64,000 nt of DNA. Source: Alistipes sp. (GTDB lineage: Bacteria > Bacteroidota > Bacteroidia > Bacteroidales > Rikenellaceae). The stretch covers positions 62,001 to 126,000 of the forward strand of contig JAGBAX010000028.1 of NCBI GenBank assembly GCA_017938765.1. Direction: 5' to 3'. The translations under genes were made by a program, and so were the position numbers. Positions 1-64,000 of the stretch are shown here, piece after piece. Each line of letters begins with the position of its first letter. Within the stretch, counting starts at the first letter, position 1. The notes below the pieces were generated by a model that searched no databases, was not told where the DNA came from, and worked only from the letters and a program-made list of their open reading frames with translations.

Positions 1-400
1 GTACACAATCAACCGTCCCGACGGCACTACAGAGCTTGTTGAGCGACCACTTGTGAGCCGCTACAAGACACTGCTTAACATCCAGTATGCTACCCGTATG
101 CGTAAGTGGACCTTTGATGTTACAGCACAGCTCAATGGTAAGAGCCGCATACCTACTCAGACAGGAAATATTGCCGACAGCCAGTACTCGCCAGTCTACC
201 CTATGTTCTTTGCACAGGTGACTCGCAAAATCAAGCAGTGGGATATCTATCTCGGCTGTGAGAATATCGCTGGCTACCGTCAGGACAACCCTATTTTGGG
301 CTACGCAACACCTTACGAGCCTACATTCAACTCCGCGTGTGTTTGGGGACCTCTTATGGGTCGCAAAATATATATTGGCGTAAGATTTAACCTGTACTAA
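1..400 (+). CDS. TonB-dependent receptor, C-terminal part (5' cut by window edge)
   Basis: The frame is open from base 2 to the TAA at 398-400, giving about 132 residues of a longer protein. It shows alternating beta strands and ends in YIGVRFNLY, a closing strand with a terminal aromatic as expected for a TonB-dependent outer membrane barrel. The segment ENIAGYRQDNPILGY resembles receptors that sit beside heavy-metal-associated proteins in Bacteroidota (family knowledge). The downstream HMA-domain gene starts 34 nt later on the same strand, so the two probably form a metal uptake or handling operon. The substrate cannot be read from this fragment. The GTG at 53 is an internal codon, not a start. 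Confidence 0.8.
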   Translation, partial: YTINRPDGTTELVERPLVSRYKTLLNIQYATRMRKWTFDVTAQLNGKSRIPTQTGNIADSQYSPVYPMFFAQVTRKIKQWDIYLGCENIAGYRQDNPILGYATPYEPTFNSACVWGPLMGRKIYIGVRFNLY

Positions 401-434
401 CCGTTATTAATACAAATAAAACAATAGAACGACT

Positions 435-803
435 ATGAAGAAGATTATTATCCTTGCAGTTGCACTGCTCGCAGTAGCAGGCTCTGCAGTAGCACAGAAG
501 GCTGCAAAGCAGATTGTAACAACCGTATTTATCACTGACCTTGACTGCGAAAATTGCGCAAAGAAGGTATACGACAACTTCTATGGCAAGGGTGTTCGCA
601 GCGTTAAGTGCGACGTTGCTACAAAGAGCGTAGCTGTGACTTATGATGCTACAAAGAACACCCCAGAGAACCTTGTTAAGTCTTTTGCCGACCTCAAGCT
701 CAAGGTTAGCAAGCATATGACCGAGGCTGAGTTTGCTCACTACAAGGAGCATCACAACCACAATCACGGCCATAGCCACAGCCATCATGGCCACAAGCAT
801 TAG
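435..803 (+). CDS. Secreted heavy-metal-associated (HMA) domain protein with His-rich tail
   Basis: A 122-residue protein. Residues 1-20 form a signal peptide ending AVA before Q21. An HMA ferredoxin-like fold follows, with the metal motif DCENC at 37-41 (C38 and C41), as in copper chaperones. The last 18 or so residues are about half histidine (HNHNHGHSHSHH pattern), a likely extra binding site for copper, zinc or nickel. It directly follows the TonB receptor end, so it probably acts in the periplasm, passing on or buffering the metal carried by that receptor. A hairpin terminator follows. The metal itself is inferred, not shown. Confidence 0.85.
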   Translation: MKKIIILAVALLAVAGSAVAQKAAKQIVTTVFITDLDCENCAKKVYDNFYGKGVRSVKCDVATKSVAVTYDATKNTPENLVKSFADLKLKVSKHMTEAEFAHYKEHHNHNHGHSHSHHGHKH

Positions 804-821
804 TTATAAAACTAACAACAG

Positions 822-857
822 CAAGCCTACATTTTGACAAGTGTGGGCTTGTTTTTT
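822..857 (+). terminator. Rho-independent terminator after HMA gene
   Basis: Stem CAAGCCTACA (822-831) pairs with TGTGGGCTTG (842-851) with one mismatch, followed by six T. It ends the TonB receptor-HMA unit. Confidence 0.8.
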
Positions 858-870
858 ATTTGGCTATTGT

Positions 871-900
871 TTTGATTTTAAGGATTTTTTTGTAATTTTG
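871..900 (+). promoter_or_regulatory. Bacteroidota-type promoter of efp
   Basis: TTTG at 871-874, an 18 nt spacer, then TAATTTTG at 893-900, matching the -33/-7 consensus TTTG/TAnnTTTG. The efp start lies about 40 nt downstream. Confidence 0.65.
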
Positions 901-939
901 CCGCGAATTTTGAGATTTATCATTTAAAATATAAAAATT

Positions 940-1512
940 ATGACAATTACTGCTGCTGATATCAAAATCGGTATGTGCATTGAGATGGATGGCAAGACTT
1001 TCCTTGTTGTTGATTTCCAGCACTGCAAGCCGGGCAAGGGCCCTGCTTTTGTTCGTTCAAAGCTCAAGAACCTTGAGAATGGTCGCGTTCTTGAGAACAC
1101 ATTCTCATCTGTAGGTCAGAAGATTGAGCAGGTGCGCGTTGAGCGTCGCCCTTACCAGTTCACTTATGAGGACGATTTGGGTGCTCACTTTATGCACTGC
1201 GAGACTTTCGAGGAGATTAACATTGAGAAGAGCCTTATCAACAACTACGACCTGATGGCTGACGGTCAGATTGTTGAGGTTATGTTCCACACCGAGAAGG
1301 AGACAGTTCTCTCTGCAGAGCTTCCTCCAATCGTTGATATGGAGGTTACTTACACAGAGCCAGGCATCAAGGGCGATACAGCCTCTACAAACTCACTTAA
1401 GCCTGCTACTGTAAACACAGGTGCAACTGTTAAGGTACCGCTCTTTATCAACACTGGTGACCGCATCCGCGTTGATACACGTACTCGTGAGTATTACGAG
1501 CGCATCAAGTAA
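940..1512 (+). CDS. efp: Translation elongation factor P
   Basis: 190 residues, the usual EF-P length, aligned over the whole protein: N-terminal KOW-like domain (about 1-65) followed by two OB-fold domains ending RVDTRTREYYERIK. EF-P enters the ribosomal E site and relieves stalling at proline stretches. The tip loop that points to the peptidyl-transferase centre reads KPGKGPAFVR, with K33 as the residue modified in other bacteria. No modification gene is visible here. It has its own promoter, and a cloverleaf repeat begins 12 nt after the stop. Confidence 0.97.
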   Translation: MTITAADIKIGMCIEMDGKTFLVVDFQHCKPGKGPAFVRSKLKNLENGRVLENTFSSVGQKIEQVRVERRPYQFTYEDDLGAHFMHCETFEEINIEKSLINNYDLMADGQIVEVMFHTEKETVLSAELPPIVDMEVTYTEPGIKGDTASTNSLKPATVNTGATVKVPLFINTGDRIRVDTRTREYYERIK

Positions 1513-1524
1513 TTTTGGTGTTGC

Positions 1525-1633
1525 AGATTTAGTATAGCATTCTGCTATTGCAAAAATAATAACCATTCTCTTTCAAGCAAGCTTGAGTGAATGGTTATTA
1601 TTTTTGCACCATCTACGATGGAATACTAAATCT
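1525..1633 (+). repeat. Cloverleaf 3' repeat, copy 1 (diverged)
   Basis: Outer stem AGATTTAGTAT (1525-1535) pairs perfectly with ATACTAAATCT (1623-1633). Inside are three hairpins: ATAGCA-ttc-TGCTAT (534-548 offsets, i.e. 1534-1548); a 19-bp perfect stem at 1550-1568/1589-1607 whose loop carries TCAAGCAAGCTTGA; and CCATC-tac-GATGG (1609-1621). This is the same architecture as copies near 8316, 30506 and 56895 but with different stem sequences. It starts 12 nt after the efp stop and lies on the same strand. The central hairpin could also act as a terminator. Confidence 0.8.
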
Positions 1634-1671
1634 AAAAACTAACAGATACTAAAATTAAAAAATATTGACAT

Positions 1672-1706
1672 TCCCCCTAAATCCCCCTTTGACAAAGGGG
1701 GACTTG
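1672..1706. repeat. C5/G5 inverted repeat shared with 10.56-10.69 kb
   Basis: CCCCCTAAATCCCCC followed after a few bases by GGGGGACTTG. It is the reverse-strand counterpart of the element found twice at 10559-10690. The rest of the 1513-1816 gap, beyond the cloverleaf, shows nothing recognisable. Confidence 0.6.
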
Positions 1707-1816
1707 GTCGTCACAGTGGTCAGAGAAATCTGCCCACTTCTCCTCCGAGGTGCAACAAATAACCCTCGGCATCTACCACACTCTGACAATAAATTGGGTC
1801 AAAATTTATAGTGCCT

Positions 1817-4228
1817 TTAGAAACCGCCTCCGCCGCCCTGCTGGTTTGCGCCGACCTCCTCGGTGGTGCTGTCAGACTTTCGGTTAGCGCGCTTAACATA
1901 GAGTCCCTGCTTACCAAAGCGGTAGGAGATTGAGACGCGGATAGAGCGCGAAACATTCGTACCCACAAGTCTCTGCACATATGTAGGGGCTGTCATAAGA
2001 AGGTCGTGCTTCATACTCTTGCTATGAGGATTACGCACCGATACAGAGAGCTCTAACTTATCCTTAAGGAACTTCTGACCTAATCGCGCAGATGTTGTGA
2101 GGAACCAATTCTGCGCCACCATAGTCTGCTGTGGTTGCATCTTTGCGCAGTATTCGCTTACTGTCAGTCGCGCACCCTTCCAAAGTGCTATTGTAGCATT
2201 TACACTCTCCGAGAATGCCCAGCCGGCAACAGCGACATCTTCTGACGGTATTCCCTCCTCAAAGTATCCCGCACGAAAGTCTGCCGCTAACTGCAACTTC
2301 TTGGATGGGCGGTAAGATAGCGAGGTCTGGAGTGCATAGGCGCGATTTCTTCCGTGATTGAGATATGTCTGGTTGATTAGTCCATCCTTATCAACAAACT
2401 GATAGCTCGTCACGCGGTTATTTGAGAACATCGTCATAAACTCTGGCGAGACAGTCCACTTATTACTCATCCACGCATACTTGAGCCTTATGCTATGGTT
2501 TACGCCCGTTTTAAGGTCTGGATTTCCGTAGCTACGCGAGAGCGAGGTCTCTGTAACAAATGGCGAGAGTGAATGAATACTTGGTCGTGAGAGTCGCTCG
2601 GAGTAGGATAGCGAGAGGTTATGTCCCTCCTTAATCTTATACGAGAGTGAGAGATACGGCACAACATTTATCAGCGCATTGCTATACTGCTCTGTCTTGT
2701 CCATCACGCTCTTGGAGTCATACCATGCCCCCTCAAGGCGAGCACCCGCACGGGCAGTAATGCTCTTGTGGCTAAAGGCGTAGCCCGCATATAGAGCCGC
2801 AATATTCTTCGTAAGCGTTGTTGTAGAGGCGTGTACGGATGTTGCCCCGGACTGCTCCAGCGAGCTATACTCTACTGTATGCTTCGCGCCAGCCTCAAGC
2901 GAGTGCTTGCCCCACTTATTGTTGTAGTCCGCCTGTAGCACATTATCAAAACCACGATTGAGTGAAACGGTAGAGTATAGGAAAGATGTGCCGTCAGAGT
3001 AAAAAGTATCCTCATTGTTGATACTCTCCGTCGGTGGAGTTACTGAGAAGTACTCCGACACAGTAAGGTTATGTCCCTCTTTGCCCGCAAATGTATGCTC
3101 ATATGCCGCAAGCATATCAACGCCCTTCCAGCGGTTTTTGCTGTACTCTTCAGCCGAAAAGCTGTTGAGCAAACTATCATCCGCCCCGAAGTAGGAGTTG
3201 GTATTGTGCGATGTTGAGTTCCAATTTCCAAACCAACAGCTCGCCTCAATGTTGAGTAGGTTAAGCGAGTCAATCTGATAACCCATACTGAGGTTTGCAT
3301 AGAGGTTTCTGCCGCCCCAACCTCTCTCTGTCTGCTGATGCAGCTTTGAGTATGGCGCATTGGCATTGAGATTCTCCATCACAGCATCGTGAAAACTCAT
3401 AGGGTCATTATCGCTATCACTACCGCCCATATAGAGGCCACCAGAGAGCGAGAACTTATCCTTCTGAACAGTAAAGTTGCTTGAGAATTGACCTGAGTAG
3501 TTACGGTCAAACGAGTTACTACCCGCAAGGCTCACATTTCCGTTATAGCCATCAAAGCGAGTTTTTGAAGTTATGATATTAAGCACACCACCTGCACCCT
3601 CGGCATCGTATTTCATTGATGGATTGGTAATTACCTCAATCTTTTTGATAGACGAGGCGGGCATAGACTTAATAATCTCGTTAAAGTTACGACCCATAGC
3701 ACCTGCCGCACGACCGTTTACCAAAATCTTGTAGTCGCTCTGACCATTCATCAGCACCTTGCCCTCCGAATCTATTGTCAGCTGCGGAATCTTGCGGATA
3801 ATCTCCTCAAGGGTGCTTGACTGCGCCTCTGGGTCATCTTCTACAGAGTATGATAGCTTCTCCGCATCGGCCGTCACTATCGGCTTTTGAACTGTCACCG
3901 CCACAGCATCTACCGCTACACCCTCATTAAGCACCACCTCGCCCAAATCTATCAGCTTGCCCACAGCCGATATTTTGCGCGTTTCGCCCTTGTAACCTAC
4001 GGCAGAGAGCTCAACAGTGTACTCTCCATCCTTGGCAATCGCAATCTCAAAGCGACCATCTGCTCCCGCTGCCACTGCTGTTACTACCTTACCCTCTTGC
4101 TCCGCCGCTACCGTTGCATAGCCAACTGCCCTACGCTGGCTATCCATTGCGCGACCACGAACAATGCTCTCTGCCGATGCAGTCAGCACCAGCAGAGAAC
4201 ATAACACCATTAAACCTAACTTTTTCAT
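1817..4228 (-). CDS. TonB-linked outer membrane beta-barrel protein (OMP_b-brl_3 type)
   Basis: 803 residues. Signal peptide at 1-20, then a carboxypeptidase-regulatory-like beta-sandwich (about 22-105, with GYATVAAEQEGK and DGRFEIAI), a plug domain (about 125-215, with LMNGQSDYKILVNGRAAG and IEVITNPSMKYDAEGAGGVLNII), then a large barrel. The order matches the outer-membrane-beta-barrel family of TonB-dependent transporters. The cargo is unknown. The tail is odd: a charged segment ending in QQGGGGGF instead of a plain aromatic strand. It is monocistronic, behind its own promoter with a palindromic TTACTAC motif. No SusD partner is next to it, which argues against a glycan locus. Confidence 0.88.
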   Translation of the reverse strand: MKKLGLMVLCSLLVLTASAESIVRGRAMDSQRRAVGYATVAAEQEGKVVTAVAAGADGRFEIAIAKDGEYTVELSAVGYKGETRKISAVGKLIDLGEVVLNEGVAVDAVAVTVQKPIVTADAEKLSYSVEDDPEAQSSTLEEIIRKIPQLTIDSEGKVLMNGQSDYKILVNGRAAGAMGRNFNEIIKSMPASSIKKIEVITNPSMKYDAEGAGGVLNIITSKTRFDGYNGNVSLAGSNSFDRNYSGQFSSNFTVQKDKFSLSGGLYMGGSDSDNDPMSFHDAVMENLNANAPYSKLHQQTERGWGGRNLYANLSMGYQIDSLNLLNIEASCWFGNWNSTSHNTNSYFGADDSLLNSFSAEEYSKNRWKGVDMLAAYEHTFAGKEGHNLTVSEYFSVTPPTESINNEDTFYSDGTSFLYSTVSLNRGFDNVLQADYNNKWGKHSLEAGAKHTVEYSSLEQSGATSVHASTTTLTKNIAALYAGYAFSHKSITARAGARLEGAWYDSKSVMDKTEQYSNALINVVPYLSLSYKIKEGHNLSLSYSERLSRPSIHSLSPFVTETSLSRSYGNPDLKTGVNHSIRLKYAWMSNKWTVSPEFMTMFSNNRVTSYQFVDKDGLINQTYLNHGRNRAYALQTSLSYRPSKKLQLAADFRAGYFEEGIPSEDVAVAGWAFSESVNATIALWKGARLTVSEYCAKMQPQQTMVAQNWFLTTSARLGQKFLKDKLELSVSVRNPHSKSMKHDLLMTAPTYVQRLVGTNVSRSIRVSISYRFGKQGLYVKRANRKSDSTTEEVGANQQGGGGGF

Positions 4229-4260
4229 TACTTTTGAAGTTTTATTTTCTGTTTCTGATG

Positions 4261-4337
4261 CAAAGGTAGTAATTTTTTACTACTATGCAACACAAAGTAG
4301 TGTTTTTTTTTGATTTGTAGGTAAAAAATATTACTAC
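4261..4337 (-). promoter_or_regulatory. Promoter and repeated TTACTAC operator candidate of the barrel protein
   Basis: On the minus strand TACCTTTG (plus 4261-4268) fits the -7 box. It overlaps a perfect palindrome GTAGTAA-tttt-TTACTAC (4266-4283). Further half-sites occur at 4296-4302 (GTAGTGT) and 4331-4337 (TTACTAC). Repeated half-sites covering a promoter suggest binding by a regulator; none is encoded nearby. Confidence 0.5.
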
Positions 4338-4382
4338 GGGCATTTTTACCTATGTTTAATAAACGCGTAAAAGTGTAGATTA

Positions 4383-4931
4383 TTACTCACCCCACTTATA
4401 ATGTGGAGCAGAAATACCAAGAAGAGCGACTATTCGCTCGGTGACTGTAGCACAGAGAGCCTCAACGGTCTCTGGGCGAGAGTAGAAAGATGGAGAGGCG
4501 GGAAGAACGACTGCCCCCGCCTCGGTAAGGGTAGTCATATTTCTGAGGTGGATAAGCGAGAGTGGCGTTTCGCGCACAACGACAATAAGTCGCCTACGCT
4601 CCTTGAGCATAACATCGGCGGCACGCTCAATAAGACTCTGCGAAGTTCCCGCAGCAATTCGCGCCACAGTTCCCACGCTTGACGGCACAACCACCATCGC
4701 ATCCCAATTCTGTGAGCCACTGGCCACACTTGCAAACATATCGTCGTTGCTGTATCTGTCAATCTTACTGCTCTCTGGAAGCACAACCCCCTCTGTTGCA
4801 AGCACCGCCTCGGCATTAGTGCTAAATATCAGAGCAATGCGCTCAACCTGCTCGCTGTCAATAAGTTGGCAGAGCAGTTGGCGAGCATATATTCCACCAC
4901 TGGCAGCAGTAACAGCAACAACGACCTTCAT
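4383..4931 (-). CDS. ubiX: UbiX-type flavin prenyltransferase
   Basis: 182 residues, a typical UbiX/Pad1 flavoprotein. It makes prenylated FMN from FMN and dimethylallyl phosphate, the cofactor of UbiD-family decarboxylases. Visible signatures are TAASGGIYARQL at the N-terminus (phosphate-binding loop), PSSVGTVARIAAG near residue 83, the E-R-D core SLIERAADVMLKERR and VVRETPLSLIHLRNM. The deacetylase gene lies 3 nt upstream, so the two are co-transcribed. No ubiD is in the window. A ubiquinone role is not expected in an organism that makes menaquinone. Confidence 0.93.
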   Translation of the reverse strand: MKVVVAVTAASGGIYARQLLCQLIDSEQVERIALIFSTNAEAVLATEGVVLPESSKIDRYSNDDMFASVASGSQNWDAMVVVPSSVGTVARIAAGTSQSLIERAADVMLKERRRLIVVVRETPLSLIHLRNMTTLTEAGAVVLPASPSFYSRPETVEALCATVTERIVALLGISAPHYKWGE

Positions 4932-4934
4932 ACT

Positions 4935-5543
4935 TTACAGTTCTATAATTTTACACTTAAGCCCCAACTGCTGCACATACTTAAGGGTGCGTGGCAGGGC
5001 GTAGCTCATATTCTTAAAGGCCTTCTCCGAGTCGTGGAACACCACAATAGAGCCTGCCGTAATATGGTCAGTAACATTCTTAAGGCACTTCTCTGGCGAG
5101 AGCGAGCGGTTATAATCTCTTGAGACGATATCCCACATCACAATCTTATACTTCTGCGCCACAGCCCTCATTTGCGAAGGGGTCACGCGAGCATAAGGGG
5201 GACGAAAGAGCTCCGAGTGGATAAAGTCGCCCGCAAAATCTACATCCTCAAGATACCTCTCAAGCGACATACCCCACCCCTTCTGATGCGAATAGGTGTG
5301 ATTACCCACCTTATGCCCCTCAGCAAGAATCTTCTGATATAGGTCGGGGTACATCTCAACATTCTTGCCAAGCACAAAGAATGTTGCCTTGGCATTATAC
5401 CGCCTAAGTGTAGATAAAATCCACTCTGTAACGCCAGGCGTAGGTCCGTCGTCAAAGGTGAGAAAGACGCCATTATCATCCTCAATTTCCCAAATAAGGT
5501 CGGGCATTAGGCGGCGTATAAACTTGGGCGGTTTGATTTTCAT
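4935..5543 (-). CDS. Polysaccharide deacetylase family (NodB domain) protein
   Basis: 202 residues from the ATG at 5543; a TTG six codons upstream is also possible but lies within the promoter. NodB motifs: TFDDGP at 29-34 (D31 catalytic base, D32 metal ligand), HTYSH at 82-86 (H82 and H86 metal ligands), RPPYAR near 118 and a late HDS motif. Such enzymes remove N-acetyl groups from peptidoglycan or other aminosugar polymers. There is no signal peptide, so it may act in the cytoplasm or be exported in another way. It is the first gene of a two-gene unit with ubiX; the link in function is unclear. Confidence 0.88.
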   Translation of the reverse strand: MKIKPPKFIRRLMPDLIWEIEDDNGVFLTFDDGPTPGVTEWILSTLRRYNAKATFFVLGKNVEMYPDLYQKILAEGHKVGNHTYSHQKGWGMSLERYLEDVDFAGDFIHSELFRPPYARVTPSQMRAVAQKYKIVMWDIVSRDYNRSLSPEKCLKNVTDHITAGSIVVFHDSEKAFKNMSYALPRTLKYVQQLGLKCKIIEL

Positions 5544-5548
5544 AAGTG

Positions 5549-5596
5549 CAAATGTAGTCAATAATTTTGAATTTGCACAAATAATGTATATTTTTG
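5549..5596. promoter_or_regulatory. Divergent promoters for deacetylase (-) and DUF4837 gene (+)
   Basis: Minus strand: TTTG (plus 5578-5581), 21 nt, TACATTTG (plus 5549-5556), only 5 nt before the ATG at 5543. Plus strand: TTTG (5566-5569), 19 nt, TATTTTTG (5589-5596), 16 nt before the ATG at 5613. The two promoters interlock, so the operons may compete for RNA polymerase. Confidence 0.65.
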
Positions 5597-5612
5597 TGGT
5601 AACATCGTAACT

Positions 5613-6665
5613 ATGAACATTATGAAACTTATTACCAAGATTACAACGCTACTGCTTATCACTCTTGCGACTATTGGTTGCCGAGAGATTAATTCACTTA
5701 CTGACCAGAATAAAAAACCTATTCAGGGAGGTGCCTACGAGGTGCTTGTCGTGTGCAACAATGCCGAGTGGGAGAGTAGCGTAGGTGCAAAGTTGCGCGA
5801 GCTGCTTGAGCAGCCCGTAGAGATGCTCAACCAAAACGAGCCTATGTTCAATGTTCTACGCATCACGGCTAACGACTTCCGCCACCTACTGCTTCAGCAC
5901 CGAAATATCCTTAAGGTAGTTATCTCCGACAAGGCTACGCAGGCACAGATTACGGCAGAGTACGATGTAGATGCTGCTCCGCAGATTGTTCTTACCTTCC
6001 AAGCCCCTACACAGCAATCAGCATTAGAGTATCTCAATACTAATGGTGATGCGCTGCTCAAGGTGCTTGAGATTGCCGAGCGTAACCGCACCATTGCCTA
6101 TGCCGAGAAGCACAATGTAAAGGTGCTTAACGACCTGCTACGCAGCGAGTTTGATATTGAAGTTCGCATACCAAAGGGTTATGAGCTTCGCTCACAGAGC
6201 CAGGATTTTATCTGGGCATCATACGAGTTCCCTACTGCCAGTCAGGGCTTTTTCTGCTACAGCTATCCATATCGTGGCAAGGGCAGTCTTACAGCCGACT
6301 ACCTTGTGGCTATGCGCAACAACTTTGCCAAGCGCATTCCAGGCCCAAGTGATGGCTCGTATATGATTACCGTAGAGCAGATTCCAGATGCTGACGGCAA
6401 CTACAAGCCATTTACTCCGCTCTACCGCTCTGTTGTTGTCAATGGCAAGGAGTGGATTGAAATGCGCGGCTTCTGGGATGTTGAGAACGACTATATGGGA
6501 GGTCCATTTGTCAGCTACACGACTATCAACGACGCAACAAACGAGGTCTTTACTATCGACTGCTATGTTCACAGTCCAAAGTACGGCAAGCGCAACTTTA
6601 TCCGTCCTTTAGAGCACCTTGTTTACCTAATTTCATTCCCAAAGAGTGTGCAGCAGTCAAAATAG
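5613..6665 (+). CDS. DUF4837 family lipoprotein
   Basis: 350 residues. Hydrophobic leader with lipobox LATIGC, C23 being the lipidation site. The remainder matches the Bacteroidota DUF4837 family in its typical stretches (GGAYEVLVVCNNAEWE near the start; WIEMRGFWDVENDYMGGPF in the last third). The family has no established function; it is an envelope lipoprotein, often next to housekeeping genes. Its last 20 nt overlap the start of glf, which implies translational coupling. Confidence 0.85.
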   Translation: MNIMKLITKITTLLLITLATIGCREINSLTDQNKKPIQGGAYEVLVVCNNAEWESSVGAKLRELLEQPVEMLNQNEPMFNVLRITANDFRHLLLQHRNILKVVISDKATQAQITAEYDVDAAPQIVLTFQAPTQQSALEYLNTNGDALLKVLEIAERNRTIAYAEKHNVKVLNDLLRSEFDIEVRIPKGYELRSQSQDFIWASYEFPTASQGFFCYSYPYRGKGSLTADYLVAMRNNFAKRIPGPSDGSYMITVEQIPDADGNYKPFTPLYRSVVVNGKEWIEMRGFWDVENDYMGGPFVSYTTINDATNEVFTIDCYVHSPKYGKRNFIRPLEHLVYLISFPKSVQQSK

Positions 6666-7758
6666 CAAACCCTACGATATCCTTATCGTTGGCGCGGGGC
6701 TCTTCGGCTCTGTGGTGGCTTATCGCGCCATAAAGGCGGGCAAGCGCGTGCTTGTCATTGACCGCCGCAGCCATACGGGCGGTAACCTCTACTGCGAAAA
6801 TAGCGACGGTATTGCAGTTCATCGCTACGGCCCACACATCTTCCACACCTCGGATGCCGATGTGTGGCAGTGGGTGAACTCTATAGTTGAGTTTGTGCCC
6901 TATATCAACTCCCCTATTGCCAACTTCAAGGGCAAGCTCTACAACCTGCCCTTCAATATGAACACCTTCTTCCAACTCTGGGGCGTAACCACCCCTGAGC
7001 AGGCAGAGGAAAAGATTAGTAAGCAGCGAGCAGAGTGTGGCATAGGAACACCTCAAAACCTTGAGCAGCAGGCCATTTCCCTTGTTGGCACAGATATCTA
7101 CAACACCCTTATTAAGGGCTATACCGAGAAGCAGTGGGGCAGAAAATGCACTGACCTGCCTGCCGATATTATCCGCCGACTGCCCGTGAGGTTTACTTTT
7201 GACAACAACTACTTTAACGACACCTATCAGGGTATTCCTCGTGGTGGGTACAACGCCTTTATAGACAAGTTGTTACAAGGTGCCGACATTGAGCTAAACA
7301 GCGACTTTTTCGCTCGCCGAGACCACTACACCTCACTTGCCAGCAAGATTGTCTACACAGGCGAAATTGACCGATATTTTGACTACTGCTTCGGCGAGCT
7401 TGAGTACCGCACCGTGAGTTTTGCGGATGAACGCATAGAGAGGAGCAACTATCAGGGTGTGGCGGTGATGAACTTCACCGACAGTGAGACCCCCTATACC
7501 CGCATAATTGAGCATCGCCACTTTGACCGTAGCTGCACAGCCGCCCATACCATTATCACGCGCGAGTATTCTGCCGAGTGGAGTGCCGGTAGCGAGCCAT
7601 ACTACCCTATCGCAGACAGTCGCAACAGCGCCATTGCCGAGAAGTACAGAGCTCTTGCCGCACAGTGCAGCAATGTCATCTTCGGAGGTAGACTTGCTGA
7701 GTATCGCTACTACGATATGCACCACATAGTAAAAAGAGCATTAGAAGTTGAGCTATGA
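6646..7758 (+). CDS. glf: UDP-galactopyranose mutase
   Basis: 370 residues, the normal Glf length. It converts UDP-galactopyranose to UDP-galactofuranose for surface glycans. The FAD-binding Rossmann motif GAGLFGSVVA is at 16-25, followed by DRRSHTGGNLY and RYGPHIFHT. KGYTEKQWGR and FTFDNNYFNDTYQGIPRGGY belong to the substrate site. The start is GTG at 6646, inside the end of the DUF4837 gene: no ATG lies close enough upstream of the FAD motif. It overlaps rlmH by 4 nt (ATGA). A galactofuranose transferase is not seen here. Confidence 0.95.
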   Translation: MCSSQNSKPYDILIVGAGLFGSVVAYRAIKAGKRVLVIDRRSHTGGNLYCENSDGIAVHRYGPHIFHTSDADVWQWVNSIVEFVPYINSPIANFKGKLYNLPFNMNTFFQLWGVTTPEQAEEKISKQRAECGIGTPQNLEQQAISLVGTDIYNTLIKGYTEKQWGRKCTDLPADIIRRLPVRFTFDNNYFNDTYQGIPRGGYNAFIDKLLQGADIELNSDFFARRDHYTSLASKIVYTGEIDRYFDYCFGELEYRTVSFADERIERSNYQGVAVMNFTDSETPYTRIIEHRHFDRSCTAAHTIITREYSAEWSAGSEPYYPIADSRNSAIAEKYRALAAQCSNVIFGGRLAEYRYYDMHHIVKRALEVEL

Positions 7759-8228
7759 ACATAGAACTGATAGTCATCGGCAAAACCGACTCTAAAGAGA
7801 TTACAGCCCTTGTAGAGATGTATACAAAGCGCATAAACTTCTACAACCGCTTCACTATCACATATATACCCGACATACGCAACAACAAATCCCTAACCGA
7901 AGCACAGCAGAAAACTGCCGAGGGCGAGGCTATACTGCGCCTGATTGAGACCTCCGACCGCGTAGTGCTTCTTGACGAAAAAGGGACAGAGTTCCGCTCT
8001 ATAGAGTACGCAGATTGGCTACAAAAGCGGATGAATAGCGGCGTAAAACGACTTCTCTTTGTCATCGGAGGCCCCTACGGCTTCTCCGAGGCCGTCTACG
8101 CCCGCGCAAACGAGAAGATATCACTCTCCAAGATGACCTTCTCCCACCAAATCATCCGCGCCATATTCACCGAACAACTCTACCGCGCATTTACTATCCT
8201 GCGCGGCGAACCCTACCACCACGAGTAG
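7755..8228 (+). CDS. rlmH: 23S rRNA (pseudouridine-1915 N3)-methyltransferase
   Basis: 157 residues, full-length RlmH of the SPOUT (knotted) methyltransferase fold. It methylates pseudouridine 1915 in helix 69 of 23S rRNA, on assembled ribosomes. Signatures: LLDEKGTEF, FVIGGPYGF (S-adenosylmethionine loop) and the C-terminal knot LSKMTFSHQIIRAIFTEQLYRA ending in EPYHHE. It overlaps glf by ATGA. A cloverleaf repeat begins right at its stop codon. Confidence 0.97.
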   Translation: MNIELIVIGKTDSKEITALVEMYTKRINFYNRFTITYIPDIRNNKSLTEAQQKTAEGEAILRLIETSDRVVLLDEKGTEFRSIEYADWLQKRMNSGVKRLLFVIGGPYGFSEAVYARANEKISLSKMTFSHQIIRAIFTEQLYRAFTILRGEPYHHE

Positions 8229-8432
8229 ATTGGCTACGCAGTACTGCCCGCTTTTTGAAAAAAGCAGGGCGTGCAAAAACTTTATGAAAAACTCCGTTTT
8301 TCTTCCGTGCTGATGCGGATTTAGGATAGCCTTGCGGCTATTACGACAAAAAATAGAGCCATTCACTTTCAAGCAAGCTTGAGTGAGGCTCTATTTTTCA
8401 TCGTACTCTCTGTGAGAGTTTCCCTAAATCCG
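8229..8432 (+). repeat. Cloverleaf 3' repeat, copy 2
   Basis: Begins at the rlmH stop. The first 87 nt (8229-8315) are the rlmH-proximal segment, with GCTACGCAG and paired A/T-rich hairpins. The cloverleaf follows: outer stem CGGATTTAGG (8316-8325) with CCTAAATCCG (8423-8432); arm 1 ATAGCC-ttgc-GGCTAT (8326-8341); arm 2 TACGA (8342-8346) with TCGTA (8401-8405) and a 12-bp stem (8349-8360/8387-8398) tipped by TCAAGCAAGCTTGA; arm 3 ACTCTC-tgt-GAGAGT (8405-8419). The next bases, 8433-8486, carry AT-rich repeats (CTTTAACTTCACTAAATTC) also seen near 21720 and 30450. Confidence 0.85.
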
Positions 8433-8486
8433 AATAAACTCAAAAGCGAATTTTCCCTAAACTCTTTAACTTCACTAAATTCTCTA

Positions 8487-8912
8487 CTACTTACCCTTTG
8501 CAATAAAGAGAATCTGCCGATATAGCTGCACTTGTAGTTCGGACAGTCCGAGGCGATTTGCTATCTCCGTTGTAGAAGTTCCCTCCTCCGCCTCCATAAT
8601 GTCGCGGACAGAGCTGATAGTTTCATAGTCAAAGTGGATATATTCGCGGGCAGCGGTGCCATCTTTGCGGACAACATTCACAAGGGCCACAGGGATATTA
8701 TCTTGGCGTGTCATCTTCACGCGCTCAACGCTCTGCACGCTACTATCAAAGCGAGGCAGGTCTGCTGGCAGAGTCGTATAGATATACTCCGCAGTAATTG
8801 TATCAACGGCGTTGGGGTCGTGGCTTAAGTCTTTTGAGTCGCACCCCACTGTCGTAAAGAGAAAAACTGTGACGAGAATCACGCGCCACAGTTTTGTACA
8901 ATTCTGTCTCAT
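8487..8912 (-). CDS. Small lipoprotein of unknown function with helix-turn-helix-like tail
   Basis: 141 residues. Lipobox TTVGC with C24, so it is probably membrane anchored. The middle part (about 40-105) has alternating polar and hydrophobic strands. The last 30 residues (TSTTEIANRLGLSELQVQLYRQ) look like a helix-turn-helix, unusual for a lipoprotein; it may simply be a helical hairpin. No family is recognised. It lies 2 nt downstream of the HAD phosphatase and is co-transcribed with it. Confidence 0.75.
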   Translation of the reverse strand: MRQNCTKLWRVILVTVFLFTTVGCDSKDLSHDPNAVDTITAEYIYTTLPADLPRFDSSVQSVERVKMTRQDNIPVALVNVVRKDGTAAREYIHFDYETISSVRDIMEAEEGTSTTEIANRLGLSELQVQLYRQILFIAKGK

Positions 8913-8914
8913 AA

Positions 8915-9778
8915 CTACTTATGTGACTGAGCGATAAGTTCTCCGAGCACCTCAATACTATCGCAGATAAGGTGTGGTTGCTTTGGTGCTGCATCGGCAA
9001 CCTCAAGCGTAGTCTCGCCAGAGAGGACAAGCACGCCAAAAGCACCGGCGTTGTGCGCCATCTCAATATCGGTATAGATGCGGTCGCCAACCATAGCCAC
9101 CTCGTCAGCCTCATAACCGTAGCGGTGGAGGATTCCAGAGAGCATATTTGGGTCTGGCTTACCCAGTGTGATATCTGGGGTGCGGCCTGTGGCGTGAGTA
9201 AGGCACGCGCAGATAGAGCCACAATCCACAAGAACTACTGGTTGGTCGGTAGGACAAACTCTATCTGGGTTAGTTGCGATATATGGCACGCCCTGACTAA
9301 TCCACCAAGCGGCACGGCAGAGTCGCTCGTACACAAGGCTCTTGTCAAATGCCACAACAAGCACATCTGGGCGGTCAGCAGCATCGTCCGTAGCGCTCTC
9401 AAAGCCAGCCTTCTCAAACTCGGTAATCATAGACGGCGTGCCGAGCATAAAGAGTCGCTTTGCCTCTGGGTAGTGGGTCTTGATGTAGTCAATAGTAGCG
9501 AGAGCTGTGGTGTACATCTCCTCCTCGGTAGCCTCTACACCAAGTCGCGCGAGCTTTGCAAGGTAGTCGGCAATAGATGACGAAGGGTTGTTTGTAAGGA
9601 AAGAGTATCCCAAACCTAACTCCTTAACACCTGCAAGGAACGGCTTTGTATATGGGAAGAGTGTTGTACCCATATAAATAGTACCATCCATATCAAGGGC
9701 AACGTGTTTAAGGCGGGCAAGCCTTGCCATCAACTCCTCATGAGAGTAGATTGAGCGATAACGATTAAACTGACTCAT
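8915..9778 (-). CDS. HAD-IIA (NagD/PGPase-like) sugar-phosphate phosphatase
   Basis: 287 residues. Haloacid dehalogenase fold with the nucleophile motif DMDGT at 29-33 (D29 attacks phosphate, D31 is the acid/base), motif II FLTNNPSSS, GKPDPNM and motif IV MVGDRIYTDIEMA. The large C2 cap between motifs II and III defines subfamily IIA, which removes phosphate from sugar or nucleotide monophosphates. The exact substrate is not predictable. It is first in a unit with the small lipoprotein. Confidence 0.9.
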   Translation of the reverse strand: MSQFNRYRSIYSHEELMARLARLKHVALDMDGTIYMGTTLFPYTKPFLAGVKELGLGYSFLTNNPSSSIADYLAKLARLGVEATEEEMYTTALATIDYIKTHYPEAKRLFMLGTPSMITEFEKAGFESATDDAADRPDVLVVAFDKSLVYERLCRAAWWISQGVPYIATNPDRVCPTDQPVVLVDCGSICACLTHATGRTPDITLGKPDPNMLSGILHRYGYEADEVAMVGDRIYTDIEMAHNAGAFGVLVLSGETTLEVADAAPKQPHLICDSIEVLGELIAQSHK

Positions 9779-9892
9779 AGTATTTTATATTTTAAAATTT
9801 CACGCAAATTTTTGTAAAAATAGGCATTTTTACTCTAAAAAGCAAGAAAAATGAGGTAAATTCATCATATCGGCCATTTTTTGAGTTTTGAT

Positions 9893-9923
9893 TTTGAAAT
9901 TCAAAATATTTATTTTACCTTTG
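9893..9923 (+). promoter_or_regulatory. Promoter of greA
   Basis: TTTG (9893-9896), 19 nt, TACCTTTG (9916-9923). A leader of about 80 nt follows before the ATG at 10011. Confidence 0.65.
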
Positions 9924-10010
9924 CAGTGAAATATAAGCAACATTAGGGTTTCAGCCGAAAGGTTGAGATTCTTGTTTTTTTGTTATGCAATAAAAAAGAC
10001 AATTATAACT

Positions 10011-10487
10011 ATGGCACAAGAGGTAATTTATTTAACAGCAGAGGGTTACAAGAAGCTCAAGGATGAGCTTGACCACATGCGTTCAGTGGAGCGCCCAGCC
10101 GCTTCAGCAGCTATTGCAGAGGCTCGTGACAAGGGCGATTTGTCAGAGAATGCTGAGTACGATGCAGCACGTGAGGCACAGGGTATGCTTGAGATGAAAA
10201 TTGCGCAGATGGAGGCTACACTTGCTAACGCGCGCATCATTGACGAGACCAAGATTGACAGAAGCAAGGTGCAGATTCTGAGTAAGGTCACCCTGCTCAA
10301 CCACAACAACAACCGCCAGGTTGTCTATACTATCGTTGCCGAGCACGAGGCAAACCTCCGCGAGGGCAAGCTGGCTATCGGCACTCCTATTGCCAAGGCT
10401 CTACTTGGTAAGAAGAAGGGCGATATTGTGGAGGTCACAGTCCCTGCCGGCATCCTCAAGTTTGAGATTTTGGATATCTCTATCTAA
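10011..10487 (+). CDS. greA: Transcription elongation factor GreA
   Basis: 158 residues from ATG 10011. The frame is open back to 9963, but the upstream 16 residues lie in the leader and are not conserved in type. GreA inserts its coiled coil into the RNA polymerase secondary channel and stimulates cleavage of backtracked RNA. The coiled coil (about 8-75) contains ARDKGDLSENAEYDAAREAQ, with acidic D/E at the tip; the C-terminal FKBP-like domain ends in GDIVEVTVPAG. It has its own promoter and is followed by terminator-like repeats. Confidence 0.96.
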   Translation: MAQEVIYLTAEGYKKLKDELDHMRSVERPAASAAIAEARDKGDLSENAEYDAAREAQGMLEMKIAQMEATLANARIIDETKIDRSKVQILSKVTLLNHNNNRQVVYTIVAEHEANLREGKLAIGTPIAKALLGKKKGDIVEVTVPAGILKFEILDISI

Positions 10488-10510
10488 ATATAAAATCTAA
10501 ATATAAAGGT

Positions 10511-10706
10511 AATGGTACAAAAGTAGGCTATCCGTTTGGGTAGCCTATTTTCACTACAAGTCCCCCTCACAGGAGGGGGATTTAGGGGGTGGGTAACACA
10601 AAGCAAAATGGTACAAAAGTAGGCTATCCGTTTGGGTAGCCTTTTTCACTACAAGTCCCCCTCACAGGAGGGGGATTTAGGGGGTGGGTAACACAAAACA
10701 AAATGG
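10511..10706 (+). repeat. Tandem 95-96 bp repeats carrying hairpins
   Basis: Two nearly identical units (10511-10606 and 10607-10701), and the start of a third that merges with the tRNA-Arg terminator. Each contains AATGGTACAAAAGTAGGCTATCC, a hairpin AGGCTA...TAGCCT followed by T, and an inverted repeat of CCCCCTCAC/GGGGGATTTAGGGGG. The units look like duplicated terminators of greA, probably made by duplication between short direct repeats. Confidence 0.85.
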
Positions 10707-10708
10707 TA

Positions 10709-10749
10709 CAAAAGTAGGCTATCTGTTTTGCAGATAGCCTACATTTTGT
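10709..10749 (-). terminator. Terminator of tRNA-Arg (works on both strands)
   Basis: Twelve-base stem GTAGGCTATCTG/CAGATAGCCTAC with loop ttttg, flanked by A-rich and T-rich stretches (TGTAC...GTACA outer pairing). It lies immediately 3' of the tRNA. Confidence 0.75.
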
Positions 10750-10820
10750 ACCCCCGAGCAGAATCGAACTGCTATTTAAGGTTTAGGAAACCTTCGTTCT
10801 ATCCGTTGAACTACAGGGGC
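10749..10820 (-). tRNA. tRNA-Arg (anticodon CCT)
   Basis: Cloverleaf on the minus strand: acceptor GCCCCTG with CGGGGGT (one G-T pair at position 1), D arm GTTCAAC-GGAT, anticodon stem AAGGT/ACCTT around loop TTCCTAA giving anticodon CCT (reads AGG), T arm AGCAG-TTCGATT-CTGCT. CCA is not encoded, so it is added by the nucleotidyltransferase, whose gene lies at 30.7 kb. Confidence 0.95.
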
Positions 10821-10834
10821 GAGAGAATTTGAGT

Positions 10835-10864
10835 GCAAAGGTATAAAAAATTTTATATCTTTGC
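10835..10864. promoter_or_regulatory. Back-to-back divergent promoter of tRNA-Arg and nhaC
   Basis: The two -7 boxes face away within one near-palindrome: CAAAGGTA (minus box, 10836-10843) and TATCTTTG (plus box, 10856-10863), 12 nt apart. Each box occupies the other's upstream promoter region, so firing in one direction should hinder the other. Confidence 0.6.
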
Positions 10865-10882
10865 ACCATAAAAGTTAGTTAA

Positions 10883-12340
10883 ATGAATTTCTCAAATTTT
10901 TTCTCTAAATACAAGGCTCAAACTCCGCTCTGGATTGCCCTTATTCCGCTGGCGGTGCTTGTGGTTGTTTTGGCGCTGGTTATCAAGTGTTTCGGTGCGG
11001 ATGCTATTGGCGGAGGCAGTCAGATTGCGCTACTCTTTGCGGCGGCTGTTGCGGCGGCGTTAGCCATTACCCTCTGTGGGCAGAAGTGGCAGACGCTTGA
11101 GGAGGCGATTGTTGAGAATATACGCACCTCGGCCTCGGCGATTATCATACTGCTGCTTATCGGCGCTATCTCTGGCACATGGATGCTCAGTGGAACGGTG
11201 CCCACGCTGATTTGCTACGGATTAGAGGTTATCCATCCCAAGATGTTTTTAGGCGTTGCCTGCATAATCTGCGCCCTTGTCTCGCTTGTCACTGGCTCGT
11301 CGTGGACAACAATAGCTACTATTGGCGTTGCGCTGATGGGTATCGGTCAGGCTATGGGATACTCTGAGGGTTGGATTGCGGGCGCGATAATTTCGGGCGC
11401 ATACTTTGGCGATAAGGTCTCGGCGCTGTCCGACACGACTATTCTTGCCAGTGCAGCCTCAAAAGTACCTCTGTTTGAGCATATTAAGTATATGATGATT
11501 ACCACAGTGCCATCGTTTACTATTGCGCTGATTGTCTTTTTCGGCATATCATTTTTCCAAACTCCGCAGCAGGCCACACAGATAGAGCTTATCTCGCAAA
11601 CGCTCCACAGCTCGTTCAATATCTCGCCTTGGCTGCTGATTGTTCCGATAGTTACGGCACTGCTTATTCTGAGGAAGCTACCTGCTCTTGTGACCCTCTT
11701 TGCTGCGACCGTTGTGGCGTGTATTGCTATGGTTGTTCTTCAGCCAGATATTGTTACTACGATTGGCGGACAGGGCGCGCTGGGCACTTTCCGAGGGCTG
11801 ATGATAGCCTGCTCGTCTACTACGGCTATAGAGACGGGGGATGCGATGCTCAATGAGCTTGTTGCGACAAGGGGCATGGGCGGAATGATGCCAACAATAT
11901 GGCTTATCCTCTGCGCGATGTGCTTTGGTGGTGTTATGTCGGGCAGTGGTATGCTTTCGGCGCTGACAAGGCTCTTTATGCGCTTTGCAAAGCGTACGGT
12001 GAGTGTCGTCAGCTCTACTATCGCTACGGGAATATTCTGTAACCTTACCACCGCCGACCAATACATATCTATTATTATTACGGGCAACACCTTTGGGGAC
12101 TTGTACCGCCAGCGCGGCCTTGAGGGCAGACTTCTGAGCCGCTCTGTGGAGGACTCGGCGACCGTTACCTCGGTGCTTATCCCTTGGAACTCGTGCGGTA
12201 TGACACAATCTACAGTCCTCGGCGTGGCGACAATAACCTACCTGCCCTACTGCCTGTTTAACCTTATCAGTCCACTGCTCTCTATTATCGTTGCGGCTAC
12301 GGGGTATAAAATCGTAAAAAAAGAGCCTAAAGATGAGTAA
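10883..12340 (+). CDS. nhaC: NhaC-family Na+/H+ antiporter
   Basis: 485 residues with about 11-12 hydrophobic segments. The core motifs TGSSWTTIATIGVALMGIG (about 138-156) and SGAYFGDKVSALSDTTILA (about 170-188) are diagnostic of NhaC and hold the polar and acidic residues for ion exchange. It expels Na+ in exchange for H+ across the inner membrane. Its stop overlaps the next HAD gene by 8 nt, so they are co-transcribed. A second NhaC-type gene lies at 59.3 kb and is only distantly similar. Confidence 0.93.
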   Translation: MNFSNFFSKYKAQTPLWIALIPLAVLVVVLALVIKCFGADAIGGGSQIALLFAAAVAAALAITLCGQKWQTLEEAIVENIRTSASAIIILLLIGAISGTWMLSGTVPTLICYGLEVIHPKMFLGVACIICALVSLVTGSSWTTIATIGVALMGIGQAMGYSEGWIAGAIISGAYFGDKVSALSDTTILASAASKVPLFEHIKYMMITTVPSFTIALIVFFGISFFQTPQQATQIELISQTLHSSFNISPWLLIVPIVTALLILRKLPALVTLFAATVVACIAMVVLQPDIVTTIGGQGALGTFRGLMIACSSTTAIETGDAMLNELVATRGMGGMMPTIWLILCAMCFGGVMSGSGMLSALTRLFMRFAKRTVSVVSSTIATGIFCNLTTADQYISIIITGNTFGDLYRQRGLEGRLLSRSVEDSATVTSVLIPWNSCGMTQSTVLGVATITYLPYCLFNLISPLLSIIVAATGYKIVKKEPKDE

Positions 12341-12986
12341 CAAACTTGTGATTTTTGACCTTGACGGCACACTGCTAAATACTATTGGCGACTTGGCGCA
12401 CTGCTGTAACCATATGCTCAGTCTGCGCGGACTTGAAACACATAGCTATGAGCAGTACTGCTCTTTTGTGGGCAATGGAATTACTCGCCTTGTTGAAAGG
12501 GCACTGCCAGAGCAGCTGCGCACGGCGGAGACAATAGCCTCTGCGCGCCGCGACTTTGTGGAGTACTACTATAATAATATAGACACCCATACGGTAGCCT
12601 ATGAGGGTATTGAGAGTGTTATTCGCCATCTCTCGGAGGCGGGCGTGACCCTTGCCGTCGCATCAAATAAGTTCCACAAGGGTACTGTGCGACTTATCGA
12701 GCGATTCTTCGGCCAGTATCACTGGGCAGCTATCTACGGCAACCGCGAGGGCTTCCCTCTTAAGCCCGACCCCGCTATTGTGGAACTAATTATGGAGCAG
12801 TGCAACGCCACGAAACAGAACACCTATATGGTTGGCGACTCTGGCGTAGATATGATAACGGCAAACGCTGCGGGCGTACACTCCGTTGGCGTTACTTGGG
12901 GCTTCCGCGCTCGCGAGGAGCTTGTAGAAAACAATGCAGAGTATATCGCAGAAAATATGGAAGATTTGCTAAAAATTTTGCTATAA
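12333..12986 (+). CDS. HAD-IA hydrolase, phosphoglycolate-phosphatase-like
   Basis: 217 residues. Motif I FDLDGTLLNT at 8-17, a C1 helical cap (about 20-85), motif II VASNKFHKG, motif III KPDP and motif IV MVGDSGVDMITANAAG. The layout fits Gph or pyrophosphatase-like members of HAD subfamily IA that clear damaged or surplus phosphometabolites. The substrate cannot be set from sequence. It is translationally coupled to nhaC by an 8 nt overlap. Confidence 0.88.
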   Translation: MSNKLVIFDLDGTLLNTIGDLAHCCNHMLSLRGLETHSYEQYCSFVGNGITRLVERALPEQLRTAETIASARRDFVEYYYNNIDTHTVAYEGIESVIRHLSEAGVTLAVASNKFHKGTVRLIERFFGQYHWAAIYGNREGFPLKPDPAIVELIMEQCNATKQNTYMVGDSGVDMITANAAGVHSVGVTWGFRAREELVENNAEYIAENMEDLLKILL

Positions 12987-13010
12987 TGTGTTTATTTCCA
13001 ATTTTTTTAC

Positions 13011-13018
13011 TAACTTTG
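13011..13018 (+). promoter_or_regulatory. -7 box upstream of the small peptide gene
   Basis: TAACTTTG fits TAnnTTTG; no good TTTG is found at the usual distance. It lies 38 nt before ATG 13056 and probably drives the peptide and the surface lipoprotein. Confidence 0.45.
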
Positions 13019-13055
13019 TGAGTTGATAACAAACTTTTCCTAAAAATTTATTATT

Positions 13056-13202
13056 ATGGTTAAAAATTCAAAAAATTTCGGGGGGGGGATTTTTTATCTC
13101 GCTCCACAGATTGAAGTAACACTGCTTGAGGTTGAGCAGGGCTTCGCAGCAACACTTCAGGGCCTCTATACAGAGGAGGGCGATGGCTGGGGTGCATACT
13201 AA
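13056..13202 (+). CDS. 48-residue peptide with G9 tract upstream of surface lipoprotein
   Basis: ATG 13056 to TAA 13200-13202. The product begins MVKNSKNFGGGIFYLAPQ and continues with IEVTLLEVEQGFAAT, ending in an acidic, Gly/Trp-rich tail (EEGDGWGAY). Short Bacteroidota peptides with an APQIEV...E-GFAA core are known next to fimbrillin-type genes (family recollection, not verified here); their role is unknown. Residues 9-11 are coded by nine G in a row (13080-13088), prone to slippage; a change of one base would remove the core. The gap to the next gene is 25 nt, so they share a transcript. Confidence 0.6.
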   Translation: MVKNSKNFGGGIFYLAPQIEVTLLEVEQGFAATLQGLYTEEGDGWGAY

Positions 13203-13227
13203 TTGTCAAACTTAAAACAACGAGAAA

Positions 13228-15849
13228 ATGAAGAAGATTTTTTACGCGTTGAGTTTGGCAGCAGTCCTACTCACAGCATCATGTACAAAGGACGCCACTG
13301 AGGATATTCTTAACGGTGGCAACAACGGCGACAATCAGGTTGCAATGACAACCATCACCGTAGGTATTGACAACGCAACCCGCGTACACCTCGGCGATGA
13401 GAATGACAGCTATATGCCTCTCTATTGGAGCGAGGGGGATGTAATGGAGATTAACGGCTCAGCGCTTACGTCTAATCCTATAGCAGCCGAGTACAACGGC
13501 AAGGCAAGCGCAGTTATCGGTGTTCCAGAAGACGCCACATTCCCAATGACTCTTATCTACCCAGAGAGCGCAGGTAAAAACAAAGCAGATTATTTCTATA
13601 TTCCTACAGAGCAGGAGTATGACCCTACAAAGCTTGCAAATGGCAATGCTATTATGATGGGTTACGTTGCTTCAGCAGAGGACAATACTGCTGAGATGAA
13701 ACACCTGTGCGGTTATATCAAAGTTTCACTAAAGGGTAATGCTATTGTAAAGCGTCTCAACCTTCGTGCAATTGGACACGAACCAATGTCTGGTTACTAC
13801 CGCCAAACAATCACCGCTGATGAGATTAGTATGGTTGACTATGACAATATTGGCGTTGCAGAGGGCGAGCACACCTCTCCTGTAATCAGCATCACAAGCG
13901 AAGAGGGAGTTGCTCTTAAGGCTGATGAGGCTACAGACTTCTACTTTGCCGTTCCAGAGGGCTTCTACTCAAAGGGTTTTGCTCTTACTGTTGTTGACGA
14001 CCAAGGTATGTCACAGGTCGTAGCTGCATACAAGAGTGGTAAGACAATTACTGCCGGCGTACTTACAAAGATGCAGCCACTTACTGTAAATTGTACAAAG
14101 TTGTTCGGTATCTACGACCAGAACGAGTGGATTGGCTACACTCTTACACACGACCGCAACTCTTGGGCTCTCAATGGCGAGGTAAATCTGCGCGACTGGA
14201 TTGATATGACAGGCACAGAGGATATGGACATCCCTCAACTCTACTACCGTAGTGGTTATTACAAGCAAGCAAAGGTGCTGAACGGAAATAACTTTGGTTT
14301 GTATAACTTCAAGCGTACATCTACTGAGAAGCAGTCTGCTCTATTTATGTACACCCTACCTGAGGATGTTACAATTAAGAATCTCTCTATCGGAAAGCCA
14401 GTAGCTGAGGGTCAAGAGGCAGATTCTGAGTTTATTGTAAGAACCACAGGTGTAACATCTGGTGTTACATATACTGCTATTTTCAACTACAACCCATATG
14501 GTACTCTTGATAATTGTACTAACAATGCTACTCTTAAAATGATTCCAGACGGCACATGTAGTTGCGGTGTTCGTATGGGTGGATTTGCCTCTGGCGGTGG
14601 TGACGCTGCTATGATTGGAACAATAAAGAACTGTACCAATAATGGTGACATCTATCTTGATACAACCAATATGACAGCTTGTACAGGTATCTGCATCGGC
14701 GGTATAACTGGTCGTCAGCAGGGTGGCACTATCACAGGATGTACTAACACAGGTAAGATTGTAAGCAAGTCTGAGGCTATCGGCAGTTCTTCTATCTACG
14801 CTGGCGGTATAGTTGGTCGTGGATATAATGATGCTGAAGATTGTCCAGATGTAACAACCCCAACACTTACAGGCTGTATAAATAACGGTGAGTTGGATAT
14901 TGACTTTACAACTTGTGGCGGCACCTTCGGCATTGGTGGTATTATCGGTGACGGTTGGAGTTCACAAGTTAAGACTGCCGTATTCTCTGGTCACAGCAAC
15001 TACGGTGCTATTGATGTAAACTTCACTTATAGTACTAAATGGTCTTCTATCGGAGGTATTGGCGGCTTTGTATATTGCGATGTTACAAACTGTACCAACT
15101 ATGCAGAAGGAACTGTAGCATCTACAGATAATCAGGGCTCTAATACAGGCACAAACCGACAGACTCACTTAGCAGGTGTTATCGGAACTATTGCTACTGC
15201 AGCTGGATATGTTGTAGACAACTGCCACAACCATGCAAGTGTAACAAACAACACCAGCGGTAGTGCTGAGACCAACACTGGTGGTATCCTTGGTTATGCT
15301 TCTCAAGAGAACAAGACCACTCCTAATATTATCAAGAACTGCACAAACAGCGGTACTATTAAGCATACTGGTACGGGTCTTTCAAGCGTAGGTGGTATTA
15401 CAGGTATGGCTGGAAGTATTGAGAGTTGTACAAATACCGGTGCAGTTATACAGGAGAACTCTGAGTGTACATATGCTTGTCCTGTAGGTGGTATTGCTGG
15501 TCGTCTGTCATACCCTATGATTAGCAGTAACAACTATGGCAATGTAAGCGCTGCTAATACATTGAGCTACACAGGTGGTTTGGCTGGTTGGACAACATAT
15601 GCTTATGCTACTATTGACAAGTGTAATTCTGACTGCGATATTGTCGGAAACACTCGTACAGGATACATTATCGGCACAGTTGCATCTCGCGACATCACTG
15701 CTTCAAACGTAAAGATTTATGGTACTATGAAGCGTAATGGTGAGAGTGTTGCTATCTCTACCGATGTCAGCGTACTATTTGGACACAAGAGCACTGGTAG
15801 TTTAACTGCTACTAATGTCACTATTGAGTCTACAAAGCCTGCAAACTAA
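13228..15849 (+). CDS. Fimbrillin-like surface lipoprotein with GG-x-x-G/CTN repeats
   Basis: 873 residues. Lipobox LLTASC with C19. Residues about 40-300 resemble the fimbrillin/Mfa-like N-terminal domain (ITVGIDNATRVHLGD, LYWSEGDVMEI, HLCGYIKVSLKG). From about 410 to the end the protein is built of repeats with a cysteine-bearing turn (NCTNNG, GCTNTGKI, SCTNTGAV) alternating with GGIxGxx strands, like GLUG-type beta-helix repeats. It is probably exported and anchored in the outer membrane as an adhesin or pilus component. The 3' part of a paralogous repeat gene lies at 62.5 kb. The G9 peptide gene precedes it, and a terminator follows. Confidence 0.82.
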   Translation: MKKIFYALSLAAVLLTASCTKDATEDILNGGNNGDNQVAMTTITVGIDNATRVHLGDENDSYMPLYWSEGDVMEINGSALTSNPIAAEYNGKASAVIGVPEDATFPMTLIYPESAGKNKADYFYIPTEQEYDPTKLANGNAIMMGYVASAEDNTAEMKHLCGYIKVSLKGNAIVKRLNLRAIGHEPMSGYYRQTITADEISMVDYDNIGVAEGEHTSPVISITSEEGVALKADEATDFYFAVPEGFYSKGFALTVVDDQGMSQVVAAYKSGKTITAGVLTKMQPLTVNCTKLFGIYDQNEWIGYTLTHDRNSWALNGEVNLRDWIDMTGTEDMDIPQLYYRSGYYKQAKVLNGNNFGLYNFKRTSTEKQSALFMYTLPEDVTIKNLSIGKPVAEGQEADSEFIVRTTGVTSGVTYTAIFNYNPYGTLDNCTNNATLKMIPDGTCSCGVRMGGFASGGGDAAMIGTIKNCTNNGDIYLDTTNMTACTGICIGGITGRQQGGTITGCTNTGKIVSKSEAIGSSSIYAGGIVGRGYNDAEDCPDVTTPTLTGCINNGELDIDFTTCGGTFGIGGIIGDGWSSQVKTAVFSGHSNYGAIDVNFTYSTKWSSIGGIGGFVYCDVTNCTNYAEGTVASTDNQGSNTGTNRQTHLAGVIGTIATAAGYVVDNCHNHASVTNNTSGSAETNTGGILGYASQENKTTPNIIKNCTNSGTIKHTGTGLSSVGGITGMAGSIESCTNTGAVIQENSECTYACPVGGIAGRLSYPMISSNNYGNVSAANTLSYTGGLAGWTTYAYATIDKCNSDCDIVGNTRTGYIIGTVASRDITASNVKIYGTMKRNGESVAISTDVSVLFGHKSTGSLTATNVTIESTKPAN

Positions 15850-15869
15850 CCATTTCACTCTATAAAGAT

Positions 15870-15901
15870 AGCCTCTCCGAGTTCGGGGAGGTTATTTTTT
15901 T
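15870..15901 (+). terminator. Terminator after surface lipoprotein gene
   Basis: Hairpin CCTCTCCGA-gt-TCGGGGAGG (15872-15891) followed by a run of seven to eight T. Confidence 0.85.
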
Positions 15902-15966
15902 GGCTTTTCACCCCGCTTTTTTGGCGATTCACCCTCCGCAAATAAGTAAATATGGTAATTTTTTGT

Positions 15967-15997
15967 TATTTTCGCAAGGTTTTACACGTAGTGTAAA
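15967..15997 (+). promoter_or_regulatory. RND operon promoter with TTTACAC palindrome
   Basis: A -7-like box TATTTTCG (15967-15974) is followed by the perfect inverted repeat TTTACAC-gta-GTGTAAA (15981-15997), which would cover the transcription start. That position suits a repressor of TetR type; no regulator gene is adjacent. Confidence 0.5.
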
Positions 15998-16035
15998 GAA
16001 AATCACAGTGAGATAATTCTAAAACATAAAACTAT

Positions 16036-17157
16036 ATGAAAGTCTATCTGTCAAACCTATTCATTCTTCTTGTAGCGGTAGCGGCTCTATTTAGCTGCGA
16101 GGAGGAGAAGAGTACAAAGCGTACTCGCGAGTACAATGTAATGATTCTTCAGCCCACATCGCGCAAGCTGACATCTACCTACTCTGCCACTATTCGTGGT
16201 AAGCAGGACATTGACATCCGCCCAAAGGTGCAGGGTTACATTACCGACATTCATGTTAAGGAGGGCTCTATAGTAAGCAAGGGGCAGACCCTGTTTACCA
16301 TTGACCAAGTGCCATATCAGGCGGCGCTGCAGACAGCCATTGCCAATGTAGATGTTGCGCAGGCGGCCGTTGATGCTGCCGAGCTTACAACAAACAGCAA
16401 GGAGCAGCTCTACAAGCAGAACATCATCTCCGAGTTTGACCTCAACATGGCGCGCACGCAGCTTGCCAGCCAGCGCGCAACGCTTGCGCAGGCAAAGGCA
16501 AACGAGGTAAATGCTCGCAACAACCTCTCATATACCCTTGTAAAGTCGCCCGCAGATGGTGTTATCGGCACGTTGCCTTTCCGCGTGGGTACTCTTGTAA
16601 GCCCGTCGGACTCTACGCCGATGACATCCGTATCTGACAACTCCGAGATGTATGTCTACTTCTCAATGACCGAGAGTCAGGTGCTCTCGCTCACCCGCGA
16701 GCACGGAACGCTTGAGGCGGCGCTCAAGGCTATGCCATCTATTGAGCTACAGCTCAGCGACGGCACCGTTTACAAGGAGAAGGGTCGCATTGAGGCTATC
16801 TCTGGTATTATTGACCCAACGACAGGCTCTGTAACGGTCCGCGCCAAGTTCCCGAACTACAGCCGACTGCTGCTCTCTGGTGGCTCTGGAAACATCATCC
16901 TGCCACACAAGGCGGAGGGTTGCATCGTAATTCCGCAGTCTGCAACATTTGAGATTCAGGACAAGATTTACGTCTACACGCTCAAGAGTGGCAAGGCGGT
17001 AAGCAAGATTGTCGGCGTATTTAACATCAGCAATGGCCGCGAGTATGTCGTTGAGAGCGGTCTTATGGCTGGCGACACTATTGTCGTTGAGGGCGTAGGT
17101 CTGCTGCGCGACGGCGACAACGTAAAGATTAAAAAGGTTGTAGAAAACGAGAAATAG
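16036..17157 (+). CDS. RND efflux periplasmic adaptor (AcrA/MexA family)
   Basis: 373 residues. Lipobox-like LFSC with C21, so it is membrane tethered. Order: barrel-sandwich half (PKVQGYITDIHVKEGSIVSKGQ, about 62-83), alpha hairpin (about 95-165, Ala/Gln-rich), second lipoyl half (VKSPADGVIG), then beta-barrel and membrane-proximal domains. It links the inner membrane pump to the outer membrane channel. The permease starts 9 nt later. The operon probably exports toxic compounds such as bile salts or drugs; the substrate is inferred from family only. Confidence 0.93.
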   Translation: MKVYLSNLFILLVAVAALFSCEEEKSTKRTREYNVMILQPTSRKLTSTYSATIRGKQDIDIRPKVQGYITDIHVKEGSIVSKGQTLFTIDQVPYQAALQTAIANVDVAQAAVDAAELTTNSKEQLYKQNIISEFDLNMARTQLASQRATLAQAKANEVNARNNLSYTLVKSPADGVIGTLPFRVGTLVSPSDSTPMTSVSDNSEMYVYFSMTESQVLSLTREHGTLEAALKAMPSIELQLSDGTVYKEKGRIEAISGIIDPTTGSVTVRAKFPNYSRLLLSGGSGNIILPHKAEGCIVIPQSATFEIQDKIYVYTLKSGKAVSKIVGVFNISNGREYVVESGLMAGDTIVVEGVGLLRDGDNVKIKKVVENEK

Positions 17158-17166
17158 TCTTGACCT

Positions 17167-20100
17167 ATGAATATCAAAACATTTATTGACCGTCCAGTAC
17201 TATCCTCGGTAATCTCTATCGTTATCGTCCTTGGCGGAATTATCGGTCTGGCAATGCTGCCTATTGAGCGATATCCAAACATCGCTCCGCCAACCATTCG
17301 TGTACAGGCAAACTACACCGGCGCAAGTGCCGAGACTGTCCAAAAGGCTGTTGTCGTACCTCTTGAGGAGGCGATAAACGGTGTGGAGAATATGACCTAC
17401 ATGACATCATCTGCAACAAACAACGGTGGCGCAAGCATCGCCGTATACTTCAAGCAGGGCACAAACCCCGATATGGCTGCCGTAAATGTTCAAAACTGCG
17501 TTTCGCGCGCTACCCGTCAGCTGCCAAGCGAGGTAACGGATGTGGGCGTAACGGTGCGCAAGCGACAGACAAATATTCTGGAGCAGATTGCCGTCTACAG
17601 CCCTAATGGCACATACGACCGTACATTTATTGCCAACTACATCAAGATTAACCTTGTGCCGGCAATCTCTCGTATTCCGGGCGTGGGCGATGTAGATGTT
17701 CGTGGTGCGGACTACAGTATGCGCGTATGGCTCAAGCCAGATGTTATGGCGCAGTACAAGCTCATCCCTGCCGATATCTCCGCAGCCCTTGGAGAGCAGA
17801 ACATTGAGGCGGCGACAGGTGCGCTGGGCGAGAACTCAAACCAGACCTTCCAGTATGCTATGCGCTACAAGGGTCGCCTTGAGACCCCAGAGCAGTTTGA
17901 GAATATCGTTATCCGCGCGCTGCCAAATGGCGAGGTGCTTCGTCTGAAGGATGTTGCCGAAATTGAGCTTGGCACACAGTCTTACCTCTACATCGGCGAG
18001 GTAAATGGCGCTCCAGGAACATCATTTAGCGTCTACCAGACCCCAGGCTCAAATGCTACAGAGGTTATCAACCAGATTGATGCCTACATGGAGAAGGCGC
18101 GCAAGGACTTCCCGAAGGACCTTGAGATGGTTGTCCTCTCAAGCTCTAACGACTTCCTCTACGCCTCTATCCACAATGTGCTTCGCACACTGCTTGAGGC
18201 TATTGTACTGGTAATTTTGGTAGTGTTCATCTTCTTGCGCGACCTTCGCTCAACACTCATCCCACTCGTTGCCACAATCGTATCAATCGTGGGTACTTTT
18301 ATGTTCCTCTACTTCTTAGGCTTCAGTATCAACCTGCTCACACTCTTCGCCCTTGTGCTATCTATCGGTGTGGTTGTGGATGATGCCATTATCGTTGTGG
18401 AGGCTGTACAGAGTAAGTTTGATGCGGGCTACAAGTCGGCACACAGTGCCGCTGTAGATGCTATGCACGGCGTAACAACCGCCCTTGTAACCTCTACGCT
18501 GGTATTTATGGCCGTATTTATCCCAGTATCGCTTATGGGCGGCACTTCGGGTATCTTCTACACTCAGTTTGGTCTTACTATGGCCGTTGCGGTGGGTATC
18601 TCGGCTATCAACGCCCTCACGCTCAGCCCTGCCCTCTGCGCTATGCTTCTCAAGCCAAAGGATGAGAACGGAAACAGAGTAAAGCGTAGCTTCGGCGCTC
18701 GCCTTTCAACAGCTATTGAGAGCGGTTTTAACGCCTTTACAAATAAGTATCTGGGCGGTGTGAGCTTCTTCTTGCGCCATCGCGTTGTTACTTGCATTAT
18801 CGTTGTGGCAGGTATCGGACTTCTGCTCTACTCTATGAACAACACCAAGACTGGTCTTATTCCGCGCGAGGATATCGGAACAGTCCGCATTGATGTATCA
18901 ACACCTCCGGGTAGCTCTCTGGCTCACACAAAGGAGGTTATGGACCGCATTGACCGCGATGTTGTCAGCCAGATTGACGAGTGCCGCGCATATCTTAACA
19001 TGGCAGGCTTCGGTATGACCACTGGCGCAGGTACTTCATACGGTAACTTCACCCTCAGACTCAAGCACTGGGACGAGCGTAAAGGCAAGGAGCACAGCGT
19101 GTTTGACATCATGGAGCGCGTGAAGGAGTACTCTACAAATATCAACGATGCAACGCTCTTTACCACCTCGCCAGCAATGATTCCAGGCTATGGTGCCACA
19201 AACGGCTTTGAGCTCCATATTCAGGACCGCAAGGGTGGTAGCATTGAGGATTTGGCAGAGATTACAACGCAGTTCGTAGCCGAGCTGAACGACCGACCAG
19301 AGATTGGCTCTGCCCGCACATCGTTCAACCCTCGCTTCCCTCAGTATCAGATAGATGTAGACGCTGTAAAGTGTAAGCGCGCTGGCACATCTCCAAAGGA
19401 GGTGCTTGAGATTCTGAATGGATACTACGGCGGTCGCCTATCTACACGCTTCAACCGATTTACAAAGCTCTATCAGGTGCAAGTTCAGGCCGACCCACGA
19501 TATCGTGTAGACCTTCAGACGCTCAACAACATCTTCATCCGCATCGGAAACGAGATGGCACCTATCAGCCAATTTGTGACTCTGAAGAAGATTTACGCAC
19601 CAGAGAACCTCTCGCGCTTCAATATGTTCCCGTCAATATCTATCAACGGTCGTGCGGCAGATGGTTACTCATCGGGTGACGCTATCCGCGCCGTAAACGA
19701 GGTGGCAGAGGAGATTCTGCCTGTAGGCTATGGATTTGACTTCGGCGGTATCGCCCGCGAGGAGGCTGCAAGTGGAAACAATACGGCGATAATATTTATT
19801 ATCTGTATCGCCCTTATCTACCTTATCCTCTGCGCGTTGTACGAGAGCTTCTTCATTCCATTTGCAGTTATCCTTACAGTACCACTCGGACTGTTCGGCA
19901 GCTTCGCCTTTGCAAATATGATGGGATTAGAGAATAACATCTACCTGCAGACGGGTCTTATTATGCTTATCGGTCTGCTCTCAAAGACGGCTATCCTTAT
20001 TACCGAGTACGCCTGTGAGCGTCGCCGTCAGGGGCTCTCAATTTTTGAGGCTGCATATGAGGCAAGTAAGGAGCGTTTCCGCCCTATTATGATGACAGTG

Positions 20101-20295
20101 CTTACAATGGTGTTCGGTATGATTCCGCTGATGTTCTCCACTGGCGTAGGCGCTAACGGAAACAACACTCTCGGCGCAGGCGTTGTGGGTGGTATGGTCG
20201 TAGGAACGCTGGCACTGATATTCCTCGTGCCTACACTTTTTATCATCTTCCAGACAATTCAGGAGAAGGTCGTAAAACCTAAAAAAGTAGAGTAA
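17167..20295 (+). CDS. RND multidrug efflux permease (AcrB/MexB family)
   Basis: 1042 residues, typical for hydrophobe/amphiphile efflux-1 pumps: TM1 near 10-28, a porter domain, TM2-6 (about 335-500), a second porter domain, TM7 near 540 and TM8-12 in the last 170 residues. The proton relay aspartates lie in VVDDAIIVVE (TM4), with the matching lysine in GLLSKTAILITEYA (TM10). It exports substrates from the periplasm using proton influx. Between an adaptor and an outer membrane factor, all three complex parts are present. Confidence 0.95.
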   Translation: MNIKTFIDRPVLSSVISIVIVLGGIIGLAMLPIERYPNIAPPTIRVQANYTGASAETVQKAVVVPLEEAINGVENMTYMTSSATNNGGASIAVYFKQGTNPDMAAVNVQNCVSRATRQLPSEVTDVGVTVRKRQTNILEQIAVYSPNGTYDRTFIANYIKINLVPAISRIPGVGDVDVRGADYSMRVWLKPDVMAQYKLIPADISAALGEQNIEAATGALGENSNQTFQYAMRYKGRLETPEQFENIVIRALPNGEVLRLKDVAEIELGTQSYLYIGEVNGAPGTSFSVYQTPGSNATEVINQIDAYMEKARKDFPKDLEMVVLSSSNDFLYASIHNVLRTLLEAIVLVILVVFIFLRDLRSTLIPLVATIVSIVGTFMFLYFLGFSINLLTLFALVLSIGVVVDDAIIVVEAVQSKFDAGYKSAHSAAVDAMHGVTTALVTSTLVFMAVFIPVSLMGGTSGIFYTQFGLTMAVAVGISAINALTLSPALCAMLLKPKDENGNRVKRSFGARLSTAIESGFNAFTNKYLGGVSFFLRHRVVTCIIVVAGIGLLLYSMNNTKTGLIPREDIGTVRIDVSTPPGSSLAHTKEVMDRIDRDVVSQIDECRAYLNMAGFGMTTGAGTSYGNFTLRLKHWDERKGKEHSVFDIMERVKEYSTNINDATLFTTSPAMIPGYGATNGFELHIQDRKGGSIEDLAEITTQFVAELNDRPEIGSARTSFNPRFPQYQIDVDAVKCKRAGTSPKEVLEILNGYYGGRLSTRFNRFTKLYQVQVQADPRYRVDLQTLNNIFIRIGNEMAPISQFVTLKKIYAPENLSRFNMFPSISINGRAADGYSSGDAIRAVNEVAEEILPVGYGFDFGGIAREEAASGNNTAIIFIICIALIYLILCALYESFFIPFAVILTVPLGLFGSFAFANMMGLENNIYLQTGLIMLIGLLSKTAILITEYACERRRQGLSIFEAAYEASKERFRPIMMTVLTMVFGMIPLMFSTGVGANGNNTLGAGVVGGMVVGTLALIFLVPTLFIIFQTIQEKVVKPKKVE

Positions 20296-21698
20296 TGAAA
20301 AGAGTACTATATACCCTTATCGTAACGCTTGTCGCTACAAGCTGTACGGTATATCAGAAATACTCACGTCCAGAGGTTGCTGTAGACAACCTCTTCGGGG
20401 CAGTTGAGACAAAGGATACAGTGACTATTGCCGATATCTCTTGGCGCGAGTTCTTTACAGACCCGCACCTGCAAAGACTTATTGAGCAGGGGCTTACCTC
20501 TAACCCCGATATGCAGATTGCCGCACAGCGAGTAGTTGCCTCTCAGGCTGCACTGCGTACAGCAAAGCTGTCGTTCTACCCATCGTTTGCCTTCAACCCG
20601 TCTTACTCGCTTAATGCACCATTTAACAGCTCATCATCAAGCAGTTACACTCTTCCTGTAAGCGCAAGTTGGGAGATAGACATCACTGGCCGCACGCTGA
20701 ATGGCAAACGTAGTGCACAGGCTGCCTATGAGCAGAGCCACCTCTATCGTCAGAGCGTGCAGACAGCCCTTGTATCATCTATCGCCAACACATACTACAC
20801 CCTGCTGATGCTTGATGCGCAGCTGGAGATATCTCGCACCACAGCCGCTTCGTGGAAGGAGAATGTCCGCATTATGAAGGCTATGAAGCAGGCAGGTATG
20901 ACAAATGAGGCTTCAGTCTCTCAGACCGAGGCAAATAGTTGGGAGATAGACGCTTCGCTCTACGACTTGCAGTACGACATCCTGCAGGTTGAGAATACAC
21001 TTGCCCTGCTTCTGGGCACAACACCGCAGAAGTTTGAGCGCAGCACTATCCACGACCAGAAATTTAGCACAGCACTTAGCGTAGGCATCCCAGCACAGCT
21101 ACTCTCTCGCCGCGCCGATGTCCGCTCGGCCGAGCGAACCCTTCAGCAGGCATTCTATGCCACAAACATCGCCGAGGGGGCATTCATCCCATCTCTAACG
21201 TTAGGTGGTAGCCTTGGCTGGCAAGACCAATTAGGTAAGGCGGTAACATCGCCAGCGAGCTGGCTCGTTACTTTCACCGCTCGCCTCGCTACAGATATCT
21301 TCAACGCAGGTGCTAAGCGCGCTAACCTCAAGATTGCCCAGGCGCGACAGCAGGAGGCCCTCATCTCCTTCCGCCACACACTGCTCACGGCAGGCAATGA
21401 GGTAAATGACGCTCTGGCAAAGTGCCAAACAGCTCGCAATAAGAAGGATATCCGCAAGCACCAGATTGCAGCCCTTGAGAGCGCTGTAAATAGCACACGA
21501 CAGCTTATGAGCCACTCCGAGTCTACATACCTTGAGGTGCTCACAGCACAGCAGAAACTCCTCTCGGCACAGCTCTCACAAATAGCCGATAGCTTTGAGG
21601 AGATTCAAGGCGTAATAGACCTCTACCACGCCCTCGGCGGCGGCGTAGACCATACAGAGGATATCTCTACCCTGCCAAAACGCAACAAGCGCAATTAG
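20295..21698 (+). CDS. RND outer membrane factor (OprM/NodT-like, TolC family)
   Basis: 467 residues. Lipobox VATSC with C17 for outer membrane anchoring. Two OEP repeats (about 60-245 and 265-455) with the long helices of the periplasmic tunnel; LLSRRADVRSAERTLQQAFYATNIAEGAFIPSLTL is a typical NodT-family stretch. The start overlaps the permease stop (TAATG), so the three proteins are produced together. A short piece of cloverleaf-flank sequence (CGAGTACCGAAGCTTTTT) follows the stop. Confidence 0.93.
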   Translation: MKRVLYTLIVTLVATSCTVYQKYSRPEVAVDNLFGAVETKDTVTIADISWREFFTDPHLQRLIEQGLTSNPDMQIAAQRVVASQAALRTAKLSFYPSFAFNPSYSLNAPFNSSSSSSYTLPVSASWEIDITGRTLNGKRSAQAAYEQSHLYRQSVQTALVSSIANTYYTLLMLDAQLEISRTTAASWKENVRIMKAMKQAGMTNEASVSQTEANSWEIDASLYDLQYDILQVENTLALLLGTTPQKFERSTIHDQKFSTALSVGIPAQLLSRRADVRSAERTLQQAFYATNIAEGAFIPSLTLGGSLGWQDQLGKAVTSPASWLVTFTARLATDIFNAGAKRANLKIAQARQQEALISFRHTLLTAGNEVNDALAKCQTARNKKDIRKHQIAALESAVNSTRQLMSHSESTYLEVLTAQQKLLSAQLSQIADSFEEIQGVIDLYHALGGGVDHTEDISTLPKRNKRN

Positions 21699-21834
21699 CG
21701 AGTACCGAAGCTTTTTAAAATAGTGAGTTTAAGGAGTTTAGTGAATTTAAGGAGAATTACCCCTATATTCATTAAGCTCCTTAATTTTTTGTTCTGCGTC
21801 AGCCTGCTAATGGCTAATGGCTAACGGCTAATGG
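21699..21834 (+). repeat. Intergenic repeat mosaic with CTAATGG/CTAACGG heptamers
   Basis: Starts with CGAGTACCGAAGCTTTTT (as in the flank of the copy at 57.0 kb). It contains TTTAAGGAGTTTAGTGAATTTAAGGAG, related to stretches near 8460 and 30450. It ends with TCTGCGTCAGCC and four heptamers CTAATGG, CTAATGG, CTAACGG, CTAATGG (21807-21834). No ORF. Confidence 0.7.
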
Positions 21835-21836
21835 CC

Positions 21837-22421
21837 CTACCTAAAAGAGACCACCTCTGAATATACAACCTCAGTGTGAGGGTTGCTGCTTACAATCTCC
21901 TGCCTTATCGCCTTGGTGCCGTAGCGGAAAAAGAGGAAGCGGCGGGGTATGCGGTGGATGATTTGGTGCAGGGTATCAACACTTGATACAGAGCAACTTA
22001 CGCTGTTCTTATCAATCACTCCATCAACAGTCACCCAACTATCCCTCCAGCGGAAGAGTCGCACAGTATCGTGTAGGCGGAGCGTGTCGCGGAGAATAAC
22101 CGTATCGCGCAGTGGAACGGTAATATCTACCGCCGTCTTAGTGACGCTCTTTGATGCGCTCTCAAGGCGCTTGAGTTTAATTTTAAGTTTGCGAATGCGC
22201 TCGGCATCGGCAGCGCGCAGCTCTTCATACTCTCCAACTTTTAGACGTAAAACTTGTACCGAGGCGGCACTTTCGTCTGCCTTGGTACGATAGGTTTTGA
22301 CACTCTCAATAAGAGCATAATTGTTGTTCTCAAGGCGAGCATTCTCCTTAAGAAGATACTTTGCGCCGACGACAATTACTGCCGTTGCGACAATGGCATA
22401 GATAGCAAGATACTTTCTCAT
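21837..22421 (-). CDS. DUF6549-type phage-like membrane/coiled-coil protein
   Basis: 194 residues. One N-terminal membrane helix (about 4-22), a periplasmic coiled coil (about 25-95), then PLRDTVILRDTLRLHDTVRLF, WRDSWVTVDGVID and a C-terminal FRYGTKAIRQEIVSSNPHTEVVYSE segment. These match proteins annotated DUF6549 in Bacteroidota prophages and related elements (family knowledge). The form resembles an inner membrane spanin or tail-lysis accessory, but the function is unproven. Its start overlaps the HTH gene by 4 nt. No other phage genes surround it, so it looks like a small remnant or cargo pair. Confidence 0.7.
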   Translation of the reverse strand: MRKYLAIYAIVATAVIVVGAKYLLKENARLENNNYALIESVKTYRTKADESAASVQVLRLKVGEYEELRAADAERIRKLKIKLKRLESASKSVTKTAVDITVPLRDTVILRDTLRLHDTVRLFRWRDSWVTVDGVIDKNSVSCSVSSVDTLHQIIHRIPRRFLFFRYGTKAIRQEIVSSNPHTEVVYSEVVSFR

Positions 22422-22693
22422 AATGTTAGATAACTTTCATAATTACAGATGTTTATAATTGTATTGTAGCGTGTGGCGTGTTTGGTGATTTTGCCCGACT
22501 TTGTAAGGGCCGACAGCGCCGAGCGAATCTGCTTTATCGTCAGCTGCGTTCTGCGAGCCAGCGTAGAGAGGGTCGTTGTAACCTCTCCAGACTCCGAAGC
22601 CAAAAACAGCAGCGTGATAAAAACCTTTAGTCGAGCAGCATAGCGATACTCACTACTCTCCAAAATCTCCTTTTTTAACCTAATTGCACTCAT
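22418..22693 (-). CDS. Small winged-helix protein (phage replication/regulator type)
   Basis: 91 residues from ATG 22693; the open frame extends 11 residues upstream, but those are AT-rich leader. The segment TLSTLARRTQLTIKQIRSALSALTKSGKITKHATRYNTIINICNYESY is a winged helix followed by a beta wing. The wording RSAL..L.K.G.I....T...II.ICNYESY is common in phage and plasmid replisome-organiser proteins. It is coupled to the DUF6549 gene (ATGA overlap). Both may be leftovers of a prophage or a stable minimal cassette. Confidence 0.7.
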   Translation of the reverse strand: MSAIRLKKEILESSEYRYAARLKVFITLLFLASESGEVTTTLSTLARRTQLTIKQIRSALSALTKSGKITKHATRYNTIINICNYESYLTL

Positions 22694-22780
22694 AAAATCT
22701 CTATTTTTGAACAAAAGTACAATCATTGATTGTCAATTTCTGACACAGATTTTAATAAATAGTGTGACTGCAATATTTTA

Positions 22781-22812
22781 TTTGTTTTTTCGTTAAATGT
22801 TTTGTAACTTTG
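22781..22812 (+). promoter_or_regulatory. Promoter of bamD operon
   Basis: TTTG (22781-22784), 20 nt, TAACTTTG (22805-22812): an exact consensus match, 29 nt before ATG 22842. Confidence 0.75.
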
Positions 22813-22841
22813 CGCGATTATACGCGCGTAACAGATAAAAG

Positions 22842-23669
22842 ATGAAAAGATTTATAGTCAATTTAACTATTGTAGCAGCTGTGGCGGTGCTCTTTTTCTC
22901 TTGTTCCGGACTTGGACAGGTGACAAAGAGTGGCGATCCAGAGTTGATGTACTCTACTGCGCTAAAGCTATACAAGGCGGAGAAGTGGAATCGTGCAAGT
23001 GATATGTTTGATGCCTGCGCTGGATACTACATTGGTTCAGAGCGCGAGGATAGTATCGCCTTCTTCTCTGCGCGAAGCAAGTTCAAGCACCGCGACTACC
23101 ACGAGGCCTCTACTGGTCTTGATGAGTTCCGTCGTAAGTTTGGCCGTTCACTCTTTATTGAGGATGCCGAGGCTATGTATGCTATGTGCCAGTACTACCT
23201 CTCTCCAGGCCCTACACGCGACCAGACCCTTACTGCGCAGGCTATTGTCTCCCTTACAAATTTTATTGAGCGCTACCCAGAGTCAAAGCGCGTAGAGGCG
23301 TTCAACAACATCATTGAGGAGCTTACGCTTCGTCTGCACGACAAGAACTTTTTGAATGCCTATACCTACTTCAAGATTCAGAAGTACAAGAGTGCAGTGG
23401 TGGCCTTTAAGAATGCGCTGAAGAACTACGACAACTCTTCTCACCGCGAGCAGATTATGTACTACATCGTTGTTTCAAACTACCGCCTTGCCCACAACTC
23501 TGTTGAGCACAAGCAGGCAGACCGTTACCTTGCGATGTTGGACTCTTACTACTCATTTATAGAGGAGTTTCCAGAGTCAAAGTACACAAAGGAGATTAAC
23601 CGCTACTTCAAGGAGGCAAAGGATTTTATTGACAAGAACAAGAGTAGCGAACAGACCGAGAATAAGTAA
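22842..23669 (+). CDS. bamD: Outer membrane assembly lipoprotein BamD
   Basis: 275 residues. Lipobox FFSC with C21. Five TPR-like helical repeats (ALKLYKAEKWNRASDMFDAC; RDYHEASTGLDEFRRKFG; AIVSLTNFIERYPESKRVEAFN; KYKSAVVAFKNALKNYDNS; YYSFIEEFPESKYTKEI) are characteristic of BamD. It works with BamA (at 34.6 kb) to insert barrel proteins in the outer membrane. It is first of a long operon with rpoZ, coaBC and recN. Confidence 0.94.
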   Translation: MKRFIVNLTIVAAVAVLFFSCSGLGQVTKSGDPELMYSTALKLYKAEKWNRASDMFDACAGYYIGSEREDSIAFFSARSKFKHRDYHEASTGLDEFRRKFGRSLFIEDAEAMYAMCQYYLSPGPTRDQTLTAQAIVSLTNFIERYPESKRVEAFNNIIEELTLRLHDKNFLNAYTYFKIQKYKSAVVAFKNALKNYDNSSHREQIMYYIVVSNYRLAHNSVEHKQADRYLAMLDSYYSFIEEFPESKYTKEINRYFKEAKDFIDKNKSSEQTENK

Positions 23670-23701
23670 TAATTAGATAAAACATTCAAAACCGTATCAA
23701 A

Positions 23702-24025
23702 ATGGAAATCAAGAAGAACATTCCCAACAACACGGTAACCCGTAAGCTCGCAGACTTTGACCCAGAGACTGGCAATGTCTACAAGAGCATCAACATTATC
23801 GCCCGTCGTGCAAACCAGATTGCAGCCGAGCTTAAGCAGGAGCTTAACCGTAAGCTTGCTGACTTTGCAACCTCTGCATCTACTGCCGATACTATGGAGG
23901 AGACCTTTGAGAACCGTGAGCAGATTGAGATTTCTCGTTACTACGAGCGTCTTCCAAAGCCTGCAATCATCGCTACAGAGGAGTTCCTTGACGGCGAGCT
24001 CTACTATCGTGACGCTAGCAAATAG
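23702..24025 (+). CDS. rpoZ: RNA polymerase omega subunit (Bacteroidota type)
   Basis: 107 residues. The segment GNVYKSINIIARRANQIAAELKQELNRKLADFA is the omega fold that clamps the beta-prime C-terminus; the C-terminal extension ISRYYERLPKPAIIATEEFLDGELYYR is typical of Bacteroidota omega, previously annotated as hypothetical. The order bamD-rpoZ-coaBC-recN is conserved in this phylum. It ends 7 nt before coaBC. Confidence 0.9.
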   Translation: MEIKKNIPNNTVTRKLADFDPETGNVYKSINIIARRANQIAAELKQELNRKLADFATSASTADTMEETFENREQIEISRYYERLPKPAIIATEEFLDGELYYRDASK

Positions 24026-24032
24026 CAGAGCA

Positions 24033-25244
24033 ATGTTACAGGGCAAACACATACTACTTGGAGTTACGGGCAGCATAGCGGCTTACAAGGCTGCTGTGCT
24101 GTGTCGTCTACTGAAGGGTGCAGGCGCAGAGGTTAAGGTTGTAATGACCCAGACCGCCAAGCAGTTTATCACACCCCTTACTATGGCTACGCTCTCGAAG
24201 AATCCTATTCTTGTAGAGTTCTTCAACCCTGAGAATGGCGAGTGGAACTCCCACATCAGCCTTGGCGAGTGGGCAGACTGCTACCTTATTGCGCCAGCTA
24301 CGGCAAACACTATTGCCAAAATGGCTACGGGCGTGGCTGATAACCTACTGCTGACAACATACCTCTCGGCTCGTTGCCAGACAATTGTTGCGCCAGCTAT
24401 GGACTGCGATATGTTTGCTCATGTGACAACACAGACAAATCTCACTACACTCCGTAGTCACGGAGTAATTATTGCCGACTCTCCTGCGGGCGAGCTTGCC
24501 AGTGGTCTTACTGGCAAGGGCCGTATGGCAGAGCCAGAGCAGATTCTTGACCTTGTCGTACGGACACTCAACGCTGAAAAAAAAAAGAGCCTTGTCGGTA
24601 AGCACTTCGTTGTAACTGCAGGTGCGACTATTGAGGCTATAGATCCAGTAAGGTACATCACAAACCACTCTACTGGCAAGATGGGCTATGCCATTGCCGC
24701 ATCGCTTGCCTCTCGTGGTGCAGATGTTACCCTTGTTACGGGCCGCACAAATCTTGCTACACCGCAGGGCGTTGTTCGCGTTGATGTACTCTCTGCTGCG
24801 CAGATGTACGAGGCTACTGTAGAGGCATTTAAGAGTGCCGACGGAGCTATTATGTGCGCTGCCGTAGCTGATTATACCCCAGCCACTGTCTCCCAACATA
24901 AGATTAAGAAGAGCGACGACGATATGTCCATTCCGCTTGTCCGCACAAAGGATATCGCTGCGGCATTAGGTGCTGTGAAGGGCTCCCGACTGCTTGTAGG
25001 CTTTGCCCTTGAGAGCGATGCGGGCGTAGAGAGCGCACAGGGTAAACTTACTCGTAAGAACCTTGACTTTATCGTGCTCAACTCGCTTACTGATAGTGGT
25101 GCAGGCTTCGGCGTTGATACAAACAAGGTCACTTTTATTGACCACAACGGCTCTACAACCCTACCTCTGATGAGCAAAGCTGATGTTGCCGAGAGGATTG
25201 TAGACAAAATAGAGACCCACTATGCTAACTCGCCTCAGCGTTGA
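24033..25244 (+). CDS. coaBC: Phosphopantothenoylcysteine synthetase/decarboxylase (bifunctional)
   Basis: 403 residues from ATG 24033; the frame is open back to 23757, but that part only mirrors rpoZ. The N-terminal CoaC flavoprotein (about 1-185) has GVTGSIAAYKA, the catalytic region NSHISLGEWADCYLIAPATANTIAKMA and PAMDCDMF. The C-terminal CoaB ligase (about 190-403) has VTAGATIEAIDPVRYITNHSTGKMG, AVADYTPA, the KIKK motif and VGFALESD. It makes 4'-phosphopantetheine for coenzyme A. The last 23 nt overlap recN. Confidence 0.96.
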   Translation: MLQGKHILLGVTGSIAAYKAAVLCRLLKGAGAEVKVVMTQTAKQFITPLTMATLSKNPILVEFFNPENGEWNSHISLGEWADCYLIAPATANTIAKMATGVADNLLLTTYLSARCQTIVAPAMDCDMFAHVTTQTNLTTLRSHGVIIADSPAGELASGLTGKGRMAEPEQILDLVVRTLNAEKKKSLVGKHFVVTAGATIEAIDPVRYITNHSTGKMGYAIAASLASRGADVTLVTGRTNLATPQGVVRVDVLSAAQMYEATVEAFKSADGAIMCAAVADYTPATVSQHKIKKSDDDMSIPLVRTKDIAAALGAVKGSRLLVGFALESDAGVESAQGKLTRKNLDFIVLNSLTDSGAGFGVDTNKVTFIDHNGSTTLPLMSKADVAERIVDKIETHYANSPQR

Positions 25245-26865
25245 TAACTACGCGCTTATTGACCATCTGGAGGTAGAGTTTGACCCTCGCCTCAACATTA
25301 TCACCGGACAGACTGGTGCCGGAAAGAGTATCCTTCTTGGAGCACTCTCACTGCTCCTTGGAGCAAGAAACGAGGGTGCAGTAATCAAGGACAACTCTCG
25401 CAACTGCATTGTTGAGGCCGAGTTTGATATTGAGAAGTTACATCTTGAGACACTCTTCAGTGAGATAGACCTTGACTATGAGCCACAGATAGTCATCCGC
25501 CGCATTATCACCCCTGCAGGCAAGTCTCGCGCCTTTGTTGGCGATATGCCCGTGCAGCTTACAACGCTCAAGACTCTGGGCGAATACCTTATAGATATAC
25601 ACTCACAGCACCGCAACCTTATCCTCGCCTCGGAGCAGTTTCGCCTTGAGGCGTTAGATACTATTGCCCACTGCACAACTCTTCGCAGTCAGTTCAGTAG
25701 CGCATACGCGGAGTATAACAGAGTCCAGAGCGCACTTACAAAGGCAAGGCAGAGCATAGACGCTGCCCGCAAGGAGGAGGAGTATATCCGCTATCAGGTA
25801 GAAGAGCTTCGCGCTGCAACACTTCGCAGTGGCGAGGAGGCAGAGCTTGAGGCAGAGCTTGCTACGCTGACAAATGTAGAGTCTATAACAGAGGCCTATG
25901 GTGCTATGCACCAGTCGCTTACAGACGAGCAGACGGGTGTAATCCTGCAACTTGTTCAGCTCGCCAAGGCTCTCAAAGCCGTTGCCCCTCACTATGCCGA
26001 TGCGGCAGCAGCTGCCGAGAGACTCAACTCGGTAATTATTGAGCTTCAAGACCTTGACAGCAGTGCCGAGAGCACTCTTGAGAGGGTTGAGTCTGACCCA
26101 GAGCGATTAGACTATGTCGGTGCGCGCCTTGAGTTGCTCTACAACCTACGTCGCAAGCACCGCGCAGAGAGTATTGACCATCTTATTGAGATATACAACG
26201 GCTATGTAGCGCAACTTGAGAGCATAGATAGCGCCGACAGCAATATCGCACAGCTTGAGCGTGATGTAGAGAGTGCCCACAGCCGCGCATTAGAGCTTGC
26301 CACAAAGATTTACGAGGCTCACAAAGCTGCTACTCCAGACTTTGAGAGTCAGGTAGACCAGATACTGCACAAGGTGGGTATGAGCGGTGCCCAGCTTCGC
26401 ATAGGCATTACCACTGGCGAGCTTACTGCAACAGGCATTGAGCATATAGAGTTCCTCTTTACTGCCAACGAGGGTATCGCTCCACGAGCAATAGAGAAGA
26501 TTGCGTCGGGCGGTGAGATGTCGCGCGTGATGCTTGCACTCAAGGCTATACTCTCGCGGACAGTCAACCTGCCGACAATAATCTTTGACGAGATTGACAC
26601 TGGCGTGTCGGGCAGCGTAGCCAATGCCGTTGGAGAGGTTATCGCCACGCTCTCATCTACTATGCAGGTTATAGATATCACCCACCTGCCGCAGGTTGCC
26701 TCAAAGGGAGATAGTCACTACCTTGTCTACAAGAGCGACAGCACAACTAATATCAGAGCACTAACGGCCGAAGAGCGCGTTGTTGAGATTGCAAAGATGC
26801 TCTCTGGCGATAGCGTAACAGATGCCGCAATAGCACAGGCACAGATTCTTCTTGGTACAAAATGA
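25222..26865 (+). CDS. recN: DNA repair protein RecN
   Basis: 547 residues. SMC-like ATPase with Walker A GQTGAGKS at 29-36, long coiled coils (about 160-370), the ABC signature ASGGEMSRVMLALK and Walker B IIFDEIDTGVSG. It holds and processes DNA ends in double-strand break repair. It starts within coaBC, so the two are translationally coupled, and overlaps the following binding-protein gene by 4 nt. Confidence 0.96.
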   Translation: MLTRLSVDNYALIDHLEVEFDPRLNIITGQTGAGKSILLGALSLLLGARNEGAVIKDNSRNCIVEAEFDIEKLHLETLFSEIDLDYEPQIVIRRIITPAGKSRAFVGDMPVQLTTLKTLGEYLIDIHSQHRNLILASEQFRLEALDTIAHCTTLRSQFSSAYAEYNRVQSALTKARQSIDAARKEEEYIRYQVEELRAATLRSGEEAELEAELATLTNVESITEAYGAMHQSLTDEQTGVILQLVQLAKALKAVAPHYADAAAAAERLNSVIIELQDLDSSAESTLERVESDPERLDYVGARLELLYNLRRKHRAESIDHLIEIYNGYVAQLESIDSADSNIAQLERDVESAHSRALELATKIYEAHKAATPDFESQVDQILHKVGMSGAQLRIGITTGELTATGIEHIEFLFTANEGIAPRAIEKIASGGEMSRVMLALKAILSRTVNLPTIIFDEIDTGVSGSVANAVGEVIATLSSTMQVIDITHLPQVASKGDSHYLVYKSDSTTNIRALTAEERVVEIAKMLSGDSVTDAAIAQAQILLGTK

Positions 26866-27971
26866 GGTGGGTAGTATACATACTCTGTGCACTGCTTGCT
26901 TTCGGCTGCACATCCACAAAAAAGGCTGACAGTCAATCTTTTACACCCTACTACACACCAAAATATGCGCAGTCGTTCTCTATTGTTACAGATAGTGCAG
27001 GGCGCAAAGTGCTTATTGTCTCAAATCCATATCAGAGCGACGAACATTTTGAGCAGCGCATCTATCTGCTTGAGAATGGTCAGGTAGCGCCAGAGGGGGC
27101 GGTTGCTCTACACACTCCTGCACAAAAAATATCCTGCCTCTCATCAAGCCATATCGCTATGCTTGATGCTGTTGGAGCAGCCGATAGAGTTGTTGGAGTT
27201 TCGGGGCTGAAGTTTATCTCAAACACTACTGTTCGTGCCCGCGCGGTAGAGATTGGCTACGATGCGGCACTGAACTTTGAGAATATCAAGGGTGCAGGTA
27301 CAGATGTTATTCTGCTCTATGGTCTATATGGCGAGCAGAGCAGTATGACAACAAAACTCACACAGCTTGGCATACCTTATATATATATAGGCGACTACAT
27401 AGAGTCTACTCCACTGGGCAAGGCGGAGTGGATTGTAGCTCTCTCTGCCCTATGTAACCTTGAGAGTGAGGGCAAGGAGTACTTTAGTGCCCTTGAGACT
27501 CGTTACAACGCCCTCAAGCAGAGTGTTGCCAACTGTAGCTCGCGCCCCAAGGTTATGCTAAACACCCCATACCGTGATACATGGTTTATGCCATCCGCTC
27601 GCAGCTATGCCGTAGCACTTATTACAGATGCGGGCGGAGAGTATATCTACCCAGAGAATTGCAGTGCGCAGTCCGAGCCTATATCGCTTGAGCAGGCACT
27701 TATTTTAGCCTCCAAAGCCGATATATGGCTCAATGTAGGGCAAGTAGAGAGCCTTGCTCAACTCCGTCGCGAGAATCCTAAGTTCGCTACAGTGCCAGCC
27801 GTAGTTAGCGGTCGCGTATATAACAATACCAAGCGCACGACAGACAATGGCGGTAGCGACTTCTGGGAGTCGGGAGCCGTAAATGCCGATATCGTGCTGC
27901 GCGATATGATACAGATGTTACACCACAGCGCAACGACAGAGTCGTTGTACTACTACAAACAGCTCAAGTGA
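26862..27971 (+). CDS. Periplasmic binding lipoprotein of a FecCD-type ABC importer
   Basis: 369 residues. Lipobox AFGC with C16. Two Rossmann-like lobes joined by a helix, as in class III (BtuF/FhuD/TroA-like) binding proteins: SSSHIAMLDAVGAADRVVGVSG in lobe one and DVILLYGLYGEQS near the cleft. Ligands of the class are iron-siderophore, haem or cobalamin; no clear choice can be made. The start overlaps the recN stop, and the permease starts at its stop codon. Importer genes attached to a recN operon are unusual. Confidence 0.88.
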   Translation: MRWVVYILCALLAFGCTSTKKADSQSFTPYYTPKYAQSFSIVTDSAGRKVLIVSNPYQSDEHFEQRIYLLENGQVAPEGAVALHTPAQKISCLSSSHIAMLDAVGAADRVVGVSGLKFISNTTVRARAVEIGYDAALNFENIKGAGTDVILLYGLYGEQSSMTTKLTQLGIPYIYIGDYIESTPLGKAEWIVALSALCNLESEGKEYFSALETRYNALKQSVANCSSRPKVMLNTPYRDTWFMPSARSYAVALITDAGGEYIYPENCSAQSEPISLEQALILASKADIWLNVGQVESLAQLRRENPKFATVPAVVSGRVYNNTKRTTDNGGSDFWESGAVNADIVLRDMIQMLHHSATTESLYYYKQLK

Positions 27972-28978
27972 TGAAAAGCCACACGTCAATACTCTTCACA
28001 CTGCTAAGTGTAGTGCTGGTTATGCTGTTTGTTGCAGACATAGCCATAGGCAGCGTAAGTATCTCGCTAACAGATATCTTTGGTGTTCTAACTGGCTCAA
28101 ATATAGACAGTACCATACGAAGCATCGTCATTGACATACGCCTTATCAAAGCTCTTATGGCCCTTCTTGCAGGTGCGGCACTATCTCTGTCGGGATTGCA
28201 GATGCAGACACTCTTCCGCAATCCTCTTGCTGGCCCATATATCCTCGGCGTAAGCGCCGGAGCGAGCTTTGGCGTGGCACTCTTTCTTCTCGGCGCGCCA
28301 CTGTTGGGACTGTCAGCCTCGCCAATACTATCTGCCGTAGGCACTGCAGGCGCAGCGTGGATAGGCGCAGCGGCGGTACTGCTGCTTATCATAGCTCTCT
28401 CCAAGCGCATTAAGGATATTATGGTTATCCTTATTCTGGGTATGATGCTCTCATCAGCACTCAGCGCCGTTGTTGAGATACTCCAGTACTTGAGCAACGA
28501 GGCGGCACTAAAATCTTTCGTTGTCTGGACTATGGGCTCACTGGGCGAGATAACCCTCAGCCAACTATCCTTCATCGCACCGATAATCATACTCGGCATT
28601 GCCCTTGCTGTGTTTACTATAAAGCCGCTCAACATACTGCTACTGGGCGAAAGCTATGCCGTAACCTCTGGCGTAAACCTGACAAAAGTTCGCCGAAACA
28701 TATTCCTCTCCACAACCCTGCTAGCAGGTACAGTGACCGCCTTTTGTGGTCCTATTGGCTTTGTGGGCATCGCTACGCCACACCTTGCGCGTATGATTTT
28801 CAAGACTGCTGACCATAAAGTGCTCATCCCCGCATCGGCAATAGTTGGTGCGCTGATGCTACTTACTGGCGACCTTGTTGCCAAAGCGCTAACACTGCCA
28901 ATAAACACCGTAACAGCACTTATGGGTATCCCTGTGGTGGTATATATCGTAACCCGTAACCGTAACTTGATGCAATGA
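27971..28978 (+). CDS. FecCD-family ABC transporter permease
   Basis: 335 residues from the ATG in the TGATG junction at 27971 (a GTG three bases earlier is less likely). About ten transmembrane helices. FecCD motifs GLQMQTLFRNPLAGPYILGVSAGASFG (about 74-100) and GPIGFVGIATPHLARMI (cytoplasmic EAA-like loop) are clear. It forms the channel dimer for iron-siderophore, haem or vitamin B12 uptake with the neighbouring binding protein and ATPase. Confidence 0.94.
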   Translation: MKSHTSILFTLLSVVLVMLFVADIAIGSVSISLTDIFGVLTGSNIDSTIRSIVIDIRLIKALMALLAGAALSLSGLQMQTLFRNPLAGPYILGVSAGASFGVALFLLGAPLLGLSASPILSAVGTAGAAWIGAAAVLLLIIALSKRIKDIMVILILGMMLSSALSAVVEILQYLSNEAALKSFVVWTMGSLGEITLSQLSFIAPIIILGIALAVFTIKPLNILLLGESYAVTSGVNLTKVRRNIFLSTTLLAGTVTAFCGPIGFVGIATPHLARMIFKTADHKVLIPASAIVGALMLLTGDLVAKALTLPINTVTALMGIPVVVYIVTRNRNLMQ

Positions 28979-29679
28979 TAGCTCTTGACCGCCTAACACT
29001 CGCCTATGGGAACAAAGTGATTCTCAATGCCGCAGATACCACCTTCGGCAGAGGAACACTTACGGCTCTTATTGGTCGCAACGGAGCTGGCAAGAGCACC
29101 CTGCTTCGCGCCCTTGCAGCAATTGACACCCCACACTCTGGCGCAGTGGTTATTGACTCACATCCGCTCCACAGCCTTACGGCCGAAGAGCGCGCACGAC
29201 TCATCGCCTTTGTCAGCACACAGCGTGTGCGCATAGCAAACCTCAGCTGTCAAGATGTCGTAGCCATAGGTCGTGCACCATATACAAACTGGCTTGGAAG
29301 AATGCAAGAGCAAGACCATGAGATAGTTAGCAGTGCACTTGAGGCCGTTGGCATGACCGACTTTGCCCTTCGCAGCATAGATAGCCTCTCGGATGGAGAG
29401 TGCCAGAGGATTATGATTGCCCGCGCCCTTGCACAGCAGACACCCGTGATACTTCTTGACGAGCCGACAGCTTTTCTCGATATCCCTACGCGCTTTGAGA
29501 TTTGCCGACTACTCGCAGACCTTGCCCATAGCAGTGGCAAAACAATCATCTTCTCCACCCACGACATTGACGCCGCTCTGCCCGTATGCGACAACTTCGC
29601 CATATTAGACAACGCCACCCTCGCGCTACAGAGCAGGGAGCAGGCTGCGGAGAAGATAAAGACTCTATTTTCGCTATAA
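28975..29679 (+). CDS. ABC importer ATP-binding protein (FepC/BtuD-like)
   Basis: 234 residues. Walker A GRNGAGKST at 34-42, Q-loop region FVSTQRVR, signature LSDGECQR (D replaces the usual G, as in many FecE/BtuD relatives), Walker B VILLDEPTAF and the H-switch FSTHDID. It powers the FecCD-type importer formed with the two genes before it and overlaps the permease stop by 4 nt. It is shorter than average (about 250), lacking most of the C-terminal tail. Confidence 0.93.
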   Translation: MIALDRLTLAYGNKVILNAADTTFGRGTLTALIGRNGAGKSTLLRALAAIDTPHSGAVVIDSHPLHSLTAEERARLIAFVSTQRVRIANLSCQDVVAIGRAPYTNWLGRMQEQDHEIVSSALEAVGMTDFALRSIDSLSDGECQRIMIARALAQQTPVILLDEPTAFLDIPTRFEICRLLADLAHSSGKTIIFSTHDIDAALPVCDNFAILDNATLALQSREQAAEKIKTLFSL

Positions 29680-29719
29680 CTTCCCATATTTTAGCGACTT
29701 TTTCCACTTTTTTCACTCT

Positions 29720-29754
29720 TTTGCTTGTCAATTACTTTTTTTTTAATACCTTTG
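29720..29754 (+). promoter_or_regulatory. Promoter of tRNA-Glu
   Basis: TTTG (29720-29723), 23 nt (slightly long), TACCTTTG (29747-29754). The tRNA begins about 50 nt downstream. Confidence 0.5.
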
Positions 29755-29805
29755 CACCACTAATTGTCGCAGAGTGTCTTTTAGGTCGCTTTGCCATTAG
29801 GGTAA

Positions 29806-29877
29806 GGCCGATTCGTCTATCGGTTAGGACGCAAGATTTTCATTCTTGAAAGACGAGTTCGACTCTCGTATCGGCTA
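29806..29877 (+). tRNA. tRNA-Glu (anticodon TTC)
   Basis: Acceptor GGCCGAT/ATCGGCT, anticodon stem CAAGA/TCTTG with loop TTTTCAT giving TTC, and T arm ACGAG-TTCGACT-CTCGT. CCA is not encoded. Confidence 0.95.
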
Positions 29878-29879
29878 CT

Positions 29880-30110
29880 ACGGGCCAATCAAGGGGGGGG
29901 GTACTAAACTAATATTGAAGCTAATTGCTGAAAGGTTTAGTGGTGCTTGGATAACTCACACTTGAGGGGACTATTTGACGGGTGATAACCATTAGGAGCG
30001 GGAGAAATCCTATCCAAAACTACCTACGGGTAAGAAGTTGTCTGCTGACTTTGATATGCAGAAAAGAGAAGTAAAACAAGAAAATAATTTAAAAAAACTG
30101 AAATAATTTT
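29880..30110 (+). ncRNA. Candidate structured RNA or leader between tRNA-Glu and rpsT
   Basis: About 230 nt without an ORF. It begins with G9 (29893-29901), has the pairing CTAAAC (29905-29910) with GGTTTAG (29934-29940), and is far less AT-rich than ordinary leaders here. It could be the rpsT leader, a separate small RNA (Bacteroidales small RNAs near ribosomal protein genes are known) or simply tRNA trailer. The family is not identified. Confidence 0.35.
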
Positions 30111-30116
30111 ACAATT

Positions 30117-30368
30117 ATGGCAAATCACAAATCATCTAAGAAGAGAATTCGCCAGACCGCTACAAAGCGTGCTCACAACCGCCTTTATCACAAGACTGCT
30201 CGCAACGCTGTAAAGGCTCTGCGTAACACTACTGAGAAGGCTGCTGCTGAGGCACTGCTTCCAAAGGTAACAGCTATGTTGGACAAGTTGGCAAAGCACA
30301 ACATCATCCACAAGAACAAGGCTGGTAACCTCAAAGGCGCAATTCAGTTGCACGTAAACGCTCTCTAA
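30117..30368 (+). CDS. rpsT: 30S ribosomal protein S20
   Basis: 83 residues, Lys/Arg-rich, all helical: [21 protein letters not shown] start and [14 protein letters not shown] near the end are diagnostic. It binds 16S rRNA early in 30S assembly. It follows tRNA-Glu and a long non-coding stretch and is closed by a strong terminator. Confidence 0.97.
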
Positions 30369-30384
30369 TCAGCGGATTACGGCA

Positions 30385-30422
30385 AAAGAGATAGGGGACA
30401 CAAATGTGTTCCCTATCTCTTT
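30385..30422 (+). terminator. Terminator of rpsT
   Basis: AAAGAGATAGGGGACACA (30385-30402) pairs nearly perfectly with TGTGTTCCCTATCTCTTT (30405-30422). Only a short T run follows, but the stem is long and symmetric, so it may act in both directions. Confidence 0.75.
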
Positions 30423-30505
30423 GTTGGCTAACGCAGAACAGAGAGATTAATGAAGTTAAGGAGGTTAAAGAATTTAGTGACAAACTTTGCCTGTCTGCGT
30501 ATATT

Positions 30506-30716
30506 CGGATTTAGGTTGGCCATCGTAGATGGTACGAGAGAAAAGAGAGATTGCTTGTCAAGCTTGCTTGAACAAAAGCATATCTCTCTTTTTTGTCGTA
30601 ATAGCCGCACGGCTATCCTAAATCCGCATCAGCACGGAAGCGAAACAAAGTTTCGCCGAAAGTTTTTGGTGAAGCTTTTTTCAAAAAGCTTCGGTACACG
30701 CTTTCTGCGTAGCAAA
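30506..30716 (-). repeat. Cloverleaf 3' repeat, copy 3
   Basis: On the minus strand it starts at the cca stop (30716 downwards). The 90 nt flank (30627-30716) has GCTACGCAG, a GAAGCTTTTTgaAAAAAGCTTC hairpin and GCGAAAC/GTTTCGC. The cloverleaf follows: outer stem CGGATTTAGG/CCTAAATCCG (30506-30515/30617-30626), ATAGCC-gcac-GGCTAT (30601-30616), central stem AAAAGAGAGA/TCTCTCTTTT (30541-30550/30583-30592) with TGCTT/AAGCA above it and the TCAAGC tip, and CCATC-gta-GATGG (30520-30532). The area 30423-30505 otherwise holds only AT-rich repeats. Confidence 0.85.
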
Positions 30717-32123
30717 CTACCCGCGTCGTTTTAGGCCGCGCTCGGCGGCGAGGGTTTCAAGCATCTGGTGGGCGGCGTCGTAGTCGTTTGGTATTTCGCC
30801 ATCAAGGATAGCATTCTTTATTATCTCCTTAATCTCGCCCAGGATGCTACACGGAGGCACATCGTACTCGCGCATGATAATATCTCCCGTTATTGGTGGC
30901 TGGAAGTTTCTCACTCTGTCGCGCTCCTCAAGGTCCTTCATCTTTCGGCGCACGAGGGCGAAGTTATCAAGGAACTTTTTCACCTTCTCCTCTATGCCCG
31001 ATGTAATATCCGCCTCGCAGAGGGTCATCAGCTTCTCCACATCATCACCCGCCTCAAAAAGGAGTCTACGCACTGCCGAGTCGGTAACCACATCTTCGGC
31101 AAGGATTATCGGGCGCAGGTGCAGAAAGACCATCTTCTGCACAAATCTGAGTGGCTCGCCTAATGGTAGTCCCAGTCGGCGGAAGATAGGCTTTACCATC
31201 TTTGAGCCGAGAACCTCGTGTCCATGAAAAGACCAACCCATCTTAGGGTCGTAGCTCTTGCACTGCGGCTTGGCTATGTCGTGCAGTACTGCTGCCCAAC
31301 GAAGATATAGGTCGTCGCTCTTGCGAGCAACATTGTCAAGTACCTTAAGCGTATGCTTAAAGTTATCCTTATGTGCGTGGTGTCCTCGTCGCTCTACACC
31401 GCAGAGGTTGTGCAGCTCAGGGAAGATTATCTCAAGCAGACCTGTAAGCTCAAGCAGCTCAAAGCCTATAGATGGCACTGGCGAGGCGACTATCTTATTC
31501 AGTTCCACGATGATACGCTCCTTGGAGACAATATTTATTCGCTCACGATTTCGGCGTATAGCCTCAAAAGTTTCATCCTCCAACTCAAAGCCAAGCTGGC
31601 TGGCAAAGCGTATTCCGCGCATCATTCTCAGAGGGTCGTCGGAGAATGTTATATCTGGGTCGCACGGTGTGCGGATAATGCAATCCTCAAGGTCGTACAT
31701 ACCATCAAAAGGGTCTACCAGTTTGCCGAAGGTCGCGCTATTGAGTGACCAGGCTAAAGCGTTGATAGTAAAGTCTCTACGGCGCTGGTCATCCTCTATT
31801 GTACCATCCTCAACATGAGGCTTGCGAGAGTCGGGCGAGTAGGACTCTTTTCTTGCGCCGACAAACTCAATCTCAAGGCCATCAGAGTGTAACATTGCCG
31901 TGCCGAAGCGCTTGAAAACCACCACATTAGTATCAAGCTCAGCAGCCAATGCCTGAGCAATCTCAATACCGCTACCGACAACCACCACATCTATATCCGA
32001 GCACTTACGACCGAGGTAGTAGTCGCGCACATAGCCTCCGATAACAAAGGCCTCAACGCCCCTCTGGTCTACAATGCGAGATATCCTCTTAAATATGGGT
32101 AGTGACAGCGGATTTTTACTCAT
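30717..32123 (-). CDS. cca: CCA-adding tRNA nucleotidyltransferase with HD domain
   Basis: 468 residues. Class II polymerase head: [21 protein letters not shown] at about 29-49 (catalytic D in the DID motif), [30 protein letters not shown] (ribose and base contacts), then an HD domain with HDIAKP and HGHEVLG. It adds or repairs CCA at tRNA 3' ends, which neither tRNA here encodes. The HD part may give phosphohydrolase activity as in other family members. It overlaps pdxJ by 8 nt. Confidence 0.93.
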
Positions 32124-32835
32124 CTTTCAGACAGCGACGATATAGTTGAACAGTATTCTCAAGACCAAGATAAAGTGCATCGCTAATCAGTGCGTGACCT
32201 ATAGATACCTCATCGCACCAAGGTATGCGCTGGGCAAAATACTCAAGGTTCTCAAGCGACAGGTCGTGACCCGCATTAAGTCCAAGACCACACTCACGCG
32301 CAGCCTCTGCCGCCACGACATAAGGGGCTATAGCCGCCTCACGGTCCGCAGCATAGTCACGTGCATAAGCCTCTGTATATAGCTCTACGCGGTCGGCACC
32401 ACACTCCTTAGCGCCACGCACCATCTCTGGGTCGGGATCAACAAAGATAGATACGCGAATGCCATACTGGTGGAACTTACTGCACATAGCAGTGAGGAAC
32501 TCGCGGTTTTTAACAGTATCCCAACCCGCATTAGAGGTAATCGCATCTGGTGCATCTGGCACAAGAGTTACCTGCGCAGGTACAACCTCACAAACAAGCT
32601 CCACAAACGACTCAATAGGATTACCCTCAATGTTCAGCTCTGTTGTTACCACCGCCTTCAGCTCGCGGACATCGGAGTATCGGATATGGCGCGCATCTGG
32701 ACGCGGGTGAACAGTGATTCCCTGACCACCAAAGCCCTCAATAGCAAGGGCAGCCTTAACAACATTCGGCATATTACCGCCGCGTGAATTGCGAATTACG
32801 GCAATCTTGTTTATATTTACACTCAGTTTTGTCAT
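32116..32835 (-). CDS. pdxJ: Pyridoxine 5'-phosphate synthase
   Basis: 239 residues, normal PdxJ length and TIM-barrel layout. It condenses 1-deoxyxylulose-5-phosphate with aminoacetone-3-phosphate into pyridoxine 5'-phosphate. Signatures: [17 protein letters not shown] start, [45 protein letters not shown] and [11 protein letters not shown]. Divergent from nadK and coupled to cca. Confidence 0.96.
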
Positions 32836-32854
32836 AACACCAAAAAAAAATCGT

Positions 32855-32862
32855 TATCTTTG
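32855..32862 (+). promoter_or_regulatory. -7 box of nadK
   Basis: TATCTTTG, 34 nt before ATG 32897, in the 61 nt gap between the divergent pdxJ and nadK genes. Confidence 0.6.
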
Positions 32863-32896
32863 CCCACAAAGTTAAACATTTTCTTCAAGAGTAAAA

Positions 32897-33772
32897 ATGA
32901 AAATCATACTTTTTTCGCGTCCGCTATCTTCAGCGCACAAAGAGCAGATTGTAGAGATATTCGCAGCCATAAATCACTATGGCTTTGACTTTGCCGTAAA
33001 TTGCGAGGTTGCCGACCAAATAGAGCAGTTCACTGGCCAAACGATTGGCGAGGCACAGCGCTATGGACAGATTATAGAAGTATCTGACAGTGAGGCTGTT
33101 ATGGTCTGCTATGGCGGAGACGGAACGCTCCTTGAGGGTGTACATCGTCTGGGCGAGAACAGTATCCCTGTTGTGGGTATCAACTCTGGCCGATTGGGCT
33201 TTTTGTCCCTTGCCCAAAGTGGCGAAATAAACGACGTTTTTAGTCAAATTGCATCGCGAACTCTGCTAATTGAGCAGCGCTCTATGATAGAGGTTAGCGG
33301 AGAGCTTGAGGGTCAAGAGCAGACTATTTTTGCCCTTAACGAGGTGGCTGTGCAGAGGCTCGGTGCCACGATGATTGCTGTTGATGTGGCTATTGACACA
33401 ATGCCTATGCTTACATGCAATGGCGATGGCGTAATCATCTCAACGCCAACGGGTTCTACAGCCTACTCGCTCAGCGCAGGTGGGCCTATAGTAACCCCAG
33501 CCTGCCACTGTCTTATCCTCACACCTCTCTCGCCGCACAATCTTACACTGCGACCAGTTGTTATCCCAGATAGTAGCACCATAACTCTTACTATCCGCAC
33601 CCGCAGCAACGACGCGTCAATATCTGTTGACAACCGCACTTTTGCCCTTGCTGACAACAAGAGTATTAGCATAAAATTGGCTAAAAAGAGTATTTCACTT
33701 GCCGTTCCGCACAATATTTCTTTCTACGACACGTTACGAAATAAGCTGATGTGGGGTGTAGATAATCGCTAA
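32897..33772 (+). CDS. nadK: NAD kinase
   Basis: 291 residues. Motifs GGDGTLLEGVHR (about 75-86; ATP site), NSGRLGFLS, NEVAVQR, CNGDGVIISTPTGSTAYSLSAGGPI and the late LTLRPVVIPD. It phosphorylates NAD to NADP in the cytoplasm. It ends 64 nt before uppS, which has its own promoter. Confidence 0.96.
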   Translation: MKIILFSRPLSSAHKEQIVEIFAAINHYGFDFAVNCEVADQIEQFTGQTIGEAQRYGQIIEVSDSEAVMVCYGGDGTLLEGVHRLGENSIPVVGINSGRLGFLSLAQSGEINDVFSQIASRTLLIEQRSMIEVSGELEGQEQTIFALNEVAVQRLGATMIAVDVAIDTMPMLTCNGDGVIISTPTGSTAYSLSAGGPIVTPACHCLILTPLSPHNLTLRPVVIPDSSTITLTIRTRSNDASISVDNRTFALADNKSISIKLAKKSISLAVPHNISFYDTLRNKLMWGVDNR

Positions 33773-33819
33773 AAAGTGTGATTATCTGCACAAAAACGCA
33801 TTATTTCAGAAAAAAGAGT

Positions 33820-33827
33820 TATATTTG
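33820..33827 (+). promoter_or_regulatory. -7 box of uppS, nearly at the start codon
   Basis: TATATTTG ends only 8 nt before ATG 33836, so the transcript would have a leader of a few bases or none. Confidence 0.6.
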
Positions 33828-33835
33828 CGAGTTAT

Positions 33836-34546
33836 ATGGAGAATAGTAATCGCATACCAACCCACGTTGCCATAATTATGGATGGCAATGGTCGCTGGGC
33901 CAAGTCTCTTGGCAAGGAGCGCTATGAGGGTCATATTGAGGGAGTTGACTCTGTTCGCGAGTGCATCAAGGCTGCTCGCAGGAACGGGGTTAAGTATCTT
34001 ACGCTCTATGCCTTTTCTACAGAGAACTGGGGTCGTCCCATTGAGGAGGTCAATGCCCTTATGGAGCTATTCTGTAAGAGCGTTATGGCCGAGACCCCAC
34101 AGCTTGTTGAGCAGGGTGTGCGTGTGGTGATGATTGGTCGCCGTGACCGCTTCTCTGACAAGGTGCGTTCTCACCTTGACAAGATTGAGAGCGCAACAGC
34201 TGCAGGCGAGCACCTAACGCTCGTTTTGGCCTTTGACTACTCATCGCGCGACGAGATTACTACAGCCGTAAAGAGCATTGCCAGCAAGGTTGCTTCGGGA
34301 GAGATGTCAGTAGATGATATCTGCGAGCAGACAATCACCCGCAGCCTCTATACGGCAGATATTCCCGACCCAGATTTCATTATCCGCACCAGCGGAGAGT
34401 GTCGTCTGAGTAACTTTTTGCTCTGGCAGGCAAGCTATGCGGAGATGTACTTCCCGACCACTATGTGGCCAGACTTTAAACAAGAAGAGTTTGACAAAGC
34501 TTTAGAGGTCTATGCACAGCGTGAGCGCAGGTATGGAAAGCTCTAA
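33836..34546 (+). CDS. uppS: Undecaprenyl diphosphate synthase (isoprenyl transferase)
   Basis: 236 residues. The cis-prenyltransferase motif AIIMDGNGRWAKSLGKERYEGH (about 11-32; D16 binds Mg/substrate), TLYAFSTENWGRP and the C-terminal DFIIRTSGECRLSNFLLWQASYAEMYF. It elongates farnesyl diphosphate to the C55 carrier used for peptidoglycan and O-antigen. It starts the uppS-bamA-skp-skp operon. Confidence 0.97.
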   Translation: MENSNRIPTHVAIIMDGNGRWAKSLGKERYEGHIEGVDSVRECIKAARRNGVKYLTLYAFSTENWGRPIEEVNALMELFCKSVMAETPQLVEQGVRVVMIGRRDRFSDKVRSHLDKIESATAAGEHLTLVLAFDYSSRDEITTAVKSIASKVASGEMSVDDICEQTITRSLYTADIPDPDFIIRTSGECRLSNFLLWQASYAEMYFPTTMWPDFKQEEFDKALEVYAQRERRYGKL

Positions 34547-34558
34547 AAAGTGATATAT

Positions 34559-37201
34559 ATGATGAGAAATACTTTTAAATATCTAATCCTTTCGGTGTTG
34601 GCATTTTTGTCGCTTACAGTGTCAGCACAGCAAGAGACAAAAGAGAGCCGTAACGACCGCAAGAAGGCGCGTACAGAGTTGCGCGAGGCTATTCGTAACG
34701 CCAAACCTGCAGTAGCAGCCAAAAAGGGTGGCACTGTAAATATTGCAGAGAACCCAGACGACAATTTTGTTGTACCACAGGGCGCTGAGTACCTCAATAG
34801 CAAGGAGCAGAAGCTCTACCACATCCGAAAAGTCAACATTCACGGTGTGAAGTATCTGAACCACGACATTCTCCGCTCTGCATCAGGCCTTGTTCCGGGC
34901 GATTCGGTCTATCTTCCTGGTCCATTTATTCAGAATGCAGCAAACCGTCTTTGGATGCAGCGATATTTTGAGGATATCCAGATTGGTGCTACTATTGAGG
35001 GCGACAGCCTTGACCTTGAGGTAGTGCTCAAGGAGCGTCCGCGAGTAATGAACTGGAAGATTGCCGGCGTACCAAAGAGCAAGAGCGCCGACCTTATTAA
35101 CGAGCTGAAGCTCAAGCGCGGACACGAGCTGTCGGACTATGTCCTTGACAAGAACTCAAAGCTCATTAAGAAGCACTTTTCTGATAAGGGTTTCCGCAAC
35201 TGCGAGGTTACTGCTACATATGAGCAAGATACAGTAATTACTCAAGGTGTCAATGTAACATTCCACGTAAAGAAGAATCCTCGCGTGAGAATCGGTGCAA
35301 TCACTTTTGAGGGTAATAATAACTTTGAGGGCAAGCGCCTTGAGCGCACCTTTAAGAAGACCCACCGCGTGAGCATCAAGTTCTGGCAGGCAACAAAGCT
35401 GCTTGAGCCTGATTATGAGGAGGATAAAGAGCTTCTTATCGACTTCTACAACTCAAAGGGTTTCCGTAATGCGCACATCCTTTCAGACTCAATTTACAAG
35501 ATTGACGACAAGCGAATAGGTATCCACATTGCCCTTAGCGAGGGTAACAAGTACTATATCCGCAATGTAAACTGGGTAGGAAACTCTCGCTATGAGACTG
35601 AGCACCTTGACAAGCTCCTCTCTGTCAAGAAGGGCGATGTATACGACAAGAAGTCTATCCACAAGCGACTCGGTATCGGCAAGGAGGCAAATCCAGACGA
35701 TATGTCTATCTCAAGCCTCTATCAGAACGAGGGTTACCTCGTTTCGCAGATTGAGCCAGCCGAGATTGTCGTTGGTGCAGACTCTTTGGACCTTGAGTTG
35801 CGAGTATTTGAGGGTAAGCAGTTTACTATCAACAATGTGGGCATTTCGGGCAATATGCGCGTGGATGACGAGGTTATCCGCCGTGAGCTATATACCCGTC
35901 CGGGCGAGCTGTACAACCGCGCACTGCTTATGCAGACCATCCGTACCCTTGCAGGTATGCAGCACTTTAACGAGGAGGCTATCATGCCAGATATCAAGCT
36001 CGTTCAGGGTGCATCAGACCTTGTAGATATCAACTGGCCACTTGAGGAGAAGGCTTCAGACCAGTTCAACATCGCTGCAGGTTGGGGTTCGGGAACATTC
36101 GTAGGTTCTGTGGGTATTACTCTTAACAACCTCTCTGTGCGCAACTTCTTCAATAAGAGAGCTTGGAGACCTTACCCTATGGGTCAGAATCAGCGACTCT
36201 CCATCTCTGGTCAGACAAACGGTACATACTACAAGGCACTCTCTGTAAGCTTCTCAGAGCCTTGGCTTGGTGGTCGTAAGCCAAACTCACTCACAGTATC
36301 GGGTCACCTTTCAGAGTCTAACGACGCCTACTACCCTTGGCAGCGCGCTACGACATACTTCCGTAGCTATGGCGTGGCCGTTGGTCTTGGTAAGCGACTC
36401 TCTTGGCCAGACCCATACTTCCAGCTCTATGCCGAGCTTTCATATTTGAGATATGGTCTTAAGGGCTATACATCGTTCATCATGGAGAACGGTAATGCGA
36501 ATACCCTCGCACTTAAGTTTGTCCTTGGACGTAACTCTACCGACCAGCCAATCTATCCTCGCCGAGGCTCAGATATCTCATTCTCACTACAGATTACCCC
36601 ACCATTCTCAGCATTTGATGGTAAGGATTATGCCGATAATACCCTATCTGAACAGGATCGTTGGCGTTGGATTGAGTTCCACAAGTGGCAGTTCAAGGCG
36701 CAGTGGTTCCAGGCTCTTACCCGCAATAACAACCTTGTGCTGATGGCTAAAGCCGAGATGGGATTCTTGGGTCACTATAATAAGAATAAGGTATCTCCAT
36801 TTGAGCGATTCCAGGTCGGTGGTGACGGTATGACAGGCTATAGCATCTATGGTGTAGATATTATCTCACTGCGTGGTTACGAGGATGGCGACCTTGACCC
36901 TATGGGTACTCGCTACTCTATCGGATACAATAAGTATACAGTCGAGCTTCGCTACCCTATCATTCTCAAGCCTTCATCACAGATTTATGTTCTTGGCTTC
37001 CTTGAGGGTGGTAACGGATTCTCATCATGGAAGGACTTCTCACCATTCAAGATTAAGCGTTCTGCCGGTGTGGGTGTACGTCTATACCTGCCTATCGTAG
37101 GAATGCTCGGTATTGATTGGGGTTACGGATTTGACCCTGCCGCTGGTCAGACATCACGCAGTGGTAGCCAGTTCCACTTTGTTATCGGACAGAACTTCTA
37201 A
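34559..37201 (+). CDS. bamA: Outer membrane assembly factor BamA (Omp85)
   Basis: 880 residues from ATG 34559 (34562 is equally likely; a GTG at 34550 is less so). Signal peptide ends VSA-QQ. POTRA-like repeats fill about 85-450 (KVNIHGVKYLNHDIL, VRIGAITFEGNNNF, NNVGISGNMRVDDEVI), then the 16-strand barrel with GDGMTGYSIYG, SLRGYEDGDL (the lid-loop VRGF region reads SLRGYE) and a terminal FHFVIGQNF ending in F. It folds barrels into the outer membrane with BamD. It ends the uppS unit's large genes and precedes two Skp chaperones. Confidence 0.96.
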   Translation: MMRNTFKYLILSVLAFLSLTVSAQQETKESRNDRKKARTELREAIRNAKPAVAAKKGGTVNIAENPDDNFVVPQGAEYLNSKEQKLYHIRKVNIHGVKYLNHDILRSASGLVPGDSVYLPGPFIQNAANRLWMQRYFEDIQIGATIEGDSLDLEVVLKERPRVMNWKIAGVPKSKSADLINELKLKRGHELSDYVLDKNSKLIKKHFSDKGFRNCEVTATYEQDTVITQGVNVTFHVKKNPRVRIGAITFEGNNNFEGKRLERTFKKTHRVSIKFWQATKLLEPDYEEDKELLIDFYNSKGFRNAHILSDSIYKIDDKRIGIHIALSEGNKYYIRNVNWVGNSRYETEHLDKLLSVKKGDVYDKKSIHKRLGIGKEANPDDMSISSLYQNEGYLVSQIEPAEIVVGADSLDLELRVFEGKQFTINNVGISGNMRVDDEVIRRELYTRPGELYNRALLMQTIRTLAGMQHFNEEAIMPDIKLVQGASDLVDINWPLEEKASDQFNIAAGWGSGTFVGSVGITLNNLSVRNFFNKRAWRPYPMGQNQRLSISGQTNGTYYKALSVSFSEPWLGGRKPNSLTVSGHLSESNDAYYPWQRATTYFRSYGVAVGLGKRLSWPDPYFQLYAELSYLRYGLKGYTSFIMENGNANTLALKFVLGRNSTDQPIYPRRGSDISFSLQITPPFSAFDGKDYADNTLSEQDRWRWIEFHKWQFKAQWFQALTRNNNLVLMAKAEMGFLGHYNKNKVSPFERFQVGGDGMTGYSIYGVDIISLRGYEDGDLDPMGTRYSIGYNKYTVELRYPIILKPSSQIYVLGFLEGGNGFSSWKDFSPFKIKRSAGVGVRLYLPIVGMLGIDWGYGFDPAAGQTSRSGSQFHFVIGQNF

Positions 37202-37259
37202 TGGCAATATTTTTGAAACAGAGGGCGTTATATATTAAACACTAAAAAACTGAGAGATT

Positions 37260-37766
37260 ATGAAACGAATTATCATTGCCATTTGCGCTCTACTTATCTC
37301 TGTGTCAGCAGCCACTGCACAGAAGTATATCGTTGTTGATAGCGAGAAGATTTTCCGCTCCATGACCGACTATAACACCGCTATGACAACCCTTGACAAC
37401 CTTGCCAAGGAGTATCAGACAAAGGTAGATGCAACATATGCCGAGGTGGAGAGCCTCTATAACACATACATCGCGCAGAAGGCGAACCTCTCTACCACAC
37501 AGCGAAACGCTAAGGAGCAGGAGATTCTTGCTAAGGAGAAGGCTGCAGCCGAGTATCAGGAGTCAATCTTTGGCAACGATGGCGTGATGATGAAAAAGCG
37601 TATTGAGCTTATACAGCCTATCCAGAAGCGTGTCTTTAGTGCTATTGATAGCTACGCCAAGGCGGGTGGGTATGATATGGTACTTGATAGCGCTGCTAAT
37701 GCCGCTATGCTCTACAGCTCTGAGAGCGTAAACCACACACAGAAAATTATTGAATTACTCAAATAA
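37260..37766 (+). CDS. OmpH/Skp-family periplasmic chaperone (first copy)
   Basis: 168 residues. Signal peptide with ATA-Q cleavage near 21, then IVVDSEKIFRSM at the N-terminus and a long coiled coil (about 40-125), typical of Skp, which forms trimers that hold unfolded barrel proteins for BamA. Its position after bamA supports that. The 11 nt gap to the second copy suggests gene duplication, though the two are quite diverged. Confidence 0.9.
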   Translation: MKRIIIAICALLISVSAATAQKYIVVDSEKIFRSMTDYNTAMTTLDNLAKEYQTKVDATYAEVESLYNTYIAQKANLSTTQRNAKEQEILAKEKAAAEYQESIFGNDGVMMKKRIELIQPIQKRVFSAIDSYAKAGGYDMVLDSAANAAMLYSSESVNHTQKIIELLK

Positions 37767-37777
37767 CACAAACACTT

Positions 37778-38299
37778 ATGAAAAAAATCTTTAAACTAAC
37801 CCTCGTTCTTGCGATGGTATTTTGCTCAGCAGACGTATTTGCACAGAAGCTTGCAAGCGTAAACACACAGGAGATCTTCGCCGTAATGCCAGAGACCAAA
37901 GAGATGCAGACCCAGCTTGACGCATTTGGCAAGGAGCTTCAGGAGCAGCTTGAGGCTATTCAGGTTGAGTTCAACAATCGCTATGCTGAGTTTGAGAAGA
38001 ACCAGGCTACCATGAACCCAACAGTAAAGCAGATGAAGCAGTCAGAGCTTAATGGCCTTCAGGAGCGCTATGCACAGTTCCAGCAGATTGCTCAGCAGGA
38101 CTTTGCTAAGAAGCAGCAGGAGCTTGCAGCACCTATTCAGGAGAAGCTTGATGCAGCTATCTCAAAGGTTGCTAAGGCAGCTGGCTACGCAGCAGTCTTT
38201 GACGCTATGGCTTTCGTATATAGCGACGCTGCTCAGGTTGTAAATATCAACGCCGCAGTAAAGAAGGAGCTCGGCATTACTGACGCACCAGCACAGTAA
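37778..38299 (+). CDS. OmpH/Skp-family periplasmic chaperone (second copy)
   Basis: 173 residues. Signal peptide (VFA-QK), then KLASVNTQEIFAVMPETKEMQTQL and a Gln/Glu-rich coiled coil (about 45-125), ending with AAGYAAVFDAMAFVYSDAAQVVNI, the strand that builds the trimer base. It is closer to the canonical Skp pattern than its neighbour. A G/C-rich terminator follows. Confidence 0.92.
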   Translation: MKKIFKLTLVLAMVFCSADVFAQKLASVNTQEIFAVMPETKEMQTQLDAFGKELQEQLEAIQVEFNNRYAEFEKNQATMNPTVKQMKQSELNGLQERYAQFQQIAQQDFAKKQQELAAPIQEKLDAAISKVAKAAGYAAVFDAMAFVYSDAAQVVNINAAVKKELGITDAPAQ

Positions 38300-38321
38300 G
38301 TAGCCGCAACAATAGTTCAAG

Positions 38322-38364
38322 GAGGGGGGGGGTAAAAAAAAGAGGTAACCCCCCCCTCTTTTTT
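38322..38364 (+). terminator. G-tract/C-tract terminator after skp
   Basis: GAGGGGGGGGG (38322-38332) pairs with the C8 stretch (38349-38356 plus TC) across a purine-rich loop; six T follow. The nine-G run may vary in length without harming pairing much. Confidence 0.85.
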
Positions 38365-38373
38365 GTCAAAAAA

Positions 38374-38405
38374 TTTGGTTTATATTATAAACTTGTTTAT
38401 ATTTG
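38374..38405 (+). promoter_or_regulatory. Promoter of the membrane protein-regulator pair
   Basis: TTTG (38374-38377), 20 nt, TATATTTG (38398-38405), 26 nt before ATG 38432. Confidence 0.7.
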
Positions 38406-38431
38406 CACTGTAAAACTTAAACAATAGCACT

Positions 38432-39043
38432 ATGGACAACCAGAAATCATTAGAGATTATCTCGCAGATGATTGCGGATACATCAAATCAGATTGAGCGC
38501 AACAGTGGCAAATACTTTCTTTGTTGGGGATATACCACCGTTGCAGTATCTATTTTTGAGTACTTTGTAATGTGTTTGCACCTCAACACGGCACTAATTT
38601 GGGCATGGTGGCTCATTCCAGTAATTGGCGGAGTGGCAACAGTGATCCTTGCCCGCAACGAAACCCCTACGCCTAAGTCCTATGTTGACCGCAGCATAAG
38701 CGCCGTATGGGCAGTCTTTGGAGCCTCTTCGCTCTATGCTTTTGTCGCTGCAGTAGTCTACAGCACATCAATGTTCTACCTCATTGTTCTGCTGATGGGT
38801 ATGGGTACTGTTATCACTGGCGCAATTTGCCAACATCGAAAGCTGACTCTATGCGGAGCTATCGCCATGCTACTCTCTCTAATCTTCCCTATTAAGCATA
38901 TTGCAATAAGAGATATCGGAGCAGAGAGATTTCAGAGCAATTCTGATTGGCTAATTTACAGCGATATTATTATCTTTGCAGTGATATTCCTCGTTATGAT
39001 GGTTATCCCAGGACATATCATGAACTGCAAAAGCAAAAAATAA
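38432..39043 (+). CDS. Membrane protein of unknown function paired with a regulator
   Basis: 203 residues. A cytoplasmic N-terminus (MDNQKSLEIISQMIADTSNQIERN) and about six transmembrane helices (28-48, 52-70, 90-112, 115-133, 138-155 and 176-195), ending in a short basic tail. No known family is named with confidence. Such small membrane proteins next to a winged-helix regulator recur in Bacteroidota; they may sense or respond to membrane stress. The regulator starts 2 nt later. Confidence 0.8.
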   Translation: MDNQKSLEIISQMIADTSNQIERNSGKYFLCWGYTTVAVSIFEYFVMCLHLNTALIWAWWLIPVIGGVATVILARNETPTPKSYVDRSISAVWAVFGASSLYAFVAAVVYSTSMFYLIVLLMGMGTVITGAICQHRKLTLCGAIAMLLSLIFPIKHIAIRDIGAERFQSNSDWLIYSDIIIFAVIFLVMMVIPGHIMNCKSKK

Positions 39044-39045
39044 CT

Positions 39046-39339
39046 ATGCTAAAGCCATTAGACCCACTCCTGCACTCTGAGCTGCGATTAGCAGTTATCT
39101 CAATACTTATCGGTGTTGAGGCTGCCGACTTTGTCTACATCAAACAGCACACAGGAGCAACGGCTGGCAATCTGAGCGTGCAGATAGATAAGCTCTATAA
39201 GGCGGGATATATAGATGTTGAGAAGGGATTTGTTGGTCGCAAGCCCCGCACCCTATGCAAAATTACGGATGTTGGCAGAACAGCCTTTAAACAGTATGTA
39301 GATGCTCTAAAGGATTATATATCAGTAAAGGAGGCCTAA
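39046..39339 (+). CDS. Winged-helix transcriptional regulator (HTH_27/MarR-like)
   Basis: 97 residues from ATG 39046; upstream in-frame sequence belongs to the membrane protein gene. LDPLLHSELRLAVISIL, then the recognition helix region TGATAGNLSVQIDKLYKAGYIDVEKGFVGRKPRTLCKITDVGRTAF with a wing. This is the one-domain regulator type that often controls its own operon. It is co-transcribed with the membrane protein and probably represses or tunes the pair. Its stop overlaps the converging EamA gene by 3-4 nt. Confidence 0.87.
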   Translation: MLKPLDPLLHSELRLAVISILIGVEAADFVYIKQHTGATAGNLSVQIDKLYKAGYIDVEKGFVGRKPRTLCKITDVGRTAFKQYVDALKDYISVKEA

Positions 39340-39351
39340 CGGTCTCCTTTA
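39326..39351. terminator. Bidirectional terminator over both stop codons
   Basis: Perfect TAAAGGAG (39326-39333) and CTCCTTTA (39344-39351). The loop holds the stop codons of the regulator (TAA, 39337-39339) and of the EamA gene (TAG on minus, 39336-39338). Confidence 0.65.
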
Positions 39352-40232
39352 TTATATGATGTGATGACAAGCCACACACCCACAAAGAGCACAGCGGCAA
39401 AGAGAATAGTATCTGCGTGTAGGCGGTCAAGCCCCATAGCCACCGACAGCGCCACAGCAAGAATAGGCTGAACATAGGTATACGTACTTGAGACTGTCGG
39501 CTGAACATATCGTAGCGAATAGTTCAGTAGCAGATTTGGCAGATATGTCGGCACTATAAGCACAAATAGCGCAGCCAACCATATATGGGTATCAAAACCC
39601 GTAAAATTAACCTCCGTCACACTGTGCCACCCAAAAGGCAATACAACTACAGCCGAGAGAGTGTATATAACACGCAGTAGCGTCGTTACCCGATACTTCG
39701 CAACAAGGCACTTGAAAAATACCATATAGAGTGCAGTCACAACGCCGCTTGTAAGAATCATCACATTACCAAGCAGTTCCGACTGCATATGGTGCATCGT
39801 CCCACCAGAGAGTACAACAGCCACGGCTCCAGCCATACCGAGTATAAGTCCCCATACACGCCTGCGGGTAAAACTATCAATGCCCGCAGCCACAGAGACT
39901 ATAAGTACAAGCAACGGAACAATAGTAGCGATAATAGAGCCGTCAATAGGTGAGGTGCGCGACATACCAAACATCATCAACAGCTTACGCATTACGCCCA
40001 TAAGCAGCGCAGCTACAATAATAAGTCCCCAATCCTTACTGTCAATTCTCTCGCCCGCCTGCCAAAGCCTTGGCACCCACGAGAGTGCTGCCGCCACAAG
40101 AAGCGACAGAGATACCATAGCCATCGGCTCTATGTAGCGACCGAGTAGTAGATTGTAAAACGGATAGTCACACGCCCAGACAATATTACACCCCAATAGC
40201 GCAATGTGCGCCCTCAACACTCCACCTTTCAT
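39336..40232 (-). CDS. EamA/DMT-family transporter
   Basis: 298 residues from ATG 40232 (MKGGVLRAHIALLG). A start 39 nt upstream, which the open frame allows, would fall in the heptamer repeat, so it was rejected. Ten transmembrane helices in two EamA halves, with PFYNLLLGRYIEPMAMVSL in the first and LRYVQPTVSSTYTYVQPILAVALSVAMG in the second. Family members export amino acids or metabolites; the substrate is unknown. It is monocistronic, converging on the regulator gene. Confidence 0.9.
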   Translation of the reverse strand: MKGGVLRAHIALLGCNIVWACDYPFYNLLLGRYIEPMAMVSLSLLVAAALSWVPRLWQAGERIDSKDWGLIIVAALLMGVMRKLLMMFGMSRTSPIDGSIIATIVPLLVLIVSVAAGIDSFTRRRVWGLILGMAGAVAVVLSGGTMHHMQSELLGNVMILTSGVVTALYMVFFKCLVAKYRVTTLLRVIYTLSAVVVLPFGWHSVTEVNFTGFDTHIWLAALFVLIVPTYLPNLLLNYSLRYVQPTVSSTYTYVQPILAVALSVAMGLDRLHADTILFAAVLFVGVWLVITSYNKGDR

Positions 40233-40267
40233 ACCAAAATAGTATCCAACAACTACGCCAGAATTAG

Positions 40268-40483
40268 CCATTAGCTGTTAGCCATTAGCCGTTAGCTTGC
40301 CTTCGGCAACCCTTCACCGCTCCGCCTCGGCAAAGCTCAATTAGAGTACCGCCCCATTTTGTTGTCAAAATGGTGCAGTTGCGGTGCATCGCGCAAAAAA
40401 GCAGTGGCGGATAGTACTAAAAGGTACAGCCGCCACTGGTTTATAAGGGATGTGACGCAAATGCGCCATTTTCACAACAAAAT
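40268..40483 (-). repeat. GTAC-hairpin/TIR repeat, copy 1
   Basis: Heptamers CCATTAG, CTGTTAG, CCATTAG, CCGTTAG (40268-40295), then CTTGCCTTCGGCAACCC and GCTCCGCCTCGGC. The core runs 40356-40483 with terminal inverted repeats ATTTTGTTGTCAAAAT (40356-40371) and ATTTTCACAACAAAAT (40468-40483), extended inward (ATGGTGCA/TGCGCCAT). It contains the hairpin CAGTGGCGG (40402-40410) with CCGCCACTG (40430-40438), capped by GTAC-taaaag-GTAC. The last TIR base is the first base of the ygiQ stop codon. Confidence 0.8.
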
Positions 40484-42183
40484 TATTTGAAGAAATATTG
40501 CTTCTGCTTTCTCTTCTCAGTCTGTGAGCGCGCTACATATACTTTTTGACCGGTATATGGATTTTCGCCTGTGTAGAACATAACAGATGAGAGGGTCATA
40601 GGCGTAGGGGTCAAGTCCTGCACCTGCTCAAGGGTGAAGTGGAGCTTGCCAAGCACCTTAACCGAGAGAGCCTTCATATCGCGCTCGTGGCAGCCAGGGT
40701 GTGACGAGATAAAGTATGGGATGAGCTGATATTTCAGATTATGCTCACGGCAGATACGGTTAAAGTCGCGGTTGAGTACCTCAAAAAGTGTAAACGACGG
40801 CTTACGCATAAGGTTCAACACCCCATCCTCAGTATGCTCTGGCGCAACCTTGAGCCTGCCAGATGTATGGTGAAGGATAACCTCCTTAAGGTAGTCGTTA
40901 TTCTCAAAGAGGTCGTAGCGAATACCACTGCCGATATATGCGTGCTTAACGCCCTTAACGGCACGAACTTTACGGTACAAATCAATCAGCGGACGGTGGT
41001 CGCGGTTAAGATTTGGGCATGGCTTTGGATGCAGGCACGATGGGCGTCGGCACTTGGCACACAGTTCGGTTTTCTTACCACCTAAGCGATACATATTTGC
41101 TGAAGGGCCTCCGACATCGGTTATCGTACCCCTAAAATCTGGCATAGCCACAACAGCCTCAACCTCTCGGAGTATAGAGGCCTCACTGCGCGAAGAGATA
41201 AACTTGCCTTGATGTGCCGAGATAGTGCAGAACGAGCAACCGCCAAAGCATCCTCGGTGGATATTTACCGAGTGACGAATCATCATCCACGCAGGAATAT
41301 CGCCACGTCCATTATAGCGTGGATGTGGCGCGCGCATATATGGAAGGTCAAAGGCATAATCTATCTGCTCTGTAGTAAGAGCTGCATTCATTGGGTTGAT
41401 AACCACAAACTTATCGCCCGTAGGTTCTACAAGGATATTCTCTGCTCGCAGCAGATTACTCTCCGTCTCAACAGTGACAAAGTTTTGCCCAAAAGCATGC
41501 TTATCCGCCTTACAGCGCTCAAAAGAGTTGAGAAAAATTGTTTTGCTCCTATCTAAACGCTCAACATACTCTTTATCCGCCACAAAGGCTACTTGACGAA
41601 TACCCCTTATGCGCTTGGGGTTAAATCCGCTGTGCATACTCTTTGCCACCTCACGCACCACCTGCTCGCCCATGCCGTAGAGCAGAAAGTCCGCTCCGCT
41701 ATCAATAAGGATAGATGGCATAAGGGTGTTTTTCCAGTAGTCGTAGTGCGTCACACGGCGAAGCGAAGCCTCAATGCCACCAATAAGCACTGGTGTATCT
41801 GGGAAGAGGCTCTTGAGAATCTTTGTATAGGTTGTAACGGTATAGTCGGGGCGAAAACCTGCCGCACCGCCAGCCGTATAGGCATCGTTGCTCCTCAGGC
41901 GGATATTTGCCGTATAGTGGTTTACCATTGAGTCCATAGCACCCGCGCTAACGCAGAAGCAGAGGCGAGGCCTACCGAGCTTCTTAAAGTCGCGCAAGTC
42001 ATCCCGCCAGTTTGGCTGTGGAACGACCGCTACGCGATATCCTTCTGCCTCAAAGAGTCGGCTGACGACAGCCGCGCCAAAGGATGGATGGTCAATATAG
42101 GCATCGCCAGTAAAGAGGATTATATCTACATAATCCCAGCCCAAAGCCTTCATCTCCTTTACTGTCGTTGGCAAGAATCCCAT
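40483..42183 (-). CDS. YgiQ-family radical SAM protein
   Basis: 566 residues. The iron-sulfur cluster motif HRGCFGGCSFCTISAHQGKF (C-x3-C-x2-C, about 316-323) binds S-adenosylmethionine; the N-terminal part with VDIILFTGDAYIDHPSFGAA resembles the B12-binding-like region of the family. A second cysteine set (CAKCRRPSCLHPKPCPN) may bind another metal. YgiQ proteins are widespread, but the substrate is not established. Last gene of the six-gene tgt operon, 3 nt after rluD; its stop touches a mobile-like repeat. Confidence 0.9.
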   Translation of the reverse strand: MGFLPTTVKEMKALGWDYVDIILFTGDAYIDHPSFGAAVVSRLFEAEGYRVAVVPQPNWRDDLRDFKKLGRPRLCFCVSAGAMDSMVNHYTANIRLRSNDAYTAGGAAGFRPDYTVTTYTKILKSLFPDTPVLIGGIEASLRRVTHYDYWKNTLMPSILIDSGADFLLYGMGEQVVREVAKSMHSGFNPKRIRGIRQVAFVADKEYVERLDRSKTIFLNSFERCKADKHAFGQNFVTVETESNLLRAENILVEPTGDKFVVINPMNAALTTEQIDYAFDLPYMRAPHPRYNGRGDIPAWMMIRHSVNIHRGCFGGCSFCTISAHQGKFISSRSEASILREVEAVVAMPDFRGTITDVGGPSANMYRLGGKKTELCAKCRRPSCLHPKPCPNLNRDHRPLIDLYRKVRAVKGVKHAYIGSGIRYDLFENNDYLKEVILHHTSGRLKVAPEHTEDGVLNLMRKPSFTLFEVLNRDFNRICREHNLKYQLIPYFISSHPGCHERDMKALSVKVLGKLHFTLEQVQDLTPTPMTLSSVMFYTGENPYTGQKVYVARSQTEKRKQKQYFFK

Positions 42184-42186
42184 ACC

Positions 42187-43293
42187 CTACTCGTTATACA
42201 AATTAGCACACTTAACGTAGTTATCCCAGCGCTCAATGACAGTCTGGAAGTCTGACGGTATAGCCGACTCAAAGATCATCTCCTCGCCCGTTACTGGGTG
42301 CACAAAGCCGAGCATTCGGGCGTGAAGAGCGTGGCGAGGCATAGCCTCAAAACAGTTTACAATAAACTGCTTATACTTTGAGAATGTTGTTCCCTTGAGA
42401 ATCTTATCACCGCCATATCGCTCGTCGTTAAAGAGTGGATGGCCGATATACTGCATATGTACACGAATCTGGTGTGTACGACCCGTCTCAAGGCGGCACT
42501 CAACAAGGGTCACATATCCATATCTCTTCAATACCTTATAGTGTGTCACGGCGTGTTTACCCTCCGAGCCATCAGCAAAGACATACATCTGGTGTCGGTT
42601 GCGAGGATTGCGGCCGATATTGCCAGTAATAGTACCCTCGTCCTGCTCAAAGTTACCCCACACAAGTGCCACATAGCGGCGCTTTGTCGTATGTAGGAAG
42701 AACTGGCGCGAAAGGTGGTTGCAGGCGTTAGGATTTTTGCCCACAACGAGTATTCCCGATGTGTTTTTATCTATACGATGTACAAGTCCTGCGCGCTCAT
42801 CGCCCTGCTGGAACATAGGGTTGTCCTGAAGATGAAAGGTAAGTGCATTGACCAGTGTACCCTCATAGTTTCCGTGACCTGGATGCACGCACATACCAGC
42901 CTCCTTGTTCACTACAATAACATCATCATCCTCATAGATAATGTCAATAGGAATATCCTGCGGAGTGAGCAGGCAGTTGTACTTCGGATACTCCATCTTA
43001 AGCACAATGTGGTCAAAGGGCTTAACCTTATACGAAGCCTTCTGCGGGCGGTCATTGACAAAGACATTACCGTTATCTACAGCGGTCTGTATGCGGTTGC
43101 GCGAGCAGTTCTCAATATGGGTAGAGAGGTATTTGTCAAGTCGCATCATCGACTGACCCTTGTCTACAGTTATTGAGAAGTGCTCATACAGGCCATTCTC
43201 GTCGGGCTTCTCGTCTGTTAGAAACTCGCGGCGAGGCGCGGGAGCAATTGCCTCCTCATCATCCAGCTCTATATCCTCTACAAAATCGCTCAT
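42187..43293 (-). CDS. rluD: RluD-like 23S rRNA pseudouridine synthase
   Basis: 368 residues. An acidic N-terminal extension (about 1-45), an S4 RNA-binding domain (MRLDKYLSTHIENCSRNRIQTAV, about 50-110), then the RluA catalytic domain with HRIDKNTSGILVV (catalytic D), GKHAVTHYKVL and TGRTHQIRVHMQYIGHPL. RluD-type enzymes modify helix 69, the same region whose residue RlmH methylates. A paralogue role (RluC) cannot be excluded. Starts at the last base of the PASTA gene. Confidence 0.9.
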   Translation of the reverse strand: MSDFVEDIELDDEEAIAPAPRREFLTDEKPDENGLYEHFSITVDKGQSMMRLDKYLSTHIENCSRNRIQTAVDNGNVFVNDRPQKASYKVKPFDHIVLKMEYPKYNCLLTPQDIPIDIIYEDDDVIVVNKEAGMCVHPGHGNYEGTLVNALTFHLQDNPMFQQGDERAGLVHRIDKNTSGILVVGKNPNACNHLSRQFFLHTTKRRYVALVWGNFEQDEGTITGNIGRNPRNRHQMYVFADGSEGKHAVTHYKVLKRYGYVTLVECRLETGRTHQIRVHMQYIGHPLFNDERYGGDKILKGTTFSKYKQFIVNCFEAMPRHALHARMLGFVHPVTGEEMIFESAIPSDFQTVIERWDNYVKCANLYNE

Positions 43294-44246
43294 TAGAAGA
43301 AAAACTCATCGTCAGCCTGCTCTGGCTGTGGTTGGTTACTATTTAACATCTTCAGTGAGTCGGCAGTGCGTCGTGCCAACGAGTCGGCAATAGCCTGCTG
43401 CTTGAGAATATCATCCGCTTGACGGTCCGCCTCAGCTGCAGCCTTAGCCACAAGCTCGCGGTCAAGGGTAAGGTGCAGTGAAATCTTACTACCAAGAGGA
43501 AGCGACGTTCCCTGAAGTACACTCTGACGGCACACTCGCGCATCGTCCTGATTAAGCAGCGTAATACCCTCATCGTAGGTCACCTGGCCGACATTGAGTC
43601 CCTGCTCCCACAGTTTACTCTTGGCATCAAAGAGCGCGCGAGAGATAAGGCGCGGAACACTTGTAGTATTCTGGTCGGGGCTTACACCCACGCGAAGAGT
43701 TACACCACGACCCTTCTCGGCCTTTATTGCACTCTGCTCTGTAACCTCAGCACCCTCAAAAATCTGAGCAAGGACATAGTTTGTCGCTATATCCTCAACA
43801 TACTCAAGCGTCTCAATGCCAAAGCCGGCACTCTCAAGCATATTCTTTGCCTGGCGCAGTGAACGACCTGCAACATAAGGCATTGGCAACTTCTTCTGAG
43901 CAAAGGAGTTTATGGTAACATAAATCTTTCGTCCCTCTTTAACATCAACACCGCCCTTAGGCAGCTGCTCAAGCACCATACCGCCTGGATATGCTGGCAC
44001 ATAGAGCGAGTCGTTCACAATCATCTCCAATCCGCGCTCTGTAGCATAATACTGAGCATCATTGAGCCCCAAGCCCGTAAAGTCTGGCACAGTGCGGCGC
44101 ATACCGTGACGCGTTCCGCATGAGAGGGCAACGTATGAGAGGGCAACAAGCAGTGCAAGCACACCACAAATAAGCACAAAGTTCCAAAGTATCGGTCTGT
44201 TGCGCAGGTTAGAAAACCAAGAGCCGCTATTCTTCTTTTTTGCCAT
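43293..44246 (-). CDS. PASTA-domain membrane protein
   Basis: 317 residues. Short cytoplasmic N-terminus, one transmembrane helix (about 18-42), then three PASTA repeats (about 50-115, 118-190, 195-260), e.g. VPDFTGLGLNDAQYYATERGLEM and PYVAGRSLRQAKNMLESAGF. The end is a charged, Ala/Gln-rich tail (AEADRQADDILKQQAI). PASTA domains bind peptidoglycan or beta-lactam-like groups; no kinase is fused, as is usual in Bacteroidota. It lies between mqnE and rluD in an operon. Confidence 0.9.
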   Translation of the reverse strand: MAKKKNSGSWFSNLRNRPILWNFVLICGVLALLVALSYVALSCGTRHGMRRTVPDFTGLGLNDAQYYATERGLEMIVNDSLYVPAYPGGMVLEQLPKGGVDVKEGRKIYVTINSFAQKKLPMPYVAGRSLRQAKNMLESAGFGIETLEYVEDIATNYVLAQIFEGAEVTEQSAIKAEKGRGVTLRVGVSPDQNTTSVPRLISRALFDAKSKLWEQGLNVGQVTYDEGITLLNQDDARVCRQSVLQGTSLPLGSKISLHLTLDRELVAKAAAEADRQADDILKQQAIADSLARRTADSLKMLNSNQPQPEQADDEFFF

Positions 44247-44249
44247 AAT

Positions 44250-45320
44250 CTAAATCTGGTTATAGTGAGTATCACGTTCTACAGCCGTAAAGCCTGCATT
44301 GTGACATATTCTTTCAATATCCTCCACGCTCATTGTTGGGCGAGTATCGTCAGCACCCGCCATAGAGTATATCTTTGTTGAGTCGTCTATCGTTCCGTCA
44401 ATATCGTCTGCGCCAAAGGCGAGTGCAAGCTCTGTCGTGGTCTTGCCATACATTACCCAGTAGGCCTTTATATGCTCAACATTATCAAGTATCAGTCGGC
44501 TCATAGCAAGTGTTCTAAGGTCGTCAATGACCGATGTCTCTCCAAGATGACTCAAAGAGTTATTTGCGCTACGATACTTGAGCGGTATAAAGGCATTTAT
44601 ACCCCCTGTTTCATCCTGCAACAGCCTGAGGCGCATAAGGTGGTCTATTCGGTGTTCAATACTCTCTATATGCCCATAGAGCATTGTAGCATTGCTGTCA
44701 ATACCTATGCTGTGTGCTGCACGATGAAGAGCTAACCACTGCTCTGCACTACCCTTCTGCGGACAAATTTCATTACGTATCTCTGGAGCAAAAATCTCAG
44801 CGCCACCACCAGGGATAGACTCCATACCTGCATCCTTAAGCAGCTGTAGACCCTCAACAGTCGTAAGGCCTGCCTTAGAAATCATATAGTTCAGTTCCAC
44901 AGCCGTAAAGGCCTTCACTGCTGCCTGAGGCATAATCTGCTTTACGCGGCGAATCATCTCCGTATAGTAGTACAAATCGTGCGTAGGGTGCACTCCGCCC
45001 ACAATGTGTATCTCCGTAGCACCACTATCCTTACGCTGACGGACAATGTCCAGCACCTCATCCATCGTGTAGTCCCACGCGCCCTGTTCGCCCTCACTAC
45101 GGCGGTAAGAGCAGAACTTGCACTCAAACTGGCATACATTTGTCGGCTCAAGGTGGAAGTTGCGGTTGTAGTAGACCTTGTCGCCACTCCTCTCTCGCTT
45201 AGCCTTTACTGCCAGTTGTGACAGTTGCCACAGCGGCGCCTCTTTCCACAACTCAAGAGCCTCAGAGAAGGTCAATCTACCACCTGCCTCTACTTTTGAT
45301 ATGATATCTGCTACAGCCAT
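44250..45320 (-). CDS. mqnE: Aminofutalosine synthase MqnE (radical SAM)
   Basis: 356 residues from ATG 45320; the frame extends upstream into lptG. The cluster motif NVCQFECKFCSYRRSEGEQGAWDYT (C-x3-C-x2-C), HIVGGVHPTHDLYYY, and ESIPGGGAEIFAPEIRNEICPQKGSAEQWL with SNATMLYGHIE match MqnE closely. It joins enolpyruvyl-benzoate derivative with SAM in the futalosine route to menaquinone. No other mqn gene is in the window. MqnC is the closest alternative, but the GGGAEI sequence and length fit MqnE better. It starts 1 nt after lptG. Confidence 0.9.
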   Translation of the reverse strand: MAVADIISKVEAGGRLTFSEALELWKEAPLWQLSQLAVKAKRERSGDKVYYNRNFHLEPTNVCQFECKFCSYRRSEGEQGAWDYTMDEVLDIVRQRKDSGATEIHIVGGVHPTHDLYYYTEMIRRVKQIMPQAAVKAFTAVELNYMISKAGLTTVEGLQLLKDAGMESIPGGGAEIFAPEIRNEICPQKGSAEQWLALHRAAHSIGIDSNATMLYGHIESIEHRIDHLMRLRLLQDETGGINAFIPLKYRSANNSLSHLGETSVIDDLRTLAMSRLILDNVEHIKAYWVMYGKTTTELALAFGADDIDGTIDDSTKIYSMAGADDTRPTMSVEDIERICHNAGFTAVERDTHYNQI

Positions 45321-45321
45321 A

Positions 45322-46452
45322 CTATTTCGGTGCTTTACGATAGAGATAAATACCAATAATGAGGAATATCAAGTTCGGCAGCCACACGGCAATCATCGTA
45401 GGCATACTACCGCCCTTGGCAAACTCCTCAAAGACTCGTGTGAGCATAATATATGAGAAGCAGAGGGTGATACCTATACCGATATGCAATCCCGTACCTC
45501 CACGAACCTTACGAGAAGAGAGTGACACGCCGATAAGGGTCAGAATAAATGTTCCAAATGGATAGGAGAAGCGGATATGTCGCTCCACCTCAATCTGCCG
45601 TATACTATCAGAGCCCTTGCTACGTTGCTGAGCCAAAAAGTCGTTCAGCTCAACAATGTTCATCGTTGTCAAGAACTCTGTCAGTCGGCCAAGCTCCACA
45701 ACATCAAGGTTAATCACCGTATCCAGATTTCGGTGCTGCGTAAAGATTTCGTCGCCCTTATCGTCAAATGTTCGGGTGACATATCGCTGCGCTGTCCAGT
45801 GCTTGCTCTGAGGGTCAAACTTAACATCTGAAGCCTCAAGAGCGCCCACCATAGTACTACCCTCGTACTGCTCAAGGGCAAAGAATGATGCCACAGATGT
45901 ATTCTTGCTAAATCCTCGGATATAGGCGAACTTTCCGGGCTCAACCTGACGGTAGATATGGCGGTCGTACTGCTCGCGCACGCGGCGGGCGATATACTTC
46001 TGCTCAAAGGCGACACAATCCTTCTGCGTCATCGGGATAATCCACAGGCTAAGCACAAGCGAGAGCGCAGTAATAAATAGCGCACCCAGAAAATAGGGCC
46101 ACATAAGCCTACGGAACGACATTCCTCCCGAAAGCATCGCCACAATCTCAGTTTGATATGCCAACTTTGATGTAAAGAAGATTACGGCAATAAAGGTAAA
46201 GAGCGCCGAGAACTGGTTTATGAAAAATGGCACAAACTTAAAGTAGTAGTCAAAAATTATCGCCTTTACTGGTGCCTGCATCTGGATAAAGTCGTCTACC
46301 TTCTCCACATAGTCAAACACCACAACAATGACAATAATCATCGCAATGGCAAACAGATACGTTCCGACAAACTTACCCAGAATATATCTGTCCAAAATCT
46401 TAAATCCCGGAAACCACGAAGGTCGCTTGTTATACTGCGGTAACATTGACAT
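45322..46452 (-). CDS. lptG: Lipopolysaccharide export permease, LptG/LptF family
   Basis: 376 residues. Six transmembrane helices: one near 20-45, two at about 60-80 and 100-125, and three in the last 90 residues. Between them is a periplasmic beta-jellyroll. FKILDRYILGKFVGTYLFAIAMI and MLSGGMSFRRLMWPYFLGA (coupling helix) mark the YjgP/YjgQ family. It drives LPS from the inner membrane with LptB. Bacteroidota often have a single-gene version acting as the pair; a second copy is not seen here. It is 1 nt downstream of tgt. Confidence 0.92.
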   Translation of the reverse strand: MSMLPQYNKRPSWFPGFKILDRYILGKFVGTYLFAIAMIIVIVVVFDYVEKVDDFIQMQAPVKAIIFDYYFKFVPFFINQFSALFTFIAVIFFTSKLAYQTEIVAMLSGGMSFRRLMWPYFLGALFITALSLVLSLWIIPMTQKDCVAFEQKYIARRVREQYDRHIYRQVEPGKFAYIRGFSKNTSVASFFALEQYEGSTMVGALEASDVKFDPQSKHWTAQRYVTRTFDDKGDEIFTQHRNLDTVINLDVVELGRLTEFLTTMNIVELNDFLAQQRSKGSDSIRQIEVERHIRFSYPFGTFILTLIGVSLSSRKVRGGTGLHIGIGITLCFSYIMLTRVFEEFAKGGSMPTMIAVWLPNLIFLIIGIYLYRKAPK

Positions 46453-46453
46453 A

Positions 46454-47584
46454 CTACAATCTTCTTGACAATTTCTCTACCATCATATCCTTCCACACGC
46501 TAAAGTCACCCGCGATAATGTGCTGTCGCGCCTGACCCACAAGCCAGAGATAGAAGCCCGTGTTGTGCAACGAAGCTATCTGCGCTGCCAACATCTCACC
46601 ACAGACAACAAGGTGGTGGAGATAGGCCTTGGTGTACTGTCTATCAACAAATGTCGTCCCATTAGCATCTATTGGCGAAAAGTCGTTCTCCCACTTCTTG
46701 TTGCGGATATTGATAACGCCCTCAGAGGTAAATAGCTGACCGTTACGGCCATTGCGTGTCGGCATTACGCAGTCAAACATATCCACTCCGCGAGCAATAC
46801 CCTCAAGGATATTTATCGGTGTGCCTACACCCATAAGATATCGCGGCTTGTCTGTCGGAAGAATGGCATTGACAACCTCAATCATAGCATACATAACCTC
46901 CGTAGGCTCGCCCACAGCAAGACCTCCAATAGCATATCCGTCAGCATTGTACTGCAGAACATTCTCGGCAGCCTTGGCTCTTAAATCTGCATAACCACAC
47001 CCCTGAACAATCGGGAAGAGCGACTGGTAGTGACCATACTTTGGCTGGGTCTTGTGATACTGGTTAAAGCAGCGGTCAAGCCAACGCTCAGTAAGGGCCA
47101 ACGACTTGGCTGCATACTCCTTCGGTGCATCCCCAGGAGGACACTCGTCAAAGGCCATCATAATATCAGCACCAATAGTGCGCTCGGTATCTATAACACT
47201 CTCAGGCGTAAAGAGATGTCGCGAGCCGTCAATGTGCGACTGGAAGTGACAACCCTCCTCCTTGAGCTTGCGACAAGCGGCAAGCGAGAAGACCTGAAAA
47301 CCTCCGCTGTCCGTAAGCATAGGTCCATCCCACGACGAGAAACGGTGTACACCACCCGCCTGCTCAATAATCTCCATACCTGGACGCAGGTAGAGATGAT
47401 ATGTATTTGCAAGGATTATCTGCGCCTTAACCTCATCCTTAAGGTCACGATGAAAAATACCCTTCATCGCCGCAGCAGTGCCCACAGGCATAAAAATCGG
47501 GGTCTTAATCACTCCGTGATCAGTCACTATCTCGCCAGCACGCGCCTTGCTCTGTCTGTCAGTATGCTCTAATGTAAACTTCAT
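46454..47584 (-). CDS. tgt: tRNA-guanine transglycosylase lacking zinc cysteines
   Basis: 376 residues from ATG 47584; a TTG three codons upstream falls in the -7 box. Bacterial TGT exchanges G34 for preQ1 in tRNAs for Asp, Asn, His and Tyr. MLTDSGGFQVFSLA, FDECPPGD, QGCGYADLRAKAA, GGLAVGEP and MFDCVMPTRNGRNG (catalytic nucleophile D) are intact. The zinc motif of E. coli TGT (CxCxxC...H) is absent: the region before YTKAYLHHLVVCGE reads DANGTTFVDRQ, so structural zinc is probably missing. First gene of the operon running to ygiQ. Confidence 0.93.
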   Translation of the reverse strand: MKFTLEHTDRQSKARAGEIVTDHGVIKTPIFMPVGTAAAMKGIFHRDLKDEVKAQIILANTYHLYLRPGMEIIEQAGGVHRFSSWDGPMLTDSGGFQVFSLAACRKLKEEGCHFQSHIDGSRHLFTPESVIDTERTIGADIMMAFDECPPGDAPKEYAAKSLALTERWLDRCFNQYHKTQPKYGHYQSLFPIVQGCGYADLRAKAAENVLQYNADGYAIGGLAVGEPTEVMYAMIEVVNAILPTDKPRYLMGVGTPINILEGIARGVDMFDCVMPTRNGRNGQLFTSEGVINIRNKKWENDFSPIDANGTTFVDRQYTKAYLHHLVVCGEMLAAQIASLHNTGFYLWLVGQARQHIIAGDFSVWKDMMVEKLSRRL

Positions 47585-47590
47585 AACGCG

Positions 47591-47621
47591 CAAAGATAGT
47601 GATTATTTTGCTTATAGCAAA
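47591..47621 (-). promoter_or_regulatory. Promoter of the tgt operon
   Basis: Minus strand TTTG (plus 47618-47621), 19 nt, TATCTTTG (plus 47591-47598): an exact consensus. The ATG at 47584 is 6 nt from the box, so the transcript is leaderless or nearly so. Confidence 0.75.
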
Positions 47622-47626
47622 ATATA

Positions 47627-47893
47627 CCATTAGCTGTTAGCCGTTAGCCATTAGCTATTGGCTATTGGCTAACAGCCAAAGTCTATTTTGTTGTCAAAAG
47701 GTAGTAGTTACAACATTGCGATTAAGCCGAGCGCATTCAAACTCGTTTGCAATGCCGAGGCGGAGCAATGAAGGGTCGCCAAAGGCGAGCCAACGCTCGG
47801 CGGCAAATACCTGCGTAGGATAGTACTCAAAACGTACAGCCAAGACAATTTTTCTCGTTAGCGGCAGCAAATGCTGCCTTTTCACAACAAAAT
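47627..47893 (-). repeat. GTAC-hairpin/TIR repeat, copy 2 (with seven heptamers)
   Basis: Seven heptamers of the CCATTAG/CTATTGG/CTAACAG type (47627-47675) directly upstream of the tgt promoter. The core 47685-47893 has terminal inverted repeats ATTTTGTTGTCAAAAGG (47685-47701) and CCTTTTCACAACAAAAT (47877-47893). It contains GCCGAGGCGGAGCAATGA, GGTCGCCAAAGGCGAGCC, GTAC-loop-GTAC (47823-47837) and GGCAGCAAATGCTGCC. The final TIR base is part of the phosphoesterase stop codon. The 47585-47892 gap holds nothing else. Confidence 0.8.
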
Positions 47894-49533
47894 TACAACA
47901 AAAACAAGGTATCGGCAGCTTCTTGTCCAAAACTATCCACTGCTCGGACCCTCAGGTGGGTAGATGTGCTGTCGGTCTTGACGCGGAAGAGGTGTTGAGG
48001 GCTATTGCGAGGGATGTTAATCTTCTTACCGCGCGAGTTTTTGTGGCGGATAACGAGCGTAGAGCGAGTATAGAGCGGGTCGTCGTGGTATACGCGGCGC
48101 ACCTTAAGTTGTTTTGTATCGTCCCACACCTCAAGTTTTGAGCCTGGCTCCTCGCACCAGTAGTTGATGTATACATAGTCGGCAAACGACTCATCGCCAT
48201 AGTCCATTCTCTTCTTAGGGTATGCACGCAGGAAGTTCTGCATATCCTCATCCTTACGATACTTCTCGCCCACCTTGCGCATATCGTAGAGGCGGAAAGG
48301 TAGCGACTCATCCCCCACAGGGCAGAACTGCCACTTCAGCTCCCTGCCGTCGTAGTCAAAGAGCTCAAAGCCCGCTGGGCTACCGTCGCTACAGATATGC
48401 GGAAAGCCGTTATAGCCTGTCTCCCAGTTATTTCCAGAGAGCGATGTTACGGTGTGCTCTGTGATATTCTTCAGTTCCTTAGGTTGCGAAACACGGCGTC
48501 GGTGGATATGTGCAGTGACGAATCTTACGGAGCTAAAGTCGTTAAAACAACTTACAAGCGAGTCGGTATCCTCTGCCTTTGATAGTGCCTTGATAAGTTT
48601 ACCCTTATTGGACATTCTAACCACGCTATGGTGCATACATACCACTATCGGCGTGCTCTTATCCTCAACATACTCAAGGTCGCGACGTAGCCAAGCCAGG
48701 CAGTCGGCACTCACGCGGCGGTCAAAGTTTCGCTTGCCAACAACCTCTGTCGGATACTTTCCATCGCCCGCCTCGTTCTTGAAGAAAGTGTTATCTAACA
48801 CCACATAGTGCACCTGACCGATGTTAAAGGAGTAGAAACGAGGTGCGCAGGTTGTAGCATATAGCATTGAGGCTTGGTGGTCTGTAAGCACTCCTGCAGG
48901 CACTGAGCCATCATATTCGTTCTCACCCATAACAGTGTAAAACATTGCAGGATAGCGAATTGTAGACATAAGTCTAACAACATCCGAAGGGTCAATATCC
49001 TGCGAGTACCACGAGTCATTGCGGCACAAATCGCCAAGAATTACCGAGTAGACCGGTATGCTATCCTTAACGGCTGCAGCACGGCGCAGGGCTGGCATAC
49101 AGGTGCGCTTAAATTGCAACATATCGTCGTTTCTGGCACTGATGTGTATATCGGCTGTAAAAATCATTCGGTGACGGTTATTATCAACCTTGCGTAGGCT
49201 AAAGTCGTGACGCTCAACCTTTTGCAGCTTATCCTGCTCAAGTGGTGCCCAGAACTGCGGGATATTACCTCTTCGCGTTGTCGGCTCATAACCCGACGGT
49301 GTGATAACAAAGACAGAGCCGTAGTACTTCAGCGAGGCGAGCGAGTAGACGCCAAGGCTATCTGTGCGAGCAAAGAGCGCACCGTCACTCACGAGCACAC
49401 CCTCCATAGGTTTGCCGTCACTGGTAACAACGCCCACCACATTGGCGCCCTTGCTGCCCACAACCTCCCTTTTTGCCCAGAGGTTAGGCGCCACAGAAAA
49501 GGATAGCAAAAGTAAAACTACTAATCGTCTCAT
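47893..49533 (-). CDS. Secreted calcineurin-like phosphoesterase with N- and C-terminal accessory domains
   Basis: 546 residues from ATG 49533, which overlaps the rsmG stop as ATGA. Signal peptide ends WA-KR. An N-terminal beta-sandwich (about 25-110, GVVTSDGKPMEGVLVSDG) precedes the metallophosphoesterase core: FTADIHIS (D, H), GDLCRND, GENEYDG (GEN replaces the usual GNH), MHHSV and AHIHRR. The end (about 385-546) matches the MetallophosC-type C-terminal domain. The altered GNH motif may change metal binding or activity. The substrate is unknown. It is the last gene of the glycosyltransferase-sigma-rsmG operon. Confidence 0.88.
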   Translation of the reverse strand: MRRLVVLLLLSFSVAPNLWAKREVVGSKGANVVGVVTSDGKPMEGVLVSDGALFARTDSLGVYSLASLKYYGSVFVITPSGYEPTTRRGNIPQFWAPLEQDKLQKVERHDFSLRKVDNNRHRMIFTADIHISARNDDMLQFKRTCMPALRRAAAVKDSIPVYSVILGDLCRNDSWYSQDIDPSDVVRLMSTIRYPAMFYTVMGENEYDGSVPAGVLTDHQASMLYATTCAPRFYSFNIGQVHYVVLDNTFFKNEAGDGKYPTEVVGKRNFDRRVSADCLAWLRRDLEYVEDKSTPIVVCMHHSVVRMSNKGKLIKALSKAEDTDSLVSCFNDFSSVRFVTAHIHRRRVSQPKELKNITEHTVTSLSGNNWETGYNGFPHICSDGSPAGFELFDYDGRELKWQFCPVGDESLPFRLYDMRKVGEKYRKDEDMQNFLRAYPKKRMDYGDESFADYVYINYWCEEPGSKLEVWDDTKQLKVRRVYHDDPLYTRSTLVIRHKNSRGKKINIPRNSPQHLFRVKTDSTSTHLRVRAVDSFGQEAADTLFLL

Positions 49534-50162
49534 TTTGTGCAATATACGACCTGTTTAGTCTCAAAAAACTCCTCCTCAAAAAACTCGGAGATATTATATC
49601 TCTGCCACTTCATCTTTGTTGCTGCGAGCTCGGCCGTAAGGTCTCCGCCCTTAAGGTAGAGTACTCCATTTGGCAGTGAGCCAGCAGTCGCTCCGCGCTC
49701 AATCTTTTTCCACACCCAGCCAACAAAGGTGCTCATATCCGTTACAGCACGAGAGACAACAAAGTCAAAATTTTCAGCAATGCTCTCCACGCGGGCATTT
49801 ATGGCCGTAAGATTATCAATACCAACAGCGCTACACACCCCCTTAACAACGGTAATCTTCTTGCCGATAGAGTCTACGGCCGTAAACTGCACATCAGGGA
49901 AGAGAATTGCTAATGGCACACTCGGGAAACCGCCCCCACAGCCCACATCAATAACCCTTGCGCCGCTGTTAAAAGTGCATACGCGAGCAATAGCAAGCGA
50001 GTGGAGCACATGCTTAAGGTAGAGGCTATCAAAGTCCTTGCGTGAGATAACATTTATCTTTGCATTCCACTCTGCATAGGCGTTATAGAGAGCCGTAAAC
50101 TGCTCCTTCTGCCTATCTGTCAGATTAGGGAAATAGTCAAATATGAGTTGGGAAGTGAACAT
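49530..50162 (-). CDS. rsmG: 16S rRNA (guanine-527 N7)-methyltransferase
   Basis: 210 residues from ATG 50162 (MFTSQLIFDYFPNLTDRQ); the frame runs upstream into the sigma gene. NVISRKDFDSLYLKHVLHSLAIA, VIDVGCGGGFPSVPLAILFPD (SAM loop) and VVSRAVTDMSTFVGW are diagnostic. RsmG methylates G527 in the decoding-site region; its loss gives low-level streptomycin resistance in other bacteria. It starts 2 nt after the sigma factor stop. Confidence 0.95.
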   Translation of the reverse strand: MFTSQLIFDYFPNLTDRQKEQFTALYNAYAEWNAKINVISRKDFDSLYLKHVLHSLAIARVCTFNSGARVIDVGCGGGFPSVPLAILFPDVQFTAVDSIGKKITVVKGVCSAVGIDNLTAINARVESIAENFDFVVSRAVTDMSTFVGWVWKKIERGATAGSLPNGVLYLKGGDLTAELAATKMKWQRYNISEFFEEEFFETKQVVYCTK

Positions 50163-50164
50163 AG

Positions 50165-50755
50165 TTACTCTATTTTCTCGCCATCGGTAATCTTCTTGCA
50201 CATCATTGCGCGAACACGGAAAATGCGTGTTTTAACCGTACCGAGCTTCATCTGCAACGCCTCGGCAATCTCCTCGTAGGTATACTCCTCAATAAAGCGG
50301 AGCACAAATAGTTCGCGGTAGTCCTCTGGCAGGGTGGCTATATATCGCTCTATCTGAGCGCGTTGCTGAGCGTTGATAATACTCTCCTCTGGCGTTGGCG
50401 ACACGGCCTGAGCATTTGTTGTGCAGCGACCCTCAAGGGGTAGGTTGTTCTCTGGATTGAGGGCCTTATTGCGACGTGAGCGGTTGAAATCGACAAAGGT
50501 ATTCTTTGCAATAGTGCATATCCAAGCGCCAAAGTCGTAGTTAGGATTGTAGCGGTTGATATTGACAAAGGCCTTCATAAATGCCTCTTGGAGCAAATCC
50601 TCCACGTCGTCACTATTTGTCGCCCTTTTAACAAGCATAGCGTAGATAGTATCTTTATGGCGCATAAAGAGTGGCTCAAAGGCTCTACTATCGCCTTCAA
50701 CCACAAGTTTAACCAATGCGCGGTCATCTAACGACCTATAATCTCTTATCTCCAT
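50165..50755 (-). CDS. Sigma-70 family (ECF-type) RNA polymerase sigma factor
   Basis: 196 residues from ATG 50755. Region 2 (about 10-85: AFEPLFMRHKDTIYAMLVKRATNSDDVEDLLQEAFMKAFVNINRY, WICTIAKNTFVDFNRSRRN) and region 4 (about 135-190: TLPEDYRELFVLRFIEEYTYEEIAEALQMKLGTVKTRIFRVR) are both complete, without regions 1 or 3. No anti-sigma gene is nearby. It sits among rsmG and a glycosyltransferase, an arrangement typical of the housekeeping ECF-like sigma of Bacteroidota rather than a stress sigma. Overlaps the glycosyltransferase by 10 nt. Confidence 0.93.
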   Translation of the reverse strand: MEIRDYRSLDDRALVKLVVEGDSRAFEPLFMRHKDTIYAMLVKRATNSDDVEDLLQEAFMKAFVNINRYNPNYDFGAWICTIAKNTFVDFNRSRRNKALNPENNLPLEGRCTTNAQAVSPTPEESIINAQQRAQIERYIATLPEDYRELFVLRFIEEYTYEEIAEALQMKLGTVKTRIFRVRAMMCKKITDGEKIE

Positions 50756-51897
50756 ATGCTTATTCGCTCGCGCTGCGTTGCACGAACTACAAAACGCACC
50801 CAAGGCTCAATAAAGTCAAATATCGGATCCCACGCTGCGATACCCTTCTCGCCCACGCGATTTGCAATCTTGCGTGTAGCCACACTCATAACAATATATC
50901 GCACAAGAAGCAGCAGTGCCGTTAGAGCCTTAAACTCCAATGGAAGAGTAGCAATAGCACCTATCGCCGCCACGAAGAATGATACTCTACAGAGCATCTT
51001 GCAACCCTCATCATTACGCGCCTGCTGAGTGTAGAAGTGGCGGGTCTGACCCTGACGGTAAATCTCTGTCAACCAGCCATTAAACGACTGCGGAGACTGC
51101 TCACTACAGTGCGCATTTGGGGTGAGCAACACCGATACATTATCCTTTGTTGCGATGCGCTGTATAAACAAATCATCCTCGCCTGCAGTAAGGTCAAGGT
51201 GGTCAAAACCCCTAACACTATAGTAGAGGCTCTTTGTAAAGCCCATACAGTTGCGCGATGCACCGTACTGACGGCCTCGGATAGCCTCAGCAAGATATCT
51301 GCTAACCTCGCTAAAACGATATTTACGATAGAAGAGGTTCATTATTCCGCTACCCTTCTCCCAGTTGCAGTATCCCAGAACAATATCGCCATACATAAAT
51401 CCGCGCGCCATATAACTTGCCCAGTCACGAGTCGTAAGGCGGGTCTCAGGAGTGGTAATTACAACATGCTCATATGTAGCAGACCTAATGCCGATATTGA
51501 GTGCTAACTGCATAGAGATAGGATACTGTGGAGTGTAGTCTACATGTATGGTATTCAGATGCTTAAAGAACTTACGCATATGCTTTAGCGTAGCATAGAA
51601 GGCATCCTCCTTACCCACATACACAGCCACAACCTCGTACTGCGGATTGCTCTGGAGCAGTAGCATACGGAAATCGCCCTTCAGATACTCCTCATCCTCG
51701 CCAAAAAGAGGTACAACAATAGAGATAGGAGGCTGCTCCTGCAGTAGCTGCTTGCGCGAAGTCTGCTTGAACTTTGCAACAATCATACTTCTACAGAGCG
51801 AGACTATCTGTTCTATGAACAGCACCACAACCAATAACATCAGCACCACCGCCGCGATGCCGTATCCATCAACAATAATATCCCTAACCAAATTCAT
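50746..51897 (-). CDS. Family 2 glycosyltransferase (membrane associated)
   Basis: 383 residues from ATG 51897. One N-terminal transmembrane helix (about 10-32), a GT-A domain (about 55-280) with PPISIVVPLFGEDEEYLKGDF, TTPETRLTTRDW (metal-binding region) and FDHLDLTAGEDDLFIQRI, then a C-terminal helix pair. Related proteins add sugars to surface polymers or lipids; acceptor and donor are unknown. It is the first gene of the operon, and its promoter box sits 6 nt before the ATG. Confidence 0.85.
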   Translation of the reverse strand: MNLVRDIIVDGYGIAAVVLMLLVVVLFIEQIVSLCRSMIVAKFKQTSRKQLLQEQPPISIVVPLFGEDEEYLKGDFRMLLLQSNPQYEVVAVYVGKEDAFYATLKHMRKFFKHLNTIHVDYTPQYPISMQLALNIGIRSATYEHVVITTPETRLTTRDWASYMARGFMYGDIVLGYCNWEKGSGIMNLFYRKYRFSEVSRYLAEAIRGRQYGASRNCMGFTKSLYYSVRGFDHLDLTAGEDDLFIQRIATKDNVSVLLTPNAHCSEQSPQSFNGWLTEIYRQGQTRHFYTQQARNDEGCKMLCRVSFFVAAIGAIATLPLEFKALTALLLLVRYIVMSVATRKIANRVGEKGIAAWDPIFDFIEPWVRFVVRATQRERISIWR

Positions 51898-51903
51898 AGG
51901 TTG

Positions 51904-51911
51904 CAAAGATA
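51904..51911 (-). promoter_or_regulatory. -7 box next to the glycosyltransferase start
   Basis: TATCTTTG on the minus strand, 6 nt before the ATG at 51897; no good TTTG at 19-21 nt. Together with the tgt, uppS and deacetylase cases, it points to very short leaders. Confidence 0.55.
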
Positions 51912-51946
51912 GCAATTAATGGCGAAAAGATGAAACTATCGTAAGA

Positions 51947-52819
51947 TTATTTTTTAGGTGCTACTATTCTCAAATTTCCCGACAGGCACTCAATCTCCAG
52001 CGGGAACTCTGCACTCGGCTGTCCATCCATATCTGTTAGTGGCGAAAGGGGCGAAGTGATACTCAACTTTGACGAGCGGATATGGATTATATTCTCATTC
52101 TCACTACCCGCAACAAGCAGTTTTGTTGCCGCCCAAGCACCCTGAAAAGTTGTGCACTTGCGCATTATCATACAGTCAAGAAGTCCATCGCGGATAGAGG
52201 CACTTCTGGCAATAGGGAAGCGACCCGCCGTCTCGCCATTGAATATTAGCGTCATCGTGCTATCCACATCCACCTCTCCCCCATCGTGAACAATATGTAG
52301 AGGTATATACTCACGATTGTGAAGCTCCTTTGACCCCTCAATAAGGTATGCAGCCTTACCAAGATGGCGCTTTATCTTCTCTGGCGTATGCTGAGAGGTT
52401 GTTGTGAACATTCCAAAGCTGAAGATATTGACAAAGTAGAGTCCATTTACCCTTCCGCAATCAATCCTCTGCTCCTGCCCCTCAACAATCTGTCGCGCAG
52501 CCTTCAGCGTACGCGAGCTAACCCCTATAGCCCCCGCAAAATCATTTGCCGTGCCTGCAGGGATAATACCGAGAGGATAGTCTAACCCCTTAGTGCGCAT
52601 AGCATTGACAACATAATTTATCGTGCCATCGCCACCGCAGATAACTACAAGGTCAATATCCTGAGCGACATCATCAAATGGATTTTCTCCAAAGCGCAAC
52701 ATCTTTGGCTCTATCTCATAGCCCGCCTCAAAGAAGATATCCTCTAATGCGTCTATCTTACGACGGATTCTTCCTCGTCCCGCCTTAACGTTATATAGCA
52801 ACAACAACCTCTTACTCAT
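51947..52819 (-). CDS. Diacylglycerol/lipid kinase (DAGK catalytic domain)
   Basis: 290 residues. DAGK-type fold: LYNVKAGRGRI (about 9-19), the ATP loop VVICGGDGTINYVVNA (about 56-71), LGIIPAGTANDFAGAIG and LIFNGETAGRFPIARSASIRDGLLD. It phosphorylates diacylglycerol or a related lipid (YegS, DgkB, BmrU-type). The precise lipid is not predictable. It is 1 nt after apbE, so co-transcribed. Confidence 0.9.
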   Translation of the reverse strand: MSKRLLLLYNVKAGRGRIRRKIDALEDIFFEAGYEIEPKMLRFGENPFDDVAQDIDLVVICGGDGTINYVVNAMRTKGLDYPLGIIPAGTANDFAGAIGVSSRTLKAARQIVEGQEQRIDCGRVNGLYFVNIFSFGMFTTTSQHTPEKIKRHLGKAAYLIEGSKELHNREYIPLHIVHDGGEVDVDSTMTLIFNGETAGRFPIARSASIRDGLLDCMIMRKCTTFQGAWAATKLLVAGSENENIIHIRSSKLSITSPLSPLTDMDGQPSAEFPLEIECLSGNLRIVAPKK

Positions 52820-52820
52820 A

Positions 52821-53810
52821 TCACTCCCGATTTGTCAGCGTAGAGAAGACTCTGTACTCCTCCCCTGCTGCAATTATAAAGTAGACCTCCACACCCTTAT
52901 CCTTAAGGCTCTCTGCTACCTGAACAGCCCTATCTGTACCCATAGCCATAAACATCGTCGCCATAGCATCAGCCTCTACGCAACGATTAGCCACAACAGT
53001 AGCCGAAAGGAGAGTTGAAATAACACCCTTTCCTGTCTTTGGATTTATCGTATGAACAATCTTATTTCCCTCACTATCAGTGTAGTAACGGCGATAGTTT
53101 CCTGATGTTGCTAACGCCCTATCGCTTAGCTCAATTACCGCCTGCTGATACTCTCCCGGACTTTGATTACCCTCAAAAGGGGTATCCACACCCACGCGCC
53201 ACACGTCGCCCCTTGGACTCAATCCAGATGTGCGAATCTCGCCACCCACCTCAACAATATAGTCGCCACATCCCAGCGCCTCAAGCCTATCGGCAAGAAG
53301 GTCTACCGTATAACCCTTTGCCAGCGAGTTGAGGTCCAGTTGCAGGCGATTGTCGCTCTTTACAATGCGACTACCCACGACTCTAAACTTCTCAAAGCCA
53401 ACAAATTGTAGTAGAGAGTCTACATTAGGATGTTCTATTTTCCGCTTTTTTGCAAAGCCATAGGCATCAGTAAGCGGCTTTACAGTAATGTCGTAATAGC
53501 CATCACTCAGACGATACATACGGGCTGCAACAGCAATATTTCTTATAAGATGAATATCTAAAGAGTCAGTCACTCCAGCATTAATTCTACTAATAAGCGA
53601 CCGAGTGTTAAATATTGACATTGAGGACTTTGCCGTACTATCAATAACCATAGCCTCAGCATAGACTTGCTTCTGAGTAAGCGCAGTTTTTGCCACAATA
53701 CGAAACGTTGTGCCAAGCATATACCCCTCTACAGTAACATACTCATTTCGCGGAGCACACCCCACAGAGAGCAACAATGTCGCAAATATCGCAAATACAA
53801 CCCTCTTCAT
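52821..53810 (-). CDS. apbE: FAD:protein FMN transferase, lipoprotein
   Basis: 329 residues. Lipobox SVGC with C18, so it is an envelope lipoprotein. ApbE motifs: MLGTTFRIVAKT, YDITVKPLTDAYGFAK, LDLNSLAKGYTVDLLADRLEALG, DYIVEVGGEIRTSG and HTINPKTGKG followed by VVANRCVEADAMATMFMAMG. It attaches FMN to threonines of periplasmic flavoproteins such as the RNF and Na+-NQR subunits. Divergent from rpsO and driven by its own promoter. Confidence 0.94.
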   Translation of the reverse strand: MKRVVFAIFATLLLSVGCAPRNEYVTVEGYMLGTTFRIVAKTALTQKQVYAEAMVIDSTAKSSMSIFNTRSLISRINAGVTDSLDIHLIRNIAVAARMYRLSDGYYDITVKPLTDAYGFAKKRKIEHPNVDSLLQFVGFEKFRVVGSRIVKSDNRLQLDLNSLAKGYTVDLLADRLEALGCGDYIVEVGGEIRTSGLSPRGDVWRVGVDTPFEGNQSPGEYQQAVIELSDRALATSGNYRRYYTDSEGNKIVHTINPKTGKGVISTLLSATVVANRCVEADAMATMFMAMGTDRAVQVAESLKDKGVEVYFIIAAGEEYRVFSTLTNRE

Positions 53811-53831
53811 CTTTAGACTGTTTCAACAACG

Positions 53832-53863
53832 CAAAGTTATAAATTTTTGACTAAAATCGCAAA
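53832..53863 (-). promoter_or_regulatory. Promoter of apbE
   Basis: Minus strand TTTG (plus 53860-53863), 20 nt, TAACTTTG (plus 53832-53839). Confidence 0.7.
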
Positions 53864-53953
53864 TAGAGCCATCTACCACCCACTTGTGATACCAATATTA
53901 AAAAAAGAGGTGCAAATTTTGCTATTTTTGTTTCTAAATCAAGAAATTATCTC

Positions 53954-53961
53954 TATCTTTG
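53954..53961 (+). promoter_or_regulatory. -7 box of rpsO
   Basis: TATCTTTG; TTTG lies 23 nt upstream (53927-53930). The leader of about 80 nt before ATG 54043 could hold an autoregulatory site. Confidence 0.55.
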
Positions 53962-54042
53962 CACCGCTTTAACGCTATTCCGGTAAGGGGGATGCGGATG
54001 AAGTATTTTATTAATTTACAAACTTCTAAACATTTTTTCACT

Positions 54043-54315
54043 ATGGCTTATTTAACAGCAGAGAAAAAGGAGGAGATTTTTGGTCAGTACGGCAAGTCTA
54101 ACAAGGACACTGGTTCACCAGAGAGCCAGATTGCACTGTTTTCGTACCGTATCAGCCACCTTACAGAGCACCTTAAGAGCAACCGTCACGACTTCGGTAC
54201 CCAGCGAGCACTTCTTCGCTTGGTAGGTAAGCGTCGTCAGCTGCTTGAGTACTTGAAGGAGGTTGATATCGAGCGTTACCGCGCTATCATTAAGACCCTC
54301 AACCTTCGTAAGTAG
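54043..54315 (+). CDS. rpsO: 30S ribosomal protein S15
   Basis: 90 residues from ATG 54043; 28 in-frame codons upstream belong to the leader. The family signature [51 protein letters not shown] is present. S15 nucleates the 30S central domain. A terminator separates it from pnp, the usual neighbour. Confidence 0.97.
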
Positions 54316-54319
54316 TACG

Positions 54320-54363
54320 AGGAAGAGAATGGAGGCAGCATTGTGTTGCCTTCATTTTCTTTG
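54320..54363 (+). terminator. Terminator between rpsO and pnp
   Basis: GAAGAGAATGGAGGCAGCA pairs with TGTTGCCTTCATTTTCTTT across loop ttg, with a few mismatches, T-rich at the end. It could be partly read through into pnp or cut by RNase III. Confidence 0.75.
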
Positions 54364-54416
54364 TTTGCAATTATTGTTTGCAATTATTTTTTTGGACGAA
54401 TTATATTAGACGAATT
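54364..54416 (+). repeat. Short tandem repeats in the pnp leader
   Basis: TTTGCAATTATTG occurs twice in a row (from 54363 and 54376), and GACGAATTAT occurs twice (from 54395 and 54409), the second running into the pnp ATG. The tandem copies may move the start region if they slip. Confidence 0.6.
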
Positions 54417-56642
54417 ATGGAAAACAAGTTGTACAACGCTGTACAGAAGTTCATCCCACTGGAGGGTGGACGCGAGATTATGATTGAGACCGGCAAGCTG
54501 GCAAAGCAGGCTGACGGCTCAGTTGTTGTTAGACAGGGCGATACGATGCTGCTCGCCACTGTAGTTGCCGCAAAGGACGCAAAAGAGGGAACAGACTTTA
54601 TGCCTTTGCAGGTTGAGTATAAGGAGAAGTTTGCCGCTGCGGGTCGTATCCCAGGTGGCTTTATGAAGCGTGAGGGTAAGGCTTCAGACAACGAGATTCT
54701 CGTTGCTCGTCTTATTGACCGCGCACTGCGCCCACTCTTCCCTGCAGACTATCACGCCGAGGTTTTTGTTACCGTAAACCTTATCTCGGCAGACAAAGAT
54801 ATTCAGGCTGATGCACTCGCAGGTCTTGCAGCATCAGCCGCTCTTGCAGTCTCTGACATCCCATTCGGAGGCCCAATCTCTGAGGTGCGTGTAGCTCGCA
54901 TCGGTGGTCAGTACTGCATCAACCCTACATTCTCACAGATGTCAGACTGCGACCTTGACCTTATCGTTGCAGGTACTATTGACAACATCCTTATGGTTGA
55001 GGGTGAGATGAATGAGGTTAGCGAGGAGGTTATGCTCGGCGCTATTAAGTATGCTCACGAGGCTATCAAGACTCACTGTGCTGCTCAGATTGAGCTTTCA
55101 AAGGAGCTTGGCAAGGACGTTAAGCGTGAGTACTGCCACGAGACAAATGACGAGGAGCTTCGCCAGACAATTATCTCTGAGCTCTACGACCGCGCTTACG
55201 CTATCGCTACAAGCGGTACTATGAAGCACGAGCGTAGCGAGGCTTTTGAGGCTCTTGAGGCAGAGTTCGCTTCTCGCTATACAGAGGAGGAGCTTGAGGA
55301 GAAGGCTCCACTTATCCACAAGTACTTCCACGATGATGTACAGAAGATGGCTATGCGTAATATGATTCTTGACGAGGGCAAACGTCTTGACGGTCGTCGT
55401 ACAGACGAGATTCGCCCAATCTGGTGCGAGACAAACTACCTGCCTTGCGCTCACGGATCTGCAATCTTCACTCGTGGTGAGACTCAGTCACTTTCAACTG
55501 TAACCCTCGGCACAAAGCTTGACGAGAAGATGTACGACGAGGTACTTATTCAGGGTTCAGAGCAGTTTACACTCCACTACAACTTCCCTCCATTCTCAAC
55601 TGGCGAGGCTCGCCCATCTCGTGGTGTTAGCCGTCGTGAGATTGGTCACGGTAACCTCGCTTGGCGTGCGCTTAAGCCTATGGTACCAGTGGGAGAGGAG
55701 AATCCATACACTGTTCGCGTAGTGTCAGATATCCTTGAGTCTAACGGCTCATCATCTATGGCTACTGTTTGCGCAGGCTGTATGGCACTTATGGATGCAG
55801 GTGTAAAGCTCCGCAAGCCAGTCTCTGGTATCGCTATGGGTCTTATCTCTGACAGCGCAACTGGCCGTTGGGCAGTGCTTTCAGATATCCTTGGCGATGA
55901 GGACCACCTCGGCGATATGGACTTCAAGGTTACAGGTACTCGCGATGGTATCACAGCTACACAGATGGATATCAAGGTTGACGGCCTTAGCTACGAGGTA
56001 CTTGCAAAGGCTCTTGAGCAGGCTCGTCAGGGTCGTATGCACATCCTTGACAAGATTTGCGAGACTATCTCTGAGCCACGCGAGGACTACAAGCCATTCG
56101 TTCCACGCATTGAGCAGATTCTTATTGACAAGGACTTCATCGGTGCAGTTATCGGTCCTGGCGGTAAGGTAATCCAGGAGATTCAGAAGACTACAGGCAC
56201 AACAATCACAATCACCGAGACCGACAAGAACGGTGTAGTTGATGTGTTTGGTCCAGATAAGGCATCTATTGACGCAGCTATGTCACGCATTAAGGGTATC
56301 GTTGCTGTTCCAGAGGTTGGCGAGCAGTATCACGGTACTATTAAGAGCATCGTTGCTTTCGGTGCCTTCGTAGAGATTCTTCCAGGCAAGGAGGCTCTGC
56401 TCCACATCTCGGAGATTGACTACCGTCGCTTTGAGACTATGGAGGAGACAGGCCTTAAGGAGGGTGACCAGATTGATGTTAAGCTTATCGGCCTTGACTC
56501 AAAGACTGGCAAGCTCAAGCTCTCACACAAGGCACTTCTTCCAAAGCCAGAGGGCTGGGTAGAGCCAGAGCGTAAGCCTCGCGGTGAGCGCCCAGAGCGC
56601 AAGGGCGAGGGCGAGCGTCGCGAACGCCGTCCACGCAAGTAA
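54417..56642 (+). CDS. pnp: Polyribonucleotide nucleotidyltransferase (PNPase)
   Basis: 741 residues from ATG 54417 ([18 protein letters not shown]); 13 in-frame codons before it lie in the leader repeats. Two RNase PH cores (about 10-225 and 320-545, the second with [27 protein letters not shown]), a KH domain (about 560-620, [20 protein letters not shown]) and an S1 domain (about 625-700, [27 protein letters not shown]). It degrades mRNA from the 3' end by phosphorolysis. The tail is Lys/Arg/Glu-rich, ending ERRERRPRK. Pairs with rpsO as in many genomes. Confidence 0.97.
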
Positions 56643-56650
56643 ATAGCAAA

Positions 56651-56676
56651 ATACCACCTTCGGGTGGTATTTTTTT
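56651..56676 (+). terminator. Terminator of pnp
   Basis: ATACCACC-ttcg-GGTGGTAT with six T: an ideal tetraloop terminator, 8 nt after the stop. Confidence 0.95.
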
Positions 56677-56677
56677 G

Positions 56678-56880
56678 CCATTAGCCATTGGCTTGCCTTC
56701 GGCAACCCGACCCTGCTCCGCCTCGGCAGTATCAGTCGCAGTGCAAGCACTTCAAAATGCGAAATTGAAAATCTGTGAGCAAGCTCCCGTTTTCAATCTT
56801 CGCCTTTTGCACCTTCGGTGTGCGACCGCTGTTGCTCTCGGCTTAATCGCAGCGTTAGCCTTTCATAGGTACAGACTTCG
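56678..56880 (+). repeat. GTAC/heptamer repeat, copy 3 (rearranged)
   Basis: Heptamers CCATTAG and CCATTGG (56678-56691), then CTTGCCTTCGGCAACCC and GCTCCGCCTCGGCAGT, shared with 40.3 kb, and GCTCTCGGCTTAATCGCAGCGTTA, shared in reverse with 47.7 kb. It ends with GGTACAGAC-ttc-GTCTGTG. The region 56643-57101 holds only this repeat, the terminator and cloverleaf copy 4. Confidence 0.7.
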
Positions 56881-56894
56881 TCTGTGTGTTTATT

Positions 56895-57101
56895 CGGATT
56901 TAGGAAATCTCTCGTAGAGAGTACGATGAAAAATAGAGCCTCACTCAAGCTTGCTTGAAAGTGAATGGCTCTATTTTTTGTCGTAATAGCCGCAAGGCTA
57001 CCCTAAATCCGCATCAGCACGGAAGCGAAACAAAGTTTCGCCGAAAGTTTTTGGTGAAGCTTTTTTCAAAAAGCTTCGGTACTCGCCCTCTGCGTCAGCC
57101 A
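56895..57101 (-). repeat. Cloverleaf 3' repeat, copy 4
   Basis: On the minus strand it starts at the nuclease stop (57101 downwards). The 90 nt flank (57012-57101) is nearly identical to that of copy 3 (GAAGCTTTTTgaAAAAAGCTTC, GCGAAAC/GTTTCGC). The cloverleaf follows: outer stem CGGATTTAGG/CCTAAATCCG (56895-56904/57002-57011), TAGCC-gcaa-GGCTA (56987-57000), TACGA/TCGTA plus a 12-bp stem tipped by TCAAGCTTGCTTGA, and CTCTC-gta-GAGAG (56909-56921). Confidence 0.85.
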
Positions 57102-59276
57102 CTACAGCCAGTCGGATGCGTTATAGGTGCTCTTTGGGGCGTTAGGGACATTCTCAAAGTACTTAAAACCTGTGAGGGCTTCAAGGTCGGATATAGACAT
57201 CATATCAGCCGCTTCAGGTTTATGTCCTTTAGCCATCTTGTGGCAGATAGTAAATGCTGCGCACTGGAGCTCTGATGCTGAGCAGTCCTGTACTCGTTTG
57301 CCTGTGCTACCCTTCTTTGTGCGAAGCAGGGCGTAGTAGAACATTGTTGGGCAGCTCACGTCGCTTCTGCCTCCAAAAGAGATTGTCTTTGGAGATGCTG
57401 ATGCGCCGTTGCGTGAGAAGCTCTCAAAGTAGCAGCCTACGACAACATAGAGTGTGTCGGAGCATACAAGGCCGTCAATATGGTCCTCAAGGTTGTTCCA
57501 CGCGCCACCGCCAGTGTTGAATGTTGATGAGTACTGCGGAGCGATGTTTGTGTAGTAGAACACCTGACGGTTTGTGGCTGCCGAGCAGAGTCGCTCTGCG
57601 CTACCGAGCATATGTCCCTTGTTGCAGCCACCACCTGTGCTCTTGCTGCTATACTGAACAGATGATGGAATCTTAGGGTCCTTGCCGTATGAGTCTGTAC
57701 GGTCGGTATTCTTCACCTCATACATTGCGTGACGAGGTGCTGCAACCCAAAGTGGACAGTGATGCTTACCACTGTAGCAGACGGTGTAGTTGCGCGCTGT
57801 GCCATTGCGTTGTGCATTCTTCTCATTGCCCGCGCAGAGGTGGTGCGCAAAGTAGATATCCTTGTCGCTGTCGTGTACTCCATCTCTATTTGCATCGGCA
57901 ATCACTGGCAGCTCCGCCCAGTCATAGCGAGCCGTAGATGGTTGCGGGTCTGGGTCCGGCGTTGGGTCTGGGTCAGGGTCCGGTGTTGGGTCGGGCTCTG
58001 GCGTTGGGTCAGGGAGCACCTCTCCGCTACCACTACCACCATAGGTTATAGTAACGGTGCTAATACGCATACACGCACCTGAGCGGATGTAGAGTGATGT
58101 TAGGTCAAGGTCTGCAAGGTCTACCGTTACACTCTTGCCGCTAAACTTAACGCTCTCAACCTTACCCGAAGCAGAAGTAGAGCCGGCATCAGTGCAGATA
58201 TAGAGCTCATCATTGTAGCTCTCCGTAAGTGTCAGCGAGAGGGTCTGCACTGCACCACTAAATGTCGGTGTGCCGATATATGCCACCTTACCATCGTTAA
58301 GCTGAATTGCCTCCTTGTTGTGATTATATGCGCAGATAGTCCAGCTACCGTAGCTATTTTTGTATGTCTTAGGACTCTTATAACCTGTGACATAATCCTT
58401 GCACTCGGCATATGTAAGCGTCGCTGTAACAGGTGCTGTAGCAGTAAGTGACTTACGATATGTAGCCTTGCTAAGGTCAATATTGACATCGTAGTAGCGG
58501 TTGCGCTCGGCTGTGCGAGAGTAGTTGTAGCTGTATATCGCAGCATCGGTCGTCACTGTAAGCGTACCAGAGTAGTCACCAGCTGCAACAACCATATATA
58601 GAGGCGTAGCACTCTGGGCTGAGGTTGTCACAGAGTATGAGTTCTGAAGAGTTGTTGTAATAGAGTAGCCGCTTAAACCCTTGAGGGCGAGTGAATTATC
58701 TGTAATATCACACTTTCCACTACCAGAGATAGGTGTTGATGTAGCGTAGCGCACAGAGACAACGCGCTCAGATGCGTAGTCTGCTGAAGCAAAAATATTA
58801 AAGCAGAGCACCGCTCCCAGTGGCTGAAAGAGTAGAGTTTCGGTTTTTGAGAGCGCATACGGCTTTGCCACCATAGGCATTGTTCCATCTGCAAGCACAC
58901 CAGCAGACTCAACACTCTGAGCTGCAGGGATTGTAAGGTTTACACTCTGCGCATCGCTATTTGCAGCACTATATGGCAGATAGGCATAGAGAGTATTGTC
59001 AGAGCTGTACTGATTGACCTCTGTAGAGACGAAGCCCACGCCATCACGCAACTCTACAGTAGCCTTGGCATTGGTTGTAGGAGTAGCAGAGTTGATAAAC
59101 AGACCTATACTCTCGCCACCCTGCCAATGATACTTATTATCATCAAAGGATATCCGACTCTCTAACTCTAAAGGCAGGTCAATAGTGGATGTTGCTCCAA
59201 CATCTGTCTGCTCGCCAGTGCCTCTACTACAAGAGAGTGCAAAAATAGATAACAGTACTACAAGTATACTCTTCAT
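57102..59276 (-). CDS. Lipoprotein fusing a fimbrillin-like domain to a DNA/RNA non-specific endonuclease
   Basis: 724 residues. Lipobox ALSC with C16. Residues about 30-275 resemble a fimbrillin/Mfa-like domain (DNKYHWQGGESIGLFINS, ADGTMPMVAKPYALSKTETLLFQPLGAVLCFNIF, YYDVNIDLSKATY). About 280-420 is a second beta domain. A Pro/Asp linker (DPTPEPDPTPDPDPDPTPD) leads to a NUC1-type nuclease (about 460-715): GGGCNKGHMLGSAERL holds the catalytic histidine of the DRGH site (NKGH here), followed by QVFYYTNIAPQ and NNLEDHIDGL. It is probably surface displayed and cuts extracellular nucleic acid. Co-transcribed with the antiporter (ATGA overlap). Confidence 0.85.
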   Translation of the reverse strand: MKSILVVLLSIFALSCSRGTGEQTDVGATSTIDLPLELESRISFDDNKYHWQGGESIGLFINSATPTTNAKATVELRDGVGFVSTEVNQYSSDNTLYAYLPYSAANSDAQSVNLTIPAAQSVESAGVLADGTMPMVAKPYALSKTETLLFQPLGAVLCFNIFASADYASERVVSVRYATSTPISGSGKCDITDNSLALKGLSGYSITTTLQNSYSVTTSAQSATPLYMVVAAGDYSGTLTVTTDAAIYSYNYSRTAERNRYYDVNIDLSKATYRKSLTATAPVTATLTYAECKDYVTGYKSPKTYKNSYGSWTICAYNHNKEAIQLNDGKVAYIGTPTFSGAVQTLSLTLTESYNDELYICTDAGSTSASGKVESVKFSGKSVTVDLADLDLTSLYIRSGACMRISTVTITYGGSGSGEVLPDPTPEPDPTPDPDPDPTPDPDPQPSTARYDWAELPVIADANRDGVHDSDKDIYFAHHLCAGNEKNAQRNGTARNYTVCYSGKHHCPLWVAAPRHAMYEVKNTDRTDSYGKDPKIPSSVQYSSKSTGGGCNKGHMLGSAERLCSAATNRQVFYYTNIAPQYSSTFNTGGGAWNNLEDHIDGLVCSDTLYVVVGCYFESFSRNGASASPKTISFGGRSDVSCPTMFYYALLRTKKGSTGKRVQDCSASELQCAAFTICHKMAKGHKPEAADMMSISDLEALTGFKYFENVPNAPKSTYNASDWL

Positions 59277-60547
59277 CGCTTAGGAATTTGAAAAATTATT
59301 GACAAAACGACCATAATAGCAATAAGGAATGGATAGTAGAGGTGTGGTATAATCTCTACAGGGCTAATCTGAGCCAGTCCCGCCGCCATAAGCAGCTGTG
59401 CGCCGTAAGGGAGGTAACCCTGCACCACACACGATGCTGTATCAAGCAGTGAGGCACTCTTACGCGCAGGAATAGAGTACTTGGCTGCCAAGTCGCGCGC
59501 AATAGGCCCTACAGTAAGGATTGCAATAGTATTATTCGCCGTGCAGAAGTTTGTAAGCGCTGTAAGGGTAGCCACCACAGCCTCAGCACCACGACGCGAA
59601 TTAACCTTACGCGTCAGACGCTCTATAAGATAGTCAAAACCACCTAACTCCTTCACTACAGCCATCACTCCACCTGCCAGAAGAGTTACAAGAATAAGCT
59701 CAACCATAGAGCCTAACCCCGCGCCCGCAGCCGTAAAGATGTTAAGCGAAGTAAAACTCCCGCAGGCAAGACCTATAATATCCGTCACAACCGTTCCCAC
59801 AATAAGCACCATCAGCACATTGACACCACACAGTGCAAGAACAATGACAAGCATATATGGCAGAGCCTTAAACCACTCTACACAACTCTGCACAGCAACA
59901 GCCTCACCAGTCTGATTACCAAGCAGATAGAGCAGTAGTGTAGCAATGGCTGCAGGGAGGACAATCATAAAGTTTGTCCTAAACTTATCCTTCATACGAC
60001 AACCTTGACTCTGTGTTGCTGCGATAGTCGTATCTGAGATAAAAGAGAGATTATCGCCAAAGAATGCTCCACCCACAACAATAGCCACTAACCACGCCGT
60101 ATCACAACCAATCTGCGCCGAGAGTGCTGTAACTACAGGCGTCAGAGCGACAATAGTTCCCACAGATGTGCCAATAGCCATAGATATAAAGCAGGCTGCA
60201 ATGAATATTCCCGCAGGCAGAAACTGACTCGGAATAGCCTTAAGAGTCAGCGCCACTGTTGCATCTACCGCACCCATATCCTTTGCCGATGAGGCGAAGA
60301 TACCCGCAAGGCAGAATATCCAAATCATATACATAATATCTGGATTGGCCGCACCACGCGAGAAGATACCTATCCTCTCCTGGAAATTATGCCCTCTGAG
60401 TAACCCAATGCCATATATCGCCGCTGCAACAAATGCCACAGCTATCGGCACGCGATAAAAATCGCCAGCCAACAGCGCACCCGTAAGGTAGACAGCAAGC
60501 AACAACACTATAGGCGATAGAGCCACCAATCCACGAAAATTTGTCAT
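59273..60547 (-). CDS. NhaC-family Na+/H+ antiporter (second gene)
   Basis: 424 residues from ATG 60547 (MTNFRGLVALSPIVLLL), 16 nt after its -7 box; the longer open frame starts before the promoter. About 11 transmembrane helices. Core motifs AIGTSVGTIVALTPVV and VGGAFFGDNLSFISDTTIAATQSQGC match NhaC, but the SWxxxAT of nhaC at 10.9 kb is SVGTIVA here. It is probably an Na+/H+ or related exchanger; amino acid exchange is possible. The stop overlaps the nuclease start. Confidence 0.87.
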   Translation of the reverse strand: MTNFRGLVALSPIVLLLAVYLTGALLAGDFYRVPIAVAFVAAAIYGIGLLRGHNFQERIGIFSRGAANPDIMYMIWIFCLAGIFASSAKDMGAVDATVALTLKAIPSQFLPAGIFIAACFISMAIGTSVGTIVALTPVVTALSAQIGCDTAWLVAIVVGGAFFGDNLSFISDTTIAATQSQGCRMKDKFRTNFMIVLPAAIATLLLYLLGNQTGEAVAVQSCVEWFKALPYMLVIVLALCGVNVLMVLIVGTVVTDIIGLACGSFTSLNIFTAAGAGLGSMVELILVTLLAGGVMAVVKELGGFDYLIERLTRKVNSRRGAEAVVATLTALTNFCTANNTIAILTVGPIARDLAAKYSIPARKSASLLDTASCVVQGYLPYGAQLLMAAGLAQISPVEIIPHLYYPFLIAIMVVLSIIFQIPKR

Positions 60548-60563
60548 ACACTCCTCTTTGGTG

Positions 60564-60571
60564 CAAAGATA
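60564..60571 (-). promoter_or_regulatory. -7 box of antiporter-nuclease operon
   Basis: TATCTTTG on the minus strand; ATG 60547 follows after 16 nt. Confidence 0.6.
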
Positions 60572-60720
60572 GTGATTTTTCCTCAAGAGAAACAAGCTCA
60601 GCTCAATATAAATATAACAATAGAAAAGTAATAGACAAGCCAATATTGCTTATTATTTTTATTTTGGGGATCTTTGTGGCGATATTTTTGTGCAACAATC
60701 TCGAAAAAAGAGATGTTCAG

Positions 60721-60751
60721 TTTGTTTTTTAAGATATGTTTATTACTTTTG
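60721..60751 (+). promoter_or_regulatory. Promoter of the leucine-rich repeat gene
   Basis: TTTG (60721-60724), 19 nt, TACTTTTG (60744-60751). Exact spacing. The start codon is 228 nt away, so the leader is long. Confidence 0.7.
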
Positions 60752-60756
60752 TAGTG

Positions 60757-60978
60757 ACATATTGATTTACGGAAGCGTAAGTTTATTCTCGTAGAGGAAT
60801 CTGGTAAATTCAATGCGATGAGAATAGGCAGACTGCATCTTTCGTCATACCATCTATTTCGGTACGGCGCGAGGTTGTTGCTTATTTATCGCAGGGCATA
60901 CCAGAGCCTCTCTACAAATAAGTTCAGCCCTGCGCTTTCTTAATTTAACTACACAAGGGCTGTGTGATATGAAAAATT
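60757..60978 (+). ncRNA. Long structured leader with possible 41-residue upstream ORF
   Basis: About 220 nt. Hairpins: TTACG-gaag-CGTAA (60767-60780), TATTCTC (60784-60790) with GAGAATA (60820-60826), and CGCAGGGC (60890-60897) with GCCCTGCG (60927-60934). A reading frame 60818-60943 (MRIGRLHLSSYHLFRYG..., rich in Leu, Arg, Tyr, Ser) overlaps these stems. It could be a regulatory leader or attenuator; no known riboswitch is recognised. It fills most of the 60548-60978 gap. Confidence 0.45.
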
Positions 60979-61983
60979 ATGAGAGTTGCACGCCACAGCA
61001 AAAGCTGCCCTGAAAACCAAATATGGTACAGTTCAACAAATAAGCGAGTTGTTGAGCCCTCAAATCCCGATGCATTTGATGCCAAGATTGTATCAAATAG
61101 CTACACCTCTGAGGGCGGAGTAATCATCTTTGAAGGCGAGATTTCAACAGTGGGAGATAACGCCTTCTGCGGCTGCAGCCTACTACAAACCATAACCCTA
61201 CCAAAGTCAATTACACAGATTAGCAGCACAGCCTTTAGGGAGTGTAGTGCGCTTGACAAATTTTACGGTGAGCACTCTTCCGCAGACGGAGACGCCCTTA
61301 TTATCAACCAGCGACTGATTGCGTTTGCTCACAGAGTAAAAAATTGTCAATACATCATCCCTAAAGGTGTTGTTGCTATAGGCAAATACGCCTTTGACTC
61401 ACATACAGCACTGCAAAGCATCATTATTGACGCCGATGTAGAGTCTATCCACGAGGCAGCATTCTATCACTGCACAAACCTTACAAGTGTTATCATCGGC
61501 AACAAGGTGCGCAATATCTGCAAAGAGGCATTTATGGGCTGTAGCGCCCTTACCGATATTATTATCGGCAATAGTGTCACTACAATCTCAGACTCAGCAT
61601 TCTACTACTGCAACAACCTTAAACACATAACCTTTGGCAACAAAGTAAACACAATCTCAGACTCAGCCTTCCGCGGTTGCGACAACCTAACACAAATAAC
61701 CCTCCCTGAGAGCATTACTCATATCGGTAATGCCGCCTTTATGCGCTGCTCTTCACTTCTGAGCGTGATTATCAAAGCCCCAATCCCACCACAAATTACC
61801 GATACCACATTTGACAGCACAACCGACTACATGATATATATCCCTAAGCAATCCATATCGCTATATACCAATAGCAATTGCTGGGTTAAGTTGCTCAACA
61901 AAATCGCTACATCAACTCCATCACACAACAAAATGGATGCACAGCCCAATAAAACTCAAACACCACTACTTAAAAAGCTGTAA
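60979..61983 (+). CDS. BspA-type leucine-rich repeat protein (LRR_5)
   Basis: 334 residues without a signal peptide. N-terminal SKSCPENQIWYSSTNKRVVEPSNPDAF, a segment common to a Bacteroidota LRR family, then about eight repeats of 22-24 residues (e.g. ISTVGDNAFCGCSLLQTITLPKSIT; RNICKEAFMGCSALTDIIIGNSVT) with the conserved AF..C..L pattern of LRR_5. After the repeats comes IPPQITDTTFDSTTDYMIYIPKQS, which closes the solenoid. Such proteins bind host or neighbour proteins; the lack of a signal suggests an intracellular or unusual-export role. The long leader precedes it. Confidence 0.88.
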   Translation: MRVARHSKSCPENQIWYSSTNKRVVEPSNPDAFDAKIVSNSYTSEGGVIIFEGEISTVGDNAFCGCSLLQTITLPKSITQISSTAFRECSALDKFYGEHSSADGDALIINQRLIAFAHRVKNCQYIIPKGVVAIGKYAFDSHTALQSIIIDADVESIHEAAFYHCTNLTSVIIGNKVRNICKEAFMGCSALTDIIIGNSVTTISDSAFYYCNNLKHITFGNKVNTISDSAFRGCDNLTQITLPESITHIGNAAFMRCSSLLSVIIKAPIPPQITDTTFDSTTDYMIYIPKQSISLYTNSNCWVKLLNKIATSTPSHNKMDAQPNKTQTPLLKKL

Positions 61984-62235
61984 AGAGTGGCAGAAAAGAG
62001 CTAAGGAATTCTAATGTTAGATAGCGCACAATAGCAGCAAATGACAATAAATGACAGCGGGCTAAAGCCCTTAATATTGCGCGCACAGCGCGCTATTCTA
62101 TGTCATTGAGAGCGAAAGCCCTTGCTATTAAATGTCATTTACCACTACTCCGCTAAATCAAAGCACCCTCACTGCTCAATCAAAGTCGGGTCACCAAAGG
62201 TGAGCCAACGGCTAACGGCTAACGGCTAATAGCAT
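61984..62235. repeat. Intergenic hairpins and heptamers after the LRR gene
   Basis: Short hairpins GGGCT-aa-AGCCC and GCGCGC-aca-GCGCGC, AAATGACA/TGTCATTT pairs, then GGGTCACCAAAGGTGAGCC and CGGCTAACGG heptamers (62215-62230). No ORF. Confidence 0.6.
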
Positions 62236-62475
62236 AAACTAATTTTAAGTGTGGATTTACAACGCTCGGCATATAAAACAGCGAAGGGCTGTACTTGAGG
62301 TACCCAGTAAAAAAATTGATTGTAGGCGAGGTTTTACAACGCTCTGATAAAAAACTAATTTTAAGTGCGGATTTACAACGCTCGGCTCAAAAAACAGCGA
62401 AGGGCTGTACTAATCGTACTGCCCTTTGCTGGAGTTTGAGTTAGCGGCAGGAAATACCGCTTAAAATTAGTTTTT
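62236..62475 (-). repeat. GTAC-hairpin/TIR repeat, copy 4 (tandem half duplicated)
   Basis: AAACTAATTTTAAG-GTGGATTTACAACG begins at 62236 and again at 62352 (116 nt apart). The second unit is bounded by AAAAACTAATTTTAAG (62350-62365) and CTTAAAATTAGTTTTT (62460-62475), exact inverted repeats. Hairpins: GGG-ct-GTAC-ttgag-GTAC-CC (62286-62305) and CAGCGAAGGGC-t-GTAC-taatc-GTAC-t-GCCCTTTGCTG (62395-62431). The last T bases form the stop codon of the next gene. Confidence 0.8.
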
Positions 62476-64000
62476 AAGGTACGTAGTTGAAGTAAGCATT
62501 ATCCTTCAAATAAACCTCCTTAGACTGGTGACCACCATAGATGTACTCTGAGAAGTTGTTCTCGTTGAGAACTACACCGTTTACAGAACCACCGACAGCA
62601 GCAGCCTCAAGAACAAGCGCGTGCTCAAGGGTACAAGCTGTACCGATTGAAGAGAAGTGCTGTGTACCGAGGATAGCACCGATAGTTGACTCTGGGTGAG
62701 TAGACTGGCTACTTACAGCACCACCGTTGATGTCTGCCTTAAGCTCACCGTAAATCATAGAACCGCAAACACCACCTACGTGTGCAATAACAGTCTCAGG
62801 GTTGTCAGTGAGGAAGGATACAGTACCTACATTTGAGCTACCGTTGAGGAAGAATACGTAAGCGTCTGTATAACGGTTAGATGCCATCTTACCCATCACA
62901 CCACCGAGGAATGCCTCTGAAGAAGCCTTGTTACACTTCAGTGTCACATTACCCATGTTAGAGCAAGAGTTGTAGTGAGGGTTGTAAGCATTTGCACCAG
63001 CACTTGCTACAGCACCACCTACGCAGATACCGCAGTTATCAGCATAACGCATAGAGCCCTCGTCAAGCTGAGTATTTGGAGTATCGCACTCTACATAGAT
63101 ATCACCCTGGTTGATAAGGAATGTGTTCTCACAACCTACAGCGATATTACACTGAGTGAAGCAGAGCAGACCACCAACACAGAAGTAGTCAATAGCATTT
63201 GTTGTACCAGCAATCTCAGTCTCCCAGTTCTTGTTAGAGTACTCGCCAGTAATGAATGGGTCGTAGTGTACAGCGTAAACTGTAATATCACCCTCATTAG
63301 TCAGACGGTTGAGGCTAGCCCACTGTGTACGACCTACACCACCAGAGAGTGCGAAGGTGTGTACTACTGCAGGGTCACCTGGCTCACCAACGTTGATGTT
63401 ACCATAGTTAGTACAGTTGTTGATGTTACCAAATACGTTAGTAATGTTGGTATCAACACGGTTTGTAGCATAACCAGCGATAGCACCAATATAGAATGTA
63501 CCGATATGACGCTCAACGTTCTTATCAACAACAATCTCACCGTAGTTCTGGCAGTTTGTAACCTCATAACCTGCAGCACGACCGATAAATCCACCGATAG
63601 TAGTGTAACGGTAGTAAGCGTGGGACATCTTTGATGTTGTACCAACAGGATACTCTGACTGAGTTACATTGTAGATGTGAATCTTACCATAGTTCTTACA
63701 GCCAGACATATGAGAGATAGCATCAAGGTCAGTTGGAGCACCAGAAGCCTCACCGATGAATGCGCCGATATAGATGTTATCGTTTGAGTGCTCACCGAAG
63801 ATGTTGATTGCACCGTAGTTAGTACAGTTCTCAATGTTACCTGTAGCCTCGTGGTCTGAACCCTCAGAGATAACACCTGCATTTACGAGGAATGACCAGC
63901 ACTGAGTCTGAGCAGTGTACTCAGAGAGTGAAATACGAAGCTCACAGCTCTCGTCAAATACCACGTTAGAGATTGTGTTACCATAAACAAGGTTGCGGAA
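62474..64000 (-). CDS. Repeat-rich fimbrillin-family surface protein, C-terminal part (5' cut by window edge)
   Basis: The frame is open to base 64000, with 508 codons seen; the internal GTG at 63964 is not the start. It is built of repeats with the pattern N/GCTN-Y/N-G-x-I (NIENCTNYGAINIF, SGCKNYGKIHIY, VTNCQNYGEIVV, INNCTNYGNINV) alternating with GAFIGEA/GGFIGRA/GGVGR strands. The pattern matches the repeat half of the protein at 13.2-15.8 kb, so these are paralogues. It was probably preceded by a signal and lipobox, outside the window. The stop codon is part of the flanking repeat's terminus. Confidence 0.8.
   Translation of the reverse strand, partial: FRNLVYGNTISNVVFDESCELRISLSEYTAQTQCWSFLVNAGVISEGSDHEATGNIENCTNYGAINIFGEHSNDNIYIGAFIGEASGAPTDLDAISHMSGCKNYGKIHIYNVTQSEYPVGTTSKMSHAYYRYTTIGGFIGRAAGYEVTNCQNYGEIVVDKNVERHIGTFYIGAIAGYATNRVDTNITNVFGNINNCTNYGNINVGEPGDPAVVHTFALSGGVGRTQWASLNRLTNEGDITVYAVHYDPFITGEYSNKNWETEIAGTTNAIDYFCVGGLLCFTQCNIAVGCENTFLINQGDIYVECDTPNTQLDEGSMRYADNCGICVGGAVASAGANAYNPHYNSCSNMGNVTLKCNKASSEAFLGGVMGKMASNRYTDAYVFFLNGSSNVGTVSFLTDNPETVIAHVGGVCGSMIYGELKADINGGAVSSQSTHPESTIGAILGTQHFSSIGTACTLEHALVLEAAAVGGSVNGVVLNENNFSEYIYGGHQSKEVYLKDNAYFNYVP

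Follow-up and report, generated by a model that had tools for sequence, protein, structure and literature searches.

The 64,000-nucleotide stretch of Alistipes sp. DNA analyzed here (the window) contains four copies of a four-armed element, which lie, as the original prediction had correctly placed them, 3' of efp, rlmH, cca and a nuclease gene and on the strand of the respective gene. The gene names are supported by Pfam (EFP, SPOUT_MTase, PolyA_pol and Endonuclease_NS, respectively). Copy 1 (positions 1523–1635, forward strand), identified by its fold, its position and a CM R1 score of 94 bits, belongs to a divergent class and consists of the core only: its first position lies 10 nt past the stop codon of efp, and the two additional hairpins found ahead of the core in copies 2 to 4 are missing. 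Behind rlmH on the forward strand, the left end of a composite unit is formed 3 nt past the stop codon by the segment GGCTACGCAG (8232–8241), followed by hairpin B of the GCCCGCTTTTT/AAAAAAGCAGGGC type (8246–8270), which has several unrelated stem versions among the copies, by hairpin C, GAAAAACTCCGTTTTTC (8286–8302), of which variants exist, and by the class 1 core of copy 2 (8315–8433; 143 bits with CM R1), supported by its fold and by a sequence-blind fold scan. On the reverse strand, the segment GCTACGCAG (30705–30713) adjoins the cca stop codon and precedes hairpin B of the GAAGCTTTTT/AAAAAAGCTTC type (30671–30692; repeat family D1), hairpin C (30640–30656) and the core of copy 3 (30505–30627; 110 bits with CM R1), a class 1 frame carrying the arm GAGAGATATGC and supported by its fold and by orthologues. 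Likewise on the reverse strand, the segment GGCTGACGCAG (57092–57102) touches the stop codon of the nuclease gene and is followed by hairpin B (57058–57079; repeat family D1), hairpin C (57025–57041) and the class 1 core of copy 4 (56894–57012), with the same score and support as copy 2. Downstream of this copy lies a small hairpin, CAGACGAAGTCTG (56872–56884, reverse strand), present behind many other copies. All hairpins outside the cores and the segments of copies 3 and 4 were read directly from the sequence.

The four copies share one fold order, namely outer stem, short hairpin, long arm and second short hairpin. A four-way junction was obtained in 4/4 copies, with MFE z-scores of −9.8, −8.5, −7.3 and −8.6 for copies 1 to 4 (200 dinucleotide shuffles each), bearing out the common fold proposed earlier, and the opposite strand gives the same fold. 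The stem pairs previously quoted for the four copies agree with the sequence, and the stop-proximal segment attributed to three of them was found as a GGCTACGCAG-type segment at most 5 nt from the stop codon in copies 2 to 4. The tip TCAAGC-nn-GCTTGA, which had been described as the one part kept, is indeed present in the four window copies but not across the copies of the genome, where variants such as CAAGTAAACTTG occur. The only matches of ARAGORN and Rfam in the window are two ordinary tRNA genes, and a tRNA or known riboswitch was accordingly rejected as the identity of the element. No Rfam family matched at the gathering score or convincingly below it, either in the window or, judged by E-value, at 10 and 13 further loci.

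The family extends far beyond the four copies: at least 37 places with an element, the window's four included, were found in the 2.1 Mb genome that holds the window, which comes from an uncultured relative of Alistipes. Relatives are present in 46 of 180 genomes of the genus, the window's own counted in, and 7 of 13 genomes from a second Bacteroidales family carry them beside tRNA genes, with two or three of these matches doubtful. Two of the seven (L342 and L346), each overlapping a tRNA-Thr gene, are four-way only in part, while a third (L348; 34.5 bits) gives no clean MFE fold. In this second family the element lies directly behind tRNA-Ser genes and, as oriented by the model, antisense to the tRNA. 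The core measures approximately 107 to 129 nt, and the identical four-arm order recurs in copies of unrelated sequence across the two families. A strict sequence-blind scan for the four-way fold, which recovers two of the four window copies (copies 2 and 4), gave 33 matches in 1.145 Mb from Alistipes and near relatives, these stretches being partly picked around known copies. None was found in one first-order Markov resample of the same stretches, which is not an exact shuffle, or in 142 kb from other Bacteroidota. The tip CAAR..YTTG occurs in 63 of 67 fold-scan matches, most of them from loci picked by sequence models.

The copies show a strong preference for gene ends. In the window's genome, 31 of 37 lie behind a same-strand gene, 24 of these 31 at 74 to 107 nt from the stop codon; in genome G104 all 20 copies do so, 18 of them at 71 to 113 nt. 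A run of at least five T in six positions follows the arm in 35 of 46 copies and a run of five A in six precedes it in 35 of 46, by a lenient test whose window extends beyond the arm. In most copies the long arm, which tends to be flanked by an A-run and a T-run, looks like a two-way intrinsic terminator placed at the end of the upstream gene, and this is most likely how it works. Since 11 of 46 copies fall under the run threshold in each direction, termination cannot be what maintains the fold in all copies. The sense orientation (31/37 and 20/20), the strong predicted RNA folding, the constraint on paired bases described below and the recurrent tip together speak for an element acting at the RNA level, in which the sense cloverleaf would terminate transcription or shield the 3' end of the mRNA and a protein would bind to the tip, with gene conversion supplying variation and selection keeping the RNA fold. 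We consider this possible but somewhat unlikely. An arm that ends transcription would leave the second small hairpin and the outer stem's 3' half out of the transcript, and the antisense orientation to tRNA in the second family likewise argues against an RNA role.

We next consider the pairing itself. Double-sided changes occur at 46 of 47 pairs, among copies with little common sequence, and covariation reaches 0.603, where shuffled controls give 0.176 and slid ones no more than 0.088; the covariation expected from the original prediction stands far above the controls. Of the outcomes named there as refuting, neither a restriction to the four copies nor chance-level covariation was seen. The number of further pair types is barely above that of shuffles (107 vs. 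96.9, matched by 3 of 500). The outer stem comprises 10 pairs with 95.3% of cells paired. Differences are concentrated outside the stems, affecting 57 of 2718 paired and 94 of 804 unpaired positions in 29 nearest-copy comparisons, and 7 of 932 paired and 17 of 239 unpaired positions in 10 same-site orthologue pairs (five of the 12 matched-site pairs discussed below and five other orthologous pairs). Isolated double changes are few: they make up 6 of 13 two-sided changes among nearest copies, and the 10 orthologue pairs, which are of the same site and class, show one two-sided pair change against five one-sided ones.

A single-strand, cis-acting RNA is expected to tolerate G-U and to avoid A-C. 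Overall, this signature was not seen: G-U was found in 22 and A-C in 53 of 3136 cells, and 18 representatives of less than 70% identity gave 7 and 13, respectively, whereas tRNAs from the same loci, taken as a control, gave 12 G-U to 1 A-C, which weighs against the RNA-level explanation. The first small hairpin alone reverses the trend (13 G-U vs. 5 A-C). Of the selection on the folded RNA or single-stranded DNA proposed originally, the constraint on paired bases is upheld, but the lack of preference for G-U over A-C speaks against selection on one RNA strand. As the four stems moreover remain nearly all Watson-Crick, the level at which the fold is maintained is most likely that of DNA (as a cruciform or in single-stranded form) or of transcripts from the two strands together, rather than one RNA alone.

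Comparison of matched sites between two species (G104 and G000) points to the origin of the stem differences. At 7 of 12 sites the two copies differ in their arms, on one side or in class; one of the 12 pairs (L340/L012) is matched by its downstream flank only. The comparison covers 13 of the 20 copies in G104, 12 of them with an available counterpart from G000. At the 13th site, G104 carries the full element and G000 only a hairpin with A- and T-runs resembling the arm. The differences are mostly blocks, that is, whole arms or half-elements swapped between copies, and the "compensating stem changes" of the original prediction are, given the single two-sided change against five one-sided ones in orthologues, not borne out as stated. 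We infer that many element sites are inherited while their contents are exchanged between copies arm by arm through recombination or gene conversion. At the efp site, an orthologous copy is present in G036; no copy stands there in G028, G003 and G006, and G003 carries a plain terminator-like hairpin instead. At the cca site, G028 and G104 hold class 2 and G003 an unrelated third version, while in G006 a plain terminator-like hairpin takes the place of the element. Synteny between G028:C4 and G000:C2 is limited to one 6-kb segment.

Such block differences, together with the few isolated double changes (6/13 two-sided; 1 two-sided vs. 5 one-sided), the site cut down to an arm-like hairpin and the lack of a G-U excess over A-C, are what mostly neutral palindromes would leave behind, in which hairpin-templated correction and gene conversion keep stems perfect and swap blocks and only the central terminator is useful to the cell. 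This explanation appears improbable to us, as correction by itself would not be expected to produce the four-arm order in unrelated sequences of two families or the recurrent tip.

For our preferred reading we judge the chances to be about even: the family would be a dispersed, non-coding palindromic repeat that is conserved in shape, homogenized by recombination and used as a terminator. Its identity would lie in the four-way fold of outer stem, short hairpin, long arm and short hairpin, the arm usually with the CAAR..YTTG tip that a putative factor would recognize, and not in its sequence. In the clade that includes the window's genome, most copies sit at a gene 3' end, where they usually close a composite unit that begins near the stop codon and runs from the segment GGCTACGCAG through hairpins B and C to the four-way core. 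Several observations count against this reading. A strand-symmetric DNA element does not need the strong sense orientation, which fits an RNA role; 6 of 37 copies have no same-strand ORF of at least 90 aa before them; and 5 of 22 copies (one, L007, counted by eye) fold by MFE not into the cloverleaf but into a rod, the two small hairpins being paired with one another. The G-U excess in the first hairpin, the few extra pair types, the 11 of 46 copies under the run threshold and the negative searches on mobility described below are to be added.

A bolder version, which we regard as unlikely, is a mobile or conversion-driven DNA element recognized by shape alone, which a structure-specific enzyme would maintain and spread while hosts reuse the long arm as a two-way terminator. 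The four-way cruciform or single-strand fold with its CAAR..YTTG tip might then be nearly the sole conserved thing in two Bacteroidales families, with every stem turning over. For the family in general, mobility is putative. The Y1/RAYT transposase (PF01797) was found in 0 of 30 genomes by a search that finds it in 5 of 14 known genomes taken as a control, and IS200/RAYT-type mobilization was rejected on this ground. A viral or plasmid origin was rejected, since plasmids gave no match and the sole viral pattern match lacks the fold. An autonomous long copy was considered for an insert of approximately 170 nt with an ORF-like stretch in hairpin B of some copies, which is probably no gene, as a stop interrupts it in another species (by eye). 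Matched sites vary in modules on both sides, and the search for a target-site duplication gave no clean empty site or boundary. The family may still be the non-autonomous mobile unit suggested earlier, but neither the transposase sought nor a clean insertion site was found. Integration commonly occurs at tRNA genes, and the position beside tRNA-Ser genes in the second family, with the patchy copy number in the genus (46/180 genomes), could indicate the recognition or attachment site of a recombinase or an enzyme handling single-stranded DNA, movement being the main reason for the fold. We hold this to be very improbable: no candidate enzyme was found for the one transposase family sought, plasmids are without copies, and for 12 of 20 G104 copies the matching site in G000 is occupied too.

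Covariation usually counts as strong evidence that an RNA is functional. In this family it is very strong, yet the differences are largely block swaps and bear no overall RNA-strand signature. The family thus clearly illustrates the need to tell RNA selection apart from the maintenance of palindromes at the DNA level, and is a testable example of a shape-conserved repeat family sited at gene ends.

Among known systems, SPRITE is likewise a terminator-like repeat of interspersed type that is overrepresented near the 3' ends of CDSs, where it was proposed to be a co-opted terminator; its placement at CDS 3' ends (31/37 and 20/20 here) and its hairpin with a U-tract (35/46 sense and 35/46 antisense, by the lenient test) recur in our family. 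SPRITE is, however, a single 18-bp duplex with a U-rich tract, whereas here the arm stands within a four-way fold whose stems vary between copies. Candidate structured RNAs such as Bacteroidales-1 and Bacteroides-2 (PMC2864571) are non-coding structures proposed for the same order; no Rfam family matches the element, as noted above. BOX and RUP of pneumococcus (PMC3049150) are also modular or tightly folded interspersed repeats with terminal inverted repeats paired when folded, but were found in that study by sequence profile models, while stems of distant copies here are largely unrelated and a fold-only scan finds many. REP/RPE elements share the extragenic palindromes, the proposed roles in termination and mRNA stability and the possible nature of non-autonomous mobile DNA; REPs measure 20–40 bp with a GTAG or CGTC tag, and GTAG REPs go with RAYT transposases (PMC3733652). 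The present element differs in being approximately 107–129 bp and four-armed, without a GTAG/CGTC tag at the outer-stem ends (by eye, in the copies inspected), and neither a tagged 20–40 bp palindrome nor a Y1 transposase in the genome (0/30) assigns it to the REPs. The terminal inverted repeats typical of MITEs are present in the form of the 10-pair outer stem.

All four copies of the element, a non-coding repeat, in the window were folded; each gave an outer stem enclosing a long arm with one short hairpin on either side. The MFE z-scores were -9.8, -8.5, -7.3 and -8.6 (each against 200 shuffles), and for none of the four did a single shuffle fold as well as the native sequence (0/200). The common four-way fold of the original prediction was thus borne out, and the genes upstream were confirmed as efp, rlmH, cca and a gene for a DNA/RNA non-specific nuclease.

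The family is far larger than these four copies. In the window's own genome (G000, 2.10 Mb) there are 24 occurrences of the tip pattern. Of these, 23 are four-way elements, including one (L007) that was assigned by eye and not caught by the regular expression; the remaining one is due to chance. A covariance model, R1, built from 15 copies gave 68 matches in G000. These reduce to 37 places, since the symmetry of the fold makes 31 of the places match on both strands. Copies lacking the exact tip were recovered by covariance model search, and the successor model R2 showed at least three further places among the matches listed, while the repeat finder by itself revealed pairs only.

Double-sided changes were found at 35 of 47 pairs among 36 G000 copies, and at 46 of 47 in an alignment that spans nine genomes and 67 copies, 66 of them distinct. 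In the latter, 95.2% of cells are paired, compared with 72.6% for shuffles. Its covariation score was 0.603 against 0.176 for shuffles and 0.056 to 0.088 for slid controls. Further pair types numbered 107 versus 96.9 for shuffles, of which 3 in 500 got as high as 107. The covariation accordingly exceeds these chance levels, with the qualification that alignments fitted to the structure favour it and that kinship among copies can beat shuffles without any structure. A scan blind to sequence required just a long arm placed between two small hairpins, all inside an outer stem. In 1.145 Mb of DNA from Alistipes and close relatives, partly picked around known copies, it gave 33 hits, and in 392 kb from two genomes with the divergent type it gave four. 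There were no hits in a single first-order resample, in 142 kb from other Bacteroidota, or in 400 kb of an Alistipes genome that the models do not match. The scan is strict: of the four copies in the window it recovers just two. Among the 33 hits, 31 are of kinds known to the models, including one of quite different sequence that bears the tip (L341:5413). The other two were missed by the third model, R3: G000:C2:143278, with the tip GAAAAGAACTTTTC, and L327:16565, apparently a member of a second foldback family. A CAAR..YTTG tip is present in 63 of 67 scan hits, most of these loci having been pre-selected by the models.

With R2, the element was found in 14 of 61 genomes, own included and all within the genus, and in none of 24 genomes from other families of the order. 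With R3, 46 of 180 genomes in the genus carry it, as do 3 of 393 across the order (own included in both); counts are lower bounds, since few candidates per genome were scored in large searches. In another Bacteroidales family, that of G287, 7 of 13 genomes gave one R3 match each. Five of these follow a tRNA-Ser gene at a distance of 0-9 nt and, in the model's orientation, are antisense to it; the fold is clean in four of them. The other two of the seven overlap tRNA-Thr and are doubtful. In Alistipes, only 3 of 66 copies have a tRNA gene within 300 nt, and a fourth has one at 627 nt.

As predicted, most elements lie 3' of a gene on that gene's strand: 31 of 37 copies in G000 follow a same-strand ORF of at least 90 aa, 24 of them beginning 74-107 nt past the stop, and in the genus genome G104 all 20 do so, 18 at 71-113 nt. 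Elsewhere, 40 copies, mostly of the divergent type, comprise 26 after a same-strand ORF, 10 after an opposite one and 4 with none in reach. In most G000 and G104 copies the gap between stop and core is occupied by two extra hairpins, B and C, so that the composite unit begins at or near the stop codon. An imperfect hairpin of ~170 nt stands in, or replaces, hairpin B at L002, L110, L322, L227, L091 and L096; it contains an ORF-like stretch, interrupted in L227.

The search for efp, rlmH and cca orthologues covered 61 genomes of the genus, and R2 was then run on the 30 best loci for each gene. Behind efp, the element is present in 2 of 30 loci (G000 and G036); G003 carries a plain hairpin terminator instead, and G028 and G006 a different foldback, which looks related to the second foldback family. 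Behind rlmH, it was found in G000, G036 and G028, and not in G003 or G006. The G028 copy (L142, ~2123) is cut by an IS-like end and the contig end; the IS end TGTACTGACCCC..GTTGGACA, presumably IS3-like, interrupts the element tip in this one case only. Behind cca, G000, G028 and G003 carry elements of three different sequences and G006 a plain terminator; scanning 80 cca loci gave four matches at cca, in G003, G028, G104 and a new locus, L227.

The long arm is usually preceded by an A-run and followed by a T-run; under a lenient 5-of-6 threshold, 35 of 46 copies pass in the sense and 35 of 46 in the antisense direction. Because of these runs and the plain terminators at orthologous sites, the arm is likely a two-way intrinsic terminator in this clade. 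This predicted role accounts neither for the other stems nor for copies without a T-run. The Rfam search of the window and further loci returned no fitting family, and among the open-licence papers found by literature searches none describes the four-way family in its title or the opening of its abstract. The closest precedent is the pneumococcal SPRITE (PMC3049150), an interspersed repeat that resembles a terminator and lies near CDS ends; REPs (PMC3733652) differ in size, tag and transposase.

Twelve of the 20 G104 copies were matched to a G000 copy, one pair (L340/L012) by the downstream flank only. Core identity is 97-100% at five of these sites and 68-87% at seven, where the difference concerns an arm, one side or the class as a whole. 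Among the G104 copies, L326 resembles a left-right chimera, and the base of its arm has lost full pairing. At one further site G104 has a full element and G000 only an arm-like hairpin with A- and T-runs. Recombination or gene conversion presumably caused the differences between matched copies. In 29 nearest-neighbour comparisons, differences fell at 57 of 2718 paired versus 94 of 804 unpaired positions; paired bases thus change far less, and the stems are therefore conserved or corrected. At ten orthologous same-class sites, 17 of 239 unpaired bases differ, and the 466 pairs show five one-sided changes and one two-sided. The family thus covaries, but compensating stem changes in the form proposed are not supported: between matched copies whole blocks differ at seven of twelve sites, and at the ten same-class sites one-sided changes outnumber two-sided ones.

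If selection acted on one RNA strand, G-U should be favoured, and overall the elements do not show this. Were the fold required in DNA, or in transcripts from both strands, G-U and A-C would be expected in roughly similar numbers. Non-Watson-Crick cells in the 67-copy alignment comprise 22 G-U, 53 A-C and 94 others of 3136, and in 18 representatives under 70% identity 7, 13 and 34. One-sided changes gave 9 G-U, 15 A-C and 7 others in close comparisons, and 2 G-U and 2 A-C in ten orthologue pairs. As a control, acceptor stems of 29 tRNAs from the same loci had 12 G-U, 1 A-C and 1 other, a set that leans against A-C because ARAGORN requires pairing. The first small hairpin is the exception among the helices (13 G-U versus 5 A-C), and the orientation bias relative to genes argues against a purely strand-symmetric explanation.

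Further repeat features were seen. The second foldback family (~125 bp) has an outer stem TTTTGTCGT/ACGACAAAA, layered stems and a variable inner arm; copies lie at G000:C2:48705-48829, 84889-85014 and 127121-127246 and at G028:C4:53244 and 104011, several of them directly following a four-way element. In G006 (L091-L093), paired four-way elements of different classes stand face to face across ~70-190 bp; this paired arrangement is itself repeated. Tandem repeats of ~95 bp adjoin tRNA-Arg at window positions 10511-10741. Intergenic short tandem repeats of the GGCTAATGGCTAACGGC type occur at 21806, 40259, 47618 and 62204 of the window, and also behind several four-way elements.
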